The notes under the pieces are model-generated. The model saw only the letters and a list, made by a program, of their open reading frames with translations. It did no database searches and was not told the DNA's origin. From NCBI RefSeq assembly GCF_000151665.1, contig NW_013171868.1, positions 503,501 to 567,500 on the forward strand: a stretch of DNA of 64,000 nt, given 5' to 3'. This document shows positions 1 through 64,000 of this stretch, one piece after another; position 1 is the stretch's first letter, and the number at the start of each line of letters is the position of its first letter. Position numbers and translations under genes: made by a program. The DNA is from Blastocystis hominis (Eukaryota > Sar > Bigyra > Opalinata > Blastocystidae).

Positions 1-566
1 ACCGAACCCACATACACTGAAGTGAGACAGTACGTTTTGTTTCTTTTTCTTCTATTCAGTTTTACCTATGATAAAGCGATTTGCCTAGGAGAGATCAAGT
101 CAATAAGTGTGCGAATTGAGAACGCGAATGACGCTCACATGCAATCTATCGTGAAGGAGTGTGGATCGAAGCTCACTCGGGACTTCGTGGATATCTCGTT
201 TCTGTTTTCGTATTGTTTGACCCGCAGAACTCTCTCATGCACGGTCGCTGGTTCACATCCGTTTGCCGATGAACTGAAGACGGTTGGAAGTTCGCTGTAT
301 CGCTGCATTGATTTCCGTAGCTTTTAAATATATGGAATAACACTCTAGAGAACGGCCAGCCCGTTTTAAATGACATGAAGGCCGATGCTAAGTGCACGTC
401 GGAATTTAATATGGGAATGTCGTGGCTGTCTGGAACCGTAATTGCAGTCGTCGTGGTGTTCATTGTGCTCATCATTGTTTCGATTGTGGCCATTCTCTAT
501 GTGTTTATCAAGCCTGGACAGAAGAGAGAGGAAAAGAAGAACAACGCGGAGCAGTTCGCCGTATAA
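1..566 (+). CDS. Single-pass membrane protein, 5'-truncated by window edge
   Basis: Only the 3' part is present; the frame is open from base 1. Two introns fit: 30-59 (30 nt, which explains an apparent hydrophobic stretch that is really intron) and 317-348 (32 nt). Joined, the protein has an ectodomain with several cysteines (around C-L-G-E, V-K-E-C-G, F-S-Y-C-L, T-L-S-C-T and Y-R-C-I-D), then one strong transmembrane helix (W-L-S-G-T-V-I-A-V-V-V-V-F-I-V-L onward), then a short lysine-rich cytosolic tail ending E-Q-F-A-V. The stop TAA is at 564-566. The mRNA should end near 588, 4 nt before the TGTTTGTT element at 593. A type I topology is inferred. I do not recognise the family. Confidence is in the exon structure rather than the function. 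Confidence 0.7.
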
Positions 567-592
567 AGAGAGGAGATGCTGTTTGACTGATG

Positions 593-600
593 TGTTTGTT
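593..600 (+). terminator. GU-rich polyadenylation element TGTTTGTT
   Basis: Exact element 26 nt after the TAA of the upstream membrane protein gene; cleavage is predicted after base 588. Confidence 0.75.
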
Positions 601-1379
601 GAAATAAAGGCGAGGTGGAGTGGATTGCCATTTGGAAATAAGGTAATTAGGATAGGGAAACCTGAATGGGATGGAAGTGAATACTTGGAATGGAAAGGAA
701 TGGAATGGCATGGGATTGGAAGTGGTTTAGTGGGATTATATGGGGATGGAAAATTGTTTATATGTGCGTGAAAGGGTGCTGAAGGGATGATTGATTGAGT
801 TCGATGGGATGGATATAAGGGTGTTTCATTGGTAAACCTTAGAGTCGAATAAAATGTGAATGGATAGGAAAGGTACATAAAAATAAGAGAATGATGCGAA
901 ATCAAGAATATAGTTTGAATGAACAGCTTCTAGTATTGGTTCATGTATCAATGGAGTCATCAAATCTGGTTTATTGAATTGGTATTGCTCAGGCAATCTG
1001 TGTAAAGGGATGAGCACCTGCATAATCGCATAGCCTGAATAGAAGGGTTTTAGTAGTCTTTCAGGAGGTTCTAACTATCAATATGTGAGTAATAAGGATT
1101 CTGATATTTTCCAGAAATATTAATTTGCTTGTAAAACGATCCAAACACATATATTTTTTGCTTCACACTACTATAAAAACCCGATCTATAGACGATGAAT
1201 GAATGAATGAATGAATGAATCATTTTTACATTTTTAAAATTCAAATTCAAATTCAAATTCAAATTCAAATTCCATCATGCCTCTATTCTTTTTCCATTGA
1301 TCATTCCATTTCCCTGTCCCCTTTTCATTCCAACTCAACACACAACCTTCCCTTCTCCCATCATTTCCCTCCCTTGTCA
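601..1379. other. Convergent intergenic region with simple repeats
   Basis: This stretch lies between two converging genes. It holds a GAAT-type tetranucleotide run at about 1194-1219 and a run of AAATTC-like hexamers at about 1236-1272. Before that come several loose GGAATGG-like repeats (about 660-725). Open frames here are short, low-complexity and lack a 3'-end element. I see no gene. Confidence 0.55.
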
Positions 1380-1387
1380 AACAAACA
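1380..1387 (-). terminator. GU-rich polyadenylation element TGTTTGTT
   Basis: AACAAACA on the plus strand. It predicts the 3' end of the multidomain kinase mRNA at 1392, about 15 nt past its TAA. Confidence 0.75.
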
Positions 1388-1406
1388 CATCGCCACATAT
1401 TCTACA

Positions 1407-4400
1407 TTAGTTTAGCACAGTAGGAGCGGGTCCTCCTCTCTTCAACCTCTTAATGATCTCTGCAAACGAAGGCCTTGCTTCCGGATCCGGATCCCAACAA
1501 TCCCGAATCAACATCGCATACCACTCAGGACACGTTTCAGGAATTGGCAATCGCTTCTTATGTGTATGCACCATCATCGCGACCTATCCCTCACCTCTCC
1601 TCCCCGACCTTACCTGCATCGGCTGCATGCCATCGTACGGGATCTTCCGCGTGAGCAGTTCCCACAGATTGATCCCATACGAGTACACATCGGCCTTCTC
1701 CGTGTAGTTGTGCCCGTCCATGACCTCGGGCGCCATCCACTGAAACGTTCCGCACTGCCCGGTCATTAAATCGTGCGCCGTATCCGCCGCCTATTCGCAA
1801 CTCGCCCGGCATTGCCCACTTTAAACCGCGACAGCCCGAAATCGCTGACTTTGGCGGTCCACTTCTCGTTGATGAGGATGTTGAGCGACTTCAAGTCGCG
1901 ATGAATGATCACCGGCGTGGAGGTGTGAAGGAAGTTCATTCCGCGCGCCACGTCCAGCGCGATTCGAATGCGCCGCTGCCACGGAATCTGCACCGCGTAG
2001 TGTTCCCCGCGCTTGTCGTCGACCGTCTCGTGCAGCAGATCGAACAGATTCCCGTTGTGGCAGTATTCGGTGACCAAACACACCGGATTCATCACGATCC
2101 CCATGAAAATCACGATGTTCGGGTGCCGCAGCGTTCGCAGCAGCATCACTTCCGACGAAAAATCGCGAATCGACTTCGACGACATCCGGTTCACCCGCAG
2201 CTTCTTCACCGCCACTTCGCACCCGCGGTACATTCCGTGGTACACCACCGCGAAGCCCCCGGCGCCCACCTTCTGGTCGATCGACACCTCCTCCCAGTTG
2301 ATCTGCAAGCCTGTCAGCTGCACGCCGCTCAGCGTCGCCTGCAGCGCGTTCACCACGCGCAGCATCAAGTACTCCTCGCTCTGGCTCCGCACCATGCCCC
2401 CGCGGGGCCCGGACGACGACGGCAGCACCGCGGGGAGGCTCCCCGACCGCGGGATGCGCGGCACGTCCAGCGGGGTTTTGGCGGCAGAGCGAAGCGGGAT
2501 CGCGCGGGAACGCACCTGCGGACACGACGGCTGCCGCTGGATGCTGCGGAGAAGGGGAAACGGGGAACCTACTTCGCGATGGGGGACGCCCCGCGGGGAG
2601 GCTCGGCGAGGTCCCCGCGGGACTCGTGACTGTCGTCGCTCTGCCGGCGTGCGGGGTTGATTTCGACTCCCGCGGGGATCCAGAGCCGCTGGATGTACTT
2701 CTGCCGGAGAAACTGGAGCCACACTACGTCAAACCCCGATCACACCCCCACCGGTGGAACTGTCGTCGACGGTGGGGTGCTCCCCCGCGGGGAGGCGGTT
2801 CTCCCAGAAGAGCCGCGCCTTGCGGTTGCCGATTTCGGCGGCGATGGCGACCCATTCGGGGCGGACGGGCTTGGTTTTGACGCGGACGCAGCGGCTGATG
2901 CCGGTCTACGCGTGAGTCCCGCGGGGCGATTCGACGCCGAGCATGCGGTGGAGCTTGCAGCAGTCGACGCAGAGAAAAACGCCGAGGTTGACGGAGAAGG
3001 CCTCGACGGGGCCGCGCGCACACTCGACGCAGACTTTGTTCTCCTTGGCCGCGAGGACCTTGCGCACTCCCGCGGCCGTGGCTTGGTGCGGGCCGGCGAT
3101 GGCCGCGCTGGAGACGAGCGGGACGATCACGCCCTTGGCCGTGATGCGGTAGAACGGGGCGAGGACGCAGGAGTCCTCCTCGGCGTCGTCCTCGTCGCTG
3201 TCGTCGCCGCTCAGCTCGTCGGAGGAGAACGCGGAGCTCTCCACGGTCACGTGGCTCCCCAGCTGCTGCCGTGCCACGGCCTGCGCTTGCCGCGGATGGC
3301 TGCTGAGCGGGCTGCGGAGAGAGATCGACGGGAACTATCCTTAGAAAAGGGAAACGTGGAAACGTCGTCGAAGACGTTGATCTCGGCGCGGGTTTTGACC
3401 TGGGCGATGATGTCGCGGAGGACGAGACGCTCTTCTTCGTAGCGCGCGACGGCGGCTTGGAGCGTCTCGGGCTCGTCGGGGTTTTCGAGGAGGTCGGCGA
3501 GGACGACGGTGAGCGCGAGGTAGATGGAGTGGGCCTCCTCGATGAGAGGACGCACGGTGCCGTTGAGGACGGAGCAGGGGTTCATGAGAACCCACTGCAG
3601 CGAGACGTTGAGGTTGGCGAGGAGCGTGGAGAGGCGCGCGGGGACGTTGACTTGGTCCTCGACGTCGAGCTCGGCGCCCTCGACGAGCGCGTAGTTCATT
3701 CCGAACTCCGTGTATTTGTTCAGGAAGTACACCTTGTTCGTCAGAATGTTCGCGAGGCGGGAGATAAACGGCGCCCAGGACGAGGAGCTGGCCTTCTCGT
3801 CGCTCTCCTGGATCATCCGCCAGCGCACGGACATTTCCTTGAGCAGGGAGATGTGCTTGAGGGACTGGTAGATCATGTCGAGCGCGCTCATTTGAAACAC
3901 GCACAGCGTGGTGGTCAGCGCCTTCACGGCGACGATCTGATTGCTGAACAGCGCCAATCTACAGAGAGAGAGGCCCGCGCGCAACGCCCACTTCGATAGG
4001 AACTGGAAAAAGAAGTCCATCGACTGCATCTCCGACGCCGCCATCGCGATCTTCTTGATCGACCGGTGCGCCGGCGGCTCGGGAATCCGCGACGTGCACT
4101 TCGACACCCATCGCTTGTGGTTCTTCTGGTCCGTGAAATAGTGCGACAGCGTCACGCGCTGCTTGTCAAACACGGCCTCTGCTTCGCGCTTCTGCTGCGC
4201 CAGTTCCTCCGCCTCGCTGCTCGACGACAAGTCCGAGTCGCTCAGCATGGGCGGGCCTTGCAGCTTGCGCACAAACCGAAGCGACGGCGCGCGATGCGAG
4301 CGCTGCGAGCGCTGCGACGCCGCCAACACCAGCGAAACCTCTTGGGTCATGCGCCAGCACTGCATGGAGCAGGCGCGTTCGATCAGCTGCGCGGCGGTGG

Positions 4401-5440
4401 GGCGTCTGGCGTGAGGAGGAACACAGAAACACACTTGGAGGAGTCGGGGACGAGGAGGGAGTTGACAAGCTCGATGAACTCGGCGGAGTAGTTGGCGAGG
4501 TCGGCTTGGGGATAGCAAACAGGTCCGTTGCGCAGCGCGTTGAGATCGATGGAGCCGCTGTCGTTCTCGAAGGGGGTCGTATAGAACGCTAAATAATACA
4601 TGAGAACGCCCAGCTGCCAGATGTCCACCTTCTCCGAGACGACAGCGCGCTGAGAAGGAGATCTGGGGGTGAGGGAGGAGAATAAAGAGAGAGAAACAAA
4701 TCGGAAAGTTCTGGAGGGACGTAACCCGCTTCGAAGATGTACTCGGTTTGTTGCTGAACCACTCGGACTTCTTCATGAGAACGAGGGGTCTGCGTGATAA
4801 GACATTATAATAAGTTATTTGAACGATAATATTCGAAGTGGTGGAGCGAGAAACCTCTAATTTGCATCGACCGTCTTGATCGATTAAAATGAAATTGGGC
4901 TTGGTGTTAAATTTAAAAAGGACGCTCACATGAATATTGCGATGACTAAAACACGGACGATTTGTATGAAGTGCGTAAAGACCACAGGCGACATCTCTCA
5001 AAATTCCGAGAAGTGTTCGCTCTGCAAATCCATGGGGAAAACACTGGATCACAACTCCAGCCAACAACCCTCCTTGGCAATGTTCAGTTAAAATAACACC
5101 TCGAACAATCCCGTTCTCTTCGAGCATAGCCGAAGCATAGTATTGAACAAGATTCTTGTGTACAGGAACATGTTGCTAAAAACTAAGCGTACCTCTCATA
5201 TCCATACCCATAATGCAATCTCCTGTTTCATACGATACACTCTCTTCACATCTCCTTGCTTTACTTCACACAAACGAAGATCGTATAACTCTTTGGTTTT
5301 TGTATCCAACGCGAGATATATCTTCCAGAATTTATCTACTCTATCAGTCTGTAGTACCAACCCATACCGTCTGACACAAATTCCTTAATTCGTACAGTAA
5401 TTCTTTCAACTTTGACCTCTTTCCCTATTTTATTTCCCAT
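1407..5440 (-). CDS. Multidomain protein: NAK-type pseudokinase + ANTH-like + ArfGAP + TKL kinase
   Basis: Eleven introns of 28-35 nt join one continuous frame from M-G-N-K-I-G at 5440 to a TAA at 1407; no 3'-end element interrupts it. (1) N-terminal kinase fold of the NAK (AAK1/Ark1) type (about 5440-4330). Activity looks lost: the Gly loop is degenerate, Leu-Arg replaces the VAIK lysine region, HRN replaces HRD, and the DFG site reads E-V-S. P-P-E-L and D-I-W-Q-L-G are kept. (2) A helical region (about 4150-3440) with N-K-Y-T-E-F-G-M-N-Y, resembling the ANTH fold of clathrin adaptors; this is the weakest call. (3) ArfGAP zinc finger C-V-E-C, 16 residues, C-V-D-C, with the arginine of H-R-M-L-G (about 3040-2700). 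(4) TKL/RAF-like kinase (about 2330-1450) with G-A-G-G-F, A-V-K-K, H-R-D-L-K, D-F-G, A-P-E, apparently active. The inferred role is membrane traffic or endocytosis. Cutting it into two or three genes is possible but is not supported by the sequence. Confidence 0.72.
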
Positions 5441-5771
5441 CAAATTATAATGAATAGGGAATTGGTCAAGTTACGAATGATTAAGTTTAAAAATGAAAGT
5501 GAGTTTACGCCTTGGGGTTCTAAGAGATGGTGACGATATGCACTTTGCATTTTTACAAAGTCGACAAAACACTTTTTGGCGGCATTTCGTCATTTGCATT
5601 TTTCTACCAAGATAATAATCTTTTACGAATTGGTAATTCATTCAATTAATATAATTGCTTCCAGAAGGGCGTAATATTTGAAAAAAATTAAAAATGCATC
5701 TTAAACTGTATAACCATTTTAAAAAAGAGTGAGTAGTTCGTGCGTTTTGAATCCATAATTTGTAATATTTA
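5441..5771. other. Divergent promoter region
   Basis: AT-rich 330-nt gap between the start of the minus-strand multidomain kinase gene (5440) and the inferred start of the zinc-finger gene (5772). It presumably carries both promoters. No conserved box is evident by eye. Confidence 0.4.
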
Positions 5772-6659
5772 ATGAGAAGGAATCGAAAAGTAAAATTCAG
5801 CCTGGTAAATGTCCCTTGTGTTTTAGTACTGAATTCTGTTGAATCCTGACCTTATAGAATCAGCCGAGTCCGTCTCCGAACAGCCTTGCATCAGGGTACC
5901 CGTTACTTGCCACAAATACCGAGTTTGTTGTTGGCAACTCGATTTGCATATCTTCTGTTTGTTCTCCAGAATTGGACGGTGTTAGCGCGGTTCCTTCTCG
6001 TTTTGGTTCGTTATGCATCTGACCTACAGCTTTTCCTTCTTCTTTCTATCCCAGCATCAACGATTTTTGGATTTTAACGGCTTCTGCAGTGAATGCGCCG
6101 AAACCCTTCAAAGGTGCAAGGGTATTGTACACCGAAAGTATCTCTGCTTTCCGGCTGCGACCTAGTTGTTCCCCCCGTCGAACCCTGTAAAATAACCAGC
6201 TCAGAATGCACATTCCGTTGCTGCAACCCAACTTACAACTTTGTGTGTGAAACGGCTGAAGAAATGAAAGCTCACTTCCAGGAGCATCCCAAAAAGCGCA
6301 GCTTTCGCTGTATGTATCCCGGGTGTACTTTTACCTCTGTATTCCTCAAGGATCTCACGTACCATCGCGGAATTCATACCGGCGAACGCCCCTATCCATG
6401 CACATTCCCGGGTTGCAGATTTGCGGCACCTACACAAAATCAACTCAAGTTACATCAGATCAGACATTCGGATAAAAAACCTTACAAGTGTTCCTTCCCA
6501 GGATGCAATTACGCATCTCGATACAAATCTGCACTTTTGAATCACAAGCGTATCCACACAGGAGAAAAGCCTTATCGCTGCGAGATCTGCAAGCAATTTT
6601 ATGCAAGGCAAAGTTCCGGACTGCAGTATCACATGAAAACTGTTCACCGACGAAACTAA
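5772..6659 (+). CDS. C2H2 zinc-finger protein
   Basis: The 3' exon is clear. It holds an atypical N-terminal finger (E-C-T-F-R-C-C...A-H-F-Q-E-H) followed by four fingers, with H-T-G-E-R-P-Y and H-T-G-E-K-P-Y linkers between some of them. Two fingers use the long C-x4-C spacing (C-M-Y-P-G-C, C-T-F-P-G-C type) seen in YY1/TFIIIA-like proteins, and the last uses C-x2-C. It is probably a nuclear DNA- or RNA-binding protein. The stop TAA is at 6657-6659. The 5' part is inferred: ATG at 5772, a 32-nt intron ending near 5858, a 45-nt intron ending at 6054, and a 52-nt intron ending near 6169 rejoin one frame through a Ser/Pro-rich N-terminus. The finger exon is certain; the start and first introns are not. 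Confidence 0.6.
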
Positions 6660-6777
6660 TTATATTCTTTTGCCTCATGACTCTTATCTACACTCACAAT
6701 GATGTTTCAAATATTTGTATTATTGGGTTACTTGTCTACCGTTTTGGGATGTTTATTCTACACGTCGTGGTTTGTTT

Positions 6778-6785
6778 TTGTTTGA
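6778..6785 (+). terminator. Variant polyadenylation element TGTTTGAA
   Basis: Likely 3'-end signal of the zinc-finger gene. It has the TGTTTGA core seen at three other confident gene ends in this window. Confidence 0.45.
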
Positions 6786-6955
6786 ACAAGCGTGGTATTC
6801 AATAAGAGTTCCTTTTCTAGCTCAGTTTCGTGAAAATTTGGTTTGGTCGGTTAAATGAAAAATCAGAGAAGTTGAAAGAAGATCGGAGAAATAATATTTT
6901 AGATCTCGTGCGCACGGATCTTTTCAATTATTCATATTTTCTTTCGTAAGCGATT

Positions 6956-7918
6956 ATGAAGTATTTCCTCTTCTTTACTATTGTTGCTATTGCTCTGGCA
7001 CACCCTCCCAGACTCGTCGAGGTCGCTAAGGAGGTCAACGCCATGAAGACCACTTGGCTTGCTAACGAGGCTATTCCCACTCGTGACTACACTCAGTACC
7101 TTGGTGCTCTCCGTGGAGGCAAGCAGCTTCCTGAGAAGAACATTGCTATTCGTGGTGATCTTCCTGAGTCTTTCGACCCCGTGGAGAAGTGGCCTGAATG
7201 CCCTTCTCTGAAGGAGATTCGTGATCAGTCTGTTTGCGGTTCTTGCTGGGCTTTCGGAGCTGCTGAGGCTGCTACTGACCGTCTTTGCATTGCTTCTAAG
7301 GGAAAGATCCAGGACCGTCTTTCGGATCAGGATCTTCTGACTTGCTGCGAGTCTTGCGGATTTGGTTGCAATGGAGGCTGGCCTTCCATGGCCTGGAGCT
7401 GGTTCCACAGCACTGGAGTGACTACTGGAGGTGAGTACGGAAGCAAGGACTGGTGCAATGCCTACGAGTTCCCCAAGTGCGATCACCATGTGGAGGGCAA
7501 GTATCCTCCTTGTGGAGAGACTCAGCCCACTCCTGAGTGCGTTGAGAAGTGCCAGGAGGGATATCCCGTGGAGTACAAGAAGGACAAGCACTTCTTTGGA
7601 GAGGCTTACCATGTTCCTAGCAATGTGGAGGCCATTAAGACCGAGCTGATGACCAACGGTCCTATTGAGGTCGATTTCTCTGTCTACGAAGATTTCATGA
7701 CCTACAAGAGCGGAATTTACCAGCATGTCGCTGGTAAATACCTCGGCGGTCACGCTGTGAAGCTGGTCGGTTGGGGTGTCGAGGATGGCGTTGAGTACTG
7801 GAAGATTGCTAACTCTTGGAATGAGGATTGGGGTGAGAATGGTTACTTCCGTATCATTGCCGGAAAGAACGAGTGCGGAATTGAGTCCGACGGTGTTGCT
7901 GGAATTCCTGAGCTGTAA
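6956..7918 (+). CDS. Cathepsin B-like cysteine protease (copy 1)
   Basis: Intronless 320-residue papain-family (C1A) pre-proenzyme. A signal peptide (M-K-Y-F-L-F-F-T-I-V-A-I-A-L-A, cut near residue 15) directs it to the secretory/lysosomal route. A short propeptide follows, then the mature enzyme. The active-site Cys is in C-G-S-C-W (about residue 97), His in G-G-H-A-V (about 266) and Asn in N-S-W (about 286). The cathepsin-B occluding loop with its His pair is present (C-D-H-H-V-E-G-K-Y-P-P-C-G), so dipeptidyl-carboxypeptidase as well as endopeptidase activity is expected. The start is the only ATG before the signal peptide. An almost identical copy lies 235 nt downstream in the same orientation. 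The TAA is followed closely by the TGTTTGTT element at 7930. The family call is firm. Confidence 0.95.
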   Translation: MKYFLFFTIVAIALAHPPRLVEVAKEVNAMKTTWLANEAIPTRDYTQYLGALRGGKQLPEKNIAIRGDLPESFDPVEKWPECPSLKEIRDQSVCGSCWAFGAAEAATDRLCIASKGKIQDRLSDQDLLTCCESCGFGCNGGWPSMAWSWFHSTGVTTGGEYGSKDWCNAYEFPKCDHHVEGKYPPCGETQPTPECVEKCQEGYPVEYKKDKHFFGEAYHVPSNVEAIKTELMTNGPIEVDFSVYEDFMTYKSGIYQHVAGKYLGGHAVKLVGWGVEDGVEYWKIANSWNEDWGENGYFRIIAGKNECGIESDGVAGIPEL

Positions 7919-7929
7919 GGCGCTCTTTT

Positions 7930-7937
7930 TGTTTGTT
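7930..7937 (+). terminator. GU-rich polyadenylation element TGTTTGTT
   Basis: Predicts cleavage after 7925, giving the first cathepsin B mRNA a 3' UTR of about 7 nt. Confidence 0.8.
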
Positions 7938-8153
7938 CGAAAAAGGTTGTGTCGAAAGCTTCGATTTGGGTTCCGTTGGGTTCCTTTGGGTTGGTCTAGG
8001 TTCCGTTCAGTCTCTTTTCATTTTCCCCTTCGTGCATTATTTTTCGAAATACAAAACAAAGACTTTCGAAGGCTGTTGTCGACCTTTTAATTGTGTCACC
8101 CAATTGGTGCGCACCAGTTATCCTCTTTCCCAGAAAATATTTAGTAAGTAAAT

Positions 8154-9116
8154 ATGAAGTATTTCCTCTTCTTTACTATCGTTGCTATTGCTCTGGCACA
8201 CCCTCCCAGACTCGTCGAGGTCGCTAAGGAGGTCAACGCCATGAAGACCACTTGGATTGCCAATGAGGCTATTCCCACTCGTGACTACACTCAGTACCTT
8301 GGTGTGCTGTTTGGTGACCGACAGCTGCCTTCGAAGACTATTGTTGCTCGTGGTGATCTTCCTGAGTCTTTCGACCCCGTGGAGAAGTGGCCTGAATGCC
8401 CTTCTCTGAAGGAGATTCGTGATCAGTCTGTTTGCGGTTCTTGCTGGGCTTTCGGAGCTGCTGAGGCTGCCACTGATCGTCTCTGCATTGCTTCTAAGGG
8501 AAAGATCCAGGACCGTCTTTCGGAGCAAGATCTTCTGACTTGCTGCGATTCCTGCGGATTTGGATGTGATGGAGGCTGGCTCGATATGGCTTGGAGATGG
8601 TTCCAAAGCACTGGAGTGACTACTGGAGGCGAGTACGGAAGCAAGGATTGGTGCAATGCTTATTCCTTCCCCAAGTGTGAGCATCACGCTGAGGGCAAGT
8701 ATCCTCCTTGCGGAGAGAGCCAGGAGACTCCTGAGTGTGTCAAGCAGTGCCAGGAGGGATATCCCGTTGAATATGAGAAGGACAAGCACTTCTTTGGAGA
8801 GGCTTACTACGTCCAGGGAGGTATTGATGCTATCAAGACCGAGCTGATGACCAACGGTCCTCTTGAAGTGTCCTTCTTTGTGTACGAGGACTTCCTCACG
8901 TACAAGAGCGGAATTTACCAGCATGTCGCTGGTAAATACCTCGGCGGTCACGCTGTGAAGCTGGTCGGTTGGGGTGTCGAGGATGGCATTGAGTACTGGA
9001 AGATTGCTAACTCTTGGAATGAGGATTGGGGTGAGAATGGTTACTTCCGTATTGTTGCTGGTAAGGGCGAGTGCGGAATTGAGGTGGGCCCTATTGGCGG
9101 AATTCCTAAGCTGTAA
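8154..9116 (+). CDS. Cathepsin B-like cysteine protease (copy 2)
   Basis: Intronless, 320 residues, same architecture as the copy just upstream: signal peptide, propeptide, C-G-S-C-W active site, occluding loop C-E-H-H-A-E-G-K-Y-P-P-C-G, catalytic G-G-H-A-V and N-S-W. The two copies share the signal peptide and long identical nucleotide blocks (for example around both active-site regions), interrupted by divergent patches in the prodomain (L-F-G-D-R-Q against L-R-G-G-K-Q), in the finger after the active site and at the C-terminus (G-P-I-G-G-I-P-K-L). This mosaic pattern suggests tandem duplication with later gene conversion. All catalytic residues are intact in both, so both are probably expressed, perhaps with different substrate preference. 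Confidence 0.95.
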   Translation: MKYFLFFTIVAIALAHPPRLVEVAKEVNAMKTTWIANEAIPTRDYTQYLGVLFGDRQLPSKTIVARGDLPESFDPVEKWPECPSLKEIRDQSVCGSCWAFGAAEAATDRLCIASKGKIQDRLSEQDLLTCCDSCGFGCDGGWLDMAWRWFQSTGVTTGGEYGSKDWCNAYSFPKCEHHAEGKYPPCGESQETPECVKQCQEGYPVEYEKDKHFFGEAYYVQGGIDAIKTELMTNGPLEVSFFVYEDFLTYKSGIYQHVAGKYLGGHAVKLVGWGVEDGIEYWKIANSWNEDWGENGYFRIVAGKGECGIEVGPIGGIPKL

Positions 9117-9135
9117 GGTGTTCTTCTGGTTGGTT

Positions 9136-9143
9136 TGTTTGTT
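9136..9143 (+). terminator. GU-rich polyadenylation element TGTTTGTT
   Basis: Predicts cleavage after 9131, 15 nt past the TAA of the second cathepsin B gene. Confidence 0.8.
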
Positions 9144-9208
9144 TGAAACTTGTTTGTCATACTATTATTATTATTCTTTGATAACCAGACTAAAATTGGG
9201 TCGTTTCA

Positions 9209-10811
9209 ATGTCGGCTGATATTCTTTGTGACAGCGATTCAGCACAGGATTTCGGGCACTACATTCCCTACCATTTGGACTCAGAGCCGGGATCGACTGT
9301 GGATGTCTATGTGGACAGGTTGTCTATGTGGGAAAAGATGGAAGTCTATCTGAAGCTGATCAGCGTGCCTCTTATTATCGTTGCGGTAACCGTGGTTGGG
9401 TTCTTGCTGTCTTTCTTTCGTGAGATCATCATCCCGGTCCTCATGGCACTTTTCTTGTTTCAAATATCCAAGCCCATCGTGCTAAGACTTCATCGTCCGA
9501 TCATCCCCTACTTTACTTTTGAAGAGGAGCCTCTTCCAGAAGAAGAACATTTGCTCCTAAATCCGAATGAAAGGAGACCAGTACGCACGTGAACATCGCT
9601 TTCCTTGTAGGGAGGAAAGAAACGTTTTATTCTACACTGGGGAACTCCCTATCGCCCCATATGCTCTCTGATCACCCTCATCCTACTGTTCGGTGGTTTG
9701 TTTCTCCTTATCTACCCTGTAACTGTTTCTGTACTGTTAATAGCTGCATTTAACCCAAGATAAGTGATTTTATTTCACATGATTACAGCATTTATGTGGA
9801 CAATGCGCTCGATGTATAGATCACTCTTCTATCGAAGCTTACGTATAGCTTGTAGACACTGCCGAGGTCTGGTTCAACAATACCCTAGGCCTCGATATCG
9901 AAGATCTGATTGACGAGATGTCAAAGCATATTTCACTAAGCAAAATTCTCGATTCCCTGACAAAGATTGTATGGAAGTCGATTGTATACTGTGGTTTTAC
10001 GATCATTATTTACATGTTTTTGCTTTTTGGCTCTAGCATGCGTAAATTCGACGAGTCTTCGATTCGTTACAAAATCGAAAACCAAGTACTCCATTCTTGT
10101 GAGTTTTCAAATACAAAGATCACTCGGTACTTGCTCATCAAGACTGTTCTATCTTTCATTGCAGGCGGCCTTGTTTTTTTGTTATATGGCCCCATTCTAC
10201 ATCTCCCCATGTCTCTCATTTTTGCTCTCATCTTTTTCGTGTTGAACTATATCCCCCATATCGTACCCGTCCCTATTTCATACCTATCTCGTTAGGGGCC
10301 GATTATTGCTGTTTGTATCCCCATTCCTCTCATTCTCTTCCATCCGAATTTTTCGCTTCTGCAAATTATCCTCGCCATTCTTCTCCCCACTGTTTCTTCT
10401 TCTTTCTTATATCATTATTCCTTCTAGCTTATGAACCTTATCCTTCAAGACATCGTTGAGCCCAAAGTCCTTGGCGACTCTCTTCACCTCCACCCTGTAT
10501 CTCATATCTTGTTGTTAATTTGATTGCTTAGATTGTGATTATCAGTTGTCTCGTAGTCTGGGCGATTATTCTGGGATCCATCGGCGCTGTGTTGGCGGTT
10601 CCACTCACTGCGTGCTGCAAGATCGCGCTGCATAACAACGGACATCCCTACGCAAAGGTAGGAGCGAGAGAAGGGGTGTAATGGGTAGATTGTGGATGCC
10701 TGGCTGAGCGGCGATTTCTGTTGTGTGCATATTCATGACGATGAGAAGACGAAGAAGAAGAAGAAGAAGAAGGAGGAAGAAGAGGTGGAGGAAACTGCAG
10801 TTGCTATGTGA
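9209..10811 (+). CDS. AI-2E family (PF01594-type) multi-span transporter/permease
   Basis: A start at M-S-A-D-I-L is followed by several hydrophobic exons joined by introns of 30-36 nt (for example 9591-9620, 10262-10294). The C-terminal half shows the AI-2E hallmark order: E-N-Q-V-L, R-Y-L-L-I-K-T-V-L-S, a helix ending N-Y-I-P-H-I-G-P-I-I-A across an intron, then V-E-P-K-V-L-G-D-S-L-H-L-H-P, then a helix and L-A-V-P-L. The family is best known in bacteria (quorum-signal export, ion/H+ antiport) and also occurs in eukaryotes as TMEM245-like proteins; substrate is unknown here. The tail is a Lys/Glu-rich repeat. The exons between about 9700 and 9860 are not resolved. The TGA at 10809-10811 coincides with the predicted cleavage site, so the 3' UTR has zero length. 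Confidence 0.75.
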
Positions 10812-10815
10812 TGGG

Positions 10816-10823
10816 TGTTTGAG
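10816..10823 (+). terminator. Variant polyadenylation element TGTTTGAG
   Basis: Placed exactly 4 nt after the last base of the TGA of the AI-2E-like gene, so polyadenylation would follow the stop codon directly. Confidence 0.6.
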
Positions 10824-10825
10824 AG

Positions 10826-10833
10826 AACAAACA
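10826..10833 (-). terminator. GU-rich polyadenylation element TGTTTGTT
   Basis: AACAAACA on the plus strand. Cleavage 4 nt upstream leaves C-A-T-T, so the final T plus two adenines gives TAA for the DCN1-like gene. Confidence 0.85.
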
Positions 10834-10837
10834 ATGG

Positions 10838-11340
10838 AATGGGATTGGAGAAAACGTAGAATTAGAGGCGGCCAATAGCCTGCAAAGGTGAGAAACGAGA
10901 GAGGAAAATAAAGAGGTACTGATTTCACGTTGGAGGGAGGAGGCATCGGAAGAGCGCGACTGGAGTTGGAATAGCAAGAAGCTCATCTGCCACTCATCAT
11001 GGTTGATCCCCGTTTCGCCAGGACGTTCAGAAAGGACAAACGAGGAATAGGAGGAGAGAAGGGGAGCTTGCTCACCAAACAACACTCGCCAGAGAAGAAC
11101 AGCGCGGTCTGCGTGAAGTCTCTTTCGCATTCCGTCAGCCTGAGCTTTACAGGAATAGAGAAAGAGATAATTGTAGAAGGGCTATGACATAGAAAAAGCC
11201 AAAACAACCAAACTTTGAACAATGTGGGATTCTTCATTTCTTCTCTCCATGCAGGAAGGATCTGCTTGAGTTTTCCGAATGTATCGATCCTACAATGAGA
11301 TGGCAAAAAACACGAAAAACCCATAGTTTGTGGAAAGCAT
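10838..11340 (-). CDS. DCN1-like (DCUN1 domain) cullin neddylation protein
   Basis: DCN1 proteins are scaffold-type E3s that help UBC12 attach NEDD8 to cullins. Joined exons read M-L-S-T-N-Y-G, then a DCUN1/PONY domain: F-G-K-L-K-Q-I-L-P-A-W, P-F-Y-N-Y-L-F, A-V-L-L-W-R-V-L-F, I-N-H-D-E-W and a C-terminal W-P-P-L-I-L-R-F-L-Q. Introns are about 31, 32 and 49 nt. There is no in-frame stop before the 3'-end element: the gene ends Q-S-H followed by a lone T at 10838, completed to TAA by the poly(A) tail. The protein lacks the UBA domain of yeast Dcn1, like short family members. It converges with the AI-2E-like gene; predicted mRNA ends are 27 nt apart. Confidence 0.8.
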
Positions 11341-11678
11341 GTTAATATTGTTCACCGTAATAATATACATACACTCGCAGTTCATTTTGTAGCATATATA
11401 GAGAACGAGCGAATCCTACAATTTTTCTATTATTGAATGTTTACATTTTCTACATCAATCCCTAGAGAATCGAATAGACATACGACTCCTTCGAGTGTGA
11501 GTCGATCAGGATTATTTGGGTCTACTTGGAAGAATAGGTTACAACACGAACTAGCAAAGGAATGGAATAAATCAGGGATCAATGTCGTATCATCCATCTG
11601 CATTCGGAATTCCAGAATCTGCCAAGATTTTTACGAGTTCGTGTTTTCCGCAGAAATTTAATATTGGCAAGTATTTCT
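11341..11678. other. Divergent promoter region
   Basis: AT-rich 338-nt gap between the starts of the DCN1-like gene (minus) and Sec24 (plus). A short open frame at 11437-11661 has no family resemblance and is probably spurious. Confidence 0.4.
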
Positions 11679-14600
11679 ATGAATCCAGGAAATCAACCTA
11701 CTGGATCTCGTTTTAATCCATTTATTAAGCATGTAAATGAGTTTGTTTGCGAGTTATTCCTAGTCTGATCCTATTCCTTCACCCATACAGTCTGAATCGG
11801 GTCCGAATACTCCTTCTACAAATGCTTCTCCTTTTAATAGAGGTCCATCTTCTATGGTTCCTCCTCCTTCACAAATGGCTCCTCCAACGAGTTCCCAAAC
11901 CCAAAATGCACCTTATACCCCTGCATATCACCCCCAATTTGCGAATGCAACTCCTTTTATGCCAAGGTCGGGACTCTCTTATCCACCTCCTCCAGGCTCG
12001 TCTCTTCCTCCTCCACCGACATCGACTCTTCCTCCTCCTCCCGTAGGACAGCCGTCAAGCGAGCCTGGCGCGTCCCCGCTTCCCCAGGAGCAATCTAGCA
12101 CTTATTCTCACTATACGGGTACCCACGGTCGTACCGGCATCACAGCTGCGCAGCTCTACTCGCTCAACGTAATCGGGTCCGGTAGGCGCTAGACGCAAGT
12201 GGTTGATGTCCAAGAAATCCCGGTTTCCCGCCCCGCCAACCAATCCTCCGCAGAAAACGCGCAGCAGCAACAACAACAGCAACAACAACAGCAGCCTGAG
12301 GCTGCGAAAGACGCGAAAGTAGATTCTTTCATGCCTACCCTGACGGTCAGCCGCAGAAAGCGAGCAATTCGAACGACCTGATCAACCTGAACCGAATTCC
12401 GCACCCCGAAGAAGACGCGTCGCTTCGATCCTACAGCTGGAAGGACGACGACGATTGGATCAGCGTGTGCTTCCGCGTTTCCCCTGAGGCCTAGCCCCTG
12501 CCGTTCCCCACGTACCAGTACACGTTCCAAGACACGGGGATCAGCAGTCCTCGCTACATGCGGTCCACCATGCGCGTGCTCCCGCAGTCCTACTACATGC
12601 TGAACAAAACCAAGATCCCGTGCTCCGTCTTCGTCACTCCCTTCGCCGAGCCCGTTTCTCCCGTTTCTCCGTCTCACCTCCAGCACCCTCAGGAAGACCC
12701 CATCCCGCTCCTCGACGGAACCGCGGGACTGGTCCGCTGCTCGGAGTGCTCGGCGTACATGAATCCGTTCGTGCAATTCACCGACGGCGGCTACCACTTC
12801 CTCTGCAACCTCTGCGGCGCGGAGAACCCCACGCCCTCCTGGTACTACGGCACCACCAACAGCGCCGGCGTGCGCTTCGACCGCCAGGACCGCCCCGAGC
12901 TGTCCCGCGGGACCGTGGAGTACAAAGTGGGAGAGGAGTTCTGCACGCGCGCTGCGCAGCGGCCGCTTTTTGCGTTCGTGATCGATACGACGCGCGCTGC
13001 GCACCAGAGCGGCGTGTTCGACGCGGTTCTGCAGGCGCTTCGCGCGTGCGTCGAGGCGCTGCGCGATGCCCCGCGGGCGAGAGTGGGGTTCTGCGTGTTC
13101 GACACGGCGGTGCACGTGATTTCGATGCGAGTACCCGCGGGGAACGCGTGCGATGTAGAACGGACACATCCACGAGGTGCTGATGACCGATCCCGACGAT
13201 GCCTACGCAGTGATCAGCGAGGCGAACTGGCTCCTCGCGCCGGCCAGCGATGCTGAAACACTATTCCAACTGCTGGACTACATCGCGAGCAGCTACGCTC
13301 CGAGCACGCGGCCGCCTCCCGACTACGGCTGCAGCACGGCGGCGGTGCGGACGGCGATCGGCGCGCTGGCGGCGTCGGGCGGTCACGTGACGCTGATCGA
13401 GTGCTCGGCGCCGCTGCTGGGCGTGGGCCGCGTGTCGGCGTCGGAGCAGAGCGCGGTGTACGGGACGGAGGACGAGTCGTCGATGTACCTGCGGTCGCAG
13501 GACGAGGCGTACTACTCGGAGCTGGGCGTGACGTGCGCGATGGCGAGCGTGTGCGTGGACTTCGTGGTGGCGAGCAAGGAGCACGTGCACCTCGCGGAGC
13601 AGCAAATGCTGGCCAGTCAGAGCGGCGGCTCCGTGTATTTGGTGAAGGACGGCGCTGCAGGACTCGCCGAGCTGCACGCCTATCTGCAGACGTTGGTGAT
13701 CCGGGAGCACTACTGGGACGCCGTGGCGAAGCTGCGCGTGTCGGGCGGGCTGAAGGTGCAGGGCGTGACGGGGAACGGCGTGACGTCGGACGAGCAGGAC
13801 CCGATCGTGCCGATGCTGGACTGCCAGTCCTCGTTCGAATTCACGCTGGATTTCCCGAAGTACATCGAGGGAAACGACGTCTATCTCCAGTTCGCCATTC
13901 TATATCCTTTGAGGAATTGGGAGAAGGGGGTTCGGGGTCTGATGGGTCCGATTTGGGGAGTTTTGGGTCATGGTGGCCGTATTGTGATGTGTTGATTTTG
14001 ATTGGAAGAATGGTGGAACTGTGTTTTGTGGTGGTTTTATTTGTCTGTGATGCATTCATTGATGTCCTCTATTTGACTTTTTTGTGAGCATTGTTGTTTC
14101 ATATGCTGTATTGTTGTCCCCCTGATTGTCCCCCTGATTGTCCCCCTGATTGTCCCTATTATTGTCCCTATTATTGTCCCTATTATTGTCCCTATTATTG
14201 TCCCTATTATTGTCCCCTTGGTTCCTTCACGGCACCTACACGACGGACTCCGGGGAGCGTCGTCTGCGCATCTTCAACCAGCGTCTCCAGTCCACGTCCA
14301 CCTACCCTCGTCTTTTCAAGGGCCTCGACGGCGTGGCCGTGATGCTCTCCCTGGCCCGCACCGCCGCGCTCCAGCTGGACTCCACGCGCCTCCCGGACGT
14401 GCGTAGCAACTTCGAGGACACCGTGGAGACGATTCTCACGCAGTACCGCGCGCAGTGCAGCGCGTCCTCCTCCACCGGACAGCTCGTTCTCCCCGAGAAC
14501 GGAAAATTGCTCCCGCTCTTCGCCAACTGCCTCCTCAAATCCCCGCTCCTCCTCCTCAACGAGGCCTCCCGCTTCTCCCTCGACACCGTCTATCCCCGCG

Positions 14601-15224
14601 GGGACACGCGCGCCTGGGCGATCCACGTGGGACTCGGCGGAGGATTCGAGTGTAGTTCGTCTCGCAGTGCAATCCGATGCAGTTCGTGAACTTCGTGTAC
14701 CCCGCTCTCTACAAACTCGACCCCGCCAACGACGCGTGGGGCCGCGAAGACCCCGCCACCGGGTTCGTGAGCAAGCCTTCGTTCGAATTCCTCACGGAAG
14801 CGGCGCTGGATCTGGGATTCGTGTATTTATTGGCCGGCTGGCGAGGGTGAGGATTTTGTTTGCAGGGTGATGTGCAGACTGATGCTGGTGGTGAGCAATC
14901 AGGTGCCTGCAGAGGTGATGGAGAGCCTGTTCGGCGTGCGAGGCGTGACGGACGAGGCGATGGCGAACGGTTTGATGCTGCTGAGAGAAGGAGACGAGCT
15001 TTGCGAACGCGTTAACACGCTCGTGGAGGAGTTGCAGGCACAGCTTGGGTGCTACTTGCAGGTAGGAGAGGGGAGGAGGTGTGAGAGTAGCCTGCCGTCG
15101 TGATGCGAGGAACGCCGAAAGCGAGTTTGGTCATGGAGATGATGACGGAGGATCGCATTCGGAAGGAGCCGTCGTTCTCCGACTATTTGAGACATTTGCA
15201 CTCCGCGATTATCGGAAATATGTA
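11679..15224 (+). CDS. SEC24: Sec24, COPII coat cargo-binding subunit
   Basis: Sec24 pairs with Sec23 in the COPII inner coat and selects cargo leaving the ER. The N-terminus is a Pro/Ser/Gln-rich disordered region with a poly-Q run. The zinc finger C-S-E-C...C-N-L-C (about 12740-12820), the trunk (F-V-I-D-T-T-R-A-A), beta-barrel, helical and gelsolin domains follow. The C-terminus is M-M-T-E-D-R-I-R-K-E-P-S-F-S-D-Y-L with H-L-H, typical of Sec24. Small GT-AG introns of 24-32 nt break the gene (for example 12321-12352, 12470-12499, 13132-13159, 15061-15089); one near 14850 would be only 19 nt. A 334-nt intron at 13902-14235 does not obey GT-AG (separate entry). The genome has TAG at 15223-15225, but cleavage is predicted after TA, so the mRNA stop should be UAA. 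Confidence 0.9.
13902..14235 (+). other. Candidate U12-type AT-AC intron in Sec24
   Basis: Sec24 continuity (F-A-I-L then Y-T-T-D-S-G-E-R-R) requires removal of this segment. It starts ATATCCTTT, the textbook U12 AT-AC donor, and ends GGCAC with TTCCTTCAC just upstream, close to the U12 branch consensus TTCCTTRAC. The branch A lies about 6 nt from the acceptor, closer than usual. It contains no AG between 14085 and the acceptor, so a U2-type acceptor is not available. It also holds tandem TGTCCCCCTGAT/TGTCCCTATTAT repeats at about 14115-14215. Confidence 0.65.
14115..14216 (+). repeat. Tandem 12-nt repeat inside the Sec24 long intron
   Basis: Units TGTCCCCCTGAT (x3) grade into TGTCCCTATTAT (x5) before a final TGTCCCC. 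All lie inside the atypical intron, so they are removed if the AT-AC splice is used. Confidence 0.8.
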
Positions 15225-15228
15225 GCTC

Positions 15229-15236
15229 TGTTTGTT
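15229..15236 (+). terminator. GU-rich polyadenylation element TGTTTGTT
   Basis: Cleavage 4 nt upstream (after 15224) falls inside the genomic TAG of Sec24, leaving TA plus A. Confidence 0.85.
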
Positions 15237-15260
15237 CCACACAGCAACGATAATTCCTTC

Positions 15261-16850
15261 ATGAAGCCGAGGGATATCGTCTTCAGCTTCGTTTTGTATA
15301 TAGCTACGCTGAATGCTGCGCTATGGTTGCGGTATCCGTCCGTTCTAGAAAAGTCTGTGCTTCATTCGTATCTATCGACTGCTGAACGTGAGATGCTGTT
15401 TATGCTGGATATTCTTACGTTCGGTTCAGTCTCGGCGGTGATCGGAGGCGTATTAGTCGCATTCGTTGCTTTTTTGTAGAATCGCATTTTAAGTTTTCTC
15501 GGTTCAAACAACGACTGGTTTGACACCGTATTTCCTGTGCTTTTGCCTATTGGTAGATGTCTTCTCGACTACGCAGTTGCGCTTCGTTCATTATTCTCTC
15601 AATATCCGGAGCGTGCTATCTATTCGCCTACCAACAGTATCGCAATGAATCTCTGTTGACTTCTTTCCATCGCTGGTTTTTAAATTCAAAGTCAACAAAC
15701 AAGCGGATTTCGCATTGGTGGATCCGTGTCTTTCTACTCATCGCTTTGATTCATTGCATGTCTTTGCAGCAGTCTTCCGCCTCTCCTCCTTCCGCTGATT
15801 TGAATTTCTGTGAATCCATTCATTCCGACTACTTCTCTCGTTTGTTTTTGCTTTGTCTTGTGATTCCGATAGAATTCGTCGCGAAAGAGTCTTGCGAATC
15901 GTGGGAATCGTGGAACAAGATTCCATTCTATTCATATTTCCGCGGTTTTGTCTTTCTCTTCGCCTATTTATCATTGATTCCCCTTCTTTTTGTTCTTCTC
16001 TCTTACCTTCTTCTCACTCCATCCTCCATTTCCACAGTTTCCCTCTTTCTAATCGATTTGTTTCTCTTGCTTCTTCTCCTCCCCACACTGCTCCACTCTT
16101 TATCGCGGTTATTTCCACTGTTTTCGCTGCTTTCAAGTTCGCTTTCCTTTCCATTGTATCTTTTTCTCCTTGACTTTTTGCCTTTCCCCGCGATTCTGAT
16201 CCTTAGCGGAACACTCAAATTAATGAAACTGCATTTCTACGTTCAGCAGGTTGCCTTCCGTTTGATCGAATCAGGTTTAGACAGTTTCATTGATGCGAGA
16301 CGCACTTTCAGAGATAAAAACCGCGGTTCAAACCATGGAAACTCCCGATTTGCAGAGTATGAAACTCCCAAAATCGGGCTTTTTTCCACTGTTTCAAGTG
16401 TGGCTTCGATTGGAATGGATTTTGGTCAAAAACCCGGTTATTTTTGGAACACTGGTAACATTGTTCCTTGGTATTTTATTTGGAAAATCGAAAATCTTGA
16501 TGTGTTGTTTATTCGGCTTGTTTTCTGGAATTCCATTAATCAGTGCGAGTGAAAGTGACGTAAAAAGCAGCCAATTTGTGGAAGTATTGCCAGTGGTAAA
16601 ACCGCGGGAATTGAACTTTGCGGAGAAGTGGAATGGAGCGACGATCGAATTGATTCGTCGAATGTTGTTGGTCCGAATTCGATGGCTTCGAAATCGAATA
16701 CGTCAGGTGCCTCAAATTGTGTTTCTGATTGTGTTCCTTGCATCTGAACTCTATCGAATTTCGCTGCATTCTGAAAGTCGTTCGATGGATTTTGTTATGT
16801 TTTTCTTGCCGTTGCTTTGTTTATTGTTCATTCTATTTGATATATCCTGA
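15261..16850 (+). CDS. Uncharacterised polytopic membrane protein
   Basis: The first ATG lies 25 nt after the Sec24 3'-end element. Three introns (15450-15479, 30 nt; one of 29 nt ending at 15556; one of 37 nt ending at 16311) join one frame of roughly 490 residues, with a TGA at 16848-16850. It has many hydrophobic segments: an N-terminal helix I-V-F-S-F-V-L-Y-I-A-T-L, several Leu/Phe-rich spans in the middle and C-terminal spans including P-L-L-C-L-L-F-I-L-F. No catalytic or transporter signature was recognised. A clear GU-rich element was not found after the stop, so the exact 3' end is less certain. Confidence 0.5.
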
Positions 16851-16859
16851 AGAAAAGGA

Positions 16860-17022
16860 AATGAAAATTGAATGAAAAGGGAATGAATTGAATGAATTGA
16901 ATGAATTGAATGAATTGAATGAAAAGAGAATGAATTGAATCATTGAACAATGCTCCCATTGCTTGCTTGCTTGCTTGCTTGATTGATTGATTGATTGCTC
17001 GCTTGATTGATTGATTAACCTT
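16860..17022. repeat. Tetranucleotide and related simple repeats
   Basis: AATGA/AATTG runs at about 16872-16940 are followed by CTTG and ATTG runs at about 16964-17014. They sit between two plus-strand genes and resemble the repeats at 1194, 41117 and inside the prohibitin intron. Confidence 0.75.
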
Positions 17023-17129
17023 TTCACTTCTGTTTCATTTTTCCATTTATCATTTCCTTTACCCACTCGATTCATTTCCACGGATTCTACATCGGACTTC
17101 AAACCCTTCGAATTATCCGACTTCCCCTC

Positions 17130-18015
17130 ATGAAACACAGTTCCACCATCGTAAAATTCATTCGAAACTCGCTGAACTTGCTACTCCGTGAGAGTTTCAT
17201 TCCCTTTTTCACTGACAGAAATCGGCTGGTTCGATTGTTACCTGTCACTTCTCCGTGTTTTCTACGCTACTGCGGTTATCTACCTCTTGATCATGATGGG
17301 GAAATGGATTCGGCGTAATTTCCCGCGGTTATTTTTCACATAGCATACATTCATTCCTGGACCTTCAAAGACACTTTTCAAGTGATGGTTTCAGCGAATT
17401 CGATCGTAAACAACGTGCTGACCGCAATAACCGAATATCACACACTCACCGTAATCATTGATCGATTGCTCTCTCCACATCCGATTCGCCCCATCGGCCT
17501 CTATTCCGTCGAGTTCGTTATTTCCTATCGATTGGGCATTTCCGCTCTGCTGGTGTTTCGATTCTTGCGTTATTCGGCTCGATTTTTGCCATTCTATCAG
17601 CGCATTTTCCCCGCGAGAAAGTCAGAAATCGGGGCTTTTTCTGTCAATCCGGATGATGCGATGATGTATGGATACCATGGAGAAGCAATCATCGAATCGG
17701 CTGACTATCGCCGCATTGAAATGCTACAGAAAAACCGAATGATTCGATTGTGGAAAGGATCGCAGCGACATGAATGGACTCATTGGAAACGACTGGAAAT
17801 TCCTGGTAGGAACGCATGGGAAAATGTAATAGAATATAGATCGGACGATTCGGAGGTTTGAAGAAACAAAAGAGGGAATCTTGGAATCTAGATGTGTACA
17901 AGAAGTGGAAGAAATAAGAAGAGCTGTGCTACCTGACATGTGCTGTACTGTACGATTGACTCCGTACGTGGAGAAGACTTCGTCAAACAAGTCAAATCAT
18001 GAGAAGGTCATTTAG
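17130..18015 (+). CDS. Uncharacterised membrane protein
   Basis: ATG at 17130 (M-K-H-S-S-T-I-V-K). Introns of 31 nt (about 17189-17219), 29 nt (about 17316-17344) and 34 nt (about 17805-17838) join one frame of about 260 residues ending N-H-E-K-V-I with TAG at 18013-18015. Two or more hydrophobic helices appear early (Y-L-S-L-L-R-V-F-Y-A-T-A-V-I-Y-L-L-I). A second region (S-V-E-F-V-I-S-Y-R-L-G-I) precedes a charged C-terminal tail with E-E-T-K-E-G and E-V-E-E-I-R-R. No family recognised. The 34-nt intron is chosen because it avoids an early stop and opens the charged tail. Confidence 0.55.
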
Positions 18016-18036
18016 AATTGTACAATAGTTGTCTAT

Positions 18037-18044
18037 TGTTTGTA
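18037..18044 (+). terminator. Variant polyadenylation element TGTTTGTA
   Basis: Seven of eight matches, 21 nt past the TAG of the preceding membrane protein gene. Confidence 0.5.
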
Positions 18045-18414
18045 TATAAAAAGAAGATTTGTTCCAATGATGTGAAATAATATTCCGGTTCATGGCAACC
18101 AGAGATAAACCATCAAATGGTAGTATTCTGGTAGACGAACTAGGAGAGAGCTAGCTGATAGTTGAAAACACTCAAAATATTATTTGGCGGCTCGTACGGT
18201 ACCGCCACTAAACTTCTTCAAAAGTCGCTCCATAAAAGTCTCCCTTATGTTTCCCCTCCTAATCATCCCAATCTCGACCTTAGCAATGACCTTCTAGAAT
18301 CCCCGATCATATTTGCATATGAAGTGAAATTGATTGGTTCCTGTCCATCGACTGAAACTGCCCACTTTTGGTGTTTTCCACAGATTTTGTCTTACATATT
18401 TATTAAGGTTTGTT
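18045..18414. other. Intergenic region upstream of the MFS gene
   Basis: 370 nt with only short open frames and no recognised motif; presumably the promoter and 5' UTR of the MFS transporter. Confidence 0.35.
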
Positions 18415-20142
18415 ATGAATCTTAAAGCATTCAGAACTGTCCTGGGAGGTGTACTCATTGAGCTCTCACTGGGTTCTCTTTATACGGCTGCGAACATGAT
18501 TACCTACATTATCTCTTATATTCATGTCGTGGTTGGTGACACGGTAGGTGTTGCATCGAATGCGATGATTGGCAGAGTGTAACCAACACTATGTCAGCTT
18601 GGTTGTTTGCTATTAGCATTATGGGCCAGGCGTGCTCTATGATGTTTGCTGGAAAAATTGAGGACCGTATTGGTTCGCGTTGGTGTACCCTTCTTGGGTG
18701 TGTTCTTTTTGACATTTGCGTGCTCGTCAGCTACTGGATAGCCGATAACTTCTATTTGCTGCTTGCGGTATATGGATTCCTTTTCGGAATTTGCATTGGT
18801 ATTGCTTACTCTGCCCCGATTACGATGTGTATGTGTTGTTCCCCCACCCTCTAACTCTCTAGCCATTAAGTGGATGCCCGGAAAGGGAGGTTTTGCTTCC
18901 GGCATCATCGTCGCCGGATTCGGTTGTGGCCCGCTGATTTTCAATCAGGTTCAGTCGAGCTTCATTAACCCCAACAATCTGCCGACCGTGATCGATCCGA
19001 CCGGCGCCACGACCGACAAGTACTTCCCTGCCGAGGTGGCGTCGCGTGTTCCGAACGTCTTCCTGCTGCTAACGGCGTGCTACGTGGTGCTGCAGGCGAT
19101 CGGCCTGCTGCTGGTGGTGGAGCCGACGGAGGCGGAGCTGGCGGCGATGAAGGAGCACGTGGTTCCGATCATGGGCGACCTGAAGGCGAAAAGCACCGGC
19201 TACACGCCGCGCGATTTCCGTCCGACGGTGGAGGCGACGCCGCGCGGGCAGCACGTGATCACGAGCACGGGCGCGATGGTGGACCACCCGTACAAGCCGA
19301 GCGAAGCGATGCGCACGGTGAAGTTCTGGGAGATCTGGGGCACGTTCCTGCTGGTGGGCCTGACGACCACGTTCATGTCGTCGTACTGGAAGGTGTTCGG
19401 CCAGTCGTTCATCAGCGACGACCGCTTCCTGGTGCTGGCGGGCTCGGTGTCGTCGGTGTGCAACGGCGTGTTCCGTCCTCTGTGGGGCATGCTCATGGAC
19501 AAGTGGACCTATCGCCGCGCCATGCCGTTCCTCTGCCTCTGCACGGCGCTGCTCATCGGCACGCTCTCCCTCACCGCCAAGCTCCCGCAGGCGTTCTTCT
19601 TCCTGTGGATCTGTCTGATCTATCTCTGCATGGGCGGGTTCTACGCGATGTTCCCCGCCTACACGTCGCTGTCCTTCGGAACGCTCTACCTCACCAGCAA
19701 CTACGGCTACGTGTTCACCAACCAGTTCATCTCGGCGTTCTGCTCCGCCTTCCTCGTCAACGCCTTCATCACCATTCTCGGCAACACGGGAATCACCATC
19801 TTCCTCGCCATCATGGTGCTCCTCGCGCTCCTCCTCTCCGCCTTCGGAAAGAAGTGGGATTATCACGTGGGTCGTCGCGAGCTCCACTCGCTTTCTCCCA
19901 CCGCAACGCTCCCCGCCTCCGTCACCCTGCCTCCCGCCGTCGCCGCTGCTGCCGCCAACACGCCTGCCACGCCCGCGAAGGAGGTTGTGGATGTGCCGAA
20001 GGTGGAAACCGTGGAAACCAAGGAGGAAACCAAGGTGGAAACCGAAGCCAAGGTGGAGGTCGCTGGCGAGGAGAAGAAGGAAGGAAGCAACGAGAATCAT
20101 GGAGAAGTGAAGGTGGAAGTCGAGAGCGCCAAGCAGGCGTAA
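18415..20142 (+). CDS. Major facilitator superfamily transporter (oxalate/formate antiporter-like)
   Basis: Starts M-N-L-K-A-F-R-T-V-L-G-G. Helix 1 carries the L-x-L-G-x-x-Y pattern typical of the OFA/monocarboxylate branch of MFS. Introns of 32 nt (18543-18574 region) and 34 nt (about 18829-18862) rejoin the frame. About twelve membrane spans follow, including I-K-W-M-P-G-K-G-G-F-A-S-G-I-I-V-A-G, which is characteristic of OFA-like carriers. The C-terminus is a long Glu/Lys/Val-rich cytosolic tail (V-E-T-K-E-E-T-K-V-E-T repeats). The sequence after about 18900 is strikingly GC-rich compared with the first exons. The substrate is probably a small organic anion, which is inference. TAA at 20140-20142. 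Confidence 0.85.
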
Positions 20143-20177
20143 TGGTGGTTGATGTGATTTTGGTGTTTTTAGTGGAT

Positions 20178-20185
20178 TGTTTGTT
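20178..20185 (+). terminator. GU-rich polyadenylation element TGTTTGTT
   Basis: 3'-end signal of the MFS gene; cleavage after 20173. Confidence 0.8.
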
Positions 20186-20187
20186 GC

Positions 20188-20195
20188 AAGAAACA
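20188..20195 (-). terminator. Variant polyadenylation element TGTTTCTT
   Basis: One mismatch to the consensus. Cleavage 4 nt upstream leaves A-A-A-T, completing TAA for the small minus-strand gene; otherwise that frame would run antisense through the MFS tail. Confidence 0.55.
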
Positions 20196-20199
20196 GGGC

Positions 20200-20626
20200 A
20201 TTTGGAGCGACGGGCCACGAAACTAATCACATCTTCGATGTCCTCGGAGGACAGACGCGCTTGGTCGGTTATCTGCTGAACCCACTGCCGACTATCCACA
20301 CGATACAATTCTCTGTAGTTGCTCACCAATTCACAGTGCGTTCGAAGCGAATCACAAATTTCCTACAAACCTCACCAAAGGCACGGAGGTCCCCACATTT
20401 ACAGTTTGCAAATACTGGCGCGTCAACTGGGTCGTGCGTTCGATGCTTTCGTCGGTCGTTGCCTGGGGATCGCCCATAATGCTGGTGACTTCCCTCACAA
20501 TATCGAGCAACTGCACCACCTTCTATTTCTGAGCGATTTCGCAAAAGTGCGGACATCTTCCGTCTCCTTCAAGTCTTTCAAGTCCTTCTCGATAGAAGAA
20601 GCACCTGGAGCAGGGTTCGGTTCCAT
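20200..20626 (-). CDS. Small alpha-helical protein, stop codon made by polyadenylation
   Basis: ATG at 20626 (M-E-P-N-P-A-P-G-A-S-S-I-E-K-D). Two introns (32 nt; 40 nt) join about 118 residues that look wholly helical (K-V-V-Q-L-L-D-I-V-R-E-V-T-S-I-M-G, then R-E-L-Y-R-V-D-S-R-Q-W-V-Q-Q-I). The size and heptad pattern recall small Mediator head subunits (MED11/MED22), but I cannot claim that. The frame ends F-V-A-R-R-S-K plus a single T exactly 4 nt before TGTTTCTT. Its mRNA end lies 26 nt from that of the convergent MFS gene. Confidence 0.5.
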
Positions 20627-20658
20627 TCAACAAGGTGTTTCAAACAAACGCTAGACAG

Positions 20659-23600
20659 TTATTGTTTATGAGGATCCATCATAATGATGGCGACGTTGAT
20701 CTTCGGAGCAGGGATAGGAACCTTCTCCTCGACCTGCTTATCCAGTCGTTCATAGAGAGATAGTTCATAGATAAATTCAACCATCGCAGTATACAGACAT
20801 CCCTAATGATGATTTCGCTTCTCTCCAGTTTCCACCAATTGATGTCGCGGGATTCGGTTTCCATTCGGTTCGTTCACTTGGGATATCAGAATGAGCAAGT
20901 ACGAGTCGATCTTACTGGCGATCGACAAATCGATCGCCTAAGCGTTACTCCGTTTCCACGGTTTCCACGATCGATTCGTTCTCGACGCACTCCTCCAGCA
21001 CGTCCAGATTCCGCCGTGGATTCTCGGCGGATCCCCGCGATTTGGCTCCCTTCCGCTGCTTCTGCGCCATTTCCACGACTTTTTTCGCGGCGGGAACCGC
21101 GGTTAACCCGGGGAAAACGTGGAAGAGGACGTAGTCGGAGAGCATGGCGAGAATCTGCTGGCTGGAGAAGGCGGGGAGGCGGGAGCGATGGGTTTTAACC
21201 GCGGAATAGACGAGGAGCAGTCGGAACAGCATTCTTCTATAGCGAATTCGATGGAACTTCTACCGCACTCCGGTGTCGTAATGCCGGAAAAACTCCAGAA
21301 AATGGTCCTTGAAGAGCAGATCCACGAAAAGCTACGATTCATGGAATTCCAAAAATCGGACCGAATAGCGCGCCGTCCCCGTAAACAGCTCGCAATGCTG
21401 GTACAAAAACACCAGGCCGCGCTTCAGCACCTACACGATAAAACCCCCGATTTCGGGAATTACAAAAATCTGGTCCTGCTGCAGAATGCGCCGCAGTCCC
21501 TCCATCAAGTATCCCCGCGGGAAATTCCACGGAAACCCCGAAGAAACGCCCTCAGGCTCCTCGAACGGGGAAACGGGGAAACGCGTGGCGGTGTAGAGGG
21601 CGGGAAGCGAGGCATGCGGGACCAGCACCATATCCGCGGTTAATTGCTGGATGACGGAATTCGCCTCGATTTTGTCCACCACGTATTCTACAAACTGAAT
21701 TCCCGCGGGAATCGCTCCTACCTCGTCGAATCAGCATTCGCTCCACCTCCTCCAATGAAACGCCCTCCGCTTCGTTTGCCGCCCAATTCTGCACCGCGGC
21801 GCGGAGATCGTCGAAGTCCTGCCGTCTCCCCGCGGTTTTCAGCGCGTTCATCCAGGCGTCGAGGTACTCGAAGCCTAGATAAGATTCCCGCGGTTCCGCT
21901 ACAGCACATCACGTCGGAATACACGAAGGCGTTACAGTGCGAGAACAGTATTTCCAGCAGACTCGAAACCCACAGCGGATCCCCCACTATGTATTGACTC
22001 ATTCCCCGCGGGGATCGCGGCCTACCTGGCGCGCAGCCCCGCGGCGGCGTACTCGGTGGCGGGCGGCTGGCCCGGGCGTTTCGTCTTTCCGCAGTGGAGC
22101 TGGAGAAGGAGGGAATGCTGGAGGGCGGGAAGCAGGCAGCGGACCTGCAGGAAATAGCCCGGAATTATGGAGTAGGGGATGTCTAGCGTTGATTGGACGC
22201 ACGAGTTTTACGTGCGTGGCTGAAGTGCAGCGCCTCGTTGACCAGGTCGAACCAGGACCGAATGAAATTGAAGAGCAGCCCGTCGCACACTTGCAGTCGC
22301 TCCCGCCACCACGATTCCCCCTTGAACCGCGGGGAAGGCTTGTCGTACCGCACCAGATCCGCCCAGAGGAACAGCGACGGGAGTTTCGCGAGGAGTTCCT
22401 GGTGGTCCGCGAAGCGCATGCGGCGAAGTTCGCGGCGCACCGCGCGGTCCACGTTCCGCGTGTAGTCCTTCACGCGCAGCGTCGAATTCGATCGAACCTC
22501 CCCGGACACGTCGGACGGTCCCGCGGTTCTTATTGACGAGGCTGCCGCGCTGGGCACCGAATTCGATGAGGAATTCGATGAGGAATTTGATGAGTTTGAT
22601 TGGGAGTTCGAAGAACTCGATTGGAAATTTGAAGAATTCGATTCGAATTTTGTTGTAGAATTTGAAGAATTTGCTGTCGAATTCGCTGTCGAATTCGCTT
22701 CGAATTTCGCTGTATAATTCGCCGCAGACTTCGCTTGTACGCTGGGAGCGGGGTCGAACCGCGGGGAGTGGGCGGTGTCCGGGTCTGTCCGCGGGGATTC
22801 GGCGTCGGGTACGGGGGAATAGCGGTTGGGGCTGAGATGGAGGGCAGGGTTGGGCGACGCGGAGGGCGGGACGACGATGTCCTGGGAGAAATCGAGGTCG
22901 ATGAAGGCCTCGTCGGGGTCCGCGCGGTCCTCGGTCCAGCGCTGAAGCGCTTCGTCGTCACTGCAACGCGGCGGCGTTTTGGCGGCGTTATAGTCGGCGT
23001 CGTCGTCGCTGGAGAAAGCGAGGGCCGAAAGGTCGGAGAGCGCGGTGAGGCTCTGGCTCTTCGGAATGGACGCGCTCACACCCGCGCGGGAGGACAAAAG
23101 GGAGCGACGCAGACGAGGCACGGAGGGACCGTCCTTCGCTGCAGACACGTGATCGGATGGGTGGTTCTGGTTCAACGGAAAGGACTTGGACTCCGTGGAC
23201 TCGCTCAGCTCGTCTAGTTCGTTCAGTTCGTTCAGTTCGTTCAGTTCGTTCAGTTCACTCGGTTCGTTCAGTTCGTTCAGTTCACTCGGTTCGCTCGGTT
23301 TGTTGGATCGCTCCGATCGCGCAGAACTCGCCAGAGGACTCGAAGGCGCGGCGTGCGAGCCCGTGAGCGGAGTGGACTTGGAGTTGTATTGCAACTGAAG
23401 GCTGGAGGCGGCATTCGAAGCAAGCGACGAATGGAGAAAAATGTCGTAACGGAGATCCGGAATGGCGATCGAGGTCAGCGGGTGGAGGTGAAACATGGCG
23501 GATCGGATGACGTTTCCGATGGAGGGAATCCGCATTCCCGCCAAAACAATAATTTTGGAGGCAAACAGAATGGGAACGGGAGATGAAGTTGTCTCGCAGA

Positions 23601-24091
23601 TGGATTGACAGAATAGGCAGGTGGAGAGTAGCAGTTTAGAGTACTTACGGAGCAGAGGATAGCGACGCAGTGAAATCGTCCTCTTATCGGGCGTGTAGCC
23701 ATTCGTTTCCTACATGGCGAGAGAAAACGGGTAAATACCAGTAAGAACTCTTTGCGAATCGAAATCTTCGTGATGACTCGATAGATAAGGTACTGATCGC
23801 GTGTACGAAGCTAGATTGACACACAAAGCAAAACAACTACGTTACTAATTCCATCTAAAAGGACCTCCCACGTGCCTAACAAATACTTCATTCCCAAGAT
23901 TCGCTTGTCCTCAGAATCGTACTCTACAGAGAAGCAAACGCTTACCCGTTACCAAAAGTATGTAGACTTATAATGTCTTCCATATCTTCAAGCATACTGA
24001 CTCGTTTGGTCATTGTCAAAGGACATTCCACCAAGTTGTGGAATTGTTTGATTATGGATCTGCTGAACTTCACCGGTTTCGTAGATTCCAT
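20659..24091 (-). CDS. Large uncharacterised protein with Ser-rich linker
   Basis: ATG at 24091 (M-E-S-T-K-P-V-K-F-S-R). About fourteen small introns. The N-terminal part (S-P-V-P-I-L-F-A-S-K-I-I-V-L-A-G) and the C-terminal part (L-F-V-D-L-L-F-K-D-H-F-L-E-F-F-R-H-Y-D, then M-L-F-R-L-L-L-V-Y-S-A-V-K) are helical and look like an armadillo-type scaffold. They are split by about 200 residues of low-complexity sequence: repeats of E-L-N and S-E-P-S near 23200-23290, and N-S-S/A-N-S repeats near 22550-22720. The end is I-M-M-D-P-H-K-Q, TAA at 20659. The splice around 22010-22090 is ambiguous (39 or 64 nt). Several introns carry palindromic or GGAAAC motifs. Family not recognised. Confidence 0.55.
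21332..21361 (-). other. 30-nt intron with shared palindromic core
   Basis: Contains ATTTTTGGAATTCCA, shared with introns at 26781-26811 and 29636-29666 in the RRP44 gene. Removing it joins A-R-Y-S to L-F-V-D-L in the large uncharacterised protein. Confidence 0.7.
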
Positions 24092-24654
24092 AGATAATTC
24101 TCTTTGGTAGAATTTCTTTTAAATAGGAGAGATGCGAGAGTGACAATAATGTTCAAGCGAACCAAAGCAGAAGAAAATTCGTATTATTATTCTTCTGGAA
24201 GAAGTAAACTAACTAATTTACCACTCCCAAAAGTATTATTTATGAAGCTGATACATTGGACTTCTTCCCCGCGGGTAGCGGCTCGAAAAGAATCTCCACG
24301 AAAACGGAAGATTACACTGGTCTGATCAACCACATATGTTTTTTCGAGGATTGGGGAGCCATGCAAAAAGTATGACTTGATTTTTACAAATAGGGAAGGA
24401 TACACTTTTGTCAAACTCCCATTTTTCTAGATTTGTTTTGAAAGGATGTCAACGGTAGGACATCTTATTTTTCTTTTTGTGACATTTTTTATGTTATCGC
24501 GTATGAAAACGACTATCGCCACTTTCTCTATCGGAACTCTCATTACCCTCTGTACCCTACTAATCTATTCTTATTTTTCCTATTTGCTGTCCAAGACTAT
24601 GTTTTCTAGACTGCGTTATGACTATTTTTCCTTTTTTGAACAAACTCGGGAACA
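24092..24654. other. Poorly resolved region with two weak ORFs
   Basis: Between the start of the large minus-strand gene and the end of the glycosyltransferase. A minus-strand frame at 24187-24414 (ends L-L-L-P-E-E, TAA) and a plus-strand frame from 24446 (see next entry) both look somewhat protein-like, but neither has a family match or a clear GU-rich element. Confidence 0.3.
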
Positions 24655-24676
24655 TTACACGTTATACTTATTGTGA
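24446..24676 (+). CDS. Possible small membrane protein
   Basis: 76 codons from ATG (M-S-T-V-G-H-L-I-F-L-F-V-T-F-F) to TGA at 24674-24676. It has two hydrophobic segments and an aromatic C-terminus. It overlaps the 3' end of the minus-strand glycosyltransferase and has no polyadenylation element, so it may be spurious. Confidence 0.25.
   Translation: MSTVGHLIFLFVTFFMLSRMKTTIATFSIGTLITLCTLLIYSYFSYLLSKTMFSRLRYDYFSFFEQTREHYTLYLL
24639..24646 (-). terminator. Variant polyadenylation element AGTTTGTT
   Basis: Seven of eight matches; predicts cleavage at 24651, 4 nt after the TAA of the GT61-type gene. Confidence 0.5.
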
Positions 24677-26434
24677 CTCACCGATTTACTCATATCCACC
24701 AACATCATCCATAGCGTTATCGGGTGGACGTAAACTTCACCCTTCTCCAAATTCTCTCTGCAGGACTTCGGTAACTCTCGGATATCCTCCATCTCCTCTG
24801 TATACGCACACTCTCCGTCCTCCCACGCGCCTCCCGTGAAATTGGTGTGTGCAAGATAGTACAGTCCGAAATCTCCCGCCATCTTCTGGTACAGCGAACT
24901 CCGATAATTCTCCGGCATCACCTCTACCACCCCCGAGTTCGGAAGCAGAAGCACGCTAATCGACAGGCTGCTCCCCGATGCGGCCATCACAATGTCCGTC
25001 ATGCGCAGTTTCTCCACCAATTCCTCGGCGTTCATCGAAGAAAGATCCACAGGGCTGATTCCGATCGATCCCTACAGACAACGGCTCGCATCATGCATAC
25101 GATCTCCTTGCGCACATAGGCGATGGCGGGATCGTAGATCGTGTAGCGACTCCCCGTAGAGAAATCGTGCGTGATGTAGAGGAGGGAAAGCCAGCGGCCA
25201 TTTCGCGTTTTGGCGTTTTTACGATTGGGCGGGAAATGTTTGTAGAAATTGGCGCGCAGGGAAATCGAGTCAAACCGCGTGAATAACCGCGAGGAACCCA
25301 ATCGGGGAAACTGGGGAAACGTGGAAATAGAAGAAACCGGAGAAACCGGAGAAAGAAGGGACTGCTCGTCATAAAAAGTGGAAACGTGGAACCAAAAAGG
25401 AGAAACAAACCGTGGAAACCGGAGGGAAGGGAATCGGTCGAATTCGATTGGAATTCAATTCGTTGACGCCGTTTTGAACCAAAAAATCGACGAACGGATG
25501 GCCGAATTCCATCGAATTCGCGGCGTTCCGCGGTTTTCTTCGCCTCCTGGTGGCGTTCCCGCGGTTCATCGATGCGAGGAAGTAGGCGTGGATCTACTGG
25601 CTACCCGCGGGGATGGCCTACGGGCGGGAAAAAATCGGGGTGAGCGAAAATCGAATGCAAAAGAATTCGCTGCTGGACAATTCCCTCCAAATCGTCGGGG
25701 GACACGAACCACCCCCAGACGTTCTCCGTTTCCACGTTTGTGCCGGCGCGGTGGGCGAATTCGGGGAGATCGGCGGGAGATTGGGCGATTGGAATGGGGA
25801 GGAGGGATTGGAGACGGGAGAGATGATCTGCATCGATGGTGCTAAAGTGAACGAATGAGTTTGATTGTGGGTTATAGCAAACGTTTCGTAATAAAAACCA
25901 GTGAATGGACTCGAGGGAAAACTCGTAGAGAGATTCTTTGGATTCGGCAAAGTTGACTAACGATTCGTATGCAGGCCACTTACTACAATTTGGTGGTGGT
26001 GAGGATAACGAATACATACTTTGTTTTGTAGGAAGCAACACAACGTTTATAGCGATCAAAAGGAGTGTCCCAGTTGCCTCTAATTCATAATCTCTTTTTT
26101 ATATGTAGAATACGTCTGCCTCAGAATGATAGGCAAAACTTTCATGTTGCATGCATCGGACAGATTTTTGTCATTCGTTGTAGGAGGATTTCCACTACCA
26201 AAACTATCTGAAAACAGAATTTTAGTGTTTGCCCAAGAAATCGGTGCAACAGTCGGTTTACTCGAATTTGACATTTTTATGACCGAATTTGTAGTACTAT
26301 TCTCTTTGCAATCCGTTCTACATTATTAACAAAGCGTCTTCCTTGTACAGGCTCATAATCGTTCTCGAAAAGAAAACAAAGGGGAATATTGACGCGAATA
26401 TGATAAATCCCAATGCAAACGAGAAAAACGACAT
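24655..26434 (-). CDS. GT61-type (DUF563) glycosyltransferase, type II membrane protein
   Basis: Starts at 26434 with M-S-F-F-S-F-A-L-G-F-I-I-F-A, a signal anchor placing the enzyme in the ER or Golgi lumen. Joined exons give N-W-D-T-P-F-D-R-Y-K-R-C and R-N-V-C-Y-N-P in the N-terminal lumenal part. The C-terminal catalytic core has W-L-S-L-L-Y-I-T, M-T-D-I-V-M-A-A-S-G-S-S-L-S (the position of the family's H-G-A-G-L), N-S-G-V-V-E-V-M-P and D-F-G-L-Y-Y-L-A-H. That order matches GT61 enzymes such as EOGT, POMGNT2 and plant xylosyltransferases; donor and acceptor are unknown. The family's usual H-G motif is A-S-G here. The end is N-K-Y-N-V, TAA at 24655. The exons around 25300-25620 are only roughly placed. 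Confidence 0.65.
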
Positions 26435-26439
26435 ATTCA

Positions 26440-26447
26440 AACAAACA
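26440..26447 (-). terminator. GU-rich polyadenylation element TGTTTGTT
   Basis: 3'-end signal of the RRP44 gene. It lies only 6 nt upstream of the ATG of the glycosyltransferase on the same strand. Confidence 0.75.
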
Positions 26448-26461
26448 TAAGTGAAAATGGT

Positions 26462-29400
26462 TCATCCCTGTTGCCGCTTGATCTTTTCCTTTCGCCTCTG
26501 ATTGTACTTCTCCGCACCGAGTTTCCTCTGTCGACGCATCGAATCATACTGCAGTTTCTTCGCGACTACACACATGATTCGTATTTCTCTCCCCTACATT
26601 TTTCGTCGGTTATCCGCGATTCCTCGTTTCCACCGTCCGTTTCCACGGTTTCCTCGGTTTCTCCGTACTCTTTTCTCCATTTCTCCGCCAACGTTAACCG
26701 CGGGGTTTTGAATCCACCGAAGGAAAACCGCGATTCTTGGTGTTTCATGGCGCCGTTCGATTCCGATTTCAAAATACCCTCTATTTCTGGAATTCCAAAA
26801 ATCGGGCCTACTCCGAATCTGCTCGATTTGTTGCAGCATACGGCGTTTCGTGGACTCGAACCGCGGTTTTTCTTCGTCTCGAATGGAATGATAGGCGTCT
26901 TTCTTCGCGCCGAGCTCATTTCCCTCCAAATTTTTCATCACGTCGCGGATCGTTCCCTCCAACTTTTCCTGCTCTTTCGAAATAACCGCGGTTTTCACCA
27001 GATACACCTCCAAGCGCTTGGCGTGCGTCACGGGGTTGGTTTCCACGGTTTCCACGCCCACCATGATTCGCTGATAGAGGTCGAACCTGCAGCATTCGCG
27101 GTTATTTTCGTCTTTTAGGAGGATGGAAATAATCGCGGAAGTGACGTCCTTGTCGATAAGGGTTCTCCCGTTCTCCAGAAAAACCTCCGATTCCACTTTT
27201 TCTGCCCCGGTCCAATCCCTCATTCGGTCAGTAACATTTCCCGCCTTGTCGAAGAAGGGAATCGTGAAAGTCATGTCGAAAAAGGGAATCAAAACCGAAA
27301 CCCCGTTCCCGTAGATTTTCGAAATAATCGCGGGACGGATTTGCGGCTGGTTGTAATGGACGTACAAGGTGATGAAGAGGCGATCGGAAAGGCGGGAGAC
27401 TTCCTTCGAGCGGCGATGCTGCTCGTTCACTAGATGTCAATTCCCCGCGGAACCTACGCTGCTTGGACACCAGCGTCATTTCGCCTTTGGTGAAGAGGAG
27501 AGATGAGGGGGTTTCATCATTATGGATGGGGGTTTCATCATTATGGATGGGGGTTTCATTATGGATGGGGGTTTCATCATTATGGGTGATGGGAGTTTCA
27601 TCCTTATGGATGGGAGTTTCATCATTATGGATGGGAGTTTCATTCTCACTACTAGTGGAAGTTTCATCGCATGAATCTTCCAACATTTCATTAAAGAAAT
27701 CATCATCAATTTCACTATTCGGATGAGAAGGAGTTTCATCCTTATGAATGGGAGTTTCATCCTTATGAATGGGAGTTTCATCCTTCGTGGAGGCCGTTTC
27801 ATCACTCGAATCTTCCAACATCTCATTGAAAAAATCATCATCAATCTCCTTCTTTTCTTCCCCGGTTTCTCCATTTCCACCGTCTTCATGCCGAAAAACG
27901 AGTCCTTTCTCGCCTCCGTCCCTTCGCTTCAGCACTCGCTTCACGTCTTCGCCCGTCACTTTCACTTTCACCTCCGCGTCCCGAATCGAAACCACTTTAC
28001 TCTTCACTCCATACAAATCATATCCCTCCTTTTCCTTCTCCTCCTTCTCCTCTTCCACGTTTCCACGTTTCTCCTTTTCTCGGTCGATGGCAATGCTCTG
28101 CAGCAGCTGTCGATGCACGATAATGTCCGCATAGCGGCGAATCGGCGACGTGAAATGCGTGTAGAACGCGATCCCCAGACCGTAATGCGCGAACGGATTC
28201 GCCGAGCCCTCCTCTCCCTCCATCGGCTGCTCTCCCGAGCACACGTACTGCGCTTCACTCATCGAGCTGTGCATCAAATCCGCCAGACAAAGCGACTTTC
28301 GGAAGAAAATCATGAGCATGTCGCGCTGCGCCTCGTCCGGAATCTCGCGGACCCTCCGAATGCTCTCCGCGATCGTCTGATTGGACCGCGTGTCCACGGG
28401 GATCCGCAGATACTCGCAGAGGTCCTTCAGAAAGCGGAGCTTGGTCTCGGGAGGAGGCGCGTGCTTTCGAAGCAACGCGCAGGAAGGGAAGTGCTGAACG
28501 TTGGTTTGAGCGACGATCGAGTTGGCGACGACCATCAATTCCTCGATGGTTTCGTGGATTTCGAGATGGCCGTACTCGTTCACCTCGATTTCTTCGCTTT
28601 GCGCGTTCGAAAATTGTAGCTACGCGCTCCAAACACACGCATTTCGACCTACTTCGCGCGTTACCAGCTCGATCGCGCCGTTCTCGCGACGACGCCGACG
28701 CAAATCGCGACCGACTACCCTCGATTTCCCCGTTTCCACGATTACTGCGCATGAGGAGAGCGATGTCGTGCGAAAGCCAGCGCGAATCGGCCTCCTGCAC
28801 GGGCGATCCGGTGTATTCATAGGGCGAATCGGGGTTGGGATAGGGGTTTTCGATAAGCGGAACGGGTTTTTGGTCGGCCAAAGCCTGCGCCTGCGGATAG
28901 GCGAGCGAATAGCGCGAGCGAAGCACGGTGCGCGTGCAACGCGGAGGTTTCACGAGGTCGAGCGTGTCTGGAGGTGAGAAAACCGCGGGGAAGGGACGGG
29001 GATCGAAGGTGAGGAAGATGGAGACGGCGAGACGGTCGTGTTTGGCGCGAAGAGAACAGACGTTGGTGGAGAGCGAGGCGGGAAGCATGTCGATGCGACG
29101 GTCGACGAGGTAGACGGAAGTGGCTCGCTCGCGTGCGAGGCGATCCAGCGCGGAGTCGACGGCGAGATAGTGACAGACGTCGGCTATGTGGATGCCCACT
29201 TCGTAGAAACCGTCGATCTCGCGAAGCGAACAGGCGTCGTCGATGTCCACGCACCCGATCGGATCGATGCTCACCACGTTGTGGCTCTGACGGATGTCTT
29301 CCCGCCCTTCCAGGTCGCTCTACACAAAATTAAAAAGGGGAAACGGAGGTACCGGAGATGGCTCGTACACAGTGTTCGGGTTTTGGAGGACAGAAAGGGG

Positions 29401-31241
29401 AATATGGAGAAGCGATCGGGTGATGGAGAAGGGAATCGGATGGATGTGCGATCCCAACTATTTCTCATTCTGCGAAGAACGAAGAAACGCCCGCCTCGTA
29501 GAGTAACGCCTCGGATTCCGTGGTGAAACTCCCGTCTTCGCCCAAAGAGAATAAAAGCTGGCCGTCGGGCCACAGATTGCCCTCTTTCCAGCCCAAAATC
29601 CGAATCATATGTTTCTGTCCCACCAGCATTCTGCCCTATTTCTGGAATTCCAAAAATAGGGGGTACATTGGAAGTGGGCACAACACACAAAGGAATTCGT
29701 TTATTCAATGGCGCCATGATGAGTGAACTCGTTTCATTTTTCCTTAGAATGACATTCTATTTCCATCCATACTCAATATTCATATTCACATTCAAAGCGG
29801 CTGCATCATGATCATGATCATGATCATGTCCATGTCCTTGATCATTATGACTCCGTGTAGTGCCATTGGTATCAAGATTGCTAACAAGATTGTTATGCGT
29901 AAACGACACCGAACAAACAAATTCACGAGGGCCCTCGCGGACCACTTTCACTACACGCCCGCTCACCGACCGATGAAACGCCCCATTTCCCGCCTTCACC
30001 TCCAAAAATCCCCCCGAATTCTGGAGCTCGTCCGAATCGCGGGGAATCCAGTCCTGCACCGTATCCACCCACTCCGCGAACGGCAGAATTGAAACGGCCA
30101 CGCGGTCGCCGTGGATTCCCGGCCGAATCCGGCCCATCCCCGCGATCTACGGCGAAGGAACACTATTCCACTACGGCAACGGGGTACATTTCGCTCCTCG
30201 TTAGGCCTAACAAGGTGTCCAGCTTCACGAAATCCGCGCTGGGCAAAGTCGACAGGATTTCCGCGGCAAAATATTTGTTCAGAATTCGACGAATTTCCGC
30301 GGTTTTCACCGTCACCGTCGCGTGCTGACGGTCCTCCTCCACCTGCGTTCCACGGTTTCCACGATTCGTACGCTTAAAACGCCCTCCACGACGCGGGTTT
30401 CGTCGATTTCGAGGGGGATAACCGCGGTTTTTGGCGCGGTTTTGGCGGCGAAGCAGCGCGCCACGGAGGTCTGAAACGCTTCGGAGGGGCTGAGGGAGGA
30501 GAGCTGAAAAGAGTGAGAGAGAAAGAAAGGAGGGAACGAGCGTGATGGAATTCGATGGAACGTCCGGAAGCAGCTCATCGGACAAGATGCTGATGCAGGC
30601 GTTTCGGTCGAGAAGGGTTTTTTCGCATGCTTTTGTGACGTGCTCCATGTACCAATTGGCGGAGTGCGCGAAACGACGCTGAGAAAAGGAGGCTGATGAT
30701 TCGCTGCCTTCCACATAGGAATAACTAGAATGTTAGAATCATTAGAAGAGGGAAAGGAGAAATACGTTTGGTTGAAGTGGATATCGTTGAACAGTGAACA
30801 ATTGTATACACCGGAGAGAAAGGTAGAACGGATCTTTCGGTTCGCCTATCTTCACATTCAAATAGCAATAAAAACGTTAAATCGCTTCTCTTTCACAAAC
30901 TCGGATAATGAGGACTCAAACACCACAATATTTGCAAAAAGATCGGGAAAATTCTCCACTATGTCCATCTGTCATGAAGGATGTTCCAAAGATGCATTTG
31001 ACACAGGATATGTAATACAGGAGAATCGATGGCGACAGAACATAAATCATGCCGTTCTCAGGGATAGACAAGTCTACAAATCATAGGAGACAAGCAAATT
31101 TACGAAAAGGCGCTATATCCTTGCATTCCGTGCATTCATCAATTCCACAGCTGATATCACTGCGTGTCTACTCATAAAAAGGCACTTTCCTAATAATCAC
31201 ATAATGAGACAACACTTTGATGTTGCCTCCTGTCCTCCCAT
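26462..31241 (-). CDS. DIS3: RRP44/DIS3, catalytic subunit of the RNA exosome
   Basis: 3'-5' exoribonuclease of the nuclear/cytosolic exosome. About 18 introns join one frame. The N-terminus has the Rrp44-specific C-G-I-D-E-C-T-E-C motif. It is followed by a PIN domain (Y-V-L-S-P-S-I-L-L-Y-Y...V-V-F-E-S-S-L), then cold-shock domains (G-R-I-R-P-G-I-H-G-D-R-V-A-V; W-P-D-G-Q; L-G-E-D-G) and the RNB domain with S-I-D-P-I-G-C-V-D-I-D-D-A, R-I-D-M-L-P and F-T-S-P-I-R-R-Y-A-D. The RNB aspartates are intact, so exonuclease activity is expected. The PIN catalytic D-T-N is replaced by S-P-S, so endonuclease activity is probably lost. An acidic, repeat-rich insertion (D-E-T-P-I-H units, about 27490-27800) splits the RNB/S1 region. 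TGA at 26462. The ATG at 31241 is the best candidate start. Confidence 0.85.
26781..26811 (-). other. 31-nt palindromic intron in DIS3
   Basis: Begins GTAGGCCCGA, then TTTTTGGAATTCCAGAAATA and a final G. Its last 20 or more bases are identical to those of the intron at 29636-29666. Confidence 0.75.
27485..27800 (-). repeat. Coding repeat, D-E-T-P-I-H units in DIS3
   Basis: About ten short units encoding D-E-T-P-I-H-N/K, interleaved with two copies of an acidic block E-I-D-D-D-F-F-N-E-M-L-E-D-S. Reading frame is kept throughout, so this is a disordered expansion rather than a break. Confidence 0.8.
29636..29666 (-). other. 31-nt palindromic intron in DIS3
   Basis: Begins GTACCCCCTA, then TTTTTGGAATTCCAGAAATA and a final G. 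The inner part is an almost perfect inverted repeat centred on GGAATTCC. Confidence 0.75.
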
Positions 31242-31315
31242 TGTACGGCAAAAAACAACTGGTTTGAGAGTAGTCCGTTATTCCTCCCATATACTTCCAA
31301 TACTTTTTTTGTACT

Positions 31316-31319
31316 ACTC

Positions 31320-31357
<38 letters not shown>

Positions 31358-31358
31358 T
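31316..31358. repeat. (TTA)n microsatellite
   Basis: About 12 TTA/ATT triplets in the gap between the divergent DIS3 and PHP genes, 15 nt before the PHP start codon. Confidence 0.9.
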
Positions 31359-31372
31359 TTTTCAAAACAACG

Positions 31373-32308
31373 ATGACACCTCTTATCGACATGCATATGC
31401 ATACGAATTTCTCAGATGGGGTCAAAACACCTGCTGAGCTTATCGAATATGCCAAACAACGACATGTCGACATAATGTGTATAAATGATCACGACACGGT
31501 AAAAGGAGTCCTAAATGTGAAGACAATGAAGGTGGAAGGAATAACTGTGATGTATGGAATTGAACTTTCGACCACATGGAACAATAAGTCTCTCCATGTT
31601 GCTGGCTACTTCCCAAAAGACGCAGATTTCGAGTCTCTGCAAAAGTTTCTGGAAAAGGAAGTTGCAACAAAACGGTACGAATTTTCATTCAATTCGATCT
31701 AGAATTGAGCGTGGAAAAGAGATGGTTCGAAGAATGATTGAGGGAGGAGTTGACATTACCTGGGAAGAGGTCGAGAAGCACTGCGGCTACAGTCTCCCTT
31801 CGCGCCCTCGCATTGCAGAGGTTCTCGTGCAGAAAAAGATCGTTGCTTCTGTCGCAGATGCATTTCAAACGATTGTTAGTGGAAAGAGTCCCTAGTATTT
31901 TGTACTTTTTTCTGTTTTCTCACTTAGTTTCGTCCCTGCGAACTTCATGACAACCAAACAAGCAGTCGACCTCATTCATCAATATCATGGTTTCGCCTCG
32001 CTAGCTCATCCTTGGTAGGATCGTCCTTTTGATCTCTCATGAGTAGGCGTAGCCATCTAGACCTCTCGATCCTCAACGAAATCGCAAATCTGGGAATGGA
32101 TGGCTTGGAATGTTTCCCGCCAAGTCACGAAAAAGTATTCAACACACAGTTCTATTTCCAATTCGCGCAGCAACACCATCTGATCCCTACCAGTGGTTCG
32201 GACTATCACGGAAATAAGAATCCGGAAGTAGAGCCTGGAAACAATCCTTTCCCCGATGAATGCAGACTAGCTGTTATTGAGTGTTTTAAAAAACAAGGTA
32301 TTTTATAA
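31373..32308 (+). CDS. PHP-domain metal-dependent phosphoesterase
   Basis: ATG at 31373. The N-terminus M-T-P-L-I-D-M-H-M-H-T-N-F-S-D-G is the classic PHP motif I. N-D-H-D-T (motif II), an E in G-I-E-L-S, L-H-V-A-G-Y, S-L-A-H-P and G-S-D-Y-H-G supply the remaining metal ligands. The overall plan matches the TrpH/YciV branch (RNase AM-like, 5'-3' exonuclease or nucleotide phosphatase acting on short RNAs or 3',5'-bisphosphonucleotides). Introns of 28, 33 and 32 nt (about 31674-31701, 31894-31926, 32018-32049) restore the frame. The stop is TAA at 32306-32308. No TGTTTGTT follows, though a T-rich stretch near 32338 may serve. Cytosolic location is inferred. Confidence 0.85.
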
Positions 32309-32349
32309 AGAAGGGTTATTCTTCTGTGCTGGGTTCCTTTTGTTTTTTA

Positions 32350-32995
32350 TCAAACTTGTGTGCGTCTGAACATTACCACCTTACTTAAACATCTCTTACA
32401 CTTCTCTGCCTTCTCTAACTGCTTTCGGACGTAGTCTACAGCTCCGTCGTACTCGTCTGTGTCCATGATGAGCGTCACCGGACCGTCATTCTGCAACTCC
32501 ACATTCATATACGCCTGGAACTCCCCTGTCTGTACCTTGTCCTCCTGGTATGTCTTCTTTACGTGGTCTACAAATCTGTTAAAGAAGACACGCGCATCAT
32601 CGGCTCCCACTACATATCACCTAACTACATAGAGGAATCACTCGATCGATGATAGTCAGGTCTCGGCTTTTCTACAAATAAGAAAAGGAAAGCCAAAAGT
32701 ACGCTTTACGGAGCCAAACAAGGTAAACTGAGACACTAACAGAACTTCATAGCCCATATCTTTCACGCTCTTCGACCAGGGCTTTCCCTTGTCATCATCC
32801 CACAAGCGAACATCCTAAAACTCAGAAATCGAATTTGTACACGACCAGAATCTTTTTGGCAAGAACTTCAGAACAAGCCTGGTCGTCATTGTCGCGAATG
32901 CCCACCAAGCACATAATACCTTTTCCGATTTTGGAAATTGTCTTTCCATCGACAGTCACAGATGCTGACAGTACTCTCTGCAGAACAACACGCAT
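32350..32995 (-). CDS. DTD1: D-aminoacyl-tRNA deacylase (DTD)
   Basis: Removes D-amino acids from mischarged tRNAs in the cytosol. Starts M-R-V-V-L-Q-R-V-L-S-A-S-V-T-V-D-G, the invariant DTD N-terminus. The conserved S-Q-F-T-L motif and the cross-subunit N-D-G-P-V-T motif (here E-L-Q-N-D-G-P-V-T-L) are both present; together they form the Gly-cis-Pro chiral proofreading site. The insert D-D-K-G-K-P-W-S-K-S-V-K-D matches eukaryotic DTD1. Introns of about 31, 38-43 and 32 nt; the middle acceptor is uncertain. TGA at 32350-32352, tail-to-tail with the PHP gene (41 nt apart). Confidence 0.88.
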
Positions 32996-33056
32996 CGAAG
33001 CCAAGAAAAATGGAACCAAAATCACTCCCAATCCCATCCTCCCCAATCTGTCTGCA

Positions 33057-33064
33057 AACAAACA
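33057..33064 (-). terminator. GU-rich polyadenylation element TGTTTGTT
   Basis: Cleavage 4 nt upstream leaves A-A-G-T, so the T becomes the first base of TAA for the adjacent minus-strand gene. Confidence 0.8.
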
Positions 33065-33068
33065 AACC

Positions 33069-33521
33069 ACTTATTCTTTTCAGCTTTAAAGCTACAGTCC
33101 CCTCCGTAGCCGTCATAGAAGCGCTGCTTTGTGCTTCTTATCGAAAACCGATGTCCGCCGCTGTTCTGGCATTCATCCCCGTAGAATCGCATCGAGCACC
33201 CGTCCTCCAAGCTGCAGCTCTGAATAAACCCCGGCTTTTCTTCCTGCTCTTCCAGCAGCAGCTTGTTTTCCCTCTCATACTCCTTGTAAATGCGGTTGAA
33301 CTCGCGGCGGCATCCTAGCCAAGCCAAGCCGACCGAGCTAGTGGCCCAGAAAGGAGTTCTATTGTTGATAATAAGCCAAGAATTTACAGTAAAGTCATTA
33401 ACTGAAAGGTGTGGCGCATGGAATCTCCCTAGACATCAAACGAACGGTACAATAGGCGAACAGAAATGGACTTAAAAAACGGAAACATACGATTCAGTAT
33501 CCAGGATCCATCGTCGAACAT
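33069..33521 (-). CDS. Small uncharacterised, possibly membrane-bound protein; stop made by polyadenylation
   Basis: About 130 residues from a likely ATG at 33521 (M-F-D-D-G-S-W-I-L-N-R). Introns of 33 and 29 nt flank a 14-nt microexon (33388-33401). The result is a hydrophobic segment (L-L-T-P-F-W-A-T-S-S-V-G-L-A-W-L-G-C) followed by a charged helix (R-R-E-F-N-R-I-Y-K-E-Y-E-R-E-N-K-L) and a Cys/Gly-containing tail (Y-G-D-E-C-Q-N-S-G-G-H). The frame ends A-E-K-N-K and a T exactly 4 nt before the element; read on, it would pass through the element. Additional 5' exons are possible. No family recognised. Confidence 0.5.
33388..33401 (-). other. 14-nt microexon
   Basis: Bounded by a 33-nt and a 29-nt GT-AG intron. 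It encodes the codons joining F-D to L-M-T-L-L and restores the frame of the gene ending at 33069. Confidence 0.5.
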
Positions 33522-34008
33522 ACTAATTAGAGAAGAAGATAGAAATCCAAATTCTGAGCACAGCGCACATGCTCCCAAAACAAAGCAAACGCTAATGATT
33601 AGAACACGAAATGGACCCGTACACCATAGAAGTGTCAATAGCACCGTGTTTCGCGATCACTTCGAAAAATTTTGCATTGCTGATATGTCTAAAGTTATGT
33701 CGCTGCTTTTCGTAGGGTTTACGGATCAACGTATCAAAAACAACATCGTTCACTATACAGTTACGACAAATCGCTTTCTACTCACTCAGTACTCCCACTG
33801 GCTTCTTTTCCTTTTCATGGTTCCCAATAGGAGTTGTTACGATCAAGCGGCATGAAATGGCAACGAATTTATTTAATTGAGCAGGTCGAAATTGTCGTAG
33901 AGATATCGAATTGATTCTCGCAAACATATTCTAACTGCAGACAAAAAGTCGTGTTGTGTTAGATCTGTTTTTTACTTATTTCTTTCTTTCATTTATTTAT
34001 ATATTATT
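33522..34008. other. Divergent intergenic region
   Basis: Upstream of both the minus-strand gene at 33069 and the plus-strand gene at 34009. A plus-strand frame at 33466-33855 overlaps it but is antisense to a spliced gene and lacks signals. Confidence 0.35.
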
Positions 34009-34715
34009 ATGTATCAACCTAATTTGTACGTTCATTACTTCCTTTTACCCGATTTAGCATTGAAGCAAACTTACAACGAGATCAATCTGTGATCGTCACA
34101 GTTCGTCACCACTACTTTTCTGTTTCCGAACTCAAGACATACAGATCGATTGTTATTCGCACAGATCGGATTGTGCATCTTTTGTTGCTGGGATGGATTC
34201 GATTGTTCTATTACCGATAGATTTCAGCTGCATTCATTATGTGGAGTGTTACTGTTTTTGGAAATCCATATGTCACCTATTCATTGTTTCTGTTGGGGGG
34301 ATCCGTGATCACTTTTTTCTGTCCCTTTGTGAAGAGCGTTTATGGATATATTATCGTAGCTGTAGATAGAATATATCGATTCTTTGTAGTATTGTGTTGG
34401 ACTATGCTTTTCGACCATTGGTGTTGCTTACATTCAGTTCCATATTCTATTCAAATTCGCTAAAAAGACTCTGTTTCAACTATTCGTTATTCAGCAATGC
34501 ATCCTGTATTGCTTTTTCCTAGTATCTACATCTCATTCTTCTCAGACTAGTTCATTTCCATGTATTTTGTCATAAAGCTTCATAACTTTTATCGCATCGT
34601 TCCAAAATACAGTAAGCGCTCGTTCTTTCATCATTCTCATAGTATTTCCCTTGTTGTAATAATCCTCTCTGCAGTTTTACTGTTTGTTTCATATACGTGT
34701 GATATTCTACAATGA
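34009..34715 (+). CDS. Uncharacterised multi-span membrane protein
   Basis: ATG at 34009 (M-Y-Q-P-N-F-I-E-A-N-L-Q-R-D-Q-S). Introns of 32, 48, 34 and 29 nt join roughly 190 residues: a soluble N-terminal part (I-V-T-V-R-H-H-Y-F-S-V-S-E-L), then four or five helices (for example Y-S-L-F-L-L-G-G-S-V-I-T-F-F and I-S-L-V-V-I-I-L-S-A-V-L-L-F). TGA at 34713-34715. A TGTTTGTT at 34681 lies inside the frame and would not create a stop there, so I treat it as chance or as an alternative end. Family not recognised. Confidence 0.5.
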
Positions 34716-35036
34716 TTTTGCCTTTTATTCCAGCTTAGTAGCTCAATTCAAAAGAGATTTCTAATAAGGTCAAAAATCGGGAATCAAGTCGAATCGAAGG
34801 GGCGAAGGGCCCTATCAAAAATAATGATAATAACAAGGGAAATTAGGAATATAGGGACCATCATGACAAGAACCATAATAGGATCAAAATAGAGCCCTAG
34901 ATTTCGGTGGTTGGTAGTATTGAATCAAATTCACCCTTGTTACAAGACTAATTTGATGTACGTAGTTGGTGCCACCTTGTGCTTATTGCTTGTGCCCCTT
35001 TGAAGTTCGAATAGTCGCTAATTCGTTGTGTAGACC
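34716..35036. other. Promoter/5' UTR region of the eS7 gene
   Basis: About 320 nt without a supported gene. A 5' UTR intron ending in TGTGTAG at 35033 is possible. Confidence 0.35.
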
Positions 35037-35600
35037 ATGGAGATGATTGTGAAGCCCGAAGGAACCAAGGCCGACGATTTCGAGATCGCCGTTGCCAACG
35101 AGATTGCTGAGATTGCCAAGAAGACCAAGGATCTTGCCCAGCCCCTGAAGTCTTTCAAGATGGCTGCTGCGAAGGAGGTGTCCGTCGCTGGAGACAAGAA
35201 GGCCATCGTGGTGTTCGTGCCCTACAAGCTGTTCAAGAACTTCCGTCTGATTCAGTCTCGCCTGACCGCTGAGCTGGAGAAGAAGTTCGAGGGACGCCCT
35301 GTGGTGTTCGTGGCTCAGAGAACCGTTCTGACCAAGGACTACAAGCGCTCTCACAAGTTCGGAGGTGTCCGCCCTCACAACCACACCGTGTCGGCTGTGC
35401 AGGACGCCATCATCGATGATCTGGTGTATCCTTGCGAATGCGTCGGAAAGCACACCAGCATCAACGGACGCTCTGGAAAGGTGATTAGAGTGTTCTTGGG
35501 ACCCCAGGGACAGCAGGAGGTGGAGAACAAGCTCGATGCTCTGTCCACCATCTACAAGAAGCTGACCAACAAGAACATTACCTTTGAGTTCAAGAACTAA
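35037..35600 (+). CDS. RPS7: 40S ribosomal protein S7 (eS7)
   Basis: Intronless 187 residues, full family length. Conserved landmarks include V-V-F-V-P-Y-K-L-F-K-N-F-R, L-T-A-E-L-E-K-K-F, the R-T-V-L-T-K-D-Y-K-R motif and the C-terminal Y-K-K-L-T-N-K-N-I-T-F-E-F. The protein is a structural part of the small subunit body near the platform. Codon use is strongly biased (AAG for Lys, GTG/CTG), consistent with high expression. TAA at 35598-35600; a variant element TGTTTGAG follows at 35638. Confidence 0.97.
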   Translation: MEMIVKPEGTKADDFEIAVANEIAEIAKKTKDLAQPLKSFKMAAAKEVSVAGDKKAIVVFVPYKLFKNFRLIQSRLTAELEKKFEGRPVVFVAQRTVLTKDYKRSHKFGGVRPHNHTVSAVQDAIIDDLVYPCECVGKHTSINGRSGKVIRVFLGPQGQQEVENKLDALSTIYKKLTNKNITFEFKN

Positions 35601-35637
35601 GAAAGTCGATACTTGAGGGTGGGTTATACTGAATCTG

Positions 35638-35645
35638 TGTTTGAG
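35638..35645 (+). terminator. Variant polyadenylation element TGTTTGAG
   Basis: Likely 3'-end signal of the eS7 gene; predicts a 3' UTR of about 33 nt. Confidence 0.5.
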
Positions 35646-35679
35646 CGAAACATGAACAACTTTTTCTTTCGGAAATAGA

Positions 35680-36729
35680 ATGAACTCTGGAAAGTTAATT
35701 CAGAGTAAGGTGCAGGAGACATCTGCCGAGCTGAAGTCTCTGTTTAATGGAGAAACGGAATCTGCAGCCGATCGAATTCGGCGTCTTCAGATTATGAGTG
35801 ATATAAATTATGGAATCGATAAGAATGTAAGGAGAGTGTAGACTCGTGCTAAGAGCGTAGTTCACTGAAAAAGAGACTGCGGAAGAACCGCTGGGAGATT
35901 TATATGATTATGACTCCTATTTGGAAGAGAAAGAAAAGAAAGAAGAGCAGGAAGAGAAAAAGACAAAAGTGAAGAAACAAGTATGGATTGTTGCCTTGTA
36001 ATGAGTTGTAGAGTAAATATATTGCAATTTTAAAGCAGCGCGCTGAAGAGCGAAAACGAGAAATGGATATCATCTACGAAAAGTACCGATTTTACTTTGT
36101 TTTTTGTTTAATTTATAGAAATCGAATCAAAGAAAGAGAGAAGGAGGATGCACTCTACGCAGGGAAAGAAAAGTTCATCACGTCCGCTTACAAGAGAAAG
36201 CTGGAAGCGGATCGCAAATGGATGGAGGAAGTGAGAAAGAAAGAATTGGCGAAGGGAAACAAGGGTCGCTTCCTCGCCAACATGATGAACTCACGCGCTG
36301 ACGAAACAGAGGAAACGGTGGAAACGGTGGAAACGATGGGAACTGGAGAAGCGAAAGGAAAAGTGGAAAGCAAAAACGAAGATAAGGCGAAGGCAGCATT
36401 AGGGAATGCGAAAAAGGAGGAGGAGGTGGATAACGATGACGAGTTCGATGGATTCATTTTGGCTCCGCCAGAGGAACAAATTAAGGGAAATGTGAGCGAG
36501 GGAGATAGTGATGCGGGCATCATCCGGGCTCCTGACCGAGAGAAACGAGAGCGGTGTGGAAGTGAAAGTAAAAGTCATCAAAGAGAAAGGGAACACAGCA
36601 GAAGTCGCAGTCGCAGTCGAAGTCGAAGTCGAAGTCGCAGCGACAGCAGAAGTCGAAGTCGAAGTCGAAGTCGCAGCGACAGCAGAAGTCGAAGACATCG
36701 ACACCATAAGCATCGCAGACATCATCACT
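35680..36729 (+). CDS. NSRP1: NSRP1/CCDC55-like nuclear speckle splicing regulator with RS tail
   Basis: Introns of 34, 31 and 36 nt (about 35828-35861, 35981-36011, 36083-36118) join one frame. The N-terminal DUF2040 core has Y-D-Y-D-S-Y, S-K-Y-I-A-I-L-K-Q-R-A-E-E-R-K-R-E, and F-I-T-S-A-Y-K-R-K-L-E, the family signature. An acidic middle and a C-terminal RS/His-rich tail (R-S-R-S-R-S dipeptides, about 36590-36690, then H-H-K-H-R-R-H-H-H) follow. The protein is expected to work in pre-mRNA splice-site choice. The frame runs to C-A-C-T, where polyadenylation 4 nt before TGTTTTTT makes TAA; read on, it would overlap the next gene antisense. Confidence 0.78.
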
Positions 36730-36733
36730 GGAG

Positions 36734-36741
36734 TGTTTTTT
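36734..36741 (+). terminator. Variant polyadenylation element TGTTTTTT
   Basis: One mismatch to the consensus. The 4-nt spacing gives a T plus AA stop for the NSRP1-like gene. Confidence 0.55.
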
Positions 36742-36743
36742 TA

Positions 36744-36751
36744 AACAAACA
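36744..36751 (-). terminator. GU-rich polyadenylation element TGTTTGTT
   Basis: 3'-end signal of the TFIIA gamma gene. It lies only a few bases from the element of the convergent NSRP1-like gene. Confidence 0.85.
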
Positions 36752-36755
36752 AACG

Positions 36756-37180
36756 ACAACTTGGGTGCAAGGGTCGAAAAGAATTTTGCTGTCTGCTCCG
36801 TGTAACTCTCACTGCCTTCAACATCCATACACCAATTTAGTAAAGAAAAAGACCAAGTATCGTACAAGCGCTTGTAAAACTGAATATCTCCCTTCAAATT
36901 ACTATCTCCAATTGATTTCTCACTCGTAACTGTGCCCTAGGTAATTCATTTCGCCTCCTACTCAGTTCTTGTGACATCGACTACAATAAAGGATATAAAA
37001 CGAATACCCCACATTATCAAACTTCAACATAACCAATTCCTTCTGCTCCTCCGTGATCTTCCCTTCCTGCACCATCTTCGTCAACGCGCTATTCAGCGAG
37101 CTCCCCAACTCCGAAAATCGGTACACCTTCCTAATCCTCACATCCTCTGTCCCCACGCCCCACGGTACCACCGCCGACAT
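36756..37180 (-). CDS. GTF2A2: TFIIA gamma (small) subunit
   Basis: General transcription factor IIA small subunit, which stabilises TBP on DNA. The N-terminal helical bundle reads Y-R-F-S-E-L-G-S-S-L-N-S-A-L, then M-V-Q-E-G-K-I-T-E-E-Q-K-E-L-V-M-L-K-F-D. The C-terminal beta-barrel strand has K-G-D-I-Q-F-Y-K-R-L-Y-D-T-W-S-F-S-L, the equivalent of the family's Y-R-F-C-D-N-V-W-T-F. The splices around 36960-36900 and 36850 are not fixed. The frame ends L-A-P-K-L plus a single T, with TGTTTGTT exactly 4 nt further, so the UAA is made by polyadenylation. The start (37180) lies 19 nt from the end of the upstream dipeptidase gene. Confidence 0.78.
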
Positions 37181-37186
37181 TATTCC

Positions 37187-37194
37187 AACAAACA
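37187..37194 (-). terminator. GU-rich polyadenylation element TGTTTGTT
   Basis: Cleavage 4 nt upstream falls inside the genomic TGA of the dipeptidase gene (after its T), giving TAA in the mRNA. Confidence 0.85.
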
Positions 37195-37198
37195 ATTC

Positions 37199-38804
37199 AT
37201 TGACTCAACTTCTCCAGCGCCTTCACCACCACCTTATAAAACCTCGGCACCGTCTCGATCTCGAGTCTCTCCTCCGGACTGTGCGGGTTCAGCACGGTCG
37301 GTCCGATGGACACGCAATCAATCATCGGGTACTTCTCCAGGAAAACGCCGCATTCCAGCCCCGCGTGGATCGAATACACGCGCGGCTCCACGCCCACCGC
37401 CTCGCGGTACGCCGCCACCATCGCCTTCGTCAGCGGCGAGCTCTCCTTCGGCTCCCACGCCGGATATCTACAAAATGAAACGCTCGAAACGGGGAAACTC
37501 GGATTTCCGCGGGGATATTGCCATGCCGCAGAGATCGGCCAGACAGCGCAGACGGCCGTACATCCAGTCGAGCTGCGATGAAACCGACGACCGCACCGAC
37601 ACCACGAAGCCGACCTCCCGCGGGGAACTCTGCGCAATGGCGCATGTCAATGATGTCTCGACATCGGACTTCACCGCGGGGGAATAGCGCTGGACGCCGA
37701 AGGGACACACGTTGAGGAAGTGGAGCAGGCGGCGCGACGCATCGTCATCAATGGGCGTTTCATCGACGGGCGTTTCATCGGTCGGTTTCGTTTCGATTTC
37801 GAGTTTTGCCGCGGGTTCCGTGCGCTGAAACTCCCGCCGGAAGGCGTCGAACCCGCGGGAAATCTCGGTCTCGACCTGTCGGATTTCGTCGGTATTAACC
37901 GCGATTTCGACGACGCATTTCCGCGGGATGGCGTTATCCGCGGTTCCGCATCGGATCGCCACCACGCGGATCGGCGCGTTAACCGCGGTAAGCAGGCGGC
38001 CCATCACGTGAAGCGGATTGGCGCGTCCCACGTCGATGTCGCAACCCGAGTGTCCCCCGCGGAAGTCGTTGAGGGTGACGCGGAGAACCGCGGTTTTGGG
38101 GGCGGGGGAGCGGGTGACGGGGAGCGTGCAGTCGACGGTGAAACCCCCGGCGCAGCCGATGCAGAGCGCGTTTTCCTCCTCTGAGTCGACGTTGATGAGG
38201 TAGGGAGAGCGCAGGAGGCCCGGCTCGAGCTCGAGCGCGCCGAACATGCCGGTCTCTTCGTCTCGCGTGATGAGGACTTCGAGAGGACCGTGCTTGAGAG
38301 AGGCGTCCGATAAGATGGCGAAACAGGTCGCGACACCGATGCCGTCGTCGGCGCCCAGGGAGGTGCCGGTGGCCATGAGCCATTTGTTGTCCACGATACG
38401 GGGAGTGAGAGGGTCTGTCTCGAAGTTGATCACCACATCGTCGTTCTTTTGGACGACCATGTCCATGTGGCATTGTAAGCAAATGGAAGGCTTGTTTTCC
38501 AAACCTAAAAGGGTAACGAGCAATTTCAACAAATACCAGGATAAGCCTTCTTGCGAATCAGCAGATTTTCGCCCTTGTCCACATACGTCTCACAGTTCAG
38601 ATCCTCTGCCTGCTGCTTCAAGAAAGCCAAAACTTTCTTGTGGCGGAATCGCTCCCCGTCATCGTTTGATCCTCGAGGAACTTGTGTCATGGCAAGCATG
38701 TATTTCCAAACAGAAGTTGGCTTCGGAAGAAGAGAAAGCATCTCTTCACAATACCTAGATAGTATTCCTCTTTCCAAATCCAACTTTGGCAGTATGACTG
38801 GCAT
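37199..38804 (-). CDS. M20-family aminoacyl-histidine/cytosolic dipeptidase (PepD-like)
   Basis: Two-zinc metallopeptidase of the PepD branch. The N-terminus has P-K-P-T-S-V-W-K-Y and T-Q-V-P-R-G-S, standard for PepD. Metal and catalytic motifs are present: L-Q-C-H-M-D-M-V, G-A-D-D-G-I-G-V-A, D-E-E-T-G-M-F-G-A and G-G-H-S-G-C-D-I, plus a C-terminal I-H-A-G-L-E-C-G. Introns of 32 nt (about 38503-38534) and 31 nt (about 37468-37498). An acidic D-E-T-P-V/I repeat interrupts the dimerisation/lid region near 37750-37780, echoing the D-E-T-P repeats in DIS3. Genomic TGA at 37197-37199 is replaced by TAA through cleavage after its T. Cytosolic peptide turnover is the inferred role. Confidence 0.88.
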
Positions 38805-39101
38805 CACAACAGAAAAAAGAAGAAAATGAGAATAAAGTAATACAATGCAACCATGATCTTATAATAAATCAAAAACCACTTTACATGTCTCATTATCACT
38901 TTGCAAAAGAAACAGAACGGAACAATCGATATACCAGAATCAAAAGAAGGGATAAAGGTCGAATCGTTGACTAGAGAGGAAAAACAAAACAGTCGACTAT
39001 ACTCCAATTTCCAAAACACATCGAATTTCGATGATGAAAAGAAAATTTTGCAATTAGTACTTAATAAAAAAATAGATGTACCAATCTTTACATAAATAAT
39101 C
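38805..39101. other. Divergent promoter region
   Basis: AT-rich ~300 nt between the dipeptidase (minus) and ALG9 (plus) start codons. Open frames here are short and Phe/Ile-rich, as expected of AT-rich non-coding DNA. Confidence 0.4.
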
Positions 39102-41116
39102 ATGAGTGAAACTGCGGGTTTGGAAAAGTATACAGAGAAGTGCAAGGTACAGGATTATGTAATCTTTGCCACGATTTTCATGGTACAATTATACAGAGTC
39201 GTTGATTTTGCTAGGCACGTTTATTCAGTGCATTCTATAACATAATCCCGGATGCAGACGACACGTTCAATTTCTGGGAGCCAACACATTACTTGGCTTT
39301 CGATTTTGGTTTACAAACGTGGGAATACAGGTATATCTATCTCTATTCTGTGACTTATGCAGTGCTGAATATGGTTTGCGTTCCTACACAATTCTTGTTC
39401 CCTTTGCCTGTTTTGCCAAAGTGATGTACTGGGTTCTCGGTGGAAATAAAGCGGCGGTGTTCTACGCGATCCGCTGTCTTCTGGCCTTCCTCTGCTCGCT
39501 CGGGGAAACTCTGTTCATTGCGGGTGTTCGAAGATTCTTCGGCCACGCCACTTCCACACTGCTCTACCTCTTCCTCCTCTTCTCCTCCGGAATGTTCATC
39601 GCGAGCACCAGTTTCGTCAACTCCTCGCTCGCCATGATCTTCATCTTCACCTCCTACGGCCTCTGGATGCGCTTTGACAACCACTTCCTTGGCCTTCTCC
39701 TCGGCGCCATGTCCGTCATCTACGCCTGGCCCTTCGCCGGCATCGCCTTCATCCCGATGGGCATGGATTGTCTCTACCGCCGCGGCTGGCTCCGCACGCT
39801 TTCCTACTTCTTCTGCATCGTTTTCGTCGTTCTCGGACTCGACCTCGCCGTCAACTACCACTTCACCCATCGCATCGGCATCCCCGCGGTGAACATCGTC
39901 CTCTACAACGTCCTGGGAATCGGCGGCGGCCCCGAAGTGGTTCCACGTTTCCCCTTTCATGTAGTTGTACGGCGTGGAGCCCTGGTGGTTCTATATCCGA
40001 AACGGTCTCCTCAACAATTCCGCGGTTTTCCTCCTCTTCCTGCTGCTCCCTTTCGTAGAAACCTTCCCCGTTTCCCCATTTAGTGCGCGGTCCTGCCGTC
40101 GCAGCTGCCGATAACGAAGCTGCAGCTGGGTTTGGTGCTGCACAGCGGCTATCTGCTCCTCGGAATCTTCGTCGCGCAGCCGCACAAAGTCGCTCTGTGA
40201 TCGGGTTTTGATCTAGGAGGAACGCTTCCTCTACATCGTCTATCCCTTCCTCTACCTCGCGGCCGCCGCCTGCCTGACCGTTTTCCCGCGGGAATGGGAT
40301 CATCGGTAGATCATCACGCTCTGGCTGCGATCGCTGCTGCGAGTCAGAAATACCCAGTATTTTTGCCGAGAGGGTTTCATTGAGTGTGTTCGGAGGGGTG
40401 TGTTTTGCCGCGGTTCTGGCTCCGTTCGCGCTGGTGAGCGCGGCGCGCGTGGCGTGCGTGGTGCACGGATTCTCCGCGCCGTTGTCGCTGTATAACCGCT
40501 TGAGCCGCGTGGAGCTGTCTGGAACCGCGGGAGAAGTGAACGTGTGCGTAGGGAAGGAGTGGTATCGGTTCGGCTCGTCGTTCTTTTTGCCGTCGGCGTC
40601 GGCGCGCGTGCGGTTCGTGAAGAGCGGATTTGATGGACTGCTGCCGCAGGTTTGAATGGAGAGGAGGAGTGAAGGGAAGCCGTTTATGCCGGGGAATGGA
40701 ACGTGGACGATCCCGGAGCATATGAACGCGATGAACGAGGAGGAGACGTCGCGCTATGTAGGGAAAAAGGAGGAGAATGAGGACAGGTGGACGAGGAGGA
40801 GTGCGATTTCTTGATCGAGCAGAGATTGGAGGAGCAGGTAGAACGCGATTATTTGGAGGATGCGAGGTTCCGCGTGGTGGAAATGGTGCCGTTCTTGGAT
40901 TTGAAGAGGACGGAGTTCCCGTATCGGAGCTTTTATGTGCCGTTGGAGGCGTTCGAGAAGCACTTGAAGTATAATCCGTATTATTTGGCGCGGAGAGTGG
41001 GGGCGAAGAAAGAGGAGGAGAAGGGAGCGGAGATTTGCTTGGAGGAGGATCAGTGCGTGTTGGAGAGTAGCGATGAGTATTTGGAGGAAGAGACGAAGGA
41101 GGAAACGGAGTTGTAA
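39102..41116 (+). CDS. ALG9: ALG9-type alpha-1,2-mannosyltransferase (GT22)
   Basis: ER-membrane enzyme that adds mannose from dolichol-P-mannose to the lipid-linked oligosaccharide. ATG at 39102. The family motif F-Y-N-I-I-P-D-A-D-D-T-F-N-F-W-E-P carries the catalytic acidic pair in the first lumenal loop. Q-T-W-E-Y-S-A-E-Y-G-L-R-S-Y, many membrane spans, P-H-K-E-E-R-F-L-Y and the ALG9 C-terminal C-V-G-K-E-W-Y-R-F-G-S-S-F-F-L-P follow. About nine introns of 28-32 nt (for example 39937-39964, 40196-40217 region, 40348-40375). TAA at 41114-41116, followed by GAAT repeats. Very confident for the family; it could be called ALG9 or ALG12 by weak search, but the C-V-G-K-E-W motif favours ALG9. Confidence 0.9.
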
Positions 41117-41181
41117 AGAATGAATGAATGAATGAAAGGTTTGAGAGAATAAACGATTGAATGAATTGAATGAATTGCGAT
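41117..41181. repeat. GAAT-type repeats between convergent genes
   Basis: Several AATG/GAAT units between ALG9 and GNL2 3' ends; the same repeat type recurs elsewhere in the window. Confidence 0.6.
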
Positions 41182-41189
41182 AACAAACA

Positions 41190-41197
41190 AACAAACA
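41190..41197 (-). terminator. GU-rich polyadenylation element(s), overlapping copies
   Basis: AACAAACAAACAAACA at 41182-41197 contains three overlapping AACAAACA copies on the plus strand; they mark the 3' end of GNL2. Confidence 0.65.
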
Positions 41198-41258
41198 AAT
41201 GATTGAATGAATGAATGGAATAAAAAAGAATAAAAGAACTAGTGCATTGCGACGAGGG

Positions 41259-43019
41259 TTAGAGAGTTAACAGAATCGCGTCTTCGCGATCGTTTCGGCT
41301 GCTTTCATTCGTGGAATCGTTTGCTGCTTCGCTTTCCTTTCGCTTTCCTTTCTCGGCTCCCTTCGCTTTGGATTTGGCATTGGATTTCGTATCCTTTTCC
41401 TTTTCCTTTTCATTCGACTCTTCCTTTGCCAGCAATTTCGTTCCTTCTTTATTCAATTCATCCACAAACGCTTCCGTTATCGTTCCATTCTCCTCTTCCT
41501 CCTCCTCCGGTTTCCCCGGTTTCCCCTCTTTCTCCGGTTCCTCCGGAGGCACAAAATACGGAATCTTTCCTCTCTGCAAATCATTGATCAGCATCACCGC
41601 GGCCTGCTTCGTATCGCCGTCTCCGCCCTTCAGCAATTTCCCGAACTTCTGCGCGATCTTCTCCAAGAAATCCTCCCAATCCTCCCAATCCTCGATGTTG
41701 TACGTCTTCTGCAAGTACTCCTTCTTCACACGCGACAGAACCTCCGGAATCACCATCTCCGGGTCCGCTAAGCGCTCTGCGCGCACCACACCTTTGATCA
41801 CAATCTCGGCGTCCGAGTCGTTGGTGGGCGGAACGATTCCAGGACAGTCGATCAAGTAGATATTGCGAAGCAGCGTGATGTATTGCCACACTTTGGTCTC
41901 GCCTGGAATCGGCGCGACTTTGCAGACCTGCTTCTTCTTCAGCGTGTTGATGATGCTGCTCTTCCCGACGTTCGGATAGCCGATGAACCCAACGCTGATT
42001 TGCTTTTTGTCCTTGTGGAGCAGCGCGAGTTGCCGCAGCAGATCGAAGAGAGCGGCTTTGCCGAAGCAGTGCTGGAAGGACGCGTGATAAGCCAACGTCG
42101 GATATCTAGAAGGTCGAAAGAGAGAGGAAAAAGAACCTACTCGGCAGAAAGAATCGCGACCCATTTCTTTGTGCACCATGTGGGAACCAAATCGCATTTA
42201 TTCAGAATGAACACTAAGTGCTTGTGACGCATGTTCTTCTTCAGATACTCCTCGATTTGCTTCGAACGCGTGCCCAGAGGGTCGCGTGCGTCCAGCACTT
42301 CGATCACCACATCGCTCGAGTCCAGCACTTTGTACAGCTCGCTGTGGATTCGCTTGCTTTGCCCGGCGGTCAGGAAAATGTCTTTCGCGGCCGCTTGCGA
42401 GATCTCGTCGTTCAAGCGCGGCTTCTCTTCCTGCTTCTCCTCGTGCAGTTTCTGCTTCTTGGAAACATCCGAAACCAAGTTCGCCAGATCGGTTGCCGCC
42501 AATTTCACACTAACCATTAGGAAAATACACACATGAGGCGAGTACCGTTTACGACGCTTGTCAGGACCGAAAGTACTCTGGAACGACTCCGTCGTGAGTA
42601 AATTCATCCGCTCCACTTTGGAAGAATCGGTGATCAAACTCATAGGAAGAACTTTCGTCTTTAAAACCACAGAATACCTAGATGCTAAAAGCAAAGTCAC
42701 ATTCAACATACGGGTCATTTACTGTTTTCGCCATCTCTTCACGAAACGTGTCCAACTTCTCTGGAGTAATTGTTCGCGTGTTTCCAAACCACTTTCTGTT
42801 GGGGGCAATGCGAGCAGGTCCCTCTATTTCCTTGTTTGCTGTTTTGGTCGTGCTCCGCAAATAACCGCCGATTACCTTTCCATCGCGGTCGTATTTCGCC
42901 TTTCCCTCTCGATACATATGCATTCGGTTGATGGTGGACCGATCACGCATATTCGAGTTCTTACGCACACGATCGGGGTTATCCGAACTGTTACTCTTGT
43001 ATGAGCTTCGTTTCACCAT
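41259..43019 (-). CDS. GNL2: Nucleolar GTPase GNL2/NOG2 (NGP-1)
   Basis: Circularly permuted YlqF-type GTPase needed for 60S subunit maturation and export. Starts [12 protein letters not shown]. The NGP1NT region has [13 protein letters not shown] and [14 protein letters not shown]. GTPase motifs are in permuted order: [16 protein letters not shown] (G4), then G-Y-P-N-V-G-K-S-S (G1), P-G-E-T-K-V-W-Q (G2) and D-C-P-G (G3). Introns of 34, 36 and 35 nt. The C-terminal tail is highly charged (E-K-E-K-D, K-S-K-A-K-G) as in orthologues. TAA at 41259-41261. Confidence 0.93.
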
Positions 43020-43311
43020 AGTGGATGGAGAAAAAATGAGAAATGTGGACAGTGGTGTAATTAGTACGAAATAGATGGAAAATCAACAAGGGATGAAACT
43101 TGAATAGCATTGAACATCGAATCACTTTCTTATATGACTCGATTCCTAGTTCTATTTCACATTCATTTTCGCATTTAGCACAATCGCATAACTCGAAACT
43201 ATTGAATTTGGAAATACCCCCTTGATCGAAAAGGGTATTGGGGAGCTGGCTTAAAGGAATGTATACCCCCACAGGTTTACTGTTGTCCAATACAGAAAAG
43301 CGACAATCACC

Positions 43312-43733
43312 ATGAAGGGACCTTGGGAAAGCATTGCTTGCGGAAGAGAGAAGGGTTTCCAGACCCAGAAGCTGGAGAAGAAGGTGAGCCACTGCCAGAA
43401 GAGAGTATGTAGCTGTTGGAGACGATTTAATTATGTAGCACACCTCGAAGAGATCGAAGATTGTTCGTGAGCTCATCAGCGAGGTCACTGGCATGATCCC
43501 CTACGAGAAGCACATGATGGATATTCTGAAGGTATAGGGTGACGGTATGTACTGATTTTCGTAGGCTGGCGGCAACAACACCGAAAAGAAGATGTACAAG
43601 TTCGCCAAGAAGCGAGTAGGTTCAAACCGTTCTGAATGACCCCTAGCTTCACTCTCACAAGAGAGCTCTTGCTAAGAGAGATGCTATCAAGGAACTCTAT
43701 GCCAAGATGCGTCGTGCTCATCATCACCACTAA
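43312..43733 (+). CDS. RPL36: 60S ribosomal protein L36e (eL36)
   Basis: Starts M-K-G-P-W-E-S-I-A-C-G. Three introns of 34, 33 and 46 nt (about 43407-43440, 43531-43563, 43616-43661) restore the frame. Conserved K-R-S-K-I-V-R-E-L-I-S-E-V-T-G, P-Y-E-K-H-M-M-D-I-L-K and K-F-A-K-K-R motifs identify eL36, a small basic protein of the large subunit. The C-terminus R-R-A-H-H-H-H carries four histidines, unusual compared with typical Lys/Ala-rich ends. TAA at 43731-43733; element TGTTTGTT at 43775. Confidence 0.93.
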
Positions 43734-43774
43734 GTGAAGTGAAGAGCATACCACGTGTGTATTGTCAGTTGTTG

Positions 43775-43782
43775 TGTTTGTT
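43775..43782 (+). terminator. GU-rich polyadenylation element TGTTTGTT
   Basis: Predicts cleavage after 43770, giving eL36 a 37-nt 3' UTR. Confidence 0.75.
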
Positions 43783-43843
43783 TGAAGAACACTATTTGAG
43801 GTGAAACGAAGATTGACAACTCTTTCTGGGAGTTTAATGTGGA

Positions 43844-46800
43844 ATGGTGGAAAGCAAGAAGAATAAGCAAGTCTCTTCTCGTTTATCGATCCTCGATATC
43901 ATATCCTCTTTCGATTGAGCCAGTCATTCTTAACTTGCCATATTTTTATCTCAACAAACCAGATACGGCAGCATGCACTCCTGTATTCAATATGGAAGTA
44001 CTTTCAAGTAGATTCTGGATGTCATTCATCTGCTGTCTTCTCTCAGTATTATCTATCATGGCCGTCAACACGATCATTCAATATATGCCGCTCATCTTTC
44101 TAATGCAAGCAGAAAAATCGCAAGGCGATGTATCTTTTTTTGTGCGTGCTGAAAGTTAAAGATCGACTTTATCGTCAAGGCCAAGAATACGACCAATCCC
44201 TATTTGCGTTACACGGTTATCCAGAATCTCCTCTCCTCTCCAGCACTCTATGACCATAAAAAGAGCGCAGAAATATTAAAAGTGGGAGTTCATTCTATGT
44301 TACGAGTCCAGTCTCTCGCAACAGCGCCTCGACAGATGTATGTTGGTTGGATATATAGATCGGATAGTGAAGATTGTGCAGAGCAACAACAAAATGTGTG
44401 CGTCGCTCCTATTCTACAATTTAGAGTGCGTTCTGCATCGAAAATCCAAACTCAGCATTGTGCTCCTCTATTATTTGCCAAGAAAATGGAATGTATTCCA
44501 CCATTCTTGTACTCGACGACAAAAAGGAGCAAACAATCGGATGGGGGCGTGGATACAGCGCCACAGGCGATCCAATCGAGAAGTTCACGCCTCTCCAGCC
44601 CAATGAAGTCGTGCTGTCAAGCACACTCGCCACCTCGTTGAATCTTCGTGATGGAGACATGGTGTATGTGAAGCTGAATCTACCGTCTACGTTCGCAACA
44701 ATCGTAGAAGGGGAAGAATCGGATTTGGCATTGTATTTTTTGTGATCGTTGAGCACTTATTCACAAGATTTCAGACAGGTATCAATGCTACCTTTTCTAG
44801 AATAGTGAGAATTAGTCAGAATATGCATGTTGGCTTGTGTTGGATGATAGTAAGTAGAACAAACTCGCAAACAATGTTGAAAACTATGCCATCTTTGATG
44901 CGGCTACCGATGCCTCGCTCCCTACAGATATTCTGCAGGGTGTTTTCGCTTCCACTGGCAAGTCCTTCGAGTTTGTGTATCCTGTCACAAGCTCTCTCGA
45001 CTTTCTGAGTCTATTCAGTGATCAAGTACAATAATAATTGTGGTGTGAATACATTGGATAGATCGGAGTGAATATGCCGGAAAGCGAGAAAATCAACCAC
45101 TACAGCCAATCCCGCTTTGAAAACATTCAAGAGTCATTATCACTCTATGCCTCGGTGATCAAGTACGTGTATCTTGCTTTCGTTCTATTCAGTTATCAAC
45201 TTGGATTCTCACTGATTCAAACAGAAACTCCGCTATTATCAGCACTCTCCCAACATGGAAATACAACCATGTACTTGTCTTTGATCACTGATCTTCTTCT
45301 CCTATTGCTGCTTTACTTATCATCCAGTCTCCTTTACTACTTGACCAAAATCCTTGTGAATCCTATGCTTGCTTCCTTCACTTTCAGGTGCATAATCGAT
45401 TGGCAGACTATCGCACAATGTTTCAAATAGGGAGTAGTAAAGCAGCAATTGCGTAATCCGCATGGAAATAATATTGTTTTAGATGGGTTATTCTGCTTCA
45501 AGTGTTACAATACTCACTTCTTGCTACGATCCTGGGAATTCTGATTTGTTATGTTGCCTCCACTTTCATCCTTTTAAGAATCAGGGAGTCTGCGCGATTT
45601 TCTTACACTTCCTGTCATCGGAGCTCCATCTGTCTATTCCTGTCTCATTCACTGTCAAAACAATACTCTTAGCCATCTTTCTGGGAATTGTAGTTCCTGT
45701 CGTTACGGTTCTACCTGTCATTTACCAGCTCTTTCAAGAAATGGAGCGATCTGTCCACTCAGATGGCAATCAAGTGATTGAATATGAAATCCACACCGCA
45801 AAAGAGAAACCGTTAATATCCTATTTCATAACAACGATTTGCCTCATGGTTGTGGTTTGTGGAACAGCGATTTATTACTTCCTTCCTTTGGGATTCATCA
45901 GCAATGATATGACCGTGAGCATTCTCTTGCTTATTCATTCATTCATAGATCGTTTTCTATGTGTTTATGCTCATTCTCATTCTGTTCATCGTGGGACTTG
46001 TTCTCCTTGTTCTCCCGATTCTTCATCCCTTCTCCCGAATCATCCAATACATCTGCGGCTTGTTCTGCTCCAGAGGAGTCTGCATCTATTCGCGTTTTTC
46101 TATTCGGAACAACCACAAACGAATTCATTCCATCCAGCTCGCGATTCTCTTTGGCTACTCCCTGATTCTTTTCATTTCAACCATTGCTCAGTCGCAAACT
46201 TCCCTCCTTTTCATCAATCTGAAATACTACTACGGCTCTGCCATTAGTTTTTCGACTTCTCCCGCGGATCCGAACTCCGTTTCCTCCCTCGTTTCACAAA
46301 TGGAGCGAGATCCCATGCTGTCCTCTCTCACATTTGACTGGATTTCAAATCCGATTCTCAACGAAGACACTTCGTTCCCCGTTCTTTCTTCGATCGGTCG
46401 TGTTGTTGAGCGTCCTGCTCGTCTGTTCCAATTGGAATACTCTTTGATTTGTAGTCTCGCTGTTTCAGACGAGCTCTTCACAACACTGTTCTCTGTGTGG
46501 ATTGGAGACAATGCAGCGCAGCTCAACCAAGCGATTTCCTCTTCCTCCCTTCCGAATTCTCCAACCATTTCAGCCATTTTCCCTTCCAATTTGAAAGACG
46601 TCTTCTACTCAGACCTTGATTCCAGCGAATTCAAACTCCTCAAAGACGATCAGCAGTTCTCCATTCGGCCACTCGTTTCGACTCGTTGGTTGTCGTACTT
46701 TCTTTCCTGCTTCAACATAGTCCTTTAATCTCCTTTTCTCCACCTCTCACGTACGTCAACGATGGTCCCTCGCCTCTTCTCTCTTCTCTTTCCGAGTTCA

Positions 46801-47448
46801 GCAAACTCTCTTCAAACATCACAGTGGACTCGGTGTACATCAAAGTGCCTGGGCAGGACGAATCACTCCCAATCAACGAAATCGAGCGCATCGTTGATTA
46901 CCTAGCATCCAACTATCCCTCCATTAACGTGAAAACGATCATCAGCGAATACAAAGTTCATTCATTTCGTCCATGAGTTGATGTAGACACTTAAGCCTCT
47001 GTGGGCGCTTTTAGAATATCTCTTCCTTGCAATCACAATCATAGCGAACTTGATCACCGTCTTTTCGATCGTGGCAAACGTGTCTATTTTTGTGGAGCAA
47101 CATGCTGTCGAAATAGACATCTTGCGATCCATAGGTTTCACTTCAAAGCAGGTTTTTTGGACTTACGAAGTGATAACGTTTGCCATTGTCGCATCTCCGT
47201 TATGCTTGGGAATTTTGTGCGGAATTCTTGTTAGTTTTCTTATATGCAAGCAAGAAGCTATGATTATCGATATTCCACTCGGTTTTTCGGTGAGCATTCC
47301 AATATCCTTTTTGTGCAAAATTGAAGTCCTTTACAGCATTCTCTATGCATATGTGTTGCTGTGTGTATTTTAGGACAATTTCTTACGACATTGATTTCTG
47401 TAAACAAGGTTTTGTCGCATCCAATAGCAGCTATGTTAAAGAGCTCTT
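43844..47448 (+). CDS. Large FtsX-like/MacB-type permease
   Basis: ABC-transporter permease-type membrane protein. An N-terminal helix (F-I-C-C-L-L-S-V-L-S-I-M-A-V-N) is followed by a large extracytoplasmic MacB-like part (I-G-W-G-R-G-Y, P-N-E-V-V-L-S-S-T-L-A, N-L-R-D-G-D-M-V-Y-V). Several FtsX helices come next (I-K-Y-V-Y-L-A-F-V-L-F near 45160; V-K-T-I-L-L-A-I-F-L-G-I-V near 45660; W-A-L-L-E-Y-L-F-L-A region near 47010). A C-terminal F-V-E-Q-H-A-V-E-I-D-I-L-R-S-I-G-F-T matches the FtsX domain core. About twelve introns are needed; not all are fixed, and the first exon (ATG at 43844) is tentative. The frame ends A-A-M-L-K-S-S plus T, completed to TAA by polyadenylation. No partner ATPase gene lies nearby. 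Related eukaryotic proteins exist in ciliates and amoebae; substrate unknown, lipid-related by analogy. Confidence 0.65.
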
Positions 47449-47452
47449 TATA

Positions 47453-47460
47453 TGTTTGTT
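47453..47460 (+). terminator. GU-rich polyadenylation element TGTTTGTT
   Basis: Cleavage after 47448 gives TCT-T plus AA, the stop codon of the FtsX-like gene. Confidence 0.8.
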
Positions 47461-47844
47461 TTGAATTCAGAATTTAGGAATTGTCGGAATGAGTGGCTAA
47501 TCTACATTGTAGTCAACTTTTTCCGTCGTAACTTTGAGAGTCACATCTATTGCAGTAACTATATCACTGGAGACACAAATCCCCCTTAATTGACAAGCCC
47601 CGTCGAATGCCATTATTATTTTGTCTATCATTCATGCAATCCATTCGCGTGAAAATAACCAGTTAAAGTCTGCAACTTGTCAAAACACCATTATTGACAT
47701 AAAACGGAGTTTCATTTGCAGTTGACATTAGTGGTTTTTCATAATTATTTTGAACAGCGTCTTCCTTTTTAGGAGTACCGTTATTCACTAAGTCTTACCC
47801 TAATTCTATTGTATCCGCGTTTTTCTTTCTTTTGTTTCATTCCA
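47461..47844. other. Intergenic region
   Basis: About 380 nt, AT-rich, with no supported coding sequence. It should carry the promoter of the gene at 47845. Confidence 0.4.
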
Positions 47845-48396
47845 ATGAGCTTGTATCCTAACGGTAAGCCCGATCTCTCGTTCGATAGTCAAGACTATAT
47901 CGTAGCAGTTTTAAGTGAGACTAATTTGTAGGACTATTTGTACAACCAAATAGTTCAGGATGACATGTGTTTGTCAACTGACTCTCTTCCTTCTCCCAGG
48001 AACATCGACGAGTATGAGAGTATGAGCTTGTTGGATATGAATCCTTTTCGAATACGTTTCCAAGAAGCTACTCCACGGGCAAGGGAAATGGAAGAGATAC
48101 AACCGATCATGAGTAATTTCAGCTCAAACAGTGGCCTCATTTCCGTTCCTCCCGACGGGTTCTATGACTTCGACTCTATTCAATTTCCGCTGTTTGATCA
48201 GTCTGAAAACAGCTTTGATTCACCAATTCAGTCTAAGCCAGCTACTGTTGACAACAAGAACAAGAAAATCTCGTTCAAGTGTAAGGTTTCTCCTGCTAAG
48301 AAGATAATCCGTCATTGCGGTCAGTTCATGGCAGAACGCCTTCGTCGTTCGTGTCACCGAAGAATGGCTGAGTATATGTATAAGAATTTCCTTTAA
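47845..48396 (+). CDS. Uncharacterised soluble protein
   Basis: ATG at 47845 (M-S-L-Y-P-N-G-K-P-D). One 30-nt intron (about 47902-47931) joins Q-D-Y-I to D-Y-L-Y-N-Q. About 170 residues: a polar, Ser/Pro- and acid-rich N-terminal two-thirds (S-L-P-S-P-R-N-I-D-E-Y-E), then a basic C-terminus (K-V-S-P-A-K-K-I-I-R, then R-L-R-R-S-C-H-R-R-M). The basic end could bind nucleic acid, which is only a guess. TAA at 48394-48396; the nearest element is TGTTTGTT at 48483. Family not recognised. Confidence 0.55.
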
Positions 48397-48482
48397 GGGT
48401 CTGACACTACGTTTTTCGTTCTATTTCCTTCAATATACCTCCTGTATGTCTGAATGTCTATATGAATGAATTAATAAGTGTA

Positions 48483-48490
48483 TGTTTGTT
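48483..48490 (+). terminator. GU-rich polyadenylation element TGTTTGTT
   Basis: Probable 3'-end signal of the gene at 47845; predicted 3' UTR about 82 nt. Confidence 0.55.
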
Positions 48491-48576
48491 ACGAAAACGT
48501 GGCCTTGTACAACTTCTGATATGACAAAAAAGAATTCAAATATTTTTTGCTCGATTGTCTTTTTGTTTTTCGTAGC

Positions 48577-49373
48577 ATGGATTTTGACCACAGAGAAAAG
48601 GGAAGAACAGGTGCAGGTCGTGTTACGAGCCAACAGCTGCAAATTCAAAGAAGAGACCGACTTATCAAATTGGCAAAGGAAACTTCGGATATTTCCAGAG
48701 TGAGATTGTTTTAAAAACCCTTCTTACTTGTAGAACCCGTATTTACTCCGAAACCATTTGGGCAAATTTGAGTGCCGATTATGTCTTACAGTACACAGCA
48801 CAGAAGCAAATTTCCTCGCTCACACGCAAGGAAGAAAGCATCAAGCCAACTTAGCTCGCCGACGTTCATATTTTGGTTTTCTTGATGATATGTAGAGGCA
48901 ATGGACGAAAAGAGAAGTCAGCCGATGCCTCTCGTTCCTCCCTCGATTCCTAAGGTAATTCACCATCCTCGTATTAAAATCGGTCTTCCGGCCTATCGAG
49001 TCGACGATCTCCGCGACTCTTCTACTGGCCAACGCGGTCTTCTCTTCGAAATCGAATATCCCCAAATCCAGCCAGGCCTGCAGCCTCGCCATCGTTTTAT
49101 GAGTGCATTCGAGCAGAAAGTGCAAGCGCCTGATAAGAACTTTCAATATTTAATTTTTGCTGCGGCTCCTTACGAGAATATCGCGTTCAAAATCCCCAAC
49201 AAAGAGATCGACAAAGGCGAAGGTCGCTTTATTACGAGCTGGAACACGACGACCAAAGTGTTCCAATTGCGAATGTTCTTTAAAACCGACGAACAGAGCG
49301 AAGCGGAGAAGAAGAGGAGAGAGGCGAGCCACACGGCGCCATCTCTTCGCATCGAGTATTATGGACGACTGTA
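48577..49373 (+). CDS. SF3A2: SF3A2 (SF3a66/Prp11), U2 snRNP subunit
   Basis: Splicing factor of the SF3a complex in 17S U2 snRNP. Starts M-D-F-D-H-R-E-K-G-R-T-G-A-G, the invariant N-terminus. Introns of 34 nt (about 48700-48733) and 32 nt (about 48868-48899). The matrin-type zinc finger reads N-H-L-G-K-F-E-C-R-L-C...H-S-T-E-A-N-F-L-A-H-T-Q-G-R-K-H, then P-R-I-K-I-G-L-P-A-Y-R-V and W-N-T-T-T-K-V-F-Q-L. The long Pro-rich tail of animal SF3A2 is absent. The frame ends E-Y-Y-G-R-L plus TA; cleavage 4 nt before TGTTTGAT supplies the final A. Its 3' end is 12 nt from the stop of the convergent acidic gene. Confidence 0.92.
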
Positions 49374-49377
49374 CGTT

Positions 49378-49385
49378 TGTTTGAT
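49378..49385 (+). terminator. Variant polyadenylation element TGTTTGAT
   Basis: 4-nt spacing after CTG-TA creates the UAA of SF3A2. The identical variant ends the mitochondrial carrier gene. Confidence 0.7.
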
Positions 49386-49531
49386 CAAAAACATGATTTG
49401 AATCGTTTGGAACTGGGCAGCAGACCGTTCTCTTGCGTTTCTTTCGCTTCGATAGGGGGAAGGGGGGCATGGGATGGATTCTCTTTATCGTGTTCTTCTC
49501 TTGCTAGGTGTTGCTGCTGCTGGCCTTTTGC

Positions 49532-49563
<32 letters not shown>

Positions 49564-50169
49564 GGCCGCTTGCTTGTTGCTGTTGCTGTTGCTGTTGCTC
49601 CTCCTCCTCTTTTGCTTGCGCTAACTCCTCTTCTGCTTCTTTTCGTTCAAGCTCTTGCCTTCGATGCACCATAAACGTGAGCAACTCCACGATTTCTAAA
49701 GGTTACATCCTTTTTTTATTTTCGAATCAATACCTTTCTCTTCCTTTGTCCGGATCTTGAATTCCTCAGGTGTTGGGAGGTTTTGCACGTATTTTACAAA
49801 TTCTTCCATTTTATCCACGGCTTCCTCGAGTGTAGGAGCCTCCTTGTCGTCCTTTTCCTCTTCGTGGAATTCTAGATCAAAGTCTTCTTCTCGATAATCG
49901 TCCTCTTCATAGTAGGGATCACTCTCTGACTCACTGCTCTCATCGGAAAACGTATAATTACGATATTCTTCAGGAATTTCATAATCACCATATGCTTCAA
50001 GCTCATCAATACCATAATCCATCTCTCTCCGTAGGCGCCACCAAGAATCACTATCGCCGTTTAGTAGAAACTCAGGGAAGCCATCTTCGTAATATTCTTC
50101 CATGCTAGCATTATAAACCGCATCTACATCATATATAATTTCATTTTCATTATCATTGGTTTCATTCAT
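49385..50169 (-). CDS. Acidic protein with poly-Q/coiled-coil C-terminus
   Basis: ATG at 50169 (M-N-E-T-N-D-N-E-N-E-I-I-Y-D). The N-terminal two-thirds are extremely acidic (Y-Y-E-E-D-D-Y-R-E-E-D-F-D-L-E). A 38-nt intron joins E-E-K to E-I-V-E-L-L-T-F-M-V-H-R-R-Q. A charged helix (R-K-E-A-E-E-E-L-A-Q-A-K-E-E-E-E) runs into two glutamine runs (about 49510-49600). TGA at 49385-49387. Disordered, possibly nuclear; family not recognised. Confidence 0.6.
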
Positions 50170-50290
50170 TTTTTTTCTAACAAATGTGCAATGAGAAACG
50201 ATTTGACTGCAGGTTGCGGATTTCACTCTCTCTAGAATAAAATCAAAATAGATTCCACCCACTCTCATTTCAAATGAAAGCAATGATTCC

Positions 50291-50298
50291 AACAAACA
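50291..50298 (-). terminator. GU-rich polyadenylation element TGTTTGTT
   Basis: 3'-end signal of the large minus-strand gene ending at 50317; about 13 nt of 3' UTR. Confidence 0.75.
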
Positions 50299-50316
50299 AG
50301 AAGAGCATCACAATCG

Positions 50317-52937
50317 TTAGCACTGAATATTCTTACCAACTAAATTCGGAACATCTACGCTCAACGCAACTCTCTTTTCCTCCTACCCTCCAACTCCACA
50401 TCTTCCTCGTCAATACCATTAATGTCAATAGAACACAGCTTGGGACAGTCTACTCCTCACGAATCCCATCAAACCGCACTCCGAATGGTAATCTTCTCAA
50501 TCACCTTAATCGTGTTCTCATAGATCGTCACATCCGTAATTTCCATGCAGTCTGCCTCTCAGACTCCCCATTCCCCCTACTTTCAATCACGATCGTTCGC
50601 AAATGCGGCATTTCGGCGGTAATGCAGAAACGCTTCAAATTCACATCTAAAAATTAAATACTATTCCCCGCTCCATTTCTCCTACTGCTCAGAATGCAAC
50701 TCGTGAACATCAGCTGGCGATTCAGCGTCGCGTCCCCATTAAACTCCATGTCTATCTCCCACAATTTCCCCGTTTCTACCTTTCATCTGGAACTTCATTC
50801 CGTCCTTCCGCGCCGGTTTCAGCATCGTCAGCAATTCCATCAAAATCGGGAAATTCCCGCTCGCGAACACGGAGGGCATCGGCACCAGCGGCACGTCCAG
50901 CTGTCCCGCGACACAATCATCTGTGTTCCAGACCCCCGACACGCCCCACCGGTGATGGCGAAGTTGGCGACGACGGGATGATTGCGGAACGCTTCGCGCA
51001 GATGCACCATCAATTCGGGGCTGAACGCTTCGCGTCAGAATCCATCCATCCGCGTCTACGCGCTCCATCCGCGTTCAGTCTTGCCAGATACGCGAGATCG
51101 GGTCCGTTGTTGTCCGAGATGCGTCGCACGCCGTCACGGAACACGAAATAGAACCGCAGCGGCACCGTCCGCGTGCTCGCTTTGAACAGAACGCCCAGCG
51201 CTTCCTGCTGCACCGCGATCTCCTGCCCGTTCTCCACCAGCACCACGCCCGGCTGGCCCTTCTGTGTGCTCCACCGCAGCCGGCTCCCGCGCTCGCTCCC
51301 CGCGGAAAAAAACACCGCTTCGCGTACGCGGTTCCCCGCGGGATCCGCGTAGGTCTGCTCGCACCAGCCGTCGCGCTGCCCGGCATTCCAGAGCGAGTGC
51401 TCCTCGATGGCGAGCGAAGAACCGCGGGGATCGCGGGAGGCGAAGGAGAAGGCGAGCTGGAGGCGGTTGTCGCGGGGATCGGCGTGGAGAAGGCGGAGAG
51501 AAGGAGCGGTGAGAAGCGGCGCGGCGTGGCGCAAAATCAAATCGATCTGCGAAACGGAGAAACCGAGAAGCGACGCGAACGTCGCGTCGGGAATCGAGGG
51601 ATCCCACGTGCTCGACAGCAGCCGCGCGGCGGACTGGGGGTGAGGATTCCCGCGGGGAAGTACGGGGTGCGTGAGGAGGGCGCGGACGCGCGCGGAGGGC
51701 AGCGCGGCGTGGTGGCGGAGCCAGCGGAGCAGCGAGGACGCGTCGAGAGAAAGGCCGAGCCCTTCTTCGAAGAGGGCGAGCAATTCCCAGTGCTCGCAGA
51801 AAAGCCCGATCGCGTCGAGCATCTAGTGAAAATCGGTGCGAGGAGCGTACCAGGTCCCGCGGGACGCGGTCGGCGAGGAGGTCCATGTCGGCAATGCCGA
51901 GTTGAGCGGTCTGGAGGGAGCGGAGGAAGGGGAAGAAGGTCTGCGGCGTGGCGCCGGCGAGGCTGGCGAGGCGGATGGATTGGGCGATGTGGTCGGAGGT
52001 CCAGGCCGAGTCGACCGCGAAGAGCTGAGCGAGCTGGGCAGGGCCGAGATGCATGCTCTGGAGGAAGGTGAAGGAGGTGGGGAGGAGGCGAGTGAGGGGG
52101 AGGAGGGAGTCGGTGGTGACGTTGGAGAGCTAGAATGGAGCGGAGAGAGCGGCATTACGAGGAGTTGGTCGCGAGTGGAGGTTTCGATTTGGTGGATCTG
52201 GAGGTGAGTAGGGAGAAAGAGATAGGGACGAATGGGTTGGTGGTGATGGATTTGAGGAAGGAGAGGAAGGAAGTGAAATACTAGTTAGTTATAATAACAA
52301 GGTATAACAAATACTGTCGAGTAGCACTTGTTAAACAAACGAATAAAGGAAATGCGTTGCTAGACATTAAGCCACACAAATAGAAAATAAAAGTACCTCT
52401 TTTTGCAAAGATTGGGCAAAATGAATTGCCTCTTGTAGAGGATACGGTTCGTCCAGTTCTTTCGCCTGAACAAAATCATTCCACTGCTTTACAAAGCCAT
52501 TTCCGATCTTCTGGACACTATCGACAGTTTTCACTAACATGTCGTAATTTAACTAGATGAGACGACTATTACACTTTTTACGTCATTAATTCCGTTACGG
52601 GCATATAAATCATTATACTAAAATTTAAGCATAAACTGTTATTGTTCTACTTCTTTGACAGTATAAAAATCGATGAATTTGTCCATGTGGAGGGACAAAA
52701 CAGCGATGATGTACATCAGATCAGGCGTACAATTCAGAGAGTCGAGTAGAGTGTTGTCAGCCTACGAAAAAATAAAAATAGCAAGCTCTACATCATCTAG
52801 AGTAACCCTGTTCAATAGGAAAAGGTTTCCGAAACTCGATCCAAACTTTGTTCCTTTCCACGACGAATAGGGTGAGCTCTCTCTCGAAGCTACATAATCA
52901 ACTCATTTCAGAGCTATCCACGCTGTCTTTCTGCCAT
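50317..52937 (-). CDS. Large uncharacterised protein
   Basis: ATG at 52937 (M-A-E-R-Q joined by a 32-nt intron to P-S-R-E-S-S-P-Y-S-S-W). About fifteen introns of 28-39 nt. The N-terminal half is helical (L-F-L-L-N-R-V-T-L-D-D-A-D-N-T; F-V-Q-A-K-E-L-D-E-P-Y-P-L-Q). A middle region is GC-rich (L-R-W-L-R-H-H-A-A-L-P-S-A-R-V). The C-terminal part has short repeated hydrophobic patterns that look like leucine-rich or beta-helix turns (L-K-R-F-C-I-T-A-E-M-P-H-L-R-T-I-V-I-E-N-C; K-I-T-I-R-N-C-P-K-L-C-S-I-D-I). Ends V-G-K-N-I-Q-C, TAA at 50317. An F-box/LRR-like scaffold is possible; no family assigned. Confidence 0.55.
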
Positions 52938-52953
52938 CAACAAATAAATTTTA

Positions 52954-52961
52954 AACAAACA
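52954..52961 (-). terminator. GU-rich polyadenylation element TGTTTGTT
   Basis: 3'-end signal of prohibitin. It lies 17 nt upstream of the next gene's ATG on the same strand. Confidence 0.8.
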
Positions 52962-52977
52962 CACAACCCTTAGAAGA

Positions 52978-54469
52978 CTATCTCGAGCCAATGCCCAGCA
53001 GCAGGCTATTGTTTCCTCCAGGCAGATACGTGACGTTCGGCGCGCGCGCCAGCGTGGTCGCGATTTCCTTAGCGGCCTAGAGAGTGTGAGTGTGGGGGTT
53101 CTGAATGTCCGGGTCGCCCAGCATCGCAGCGCGGTGCTCACTCCCCTGCACGCGCCGTGCGGCTCCCCGTCCCTCTCCCGCGCCCTGGGACCGCGCGAAG
53201 AACTCGCGAGGCCTGGGTCCAGCGCGCGGAAGGCTGCGGCGGAGACGACGCGACGCGATTCAGAGAGCGCGGCCGGCAAAGTGAGACTCCAGTATGTAGC
53301 GCCGAGGCAGCGATCCCCGCCAAGGAGTGAGATGGCAGGGAGCGAGGCCAGGCGCGAGGAAAGAAAGGAATGAAGGGAATGAAGGGAGTCGTGGAGGTGA
53401 GCAGGTCTGCCAAGTCACTGACTCCGTCAATTGATTCAATGGATGGTTCAATCATCCAATCATTCAATTGACTCAATTCATTCATTCAATTCAATTCATT
53501 CATTCAATTGACTCAATTCATTCATTCAATTGACTCAATTCATTCATTCAATCAAACCCTTTCTTCCCTTTCCATTCAATTCCACTCGATTCAATTTCAC
53601 GCTACTTACATCAATTCGGCGCACTTCGATCACACCCGATCCTGCCTGTTTCAGCGCATCGCTAATCAGCGTGGCGGCTTCGGCCTCTCCCTCTGCAGCG
53701 ATCACAGCCGCCTTTTCTTCACTCCATCCTCACCTTCCCTACGATTTTCTCCTGCTCCGCACGAGCCACAACGAACTTGGCCTTCTCCGCACGCTGCAAA
53801 GCCACCTGCTTCTGCTCAATGGCGTTGTTGAACTCCGAGCCGAAGGCCAGGTGAGTGATGGACACATCATCCAACAAGATGTGGTACTTCTCAGCACGCT
53901 CCTCCAGAAGCTCCGAAATACGCTGAGAAACCTTCTCTCGCTCTGTGAGCAGCTGCTCAGCGTTGTACTGAGCAACCACGGCCTTCATGATTTCGTTACC
54001 CAGAGAGGGGAGAACACGCTCTCTGTAATCAGCACCCACTTCTCTGTGGATCTTTGCAAGATGGTTCACATCAGGATGGGTCAGCACTCGAAGAGAAATA
54101 CCCACCGTCTGCAGATCCTTCGTACCTGTCTCCGTAGAGATCTCACTGGGGGTGGTACGAATATCATAAATGAAAGGGTACTAAGAATCAACACGAACGC
54201 ACATAGAGACCTGAATGAAAGGGATTCTGAAGTGGGTTCCCTCACCGATGGTCTTAGGCAAGACTCCACGAATACGGTCGAAGATTACCGCACGTTTGCC
54301 TCCGTCCACTGAAAGCATTAGAAAGCATTATCCCACATTCTTACCATCGTAAATACATTCATTAAATACATAAACTCCAAGGCCTAAACCACAGGACCAC
54401 ATGGCCACTTTTGTGAGCTAATAGTGACTATGGTGATATAGGACATACTGTACGAGCAGCTTGTGCCAT
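52978..54469 (-). CDS. PHB2: Prohibitin (PHB2-like)
   Basis: Inner-membrane scaffold protein of mitochondria (or mitochondrion-related organelles in Blastocystis). Starts M-A-Q-A-A-R-T. The N-terminal hydrophobic anchor is [12 protein letters not shown]. The SPFH domain reads [42 protein letters not shown] and [11 protein letters not shown]. The coiled coil [12 protein letters not shown] follows, then G-E-A-E-A-A-T-L-I and [14 protein letters not shown] favours PHB2 over PHB1. Introns are about 31, 36, 30 and 31 nt, but one between R-R-I-D and A-A-K-E-I-A is 533 nt. TAG at 52978-52980. Confidence 0.93.
53077..53609 (-). other. 533-nt GT-AG intron in prohibitin
   Basis: Starts GTAAGTAGCG and ends CTCTCTAG. 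Its 5' part is a long array of AATGAATTGA/GTCAATT-type repeats (about 53425-53560 on the plus strand) and its 3' part is GC-rich. It is 15-18 times the usual intron length of this genome. No conserved coding sequence was seen inside it. Confidence 0.8.
53440..53560. repeat. Array of ATTCATTCAATTGACTCA-like units
   Basis: About four imperfect copies within the long prohibitin intron. The same ATTCA/TTGA vocabulary occurs in the intergenic repeats at 1194, 16872 and 41117. Confidence 0.8.
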
Positions 54470-55190
54470 TTTATAGGGGAAATGAATAGTTGAATTGAAG
54501 AAAGCGATTAAACTAGGGAAATGGAGAAGTCTTCCAGGTTATTATGATATGCTTGATTTATGCACAGTAAGCAATGACGAGGTGTGAGCGAATATATAGA
54601 CCCCGATAAAGAGCGAAAAGGGCCTCATTTGGAAACATGCGAATAGGAAAGTGAGAAGACTTTTTAGAACATATGAATGGAGAAGTCAGAGTTTATACTT
54701 GCAATGGCCAGGCTTCTACATCACTTGCTGAAAAATGGAGGGTAACTTGTGAATTCACGCAAAAATGCTAAATGATATTGCAAGAAGATATGAATAATTT
54801 TGTATTTCTGTGATGTCGAGTCTTTGAATGCATGGTAATTAGGTCATCGTAGGATTGGTTGTAGAAAATGTTCAGGTCTGTGCACATATGGCTCTATGGA
54901 AGCTCACATTGTTTAGCGATCATAATCATTTATGATCCTGTGCTTGTTACAGGGATGTGCACTGCTACTTTATATACGAATGTATATATACATATACCCT
55001 GAGAGTTGACCCCATATAATTATCTTTTATACTTATCGACTCAATCAATCTACACTAGACTATTCGTTCTTATAGTTCCGAGAGATATAAACCATAAACC
55101 AATCATCAGTAGTCATTCATTATCACATACTTTCTATTCATTTGTACTTTCATTCATTCATTCTACAACAATTCAAACCACTCAGTATTC
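54470..55190. other. Intergenic region
   Basis: About 720 nt between the prohibitin start and the MCTS1 3' end. AT-rich; contains short frames (for example ATG at 54673) without support and no recognised RNA gene. Confidence 0.4.
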
Positions 55191-55198
55191 AACAAACA
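55191..55198 (-). terminator. GU-rich polyadenylation element TGTTTGTT
   Basis: 3'-end signal of MCTS1; predicted 3' UTR about 10 nt. Confidence 0.75.
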
Positions 55199-55212
55199 AA
55201 TCCAACTAGAGG

Positions 55213-55920
55213 CTACTCAAGGTTCAGACACTGCCACAAACCATCGTTCAGATAATTTCCCAAGAAAATACCAATACCCTCGTTCTTTTCCTTGCTACAC
55301 ATCACCACATCTTTTTATCCTCACATCTCCGCAGACGACATCGCCATCTCACCCACTGCCAGCGGATTCTCCTTTCCTTCAGCAAAAATCGCCTATCTCG
55401 CACAACTTTGTTCAGTGCCTACCACTGGCTCGCCCTTTTCCAAACCGTCAGGAAGACGGCCTCCAGGAGAGGTAATTCCACGACACATAATATTGGCTCC
55501 TCCAAGAACAAACTTAATGGCACCCTTATCGACCTGAACGCTCTTCATCATATCAGGAGCTAGCGGTAACATAACAAATACAAAGCGAACCGCGAAGAAG
55601 CACACGCATGACTGGGAAGAAGGGACCATCACGCACAGAATAGAAAAGAGGCTTATTATTCACAATTACAATCTCGATGTGATTCTGGCTACAACAGTTA
55701 GACCAATTCCGATCGGAAGCTACCATTTCGCTACCACCACGTTTTCCTTCTTGGGGAACAGCTCATCTGCATACTTCTCGAATTCCGGATACTGCTCAAT
55801 GATCGCTTTCCGAATACCGCGTCCTGCGGATGCTTTTACTTGACTCTTGGAAATGACGAATTCATTGGGGTAGAATCTATCGATGATCCATTAGTATACA
55901 CAAATATACTTCTTAAACAT
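55213..55920 (-). CDS. MCTS1: MCTS1/MCT-1 translation factor
   Basis: Partner of DENR in reinitiation and in recycling of 40S-tRNA complexes. Starts M-F-K-K-F-Y-P-N-E-F-V (33-nt first intron). The N-terminal DUF1947-type domain has [16 protein letters not shown] and [14 protein letters not shown]. The C-terminal PUA domain has [24 protein letters not shown] and Y-L-N-D-G-L-W. Introns of 33, about 36, 31, 33 and 30 nt. TAG at 55213-55215. Full family length. Confidence 0.93.
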
Positions 55921-55999
55921 TGTTTCGCTGTGTAGGGAAAAAGAAAATGGCATTCTATTTCTCGAAAGGAGTACTCCTGGTTTGCCAATTTCGTAATTG

Positions 56000-57037
56000 A
56001 TGCGGAGTGGAGAAGCAAAGAAAAACGACCACCTGATGTTCAAAAGGTGGCTAATTTGTGCTTTTACGTCTTCGTTTACCGAGTCTGGTATACAACCTTG
56101 TTCTACGTTCTAAATTGAATAGTCACTCAGCCTTTTGACTTGGCAAAGACTCGACTTCAGCTTCAAAACACTGCTAATGTTATGAATGGAGTGAAAACAC
56201 CGTCGAGAGGCCTTTGGAGGACGATGACAGGTGTTGTTCGAGAAGAAGGTTTTTGGGCACTCTTTGGAGGTGTTGGACCCGCAGCATTGCGTCAAGTGAT
56301 TTATGGAGGTATTTGCACAGGTTTCTACAAGCCGCTGCGTCGTCTAATGTATCCGGGAGAAGAAAACCAAAACCTCAGTTTCCCCAAACGTCTGTGTGTT
56401 TCCCTAACGACGGGAATCACTGGACAAACGTGTTCCCTTCCTTTAGACCTCATTAAAGTCCGCATGCAAGCAGATGGACGTTTGATCATGATGGGAGAAA
56501 AGCCACGATACAAGAATGCGACCGATGCTTTTTTCACGATTATCCGGGAAGAAGGGGTTTCTGCGTTCTTCACGGGTGTTTCTCCCACCCTGATTCGAGC
56601 TGGACTCCTCACAGTGGGTGGAATCGCCTGCTACGACAGCAGCAAGGAGTGGATCATGCGCCACTTCCACACATCGGATTCGACTGCGATGGGTCGTGTC
56701 ATAAACTGCACGCTCGCGTCTATTTACAGCGGTACCCGTGCACTTTCGGTGCGAAATAGGTTTTGTTTCGACATGCATGAGCAATCCATTCGACGTAGTG
56801 AAAACACGCATGATGGAGCAGCACCAAGACCGTCCTCTCTACAAATCCAGCTTCGACTGTTTCATCAAAGTGGTTGTCAACATTTCCCTCCATCCTAGAC
56901 TGTGCGGTACGAAGGCGTTCTCGCTCTCACCAAGGGCTTCGGAGCCACGATGTGTCGCATGGCGCCCTGGCAGTTCATTTTCTATCAGCTGGGCGAGTTC
57001 CTCAGTATGACGTTCCTTGGCGAAACCCTAACGAACT
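56000..57037 (+). CDS. Mitochondrial carrier family protein (UCP/dicarboxylate-like)
   Basis: Inner-membrane metabolite exchanger with three repeats. Repeat 1: T-Q-P-F-D-L-A-K-T-R-L-Q-L-Q. Repeat 2: S-L-P-L-D-L-I-K-V-R-M-Q-A. Repeat 3: S-N-P-F-D-V-V-K-T-R-M-M. These are followed by G-L-W-R-T, A-F-F-T-G-V-S-P and Y-E-G-V-L-A-L-T-K-G-F. The motifs resemble the oxoglutarate/dicarboxylate/UCP branch; substrate unproved. Introns of 35 nt (about 56086-56120), 28 nt (about 56732-56759) and 29 nt (about 56871-56899). A genomic TGA lies at 57046-57048, but it is inside the TGTTTGAT element. Cleavage 4 nt upstream leaves AAC-T, so the mature stop is an earlier UAA after L-T-N. Confidence 0.85.
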
Positions 57038-57041
57038 ATTC

Positions 57042-57049
57042 TGTTTGAT
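57042..57049 (+). terminator. Variant polyadenylation element TGTTTGAT
   Basis: Overlaps the apparent genomic TGA of the carrier gene; the 4-nt rule places the end at 57037. Confidence 0.6.
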
Positions 57050-57073
57050 ACAAACCCAACAAAAGAAAATATT

Positions 57074-57098
57074 ACTACTACTACTACTACTACTACGA
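57074..57098. repeat. (TAC)n microsatellite
   Basis: About eight TAC/ACT triplets just after the carrier gene. Confidence 0.85.
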
Positions 57099-57160
57099 GT
57101 ACTATTTAAAGGATAACAGACAGAACGATCCTCGACTTCCTCACGCCGCTTGCCTCCTGC

Positions 57161-58698
57161 CTAGTTCGCATTCTCCGAACTGCTTTCCTTGTTCATACTC
57201 GGTATTTCCGTGTCTGCGGGTATTTCTGAAGTGTTCACAGGGGTGACGGGACTCGCAGAACTCGCAGAACTCGCAGAACTCGCAGAACTCGCAGAACTCG
57301 CAGAACTCGCAGAACTCGCAGAACTCGCAGAACTCGCAGAACTCGCAGAACTCGCAGAACTCGCAGAACTCGCAGAACTCGCAGAACTCGCAGAACTCGC
57401 AGAACTCGCATTGTTCGCACTACCACTCCTTTCGTTTTCGGAGGGCGGAATGACCGCGCGATCGGCCAATGCATCGGCCTTCTCTCCGAATCCCTCTCCA
57501 TTCTCCAGATCCGGCCCTTTCTCCCCTTCTTCGCCCATCGCGTTCTTCGTCTGAGCAGTTCCATCCTCCGCCAGAACCTTCATTTCCACTTCCTTCGCCC
57601 CCTTTCCGCTCTGCGCATTCATCGCTGCCTCCACCTTCACCTTCAGCTCCTCTTCGTTTGACATCGATTTCACCAATTCCAGCGTCTTACGAGCCGTCAC
57701 AGCACGTCTCCACGTGACGAACTTGTACACGGAGAGATTCCAAAACACCACGACCAGTACGAACGAGATTAGGGAAATAACCCACATGTTCCATTGCGTC
57801 CATTGAAAGATCACCACTGTGCAGAGCGTGTACCACCCTCCAGAAGCTCCGCCAAGAATCATGGGACCGATTGCACCGGTCGAAACGTCTGCGCCTTGCG
57901 CTAAAGAGACCGACACCATGGTGGTGAGGAAGATGGCTGGGAAGGTCGAGGCTGCACCTGCAGCAATGCCAGCATCGGTTTGACTCAACACACCACTAAC
58001 AAAGATGGCTGTTCCGGCGACCACACCTCGAGCCAGATGGATGTACCACTTCACTACGTTCTTACCAGCAGGAGTGGGAGGAAGATCCCAACATAGATAC
58101 CCACCGATGAAGCAAGTGAGAATAACTAAAATAAACGTATAAATAAGATTGTTCAATCCAATGGCTTCCAAGGCTTGCTGGATTAAGATAATTAAAATGG
58201 CCGCGACAAACCAAACCAAGAGAGAAACGATAGAAGAAACTAAGACCGACAACCCATTTGGCCACTTTTTGGGGAGTCTGGGGGGAAGCACCTTCCAGAC
58301 GGGCATAAAGCATACATTCGTAGAAAATATCCCAAACATACAGGCTAGTCCCGAATTGACTCTATCAGCTACACTCTTCGAATTATCCGATAAAATAATA
58401 AAAAGAGCAGGGATAATGGTAGAAGGAACAGTTCCAATCACACTACCAACAGCTCCCCCATATTTCTCAATCAAGCAGGCAACAGCAATAGCCATTAAAA
58501 AGGCTACAGATGCAGAAAGAGTCGGCTTTAGGAAGTTCGTTTTGTATTATTTATTCTGTAAAATACACAAACACTGCACAGCTGATAACCGCGATTGTCA
58601 ACTCCTGAAAAGTGTTAAAGCGAAAGCCCGAAAAAGGAACTTTGGATTCGGCGAACTCTGACCTTCAAAGACCTCTTATGCAAAACACCTGCCTCCAT
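57161..58698 (-). CDS. Multi-span membrane protein with Ala/Ser repeat tail
   Basis: ATG at 58698 (M-E-A joined to E-F-A-E-S-K). Introns of 31, 36 and 49 nt restore the frame into a long hydrophobic region of about ten helices (S-V-A-F-L-M-A-I-A-V-A-C-L-I-E-K; L-L-V-W-F-V-A-A-I-L-I-I-L; G-A-A-S-T-F-P-A-I-F-L-T-T). Some Gly-rich stretches (G-T-V-P-S-T-I-I-P) look transporter-like. The cytosolic tail is charged (K-V-K-V-E-A-A-M-N) and ends in a run of S-S-A units encoded by about seventeen 9-nt repeats (57250-57409). TAG at 57161. Predicted transporter of unknown substrate; no family assigned. Confidence 0.65.
57250..57409 (-). repeat. 9-nt tandem repeat encoding Ser-Ser-Ala
   Basis: About 17 perfect copies of GAACTCGCA on the plus strand, in frame in the minus-strand membrane protein. 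Perfect identity suggests recent expansion or ongoing length change. Confidence 0.95.
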
Positions 58699-58813
58699 TT
58701 TGTTAGCTGATTGCCCAAAAGTGCAAAAAATCAACAAGAAAAACGATCACCATGACCTTACTATTAAACTGTACGGTTTGGAGGGAAACAAAAAAAACAT
58801 CGTCATTTCGTTG

Positions 58814-59167
58814 ATGGAGGATATTTTGTCTCTATTCCCCATAACGAACCCATTTTTCTTTTCAAATATGGAAAAGAGTGACTACCAAGTCGTATTGAAT
58901 TTCGTTCGATTTTGCTTATATAGTGTTGCTCTATTCCTATATATATTCGTACAAAACCAGAATCCGGGACAATTTGTTTTTTCTTGTGGAACATGTAATC
59001 GTGTAGTGATCGAACAAGATGATACCAACAATTTAGTGAGCATCCTGAAAATAATGAATAACGTAGTTTTTGAAAAGGTTGATGGTGAGTTGTAGAAATC
59101 CCTAAAGCGCCAGCATCAACCGTCTTCACCCATGTACAACGTGACCTCCGACCTCTCTAATGTGTAG
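58814..59167 (+). CDS. Small uncharacterised membrane protein
   Basis: Start uncertain (ATG at 58814, M-E-D-I-L-S-L-F-P-I). One transmembrane helix (F-C-L-Y-S-V-A-L-F-L-Y-I-F-V) precedes a Cys-x2-Cys containing segment (S-C-G-T-C-N-R-V-V-I-E-Q-D-D). A 30-nt intron (59064-59093) joins I-M-N-N-V to K-S-L-K-R-Q-H-Q, ending L-S-N-V with TAG at 59165-59167. An antisense frame covers the same region but gives no better protein. Family not recognised. Confidence 0.4.
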
Positions 59168-59279
59168 AATTTCAAAATACAAACGTCAAGAATACTCATT
59201 TCCTATTTGTTCCACAAACACGTTCTAAAACACGATAACACTACTTAGCAATGCTCCAAGAGCGAACTCCTGAACTCTT

Positions 59280-60045
59280 TTACAGGTGAGAATTGGTTTT
59301 AACACCCACTTGCGGGCTTTTCGGTCCATAAAGTTCAGCTATGGAGGCTGTGTGAAGACTCCGCGATGAGTCTTCGCGATCCTTTTTGTCGAGCCCAGCA
59401 TTTGCCGAAGGCTTCAGAGTGAAACTCATGAACAGGTCTTCGATGGGACTCAGCGAGCCACTTCGATGGGATAAACTGCTCAGACCTCCTGAAGCACGCG
59501 TACGCAACGGAGTGGAGGGGGAAGGAGACGATACAGCTGGGGTTACGGGAGCAGTCTTTGAACGATTTACATTGATGGCAGACAGAGGTTTCGTGTCGCC
59601 GTCGCTACCAGAATACGAATAATCGTAATCCGAGTCATTATCACGAACCCACATTTTCTTTTCGTACTTGGCTCTGATAAATTTCTCCAGGGCAGCCATC
59701 GAACTATTTTCCGTAGGTCGTGGATAATTCTTGGGCAGGTTGTACTCCCAATACTCGTTTGCCCTCTTATTTCCCCATCTCTGCATATTTCGGATATGCT
59801 CGCTCTTCCAGCTATCCAATGAAACGGACCGGACAAAGGAAATGTGAACACCCAAGTTTCGGTGAACTCCAGAGCAACGGATGCAGATAAAAACTCCAAG
59901 CGTTGCAGATGCCCATCGTGGATCTAGCAAATTAAAATGGAACAAAAAACACACCCGGTGCCCCACAATCAGCACAATGTTTATTGCACTCTTCCTTTAA
60001 CAAACTATCCAGAATCGTTTTGTAGGATGCTTTTATTTCGCCCAT
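59280..60045 (-). CDS. ArfGAP-domain protein (SMAP/AGE2-like)
   Basis: GTPase-activating protein for Arf, acting in vesicle formation. Starts M-G-E-I-K-A-S-Y-K-T-I-L. The zinc finger C-A-D-C-G-A-P is completed across a 31-nt intron (59929-59959 region) by D-P-R-W-A-S-A-T-L-G-V-F-I-C-I-R-C, followed by S-G-V-H-R-N-L-G-V-H with the catalytic Arg, then S-L-D-S-W, N-K-R-A-N-E-Y-W-E and K-F-I-R-A-K-Y-E. The C-terminal part is Ser/Thr-rich and disordered with a T-A-P-V-T-P-A stretch. TAA at 59280-59282. A 7/8 element (TGTTTGTG, minus) occurs near 59215. This ArfGAP is intact and separate from the divergent one in the multidomain kinase at the other end of the window. Confidence 0.9.
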
Positions 60046-60257
60046 TGCAGCAATGTATCTGTAAAAACATTAAAGATCAGAGATGTCCCAATTCCAAAAC
60101 ATATGGCCCATTTGTTTCTCCAATTGTGTACCATGATCGAGAACTCTTTGTGGAGCAAAGTGAAACCCAAATTGATAAAACAAAATCCAAAAAGGATACA
60201 AAAATTAGTGATGCATAAAAAGATAATAACCAAATCAGTCACCTTGGGTCCCTTCCC
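60046..60257. other. Intergenic region
   Basis: About 210 nt between the ABCE1 3' end and the ArfGAP start; AT-rich, no gene seen. Confidence 0.4.
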
Positions 60258-62246
60258 TTAATCCTGCATGAAGAAATAGTTTCCGCTCGCCTTCTGCTCC
60301 TTATCCTTCTGCGAGTCCATCTTGTTAATTCTCGGTCTGTAGTTATTCGGGTCGCGTCGGAACGTGATCGACAGATGCTTCAAGAATCGGTTCATTCCCG
60401 TCAGCAAGCTCTCCGGCGACTTCGCCGTGCACTCCACGCCCGGCTGTCCCTCGTACACCACCACGCGATCGGCCAGATAGGTCGCCTACAGTCATGATGC
60501 GGTCTCTTCGTCCTACCATAATAAAATCGTGCTCTACGATGAACGCTGTGCGCTTCGCGTGCAGAATGAATCGCTTGATAATCTACGCCTCACCGCCGCT
60601 CTCCTCGCCCACTCGCGCGCACACAATACGCTGCTCGGAGTCCAAATACGCCGACGGCTCATCGATCAGATAGATATTCGCGGGCTTGCCGAGCGCCAGC
60701 ACCAGCGCCACGCGCTGCAGCTCACCTCCCGACAGCACGGACAGCGGCTGGTCCATGATTCCGTCGAGATTCATCGGCTTCAGCACGTCGGTTTGGAACT
60801 GCGGGTGGATGTACGCGGCGCGGATCTTCGTCTGGAAGAGGTCCTCCACGGAGCCCTGGAACTTCGGAGAGATCGTCTGCGGCTTGTACGACACGGAGAG
60901 CGCGGGGATGGACGGGGCGCGGCCAGCCTCCTCCTCGTCGCTCTTCATGAGTCCGGCGAGCATGCGGATGAAGGTGGTCTTGCCGGTTCCGTTCTCTCCG
61001 AGCATCACGATGATCTCCGACTCGCTGAAGTTGCCCTTCTCCACGTGCAGAACGAACTTGTGTCCCTTCCCCTGCAGCGTCTTCGTCATCGCCTCGTACT
61101 CGTACAGACTGTCGCGCTTGCCCTTCTTCACGTCGTCCGCCGTCTGCGCCACCTTGAAGGTCAGCTCCAGCTCGCGGAAGCGGAGGTTCTCGGTGGGGAC
61201 GAAGCCCGCGAGGAACACGTTGATGCCATCGCGCACGTTGAACGGCATCGTGACCACGCCGTACGCGCCGGGACGGCCGTACAGCACGCAGACGAAGTCG
61301 GAGAGATAGTCCAGCACGGCGAGGTCGTGCTCCACGACGATCACGTACACGCCGTCCTTCGCCTCCAGCACCGAGCGGATCACTTCGGCGGCGCGCAGAC
61401 GCTGCTTGACGTCCAGGTAGGACGACGGCTCGTCGAACATGTACACGTCCGACTTCGCCATGGCGGTGATCGCGATCGCGAAGCGCTGAAGCTCACCGCC
61501 AGAGAGCTGGTCGATGTCACGACTCATGAGGTGGTTCAGCTCCAGCACAGAGCAGATCGAGTCGCGGATCCCACGCTTGTCGCGCGCGTTGATCAGCTTC
61601 TCCACTTGCCCGCGGAGATGCTTCGGAATGATGTCCACGTACTGGATCTTCGTCACCGCCGTCAGATCGTCCAACAGAATTCGCTTTAAGTAGTTCTGCA
61701 ACTCACTGCCGCGGTAATACTTCAAAATGTCTTCCCAATCCGGAGGGTTGTTGAAGCTACCCAGGTTCGGCTTCAGCTTGCCCGCAAGGATCTTCAGGGC
61801 TGTCGACTTACCGATACCGTTCGTTCCGACCAAACCTAACACTTGATTCGGACGAGGAGTGGGAAGTCTAGTGTTGGACCATTCGATCGTATTCCTACCT
61901 GTGCAGCTTGAAAGAGTTCGGTCCGAATCGGTGTGTCGTTTCGTTCTCAAGACTCTAGAGGTCGATTTCACAACGCTGACCTACTTTAGGAAGATTGATA
62001 ATGCTGATTGCCTTGTAGGGGCATTTCTTCACACAAATACCACATCCAATGCACAGCTCTTCCGAGATGAAACTGATCTTGGAGGTAGACTTGACTTCTA
62101 CGCACAGCTTCCCCATCTTCACAAGGGGACAGTATCTCTTACATTCCAAATTGCAACGGCTAGGTTTACACTAGCAATCACCTCAAACCCTCCGCACCCA
62201 CCTTTTCACCATCCACAATAGCGATACGAGTGCTTGCTTCCGACAT
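60258..62246 (-). CDS. ABCE1: ABCE1/Rli1 ribosome recycling ATPase
   Basis: Soluble iron-sulphur ABC protein that splits ribosomes after termination. Starts [11 protein letters not shown]. The two [4Fe-4S] cysteine sets are complete: [15 protein letters not shown] and [15 protein letters not shown]1 has [19 protein letters not shown] and [12 protein letters not shown]2 has [19 protein letters not shown] and I-D-E-P-S-A-Y-L-D. The C-terminus has [21 protein letters not shown]. Five introns of 30-31 nt. TAA at 60258-60260. One of the best conserved genes here. Confidence 0.97.
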
Positions 62247-62414
62247 TGCTTCCAACGAACCACGAAAGGACGAGTTTGATGTAGAACATCAAACTGCGAA
62301 CTGATTGGATGCACCAATAATAAGAGAAAAAACATTGTTAAAGTATTTGCTGAATAGTGGCAAAATCTCTGTTTGGAATGAATAACCCCGTGCAGTGTAC
62401 TGGACTATTCCTAT
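62247..62414. other. Divergent promoter region
   Basis: 168-nt gap between ABCE1 (minus) and the MORN-like gene (plus). Confidence 0.4.
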
Positions 62415-63443
62415 ATGTTTAGTGTAGATGATCCCTTTGGAAAGGTGAAAAAAGGGGGTGTCAATATTTGGAAAAATGATATCTCTGCTGAATTTCCTAT
62501 TTTGAGTACAGTGAAAAATAGTAACGAAGCTGTATGTCAGATAGGATTTCCTCACCATGGTTTTAAAATGGTCGTAGAACTGAAGAATAATGAATTGCAT
62601 GGAAAGGCTGTTATAACGAATCTGGATGGGAAGGTATTTGCACAGTTTTCGTACAAGAATGGGAACGGCAATGGAAAGTGCCAATTATACTATGAGTCTG
62701 GAAGTTTGTTTTTTAGTGGCTATCTGATTAATGGATATCGAGATGGTTTGGGCATTGAGTATGACGAGAGCGGAGATGTCATGTATAATGGCTTCTTTAC
62801 GAAGGGGATGAGAAACTATCGAATTTTGAAGAATAAAGATAAGGAAGGCTATTGGAATGAGATATGTGAACGTGCTACAGTAATATCAATATGCCACAAA
62901 GATAAACATGGAAGAAATGACGGTGTCTGCTACTTTTATAAGAATTCAGTTATTGATCACATAAGTAGATGGGAAAAGGGTATTGAGGTTGAGCTTTTGC
63001 ACTTGTTTCACGGGGATATTATGGAATCTTATAAAAATGGAAGGCTAGTGTATTACGGACCATTCCAACAGATTTCTGACATGGAAATTAGGCCAAAGGA
63101 CGATGCAGTTAATAATAATGATAATAATAACGGTTCGGAAAAAGATAGTTCTTTATCTACAAAACTGAGAAGAAAGAAGAAAGGGAATAAAAAAAAGAAA
63201 CCTGGAAAGATGAAATTGGATGGACTGGAAATAACGTCCACATTATTCCATATTTTGGCAGTATTTACTCTTGTTTTATCAATAGTATTCTATTATTTGA
63301 ATATGAGTAATGAAAACAAGTTTGTAAAGCGCTCTCTTATAATAAGTTTTACTCTGTTTCTAATAGCAGGAATTGGCTCTACAACATTTGATTGTATTAT
63401 TTGCACAAAACACTGTCGTCGTCGTAATGAAATAGTATCATAA
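62415..63443 (+). CDS. MORN-like repeat protein with C-terminal membrane anchor
   Basis: Intronless, 342 residues, noticeably AT-rich. Several MORN-like repeats (N-N-E-L-H-G-K-A-V-I-T; N-G-N-G-N-G-K-C-Q-L-Y-Y-E-S-G-S-L-F-F-S-G; N-G-Y-R-D-G-L-G-I-E-Y-D-E-S-G-D-V-M-Y-N-G) form the N-terminal part. Then comes an Asn run (N-N-N-D-N-N-N), a basic stretch (R-R-K-K-K-G-N-K-K-K-K), and two transmembrane helices (L-A-V-F-T-L-V-L-S-I-V-F-Y-Y; S-F-T-L-F-L-I-A-G-I-G). It may tether to membranes. Base composition unlike its neighbours suggests a fast-evolving family. TAA at 63441-63443. Confidence 0.75.
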   Translation: MFSVDDPFGKVKKGGVNIWKNDISAEFPILSTVKNSNEAVCQIGFPHHGFKMVVELKNNELHGKAVITNLDGKVFAQFSYKNGNGNGKCQLYYESGSLFFSGYLINGYRDGLGIEYDESGDVMYNGFFTKGMRNYRILKNKDKEGYWNEICERATVISICHKDKHGRNDGVCYFYKNSVIDHISRWEKGIEVELLHLFHGDIMESYKNGRLVYYGPFQQISDMEIRPKDDAVNNNDNNNGSEKDSSLSTKLRRKKKGNKKKKPGKMKLDGLEITSTLFHILAVFTLVLSIVFYYLNMSNENKFVKRSLIISFTLFLIAGIGSTTFDCIICTKHCRRRNEIVS

Positions 63444-64000
63444 TCATATATATATATATATAAATGTTTATTTTGATTGTTTAAAATTGATTACTAATAC
63501 TTTTCCTTTCTAGTGAGAAGAATAATCGGTTTAACAAGATGATGAAGCTTGTTCTAATTGAGTTAATAAGAAATATTGAATTTTATAATAATTCCACCTT
63601 TGGTTTGTGTTTATTATATTCGATCTTAATGCGCTTCTTTATTCTTCTCCATTGTTAGTTTATCCGTAGGTTTTACAATGATGTATACGCATAACAGTGA
63701 AAAGTCCATTATTATTCATTATCATGTGGATAAACTGTATTTGTAAATTTCAGTAGAACATACTAACATTATTCTTTAAGAAACGCAATATAGGGTTCAA
63801 AATACACTAAGAGTTAAAACAGAATATTCAACTATGTCTATCACAAACAGAATTAAAACCATTGAACTTGTTTAAAGATTAAGAAATATACCAGATCAAA
63901 ATAGTAGATTACACTGGTATATTACTATCATATCTAAATCATCAAATGCAATGGTTTCTTGATAATTGCCGCTCCTATTCACAATATTATGAAGGTGCGT
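63444..64000. other. AT-rich region, nothing recognised
   Basis: Begins with a TA dinucleotide run near 63447-63463. No open frame of note, no 3'-end element, no recognised RNA gene. Confidence 0.5.

Follow-up and report, generated by a model that had tools for sequence, protein, structure and literature searches.

Stop codons completed by polyadenylation have been described in Blastocystis, where ESTs revealed created stops in 372 of 2,419 genes, about 15%, and about 96% of the 2,419 genes carried the motif, with up to two substitutions, at a distance of exactly 4 nt downstream (Klimes et al. 2014, PMC4159000). The same study reported 90 cases of a class in which an encoded UAG or UGA is converted to UAA by cleavage, and proposed a short CSTF2 orthologue as a possible reader of the motif. 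A U at the poly(A) attachment position has also been published for Blastocystis, and in a published reporter, mutation of the motif together with two nearby thymines lowered expression 324-fold. The published Rho-gene example of a created stop (FN668683.1, 539586-539266; Klimes et al. 2014, PMC4159000) was located in the assembly used here at G000:C36:539278-539302, in agreement with the published coordinates, and the genes described below are nuclear genes of the Blastocystis subtype 7 (ST7) reference genome. The mechanism of the predicted poly(A)-completed stops in the window, by which we mean the whole stretch of 64,000 nucleotides analysed, is already known and published for the same genome. 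This bears out the statement in the original prediction that the rule had been published for Blastocystis for about 15% of genes, and the rule fits all eight sites proposed there.

According to this mechanism, the pre-mRNA would be cleaved at a distance of exactly 4 nt before a U/G-rich downstream element, which reads UGUUUGUU or differs little from it. A codon left as U or UA would then be turned into UAA by the one or two A at the start of the poly(A) tail. With the stop codon completed by the tail, the mRNA would have no 3'UTR. The genes concerned and their motifs are as follows.

11290-11189, 11144-10929 and 10879-10838, minus strand: last three exons of a DCN1-like (cullin-binding) gene, ending ...LQSH + T
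10826..10833, minus strand: poly(A) motif of the DCN1-like gene, TGTTTGTT, exact match
20626-20555, 20522-20403 and 20362-20200, minus strand: small helical protein, perhaps Med11; open spliced frame, ending ...RRSK + T
20178..20195: back-to-back motifs with a gap of 2 nt, plus strand TGTTTGTT at 20178-20185 (MFS gene) and minus strand TGTTTCTT at 20188-20195 (helical gene)
33596-33491 and 33428-33069, minus strand: exons of a predicted membrane protein, ending ...AEKNK + T
33057..33064, minus strand: poly(A) motif of the 33069 gene, TGTTTGTT, exact match
36119..36729, plus strand: last exon of an NSRP1-like gene, ending ...HRRHHH + T
37180-37013, 36980-36962 and 36929-36756, minus strand: exons of a TFIIA gamma subunit gene, ending ...LAPKL + T
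36734..36751: back-to-back motifs with a gap of 2 nt, plus strand TGTTTTTT at 36734-36741 (NSRP1) and minus strand TGTTTGTT at 36744-36751 (TFIIA-gamma)
46729-46955, 46987-47289 and 47337-47448, plus strand: exons of an FtsX-like permease gene with introns of 31 and 47 nt, ending ...AAMLKSS + T
47453..47460, plus strand: poly(A) motif of the FtsX gene, TGTTTGTT, exact match
48577-48699, 48734-48863 and 48896-49373, plus strand: exons of the SF3A2 gene, ending ...YYGRL + TA
49378..49385, plus strand: poly(A) motif of SF3A2, TGTTTGAT, one mismatch
56120-56731, 56760-56872 and 56899-57037, plus strand: exons of a mitochondrial carrier (uncoupling-protein-like) gene, ending ...ETLTN + T
57042..57049, plus strand: poly(A) motif of the carrier, TGTTTGAT, with an in-frame TGA inside the motif, 3 codons past the predicted end

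At all eight sites the motif lies exactly 4 nt past the last templated base, as had been claimed, four times as an exact TGTTTGTT (10838, 33069 and 36756 on the minus strand, 47448 on the plus strand) and four times with one mismatch (20200 on the minus strand; 36729, 49373 and 57037 on the plus strand). Because the leftover in the coding frame is T in seven genes and TA in SF3A2, poly(A) addition would yield UAA in every case, which also agrees with the original prediction. No stop precedes the site in any of the eight spliced models, which have GT..AG introns of 26-62 nt and five of which (DCN1, 33069, NSRP1, FtsX and the carrier) are 3' parts of genes. The motif is enriched in the window, with 133 matches at up to one mismatch versus 62.4 +/- 7.8 in 100 shuffles, and the last templated base is T in 62% of 87 exact motifs from 264 kb. 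A codon-usage scan of these 87 exact sites, which had a small training set and included an AT-rich sample, C1 (GC 0.41, 10,787 N), scored 43 of them and did not single out the 4-nt spacing: nine open-frame sites at spacing 4 included six that create a stop, and at spacing 6 the figure was 6 of 11. Taken together, it is very probable that the stop codon of these genes lacks its last one or two letters in the genome and is finished by the poly(A) tail; the cleavage position in each gene is inferred from the sequence.

The original prediction spoke of recognisable proteins, and this holds for six of the eight spliced models, which exceed the Pfam cut-off; the 20200 protein matched Med11 below the cut-off (E 0.037), and the Pfam search with the 33069 protein, whose frame is open for 122 codons up to the lone T, gave no match. 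The TFIIA-gamma and NSRP1 identities are well supported (TFIIA_gamma_N, E 2.9e-10; NSRP1_N, E 2e-10), those of the 33069 and 20200 proteins less so. The NSRP1-like frame is open for 199 codons (600 bases examined). The TFIIA-gamma model, with two 32-nt introns, aligned over residues 18-108 of 120 to TOA2 in the PDB. Its eight database homologues each match 42-47% of the query, and one, inspected at sequence level, was exon 1 continued into the intron; they are uninformative on the protein end.

The prediction had also expected that truncated proteins should end where their families end, and this was seen, exactly or within 8 residues, for DCN1, FtsX, SF3A2 and the carrier. For TFIIA-gamma and NSRP1 the comparison did not decide the matter, and the 20200 and 33069 proteins yielded no homologue of use for it. 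The partial DCN1-like model (119 residues; GT..AG introns of 44 and 49 nt) matched Cullin_binding (E 3.4e-11) over profile positions 1-116 of 118, reaching residue 116, and in six of its seven PDB matches, DCN1-like chains, the alignment likewise extends to residue 116. The top-ranked PDB match, a designed repeat protein, was rejected as spurious. The partial FtsX model (213 residues; E 1.8e-10) follows its profile to position 119 of 120 at residue 205. The SF3A2 model (Pfam SF3A2, E 4.6e-36) was compared with four matches inspected at sequence level. Homologue P0001 (78% identical) stops at the same residue as the predicted end. P0002 and P0003, ORFs that match 65% of the query at 99% identity, read through and add 9 and 27 residues; in P0004 (61%) the tail differs and is shorter, which counts against the predicted end. 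A stop would not arise from an overlapping one-mismatch register, CGTTTGTT at 49374-49381. For the carrier (Mito_carr, E 7.2e-53), 15 of 37 matches were aligned: P0129 (at LTN), P0141 and P0142 stop at the aligned residue and lack the read-through YSV, P0135 reaches the end with a different C-terminal stretch, which counts against the prediction, and the rest fall short of it. Both P0001 and P0129 come from gene models of unknown method. In P0129 the second exon of the carrier is spliced one codon earlier, and two of the homologues that stop at the aligned residue are annotated Blastoise proteins. The expectation that gene callers mis-extend such genes was borne out for SF3A2 (P0002 and P0003), one gene of the eight.

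These protein ends bear on three other explanations of the same sites. If the next in-frame genomic stop were used, the motif being fortuitous or directing cleavage further downstream, translation would continue for 3 codons in the carrier and 9 in both FtsX and SF3A2, which are modest extensions that favour such a reading, and for 15 codons in the 33069 gene. However, it would have to continue for 77 codons in DCN1, 92 in the 20200 gene, 78 in TFIIA-gamma and 66 in NSRP1, the extensions enter or cross the poly(A) motif, near-identical sequences have SF3A2 extensions of unequal length while P0001 has none, and three carrier homologues stop where predicted; we regard this explanation as highly improbable. 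Equally improbable is a short intron that skips the site and leads to a true stop in a further terminal exon. Introns here can be as short as 26-34 nt and are easily missed, but the DCN1 and FtsX family profiles are exhausted at the predicted end, SF3A2 and carrier homologues end at the predicted site, and Klimes et al. 2014 reported that the original annotation had created artificial introns of exactly this type. For the one-mismatch sites (20200, 36729, 49373 and 57037), chance matches with the real 3' end elsewhere are unlikely, if less so. One-mismatch words are common (420 in 528 kb of strand, so that each strand carries one about every 1.3 kb), which counts against these sites; no family convincingly includes the 20200 protein, and for the NSRP1 tail, a repetitive RS/H stretch, the family defines no end. 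On the other hand, the SF3A2 and carrier ends agree with homologues, and 36729 and 20200 lie within back-to-back pairs of a type strongly enriched genome-wide.

Cleavage may also recast encoded stops as UAA, at two further places in the window.

37197..37646, minus strand: last-exon frame of an M20 peptidase, with an encoded TGA at 37199-37197 and an exact motif at 37187-37194
15223..15236, plus strand: candidate TA|G frame, with motif TGTTTGTT at 15229-15236

The predicted mRNA end of the peptidase is 37199, with the cut after the T of TGA, so that T plus AA would give UAA; the model follows the Peptidase_M20 profile to position 205 of 206 at residue 145 of 149. The M20 peptidase would thereby join the genes with created stops. 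Perhaps the 15224 candidate does too, since cleavage after TA would change its encoded TAG to UAA; a Pfam search with its frame gave no match.

Two convergent pairs in the window, MFS/20200 and NSRP1/TFIIA-gamma, have signals that abut with a 2-nt gap. The MFS gene (ORF 18742-20139, matching MFS_1) encodes its TAA at 20140-20142 and has a predicted mRNA end at 20173; the predicted NSRP1 and TFIIA-gamma ends, 36729 and 36756, have 26 nt between them. Exact TGTTTGTT-N(0-4)-AACAAACA arrangements occur 52 times genome-wide, a count to which two tandem runs contribute their innermost pair (0 in the control; about 3 expected by chance, from the published ST7 motif counts of 3,329 and 3,403), and pairs with up to one mismatch number 153 at gap 2 versus 10 at gap 10. 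Enrichment was judged on gap-10, gap-20 and opposite-order comparisons; backward-word controls (19 places vs 10; 36) were set aside because the words overlap the motif register or partner. At gaps 0-4, pairs with up to one mismatch were found three times in the window and six times in sample C1 (expected per gap 0.07 and 0.18), and the 264 kb sample held no exact pairs. In the 52 exact modules, each strand carries a signal and both predicted cut sites fall outside the pair. Of their 104 sides, 71 have T at the cut position, and 24 modules have it at both positions, with 24.2 expected if both sides work (P 3e-5 against only one side working, assuming 30% T on the idle side). The facing genes are clear on both sides for NSRP1/TFIIA-gamma and on one side for MFS/20200. 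Among 20 sampled modules (30 single-exon frames scanned), an above-threshold Pfam match was present on one side in 11 and on both sides in none. Beyond the window, 18 frames of 100 codons or more extend to the predicted cut sites of 20 modules; seven of them yield a stop, and four of these seven have an above-threshold Pfam match. One of the seven, a papain-family frame, does so via a cut inside an encoded TGA. In the RPN1, PLP-binding protein and papain frames the Pfam match runs to within 12 residues of the end.

Mere gene crowding was rejected as a source of the modules: exact pairs at gaps 5-30 total 29 (81 less 52). Inspection covered 50 of the 81 places; after 10 pairs were dropped by hand as stemming from tandem TGTT runs or a second motif at one place, 19 remained versus 15.7 expected (P 0.24; all 29, P 0.002). 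Each downstream element appears to be followed, 2 nt later, by a 6-nt A-rich box (+10 to +15 from the motif start), which within a module would be supplied by the partner's element on the opposite strand. The box was looked for at one-mismatch motifs and not seen, so it may be a feature of strong sites alone and less general. A degenerate antisense motif was discarded as its cause at ordinary sites, A standing at +22, the antisense cut position, in only 32%.

The pairs are inverted repeats, and it could be argued that they are RNA hairpins or repeat copies rather than bidirectional poly(A) signals. When 20 nt from ordinary exact motifs were folded, the structures were slightly more stable than after shuffling of the downstream part (-0.81 vs -0.61 kcal/mol; 30 of 87 sites more stable), a gain so slight that a hairpin was set aside as the cause of the box or the palindrome. 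The preferred gaps of 0-2 nt are too short for a loop unless the stem ends unpair, T occurs at both cut positions as if both sides work, and no two of the 20 module loci have more than 6 18-mers in common, on which ground copies of one repeat were rejected; we therefore consider this alternative rather unlikely. The back-to-back signals look like a palindromic bidirectional poly(A) module ending both messages, and no description of such a module was found in the literature searched. In convergent genes the two signals would be packed as one palindromic element of 16-20 bp, which probably ends both mRNAs. On balance we lean towards TGTTTGTT-N(0-2)-AACAAACA being shared by convergent genes, its halves supplying each other's A-rich box and the two mRNAs ending 24-28 nt apart. 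If so, sometimes neither gene encodes a stop, as in NSRP1/TFIIA-gamma and perhaps L044. A bolder possibility is recognition of the dyad, as DNA, by a dimeric roadblock protein.

The original prediction re-derives from raw sequence alone a way of expressing genes that is known and very unusual, and it offers corrected gene ends for SF3A2, DCN1, TFIIA-gamma, FtsX and the carrier; a public protein database holds a wrong SF3A2 end. The modules, if confirmed, would represent extreme 3'-end compaction, with genes separated by little beyond two 8-nt signals, and would predict an auxiliary A-rich box in the Blastocystis poly(A) signal.

The predicted created stops of the window share genome, motif, 4-nt spacing and UAA with those already described in Blastocystis (Klimes et al. 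2014, PMC4159000; PLoS Biol 2017, PMC5608401), and the published UAG/UGA-to-UAA class matches 37199 and perhaps 15224; there is no difference in kind. In mitochondrial mRNAs (mammals, dinoflagellate cox3; cited in PMC4159000), one or two A of the tail likewise complete U or UA. Unlike those, the genes of the window are nuclear, spliced and predicted to be cut at a sequence-directed site. Recognition of GU-rich elements of the CstF-64 type likewise involves a U/G-rich element downstream of the cut, but the Blastocystis element is highly conserved and at an exact distance, and its reader is putative. In SV40 and yeast, the transcripts of convergent genes on the two strands are ended by a single short region; in Blastocystis, by contrast, two 8-nt downstream elements abut as a palindrome, mostly with a gap of 0-2 nt.

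At each of the eight gene ends for which a missing genomic stop had been claimed, the poly(A) motif TGTTTGTT or a variant of it starts 4 nt past the last templated base, and it is exact at four of these sites and carries one mismatch at the other four. Spliced models were built for all eight genes, five of them covering only the 3' part of the gene, and as claimed poly(A) gives UAA throughout, the leftover before the site being T in seven models and TA in one.

Gene ends probably completed by poly(A), with the run-on in the absence of a tail
10838 (-), DCN1, 77 codons
20200 (-), small helical protein, 92 codons
33069 (-), predicted membrane protein, 15 codons
36729 (+), NSRP1-like, 66 codons
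36756 (-), TFIIA-gamma, 78 codons
47448 (+), FtsX-like permease, 9 codons
49373 (+), SF3A2, 9 codons
57037 (+), mitochondrial carrier, 3 codons

The antisense extension into the next gene that had also been predicted holds for TFIIA-gamma and NSRP1, each through the other. The chance of such a stop at a random window position and frame is 0.12, and no joint probability is given for the eight sites because the original prediction had selected sites that fit.

All eight proteins had been called recognisable, and six models do score above the Pfam cut-off, those at 33069 and 20200 being the exceptions. The expectation that families or homologues end at the predicted place was borne out for DCN1, FtsX, SF3A2 and the carrier. 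By residue 116 of the 119-residue DCN1 model the cullin-binding profile has reached position 116 of 118, and six solved DCN1-like chains also align up to residue 116; the FtsX profile reaches 119 of 120 at model residue 205 of 213. Support for TFIIA-gamma extends to residue 108 of 120, and NSRP1 finishes in a C-terminal RS/H tail whose end is fixed by no family. At 33069 the motif is exact and 122 codons are open, but the Pfam scan gave the protein no family match; the 20200 protein has a variant motif and a Med11 match below threshold.

For SF3A2, the ends of 4 of 1,133 matches were inspected. The homologue P0001 is 78% identical to the model, both have 243 residues and the final residue is the same. 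P0002 and P0003 (99% identity across 65% of the query) add 9 and 27 read-through residues, making the predicted mis-extension by gene callers directly visible, and the downstream stop varies among these near-identical sequences. P0004 (61% identical) has a shorter and different tail. At 49374-49385 (+) two one-mismatch motif registers overlap, and UAA arises from the downstream one only. The carrier homologue P0129 (99%) and two annotated Blastocystis sp. Blastoise proteins stop at the aligned residue, and the read-through YSV is absent from all three; another homologue, P0135, has a different C-terminal stretch.

Cleavage is reported to occur 4 nt ahead of a U/G-rich element and to be followed by tail addition (Klimes et al. 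2014, PMC4159000). Expression of an ST7 reporter is reported to have fallen 324-fold with the motif and two nearby thymines mutated (PMC6395660), and the usual last base before the tail is described as U (PMC4360255). T occupies the cut position at 62% of 87 exact sites, and such a preference would make a lone T before the tail evolutionarily easy to reach.

Other predicted 3' ends in the window
7925 and 9131 (+), ordinary stops of neighbouring 322-codon frames, encoded TAA 7 and 15 nt upstream of the cut, leaving a 3'UTR
15224, candidate TAG case, would be cut after TA
37187-37199 (-), motif to cut of an M20 peptidase, encoded TGA cut after T at 37199
41182-41197 (-), tandem TGTT run with three exact motif registers spaced 4 nt

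In the M20 peptidase UAA replaces UGA, and the profile finishes 4 residues ahead of the stop. The frames at 7925 and 9131 are alike at their C-terminal ends and papain-like by eye only; ordinary stops also precede other exact-motif sites in the window. At 41182-41197 the choice of register would not matter, since the long frame is closed by an encoded TAA roughly 60 nt upstream; tandem TGTT runs might have to be avoided by genes whose stop is created by poly(A).

The motif also occurs back to back on opposite strands, as palindromic modules that were absent from the original prediction.

Back-to-back motifs in the window
20178-20195, module, gap 2 nt, MFS transporter (+, end 20173) versus the 20200 gene (-)
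36734-36751, module, gap 2 nt, NSRP1 (+, end 36729) versus TFIIA-gamma (-, end 36756)
59204-59220, tail-to-tail one-mismatch pair, gap 1 nt, TATTTGTT (+) and TGTTTGTG (-)

Across the genome searched, G000 (18.7 Mb, 40 contigs, with the window at C40:503501-567500), 81 places carry exact TGTTTGTT-N(0-30)-AACAAACA, against 3 for the backwards pattern and 10 for the opposite order. Gaps of 0-4 nt account for 52 exact modules (8, 17, 19, 5 and 3 at 0, 1, 2, 3 and 4 nt by hand count), against none in the control and about 3 expected. Past gap 4, exact pairs are near chance without ten tandem-run or doubled-motif places and above chance with them; pairs with at most one mismatch number 153 at gap 2 and 10 at gap 10. 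T stands at the cut on 71 of 104 module sides and on both sides of 24 of 52 modules, a two-sided count that fits the expectation for both sides working.

The flanks of 20 of the 52 modules were examined over 400 bases on each side. The predicted cut is reached by 18 frames of 100 codons or more, and cutting there would create a stop in 7 of them, once within an encoded TGA, and none in 11. Pfam matches with E no higher than 0.01 were obtained for six of the 7; four are above cut-off, and three of those four end at most 12 residues from the frame end. Of the 11, three matched, among them ribosomal L31e as the single match above cut-off, and in no case did a match come within 30 residues of the frame end. 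An encoded stop closes 16 module frames of at least 95 codons; 12 of these were scanned, 7 of them giving a match at the same E limit, and a 13th coincides with the stretch of a stop-giving frame. An above-threshold gene lies on one side of 11 of the 20 modules and on both sides of none in the Pfam scan, and for that reason we infer, rather than observe, bidirectional use. At one gap-0 module, L044 (G000:C8:282800-283600), the frames flanking it, 121 and 129 codons long, both end in a lone T; their sole match is a sub-threshold collagen repeat.

A sharp-edged A-rich box of 6 nt lies 10-15 nt past the start of exact TGTTTGTT, with A at 41-52% from +10 to +15 and dropping to 24% at +16 (87 sites); none was seen at 420 one-mismatch sites. 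Genome-wide, TGTTTGTT-NN-AAAAA has 91 occurrences, compared with 13 when the gap is 20 nt and 0 for AAAAA-NN-TGTTTGTT. The preferred palindrome gap lays the partner AACAAACA over the box position, and we propose that this occupancy is why convergent signals so often abut.

No description of the module or the box was found in passages of four open-access papers that name both Blastocystis and TGTTTGTT, or in the titles and abstract openings of further papers. The Rho GTPase example of Klimes et al. 2014 (FN668683.1, 539586-539266) has a CTVM end, then T, four bases and TGTTTGTT; this pattern has a single match in G000, at C36:539278-539302 on the minus strand, which identifies G000 as the reference assembly of Blastocystis subtype 7, where poly(A)-completed stops were first described. 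The same authors report 90 encoded UAG or UGA codons converted to UAA by cutting, and poly(A)-completed stop codons are already known, from this same genome.
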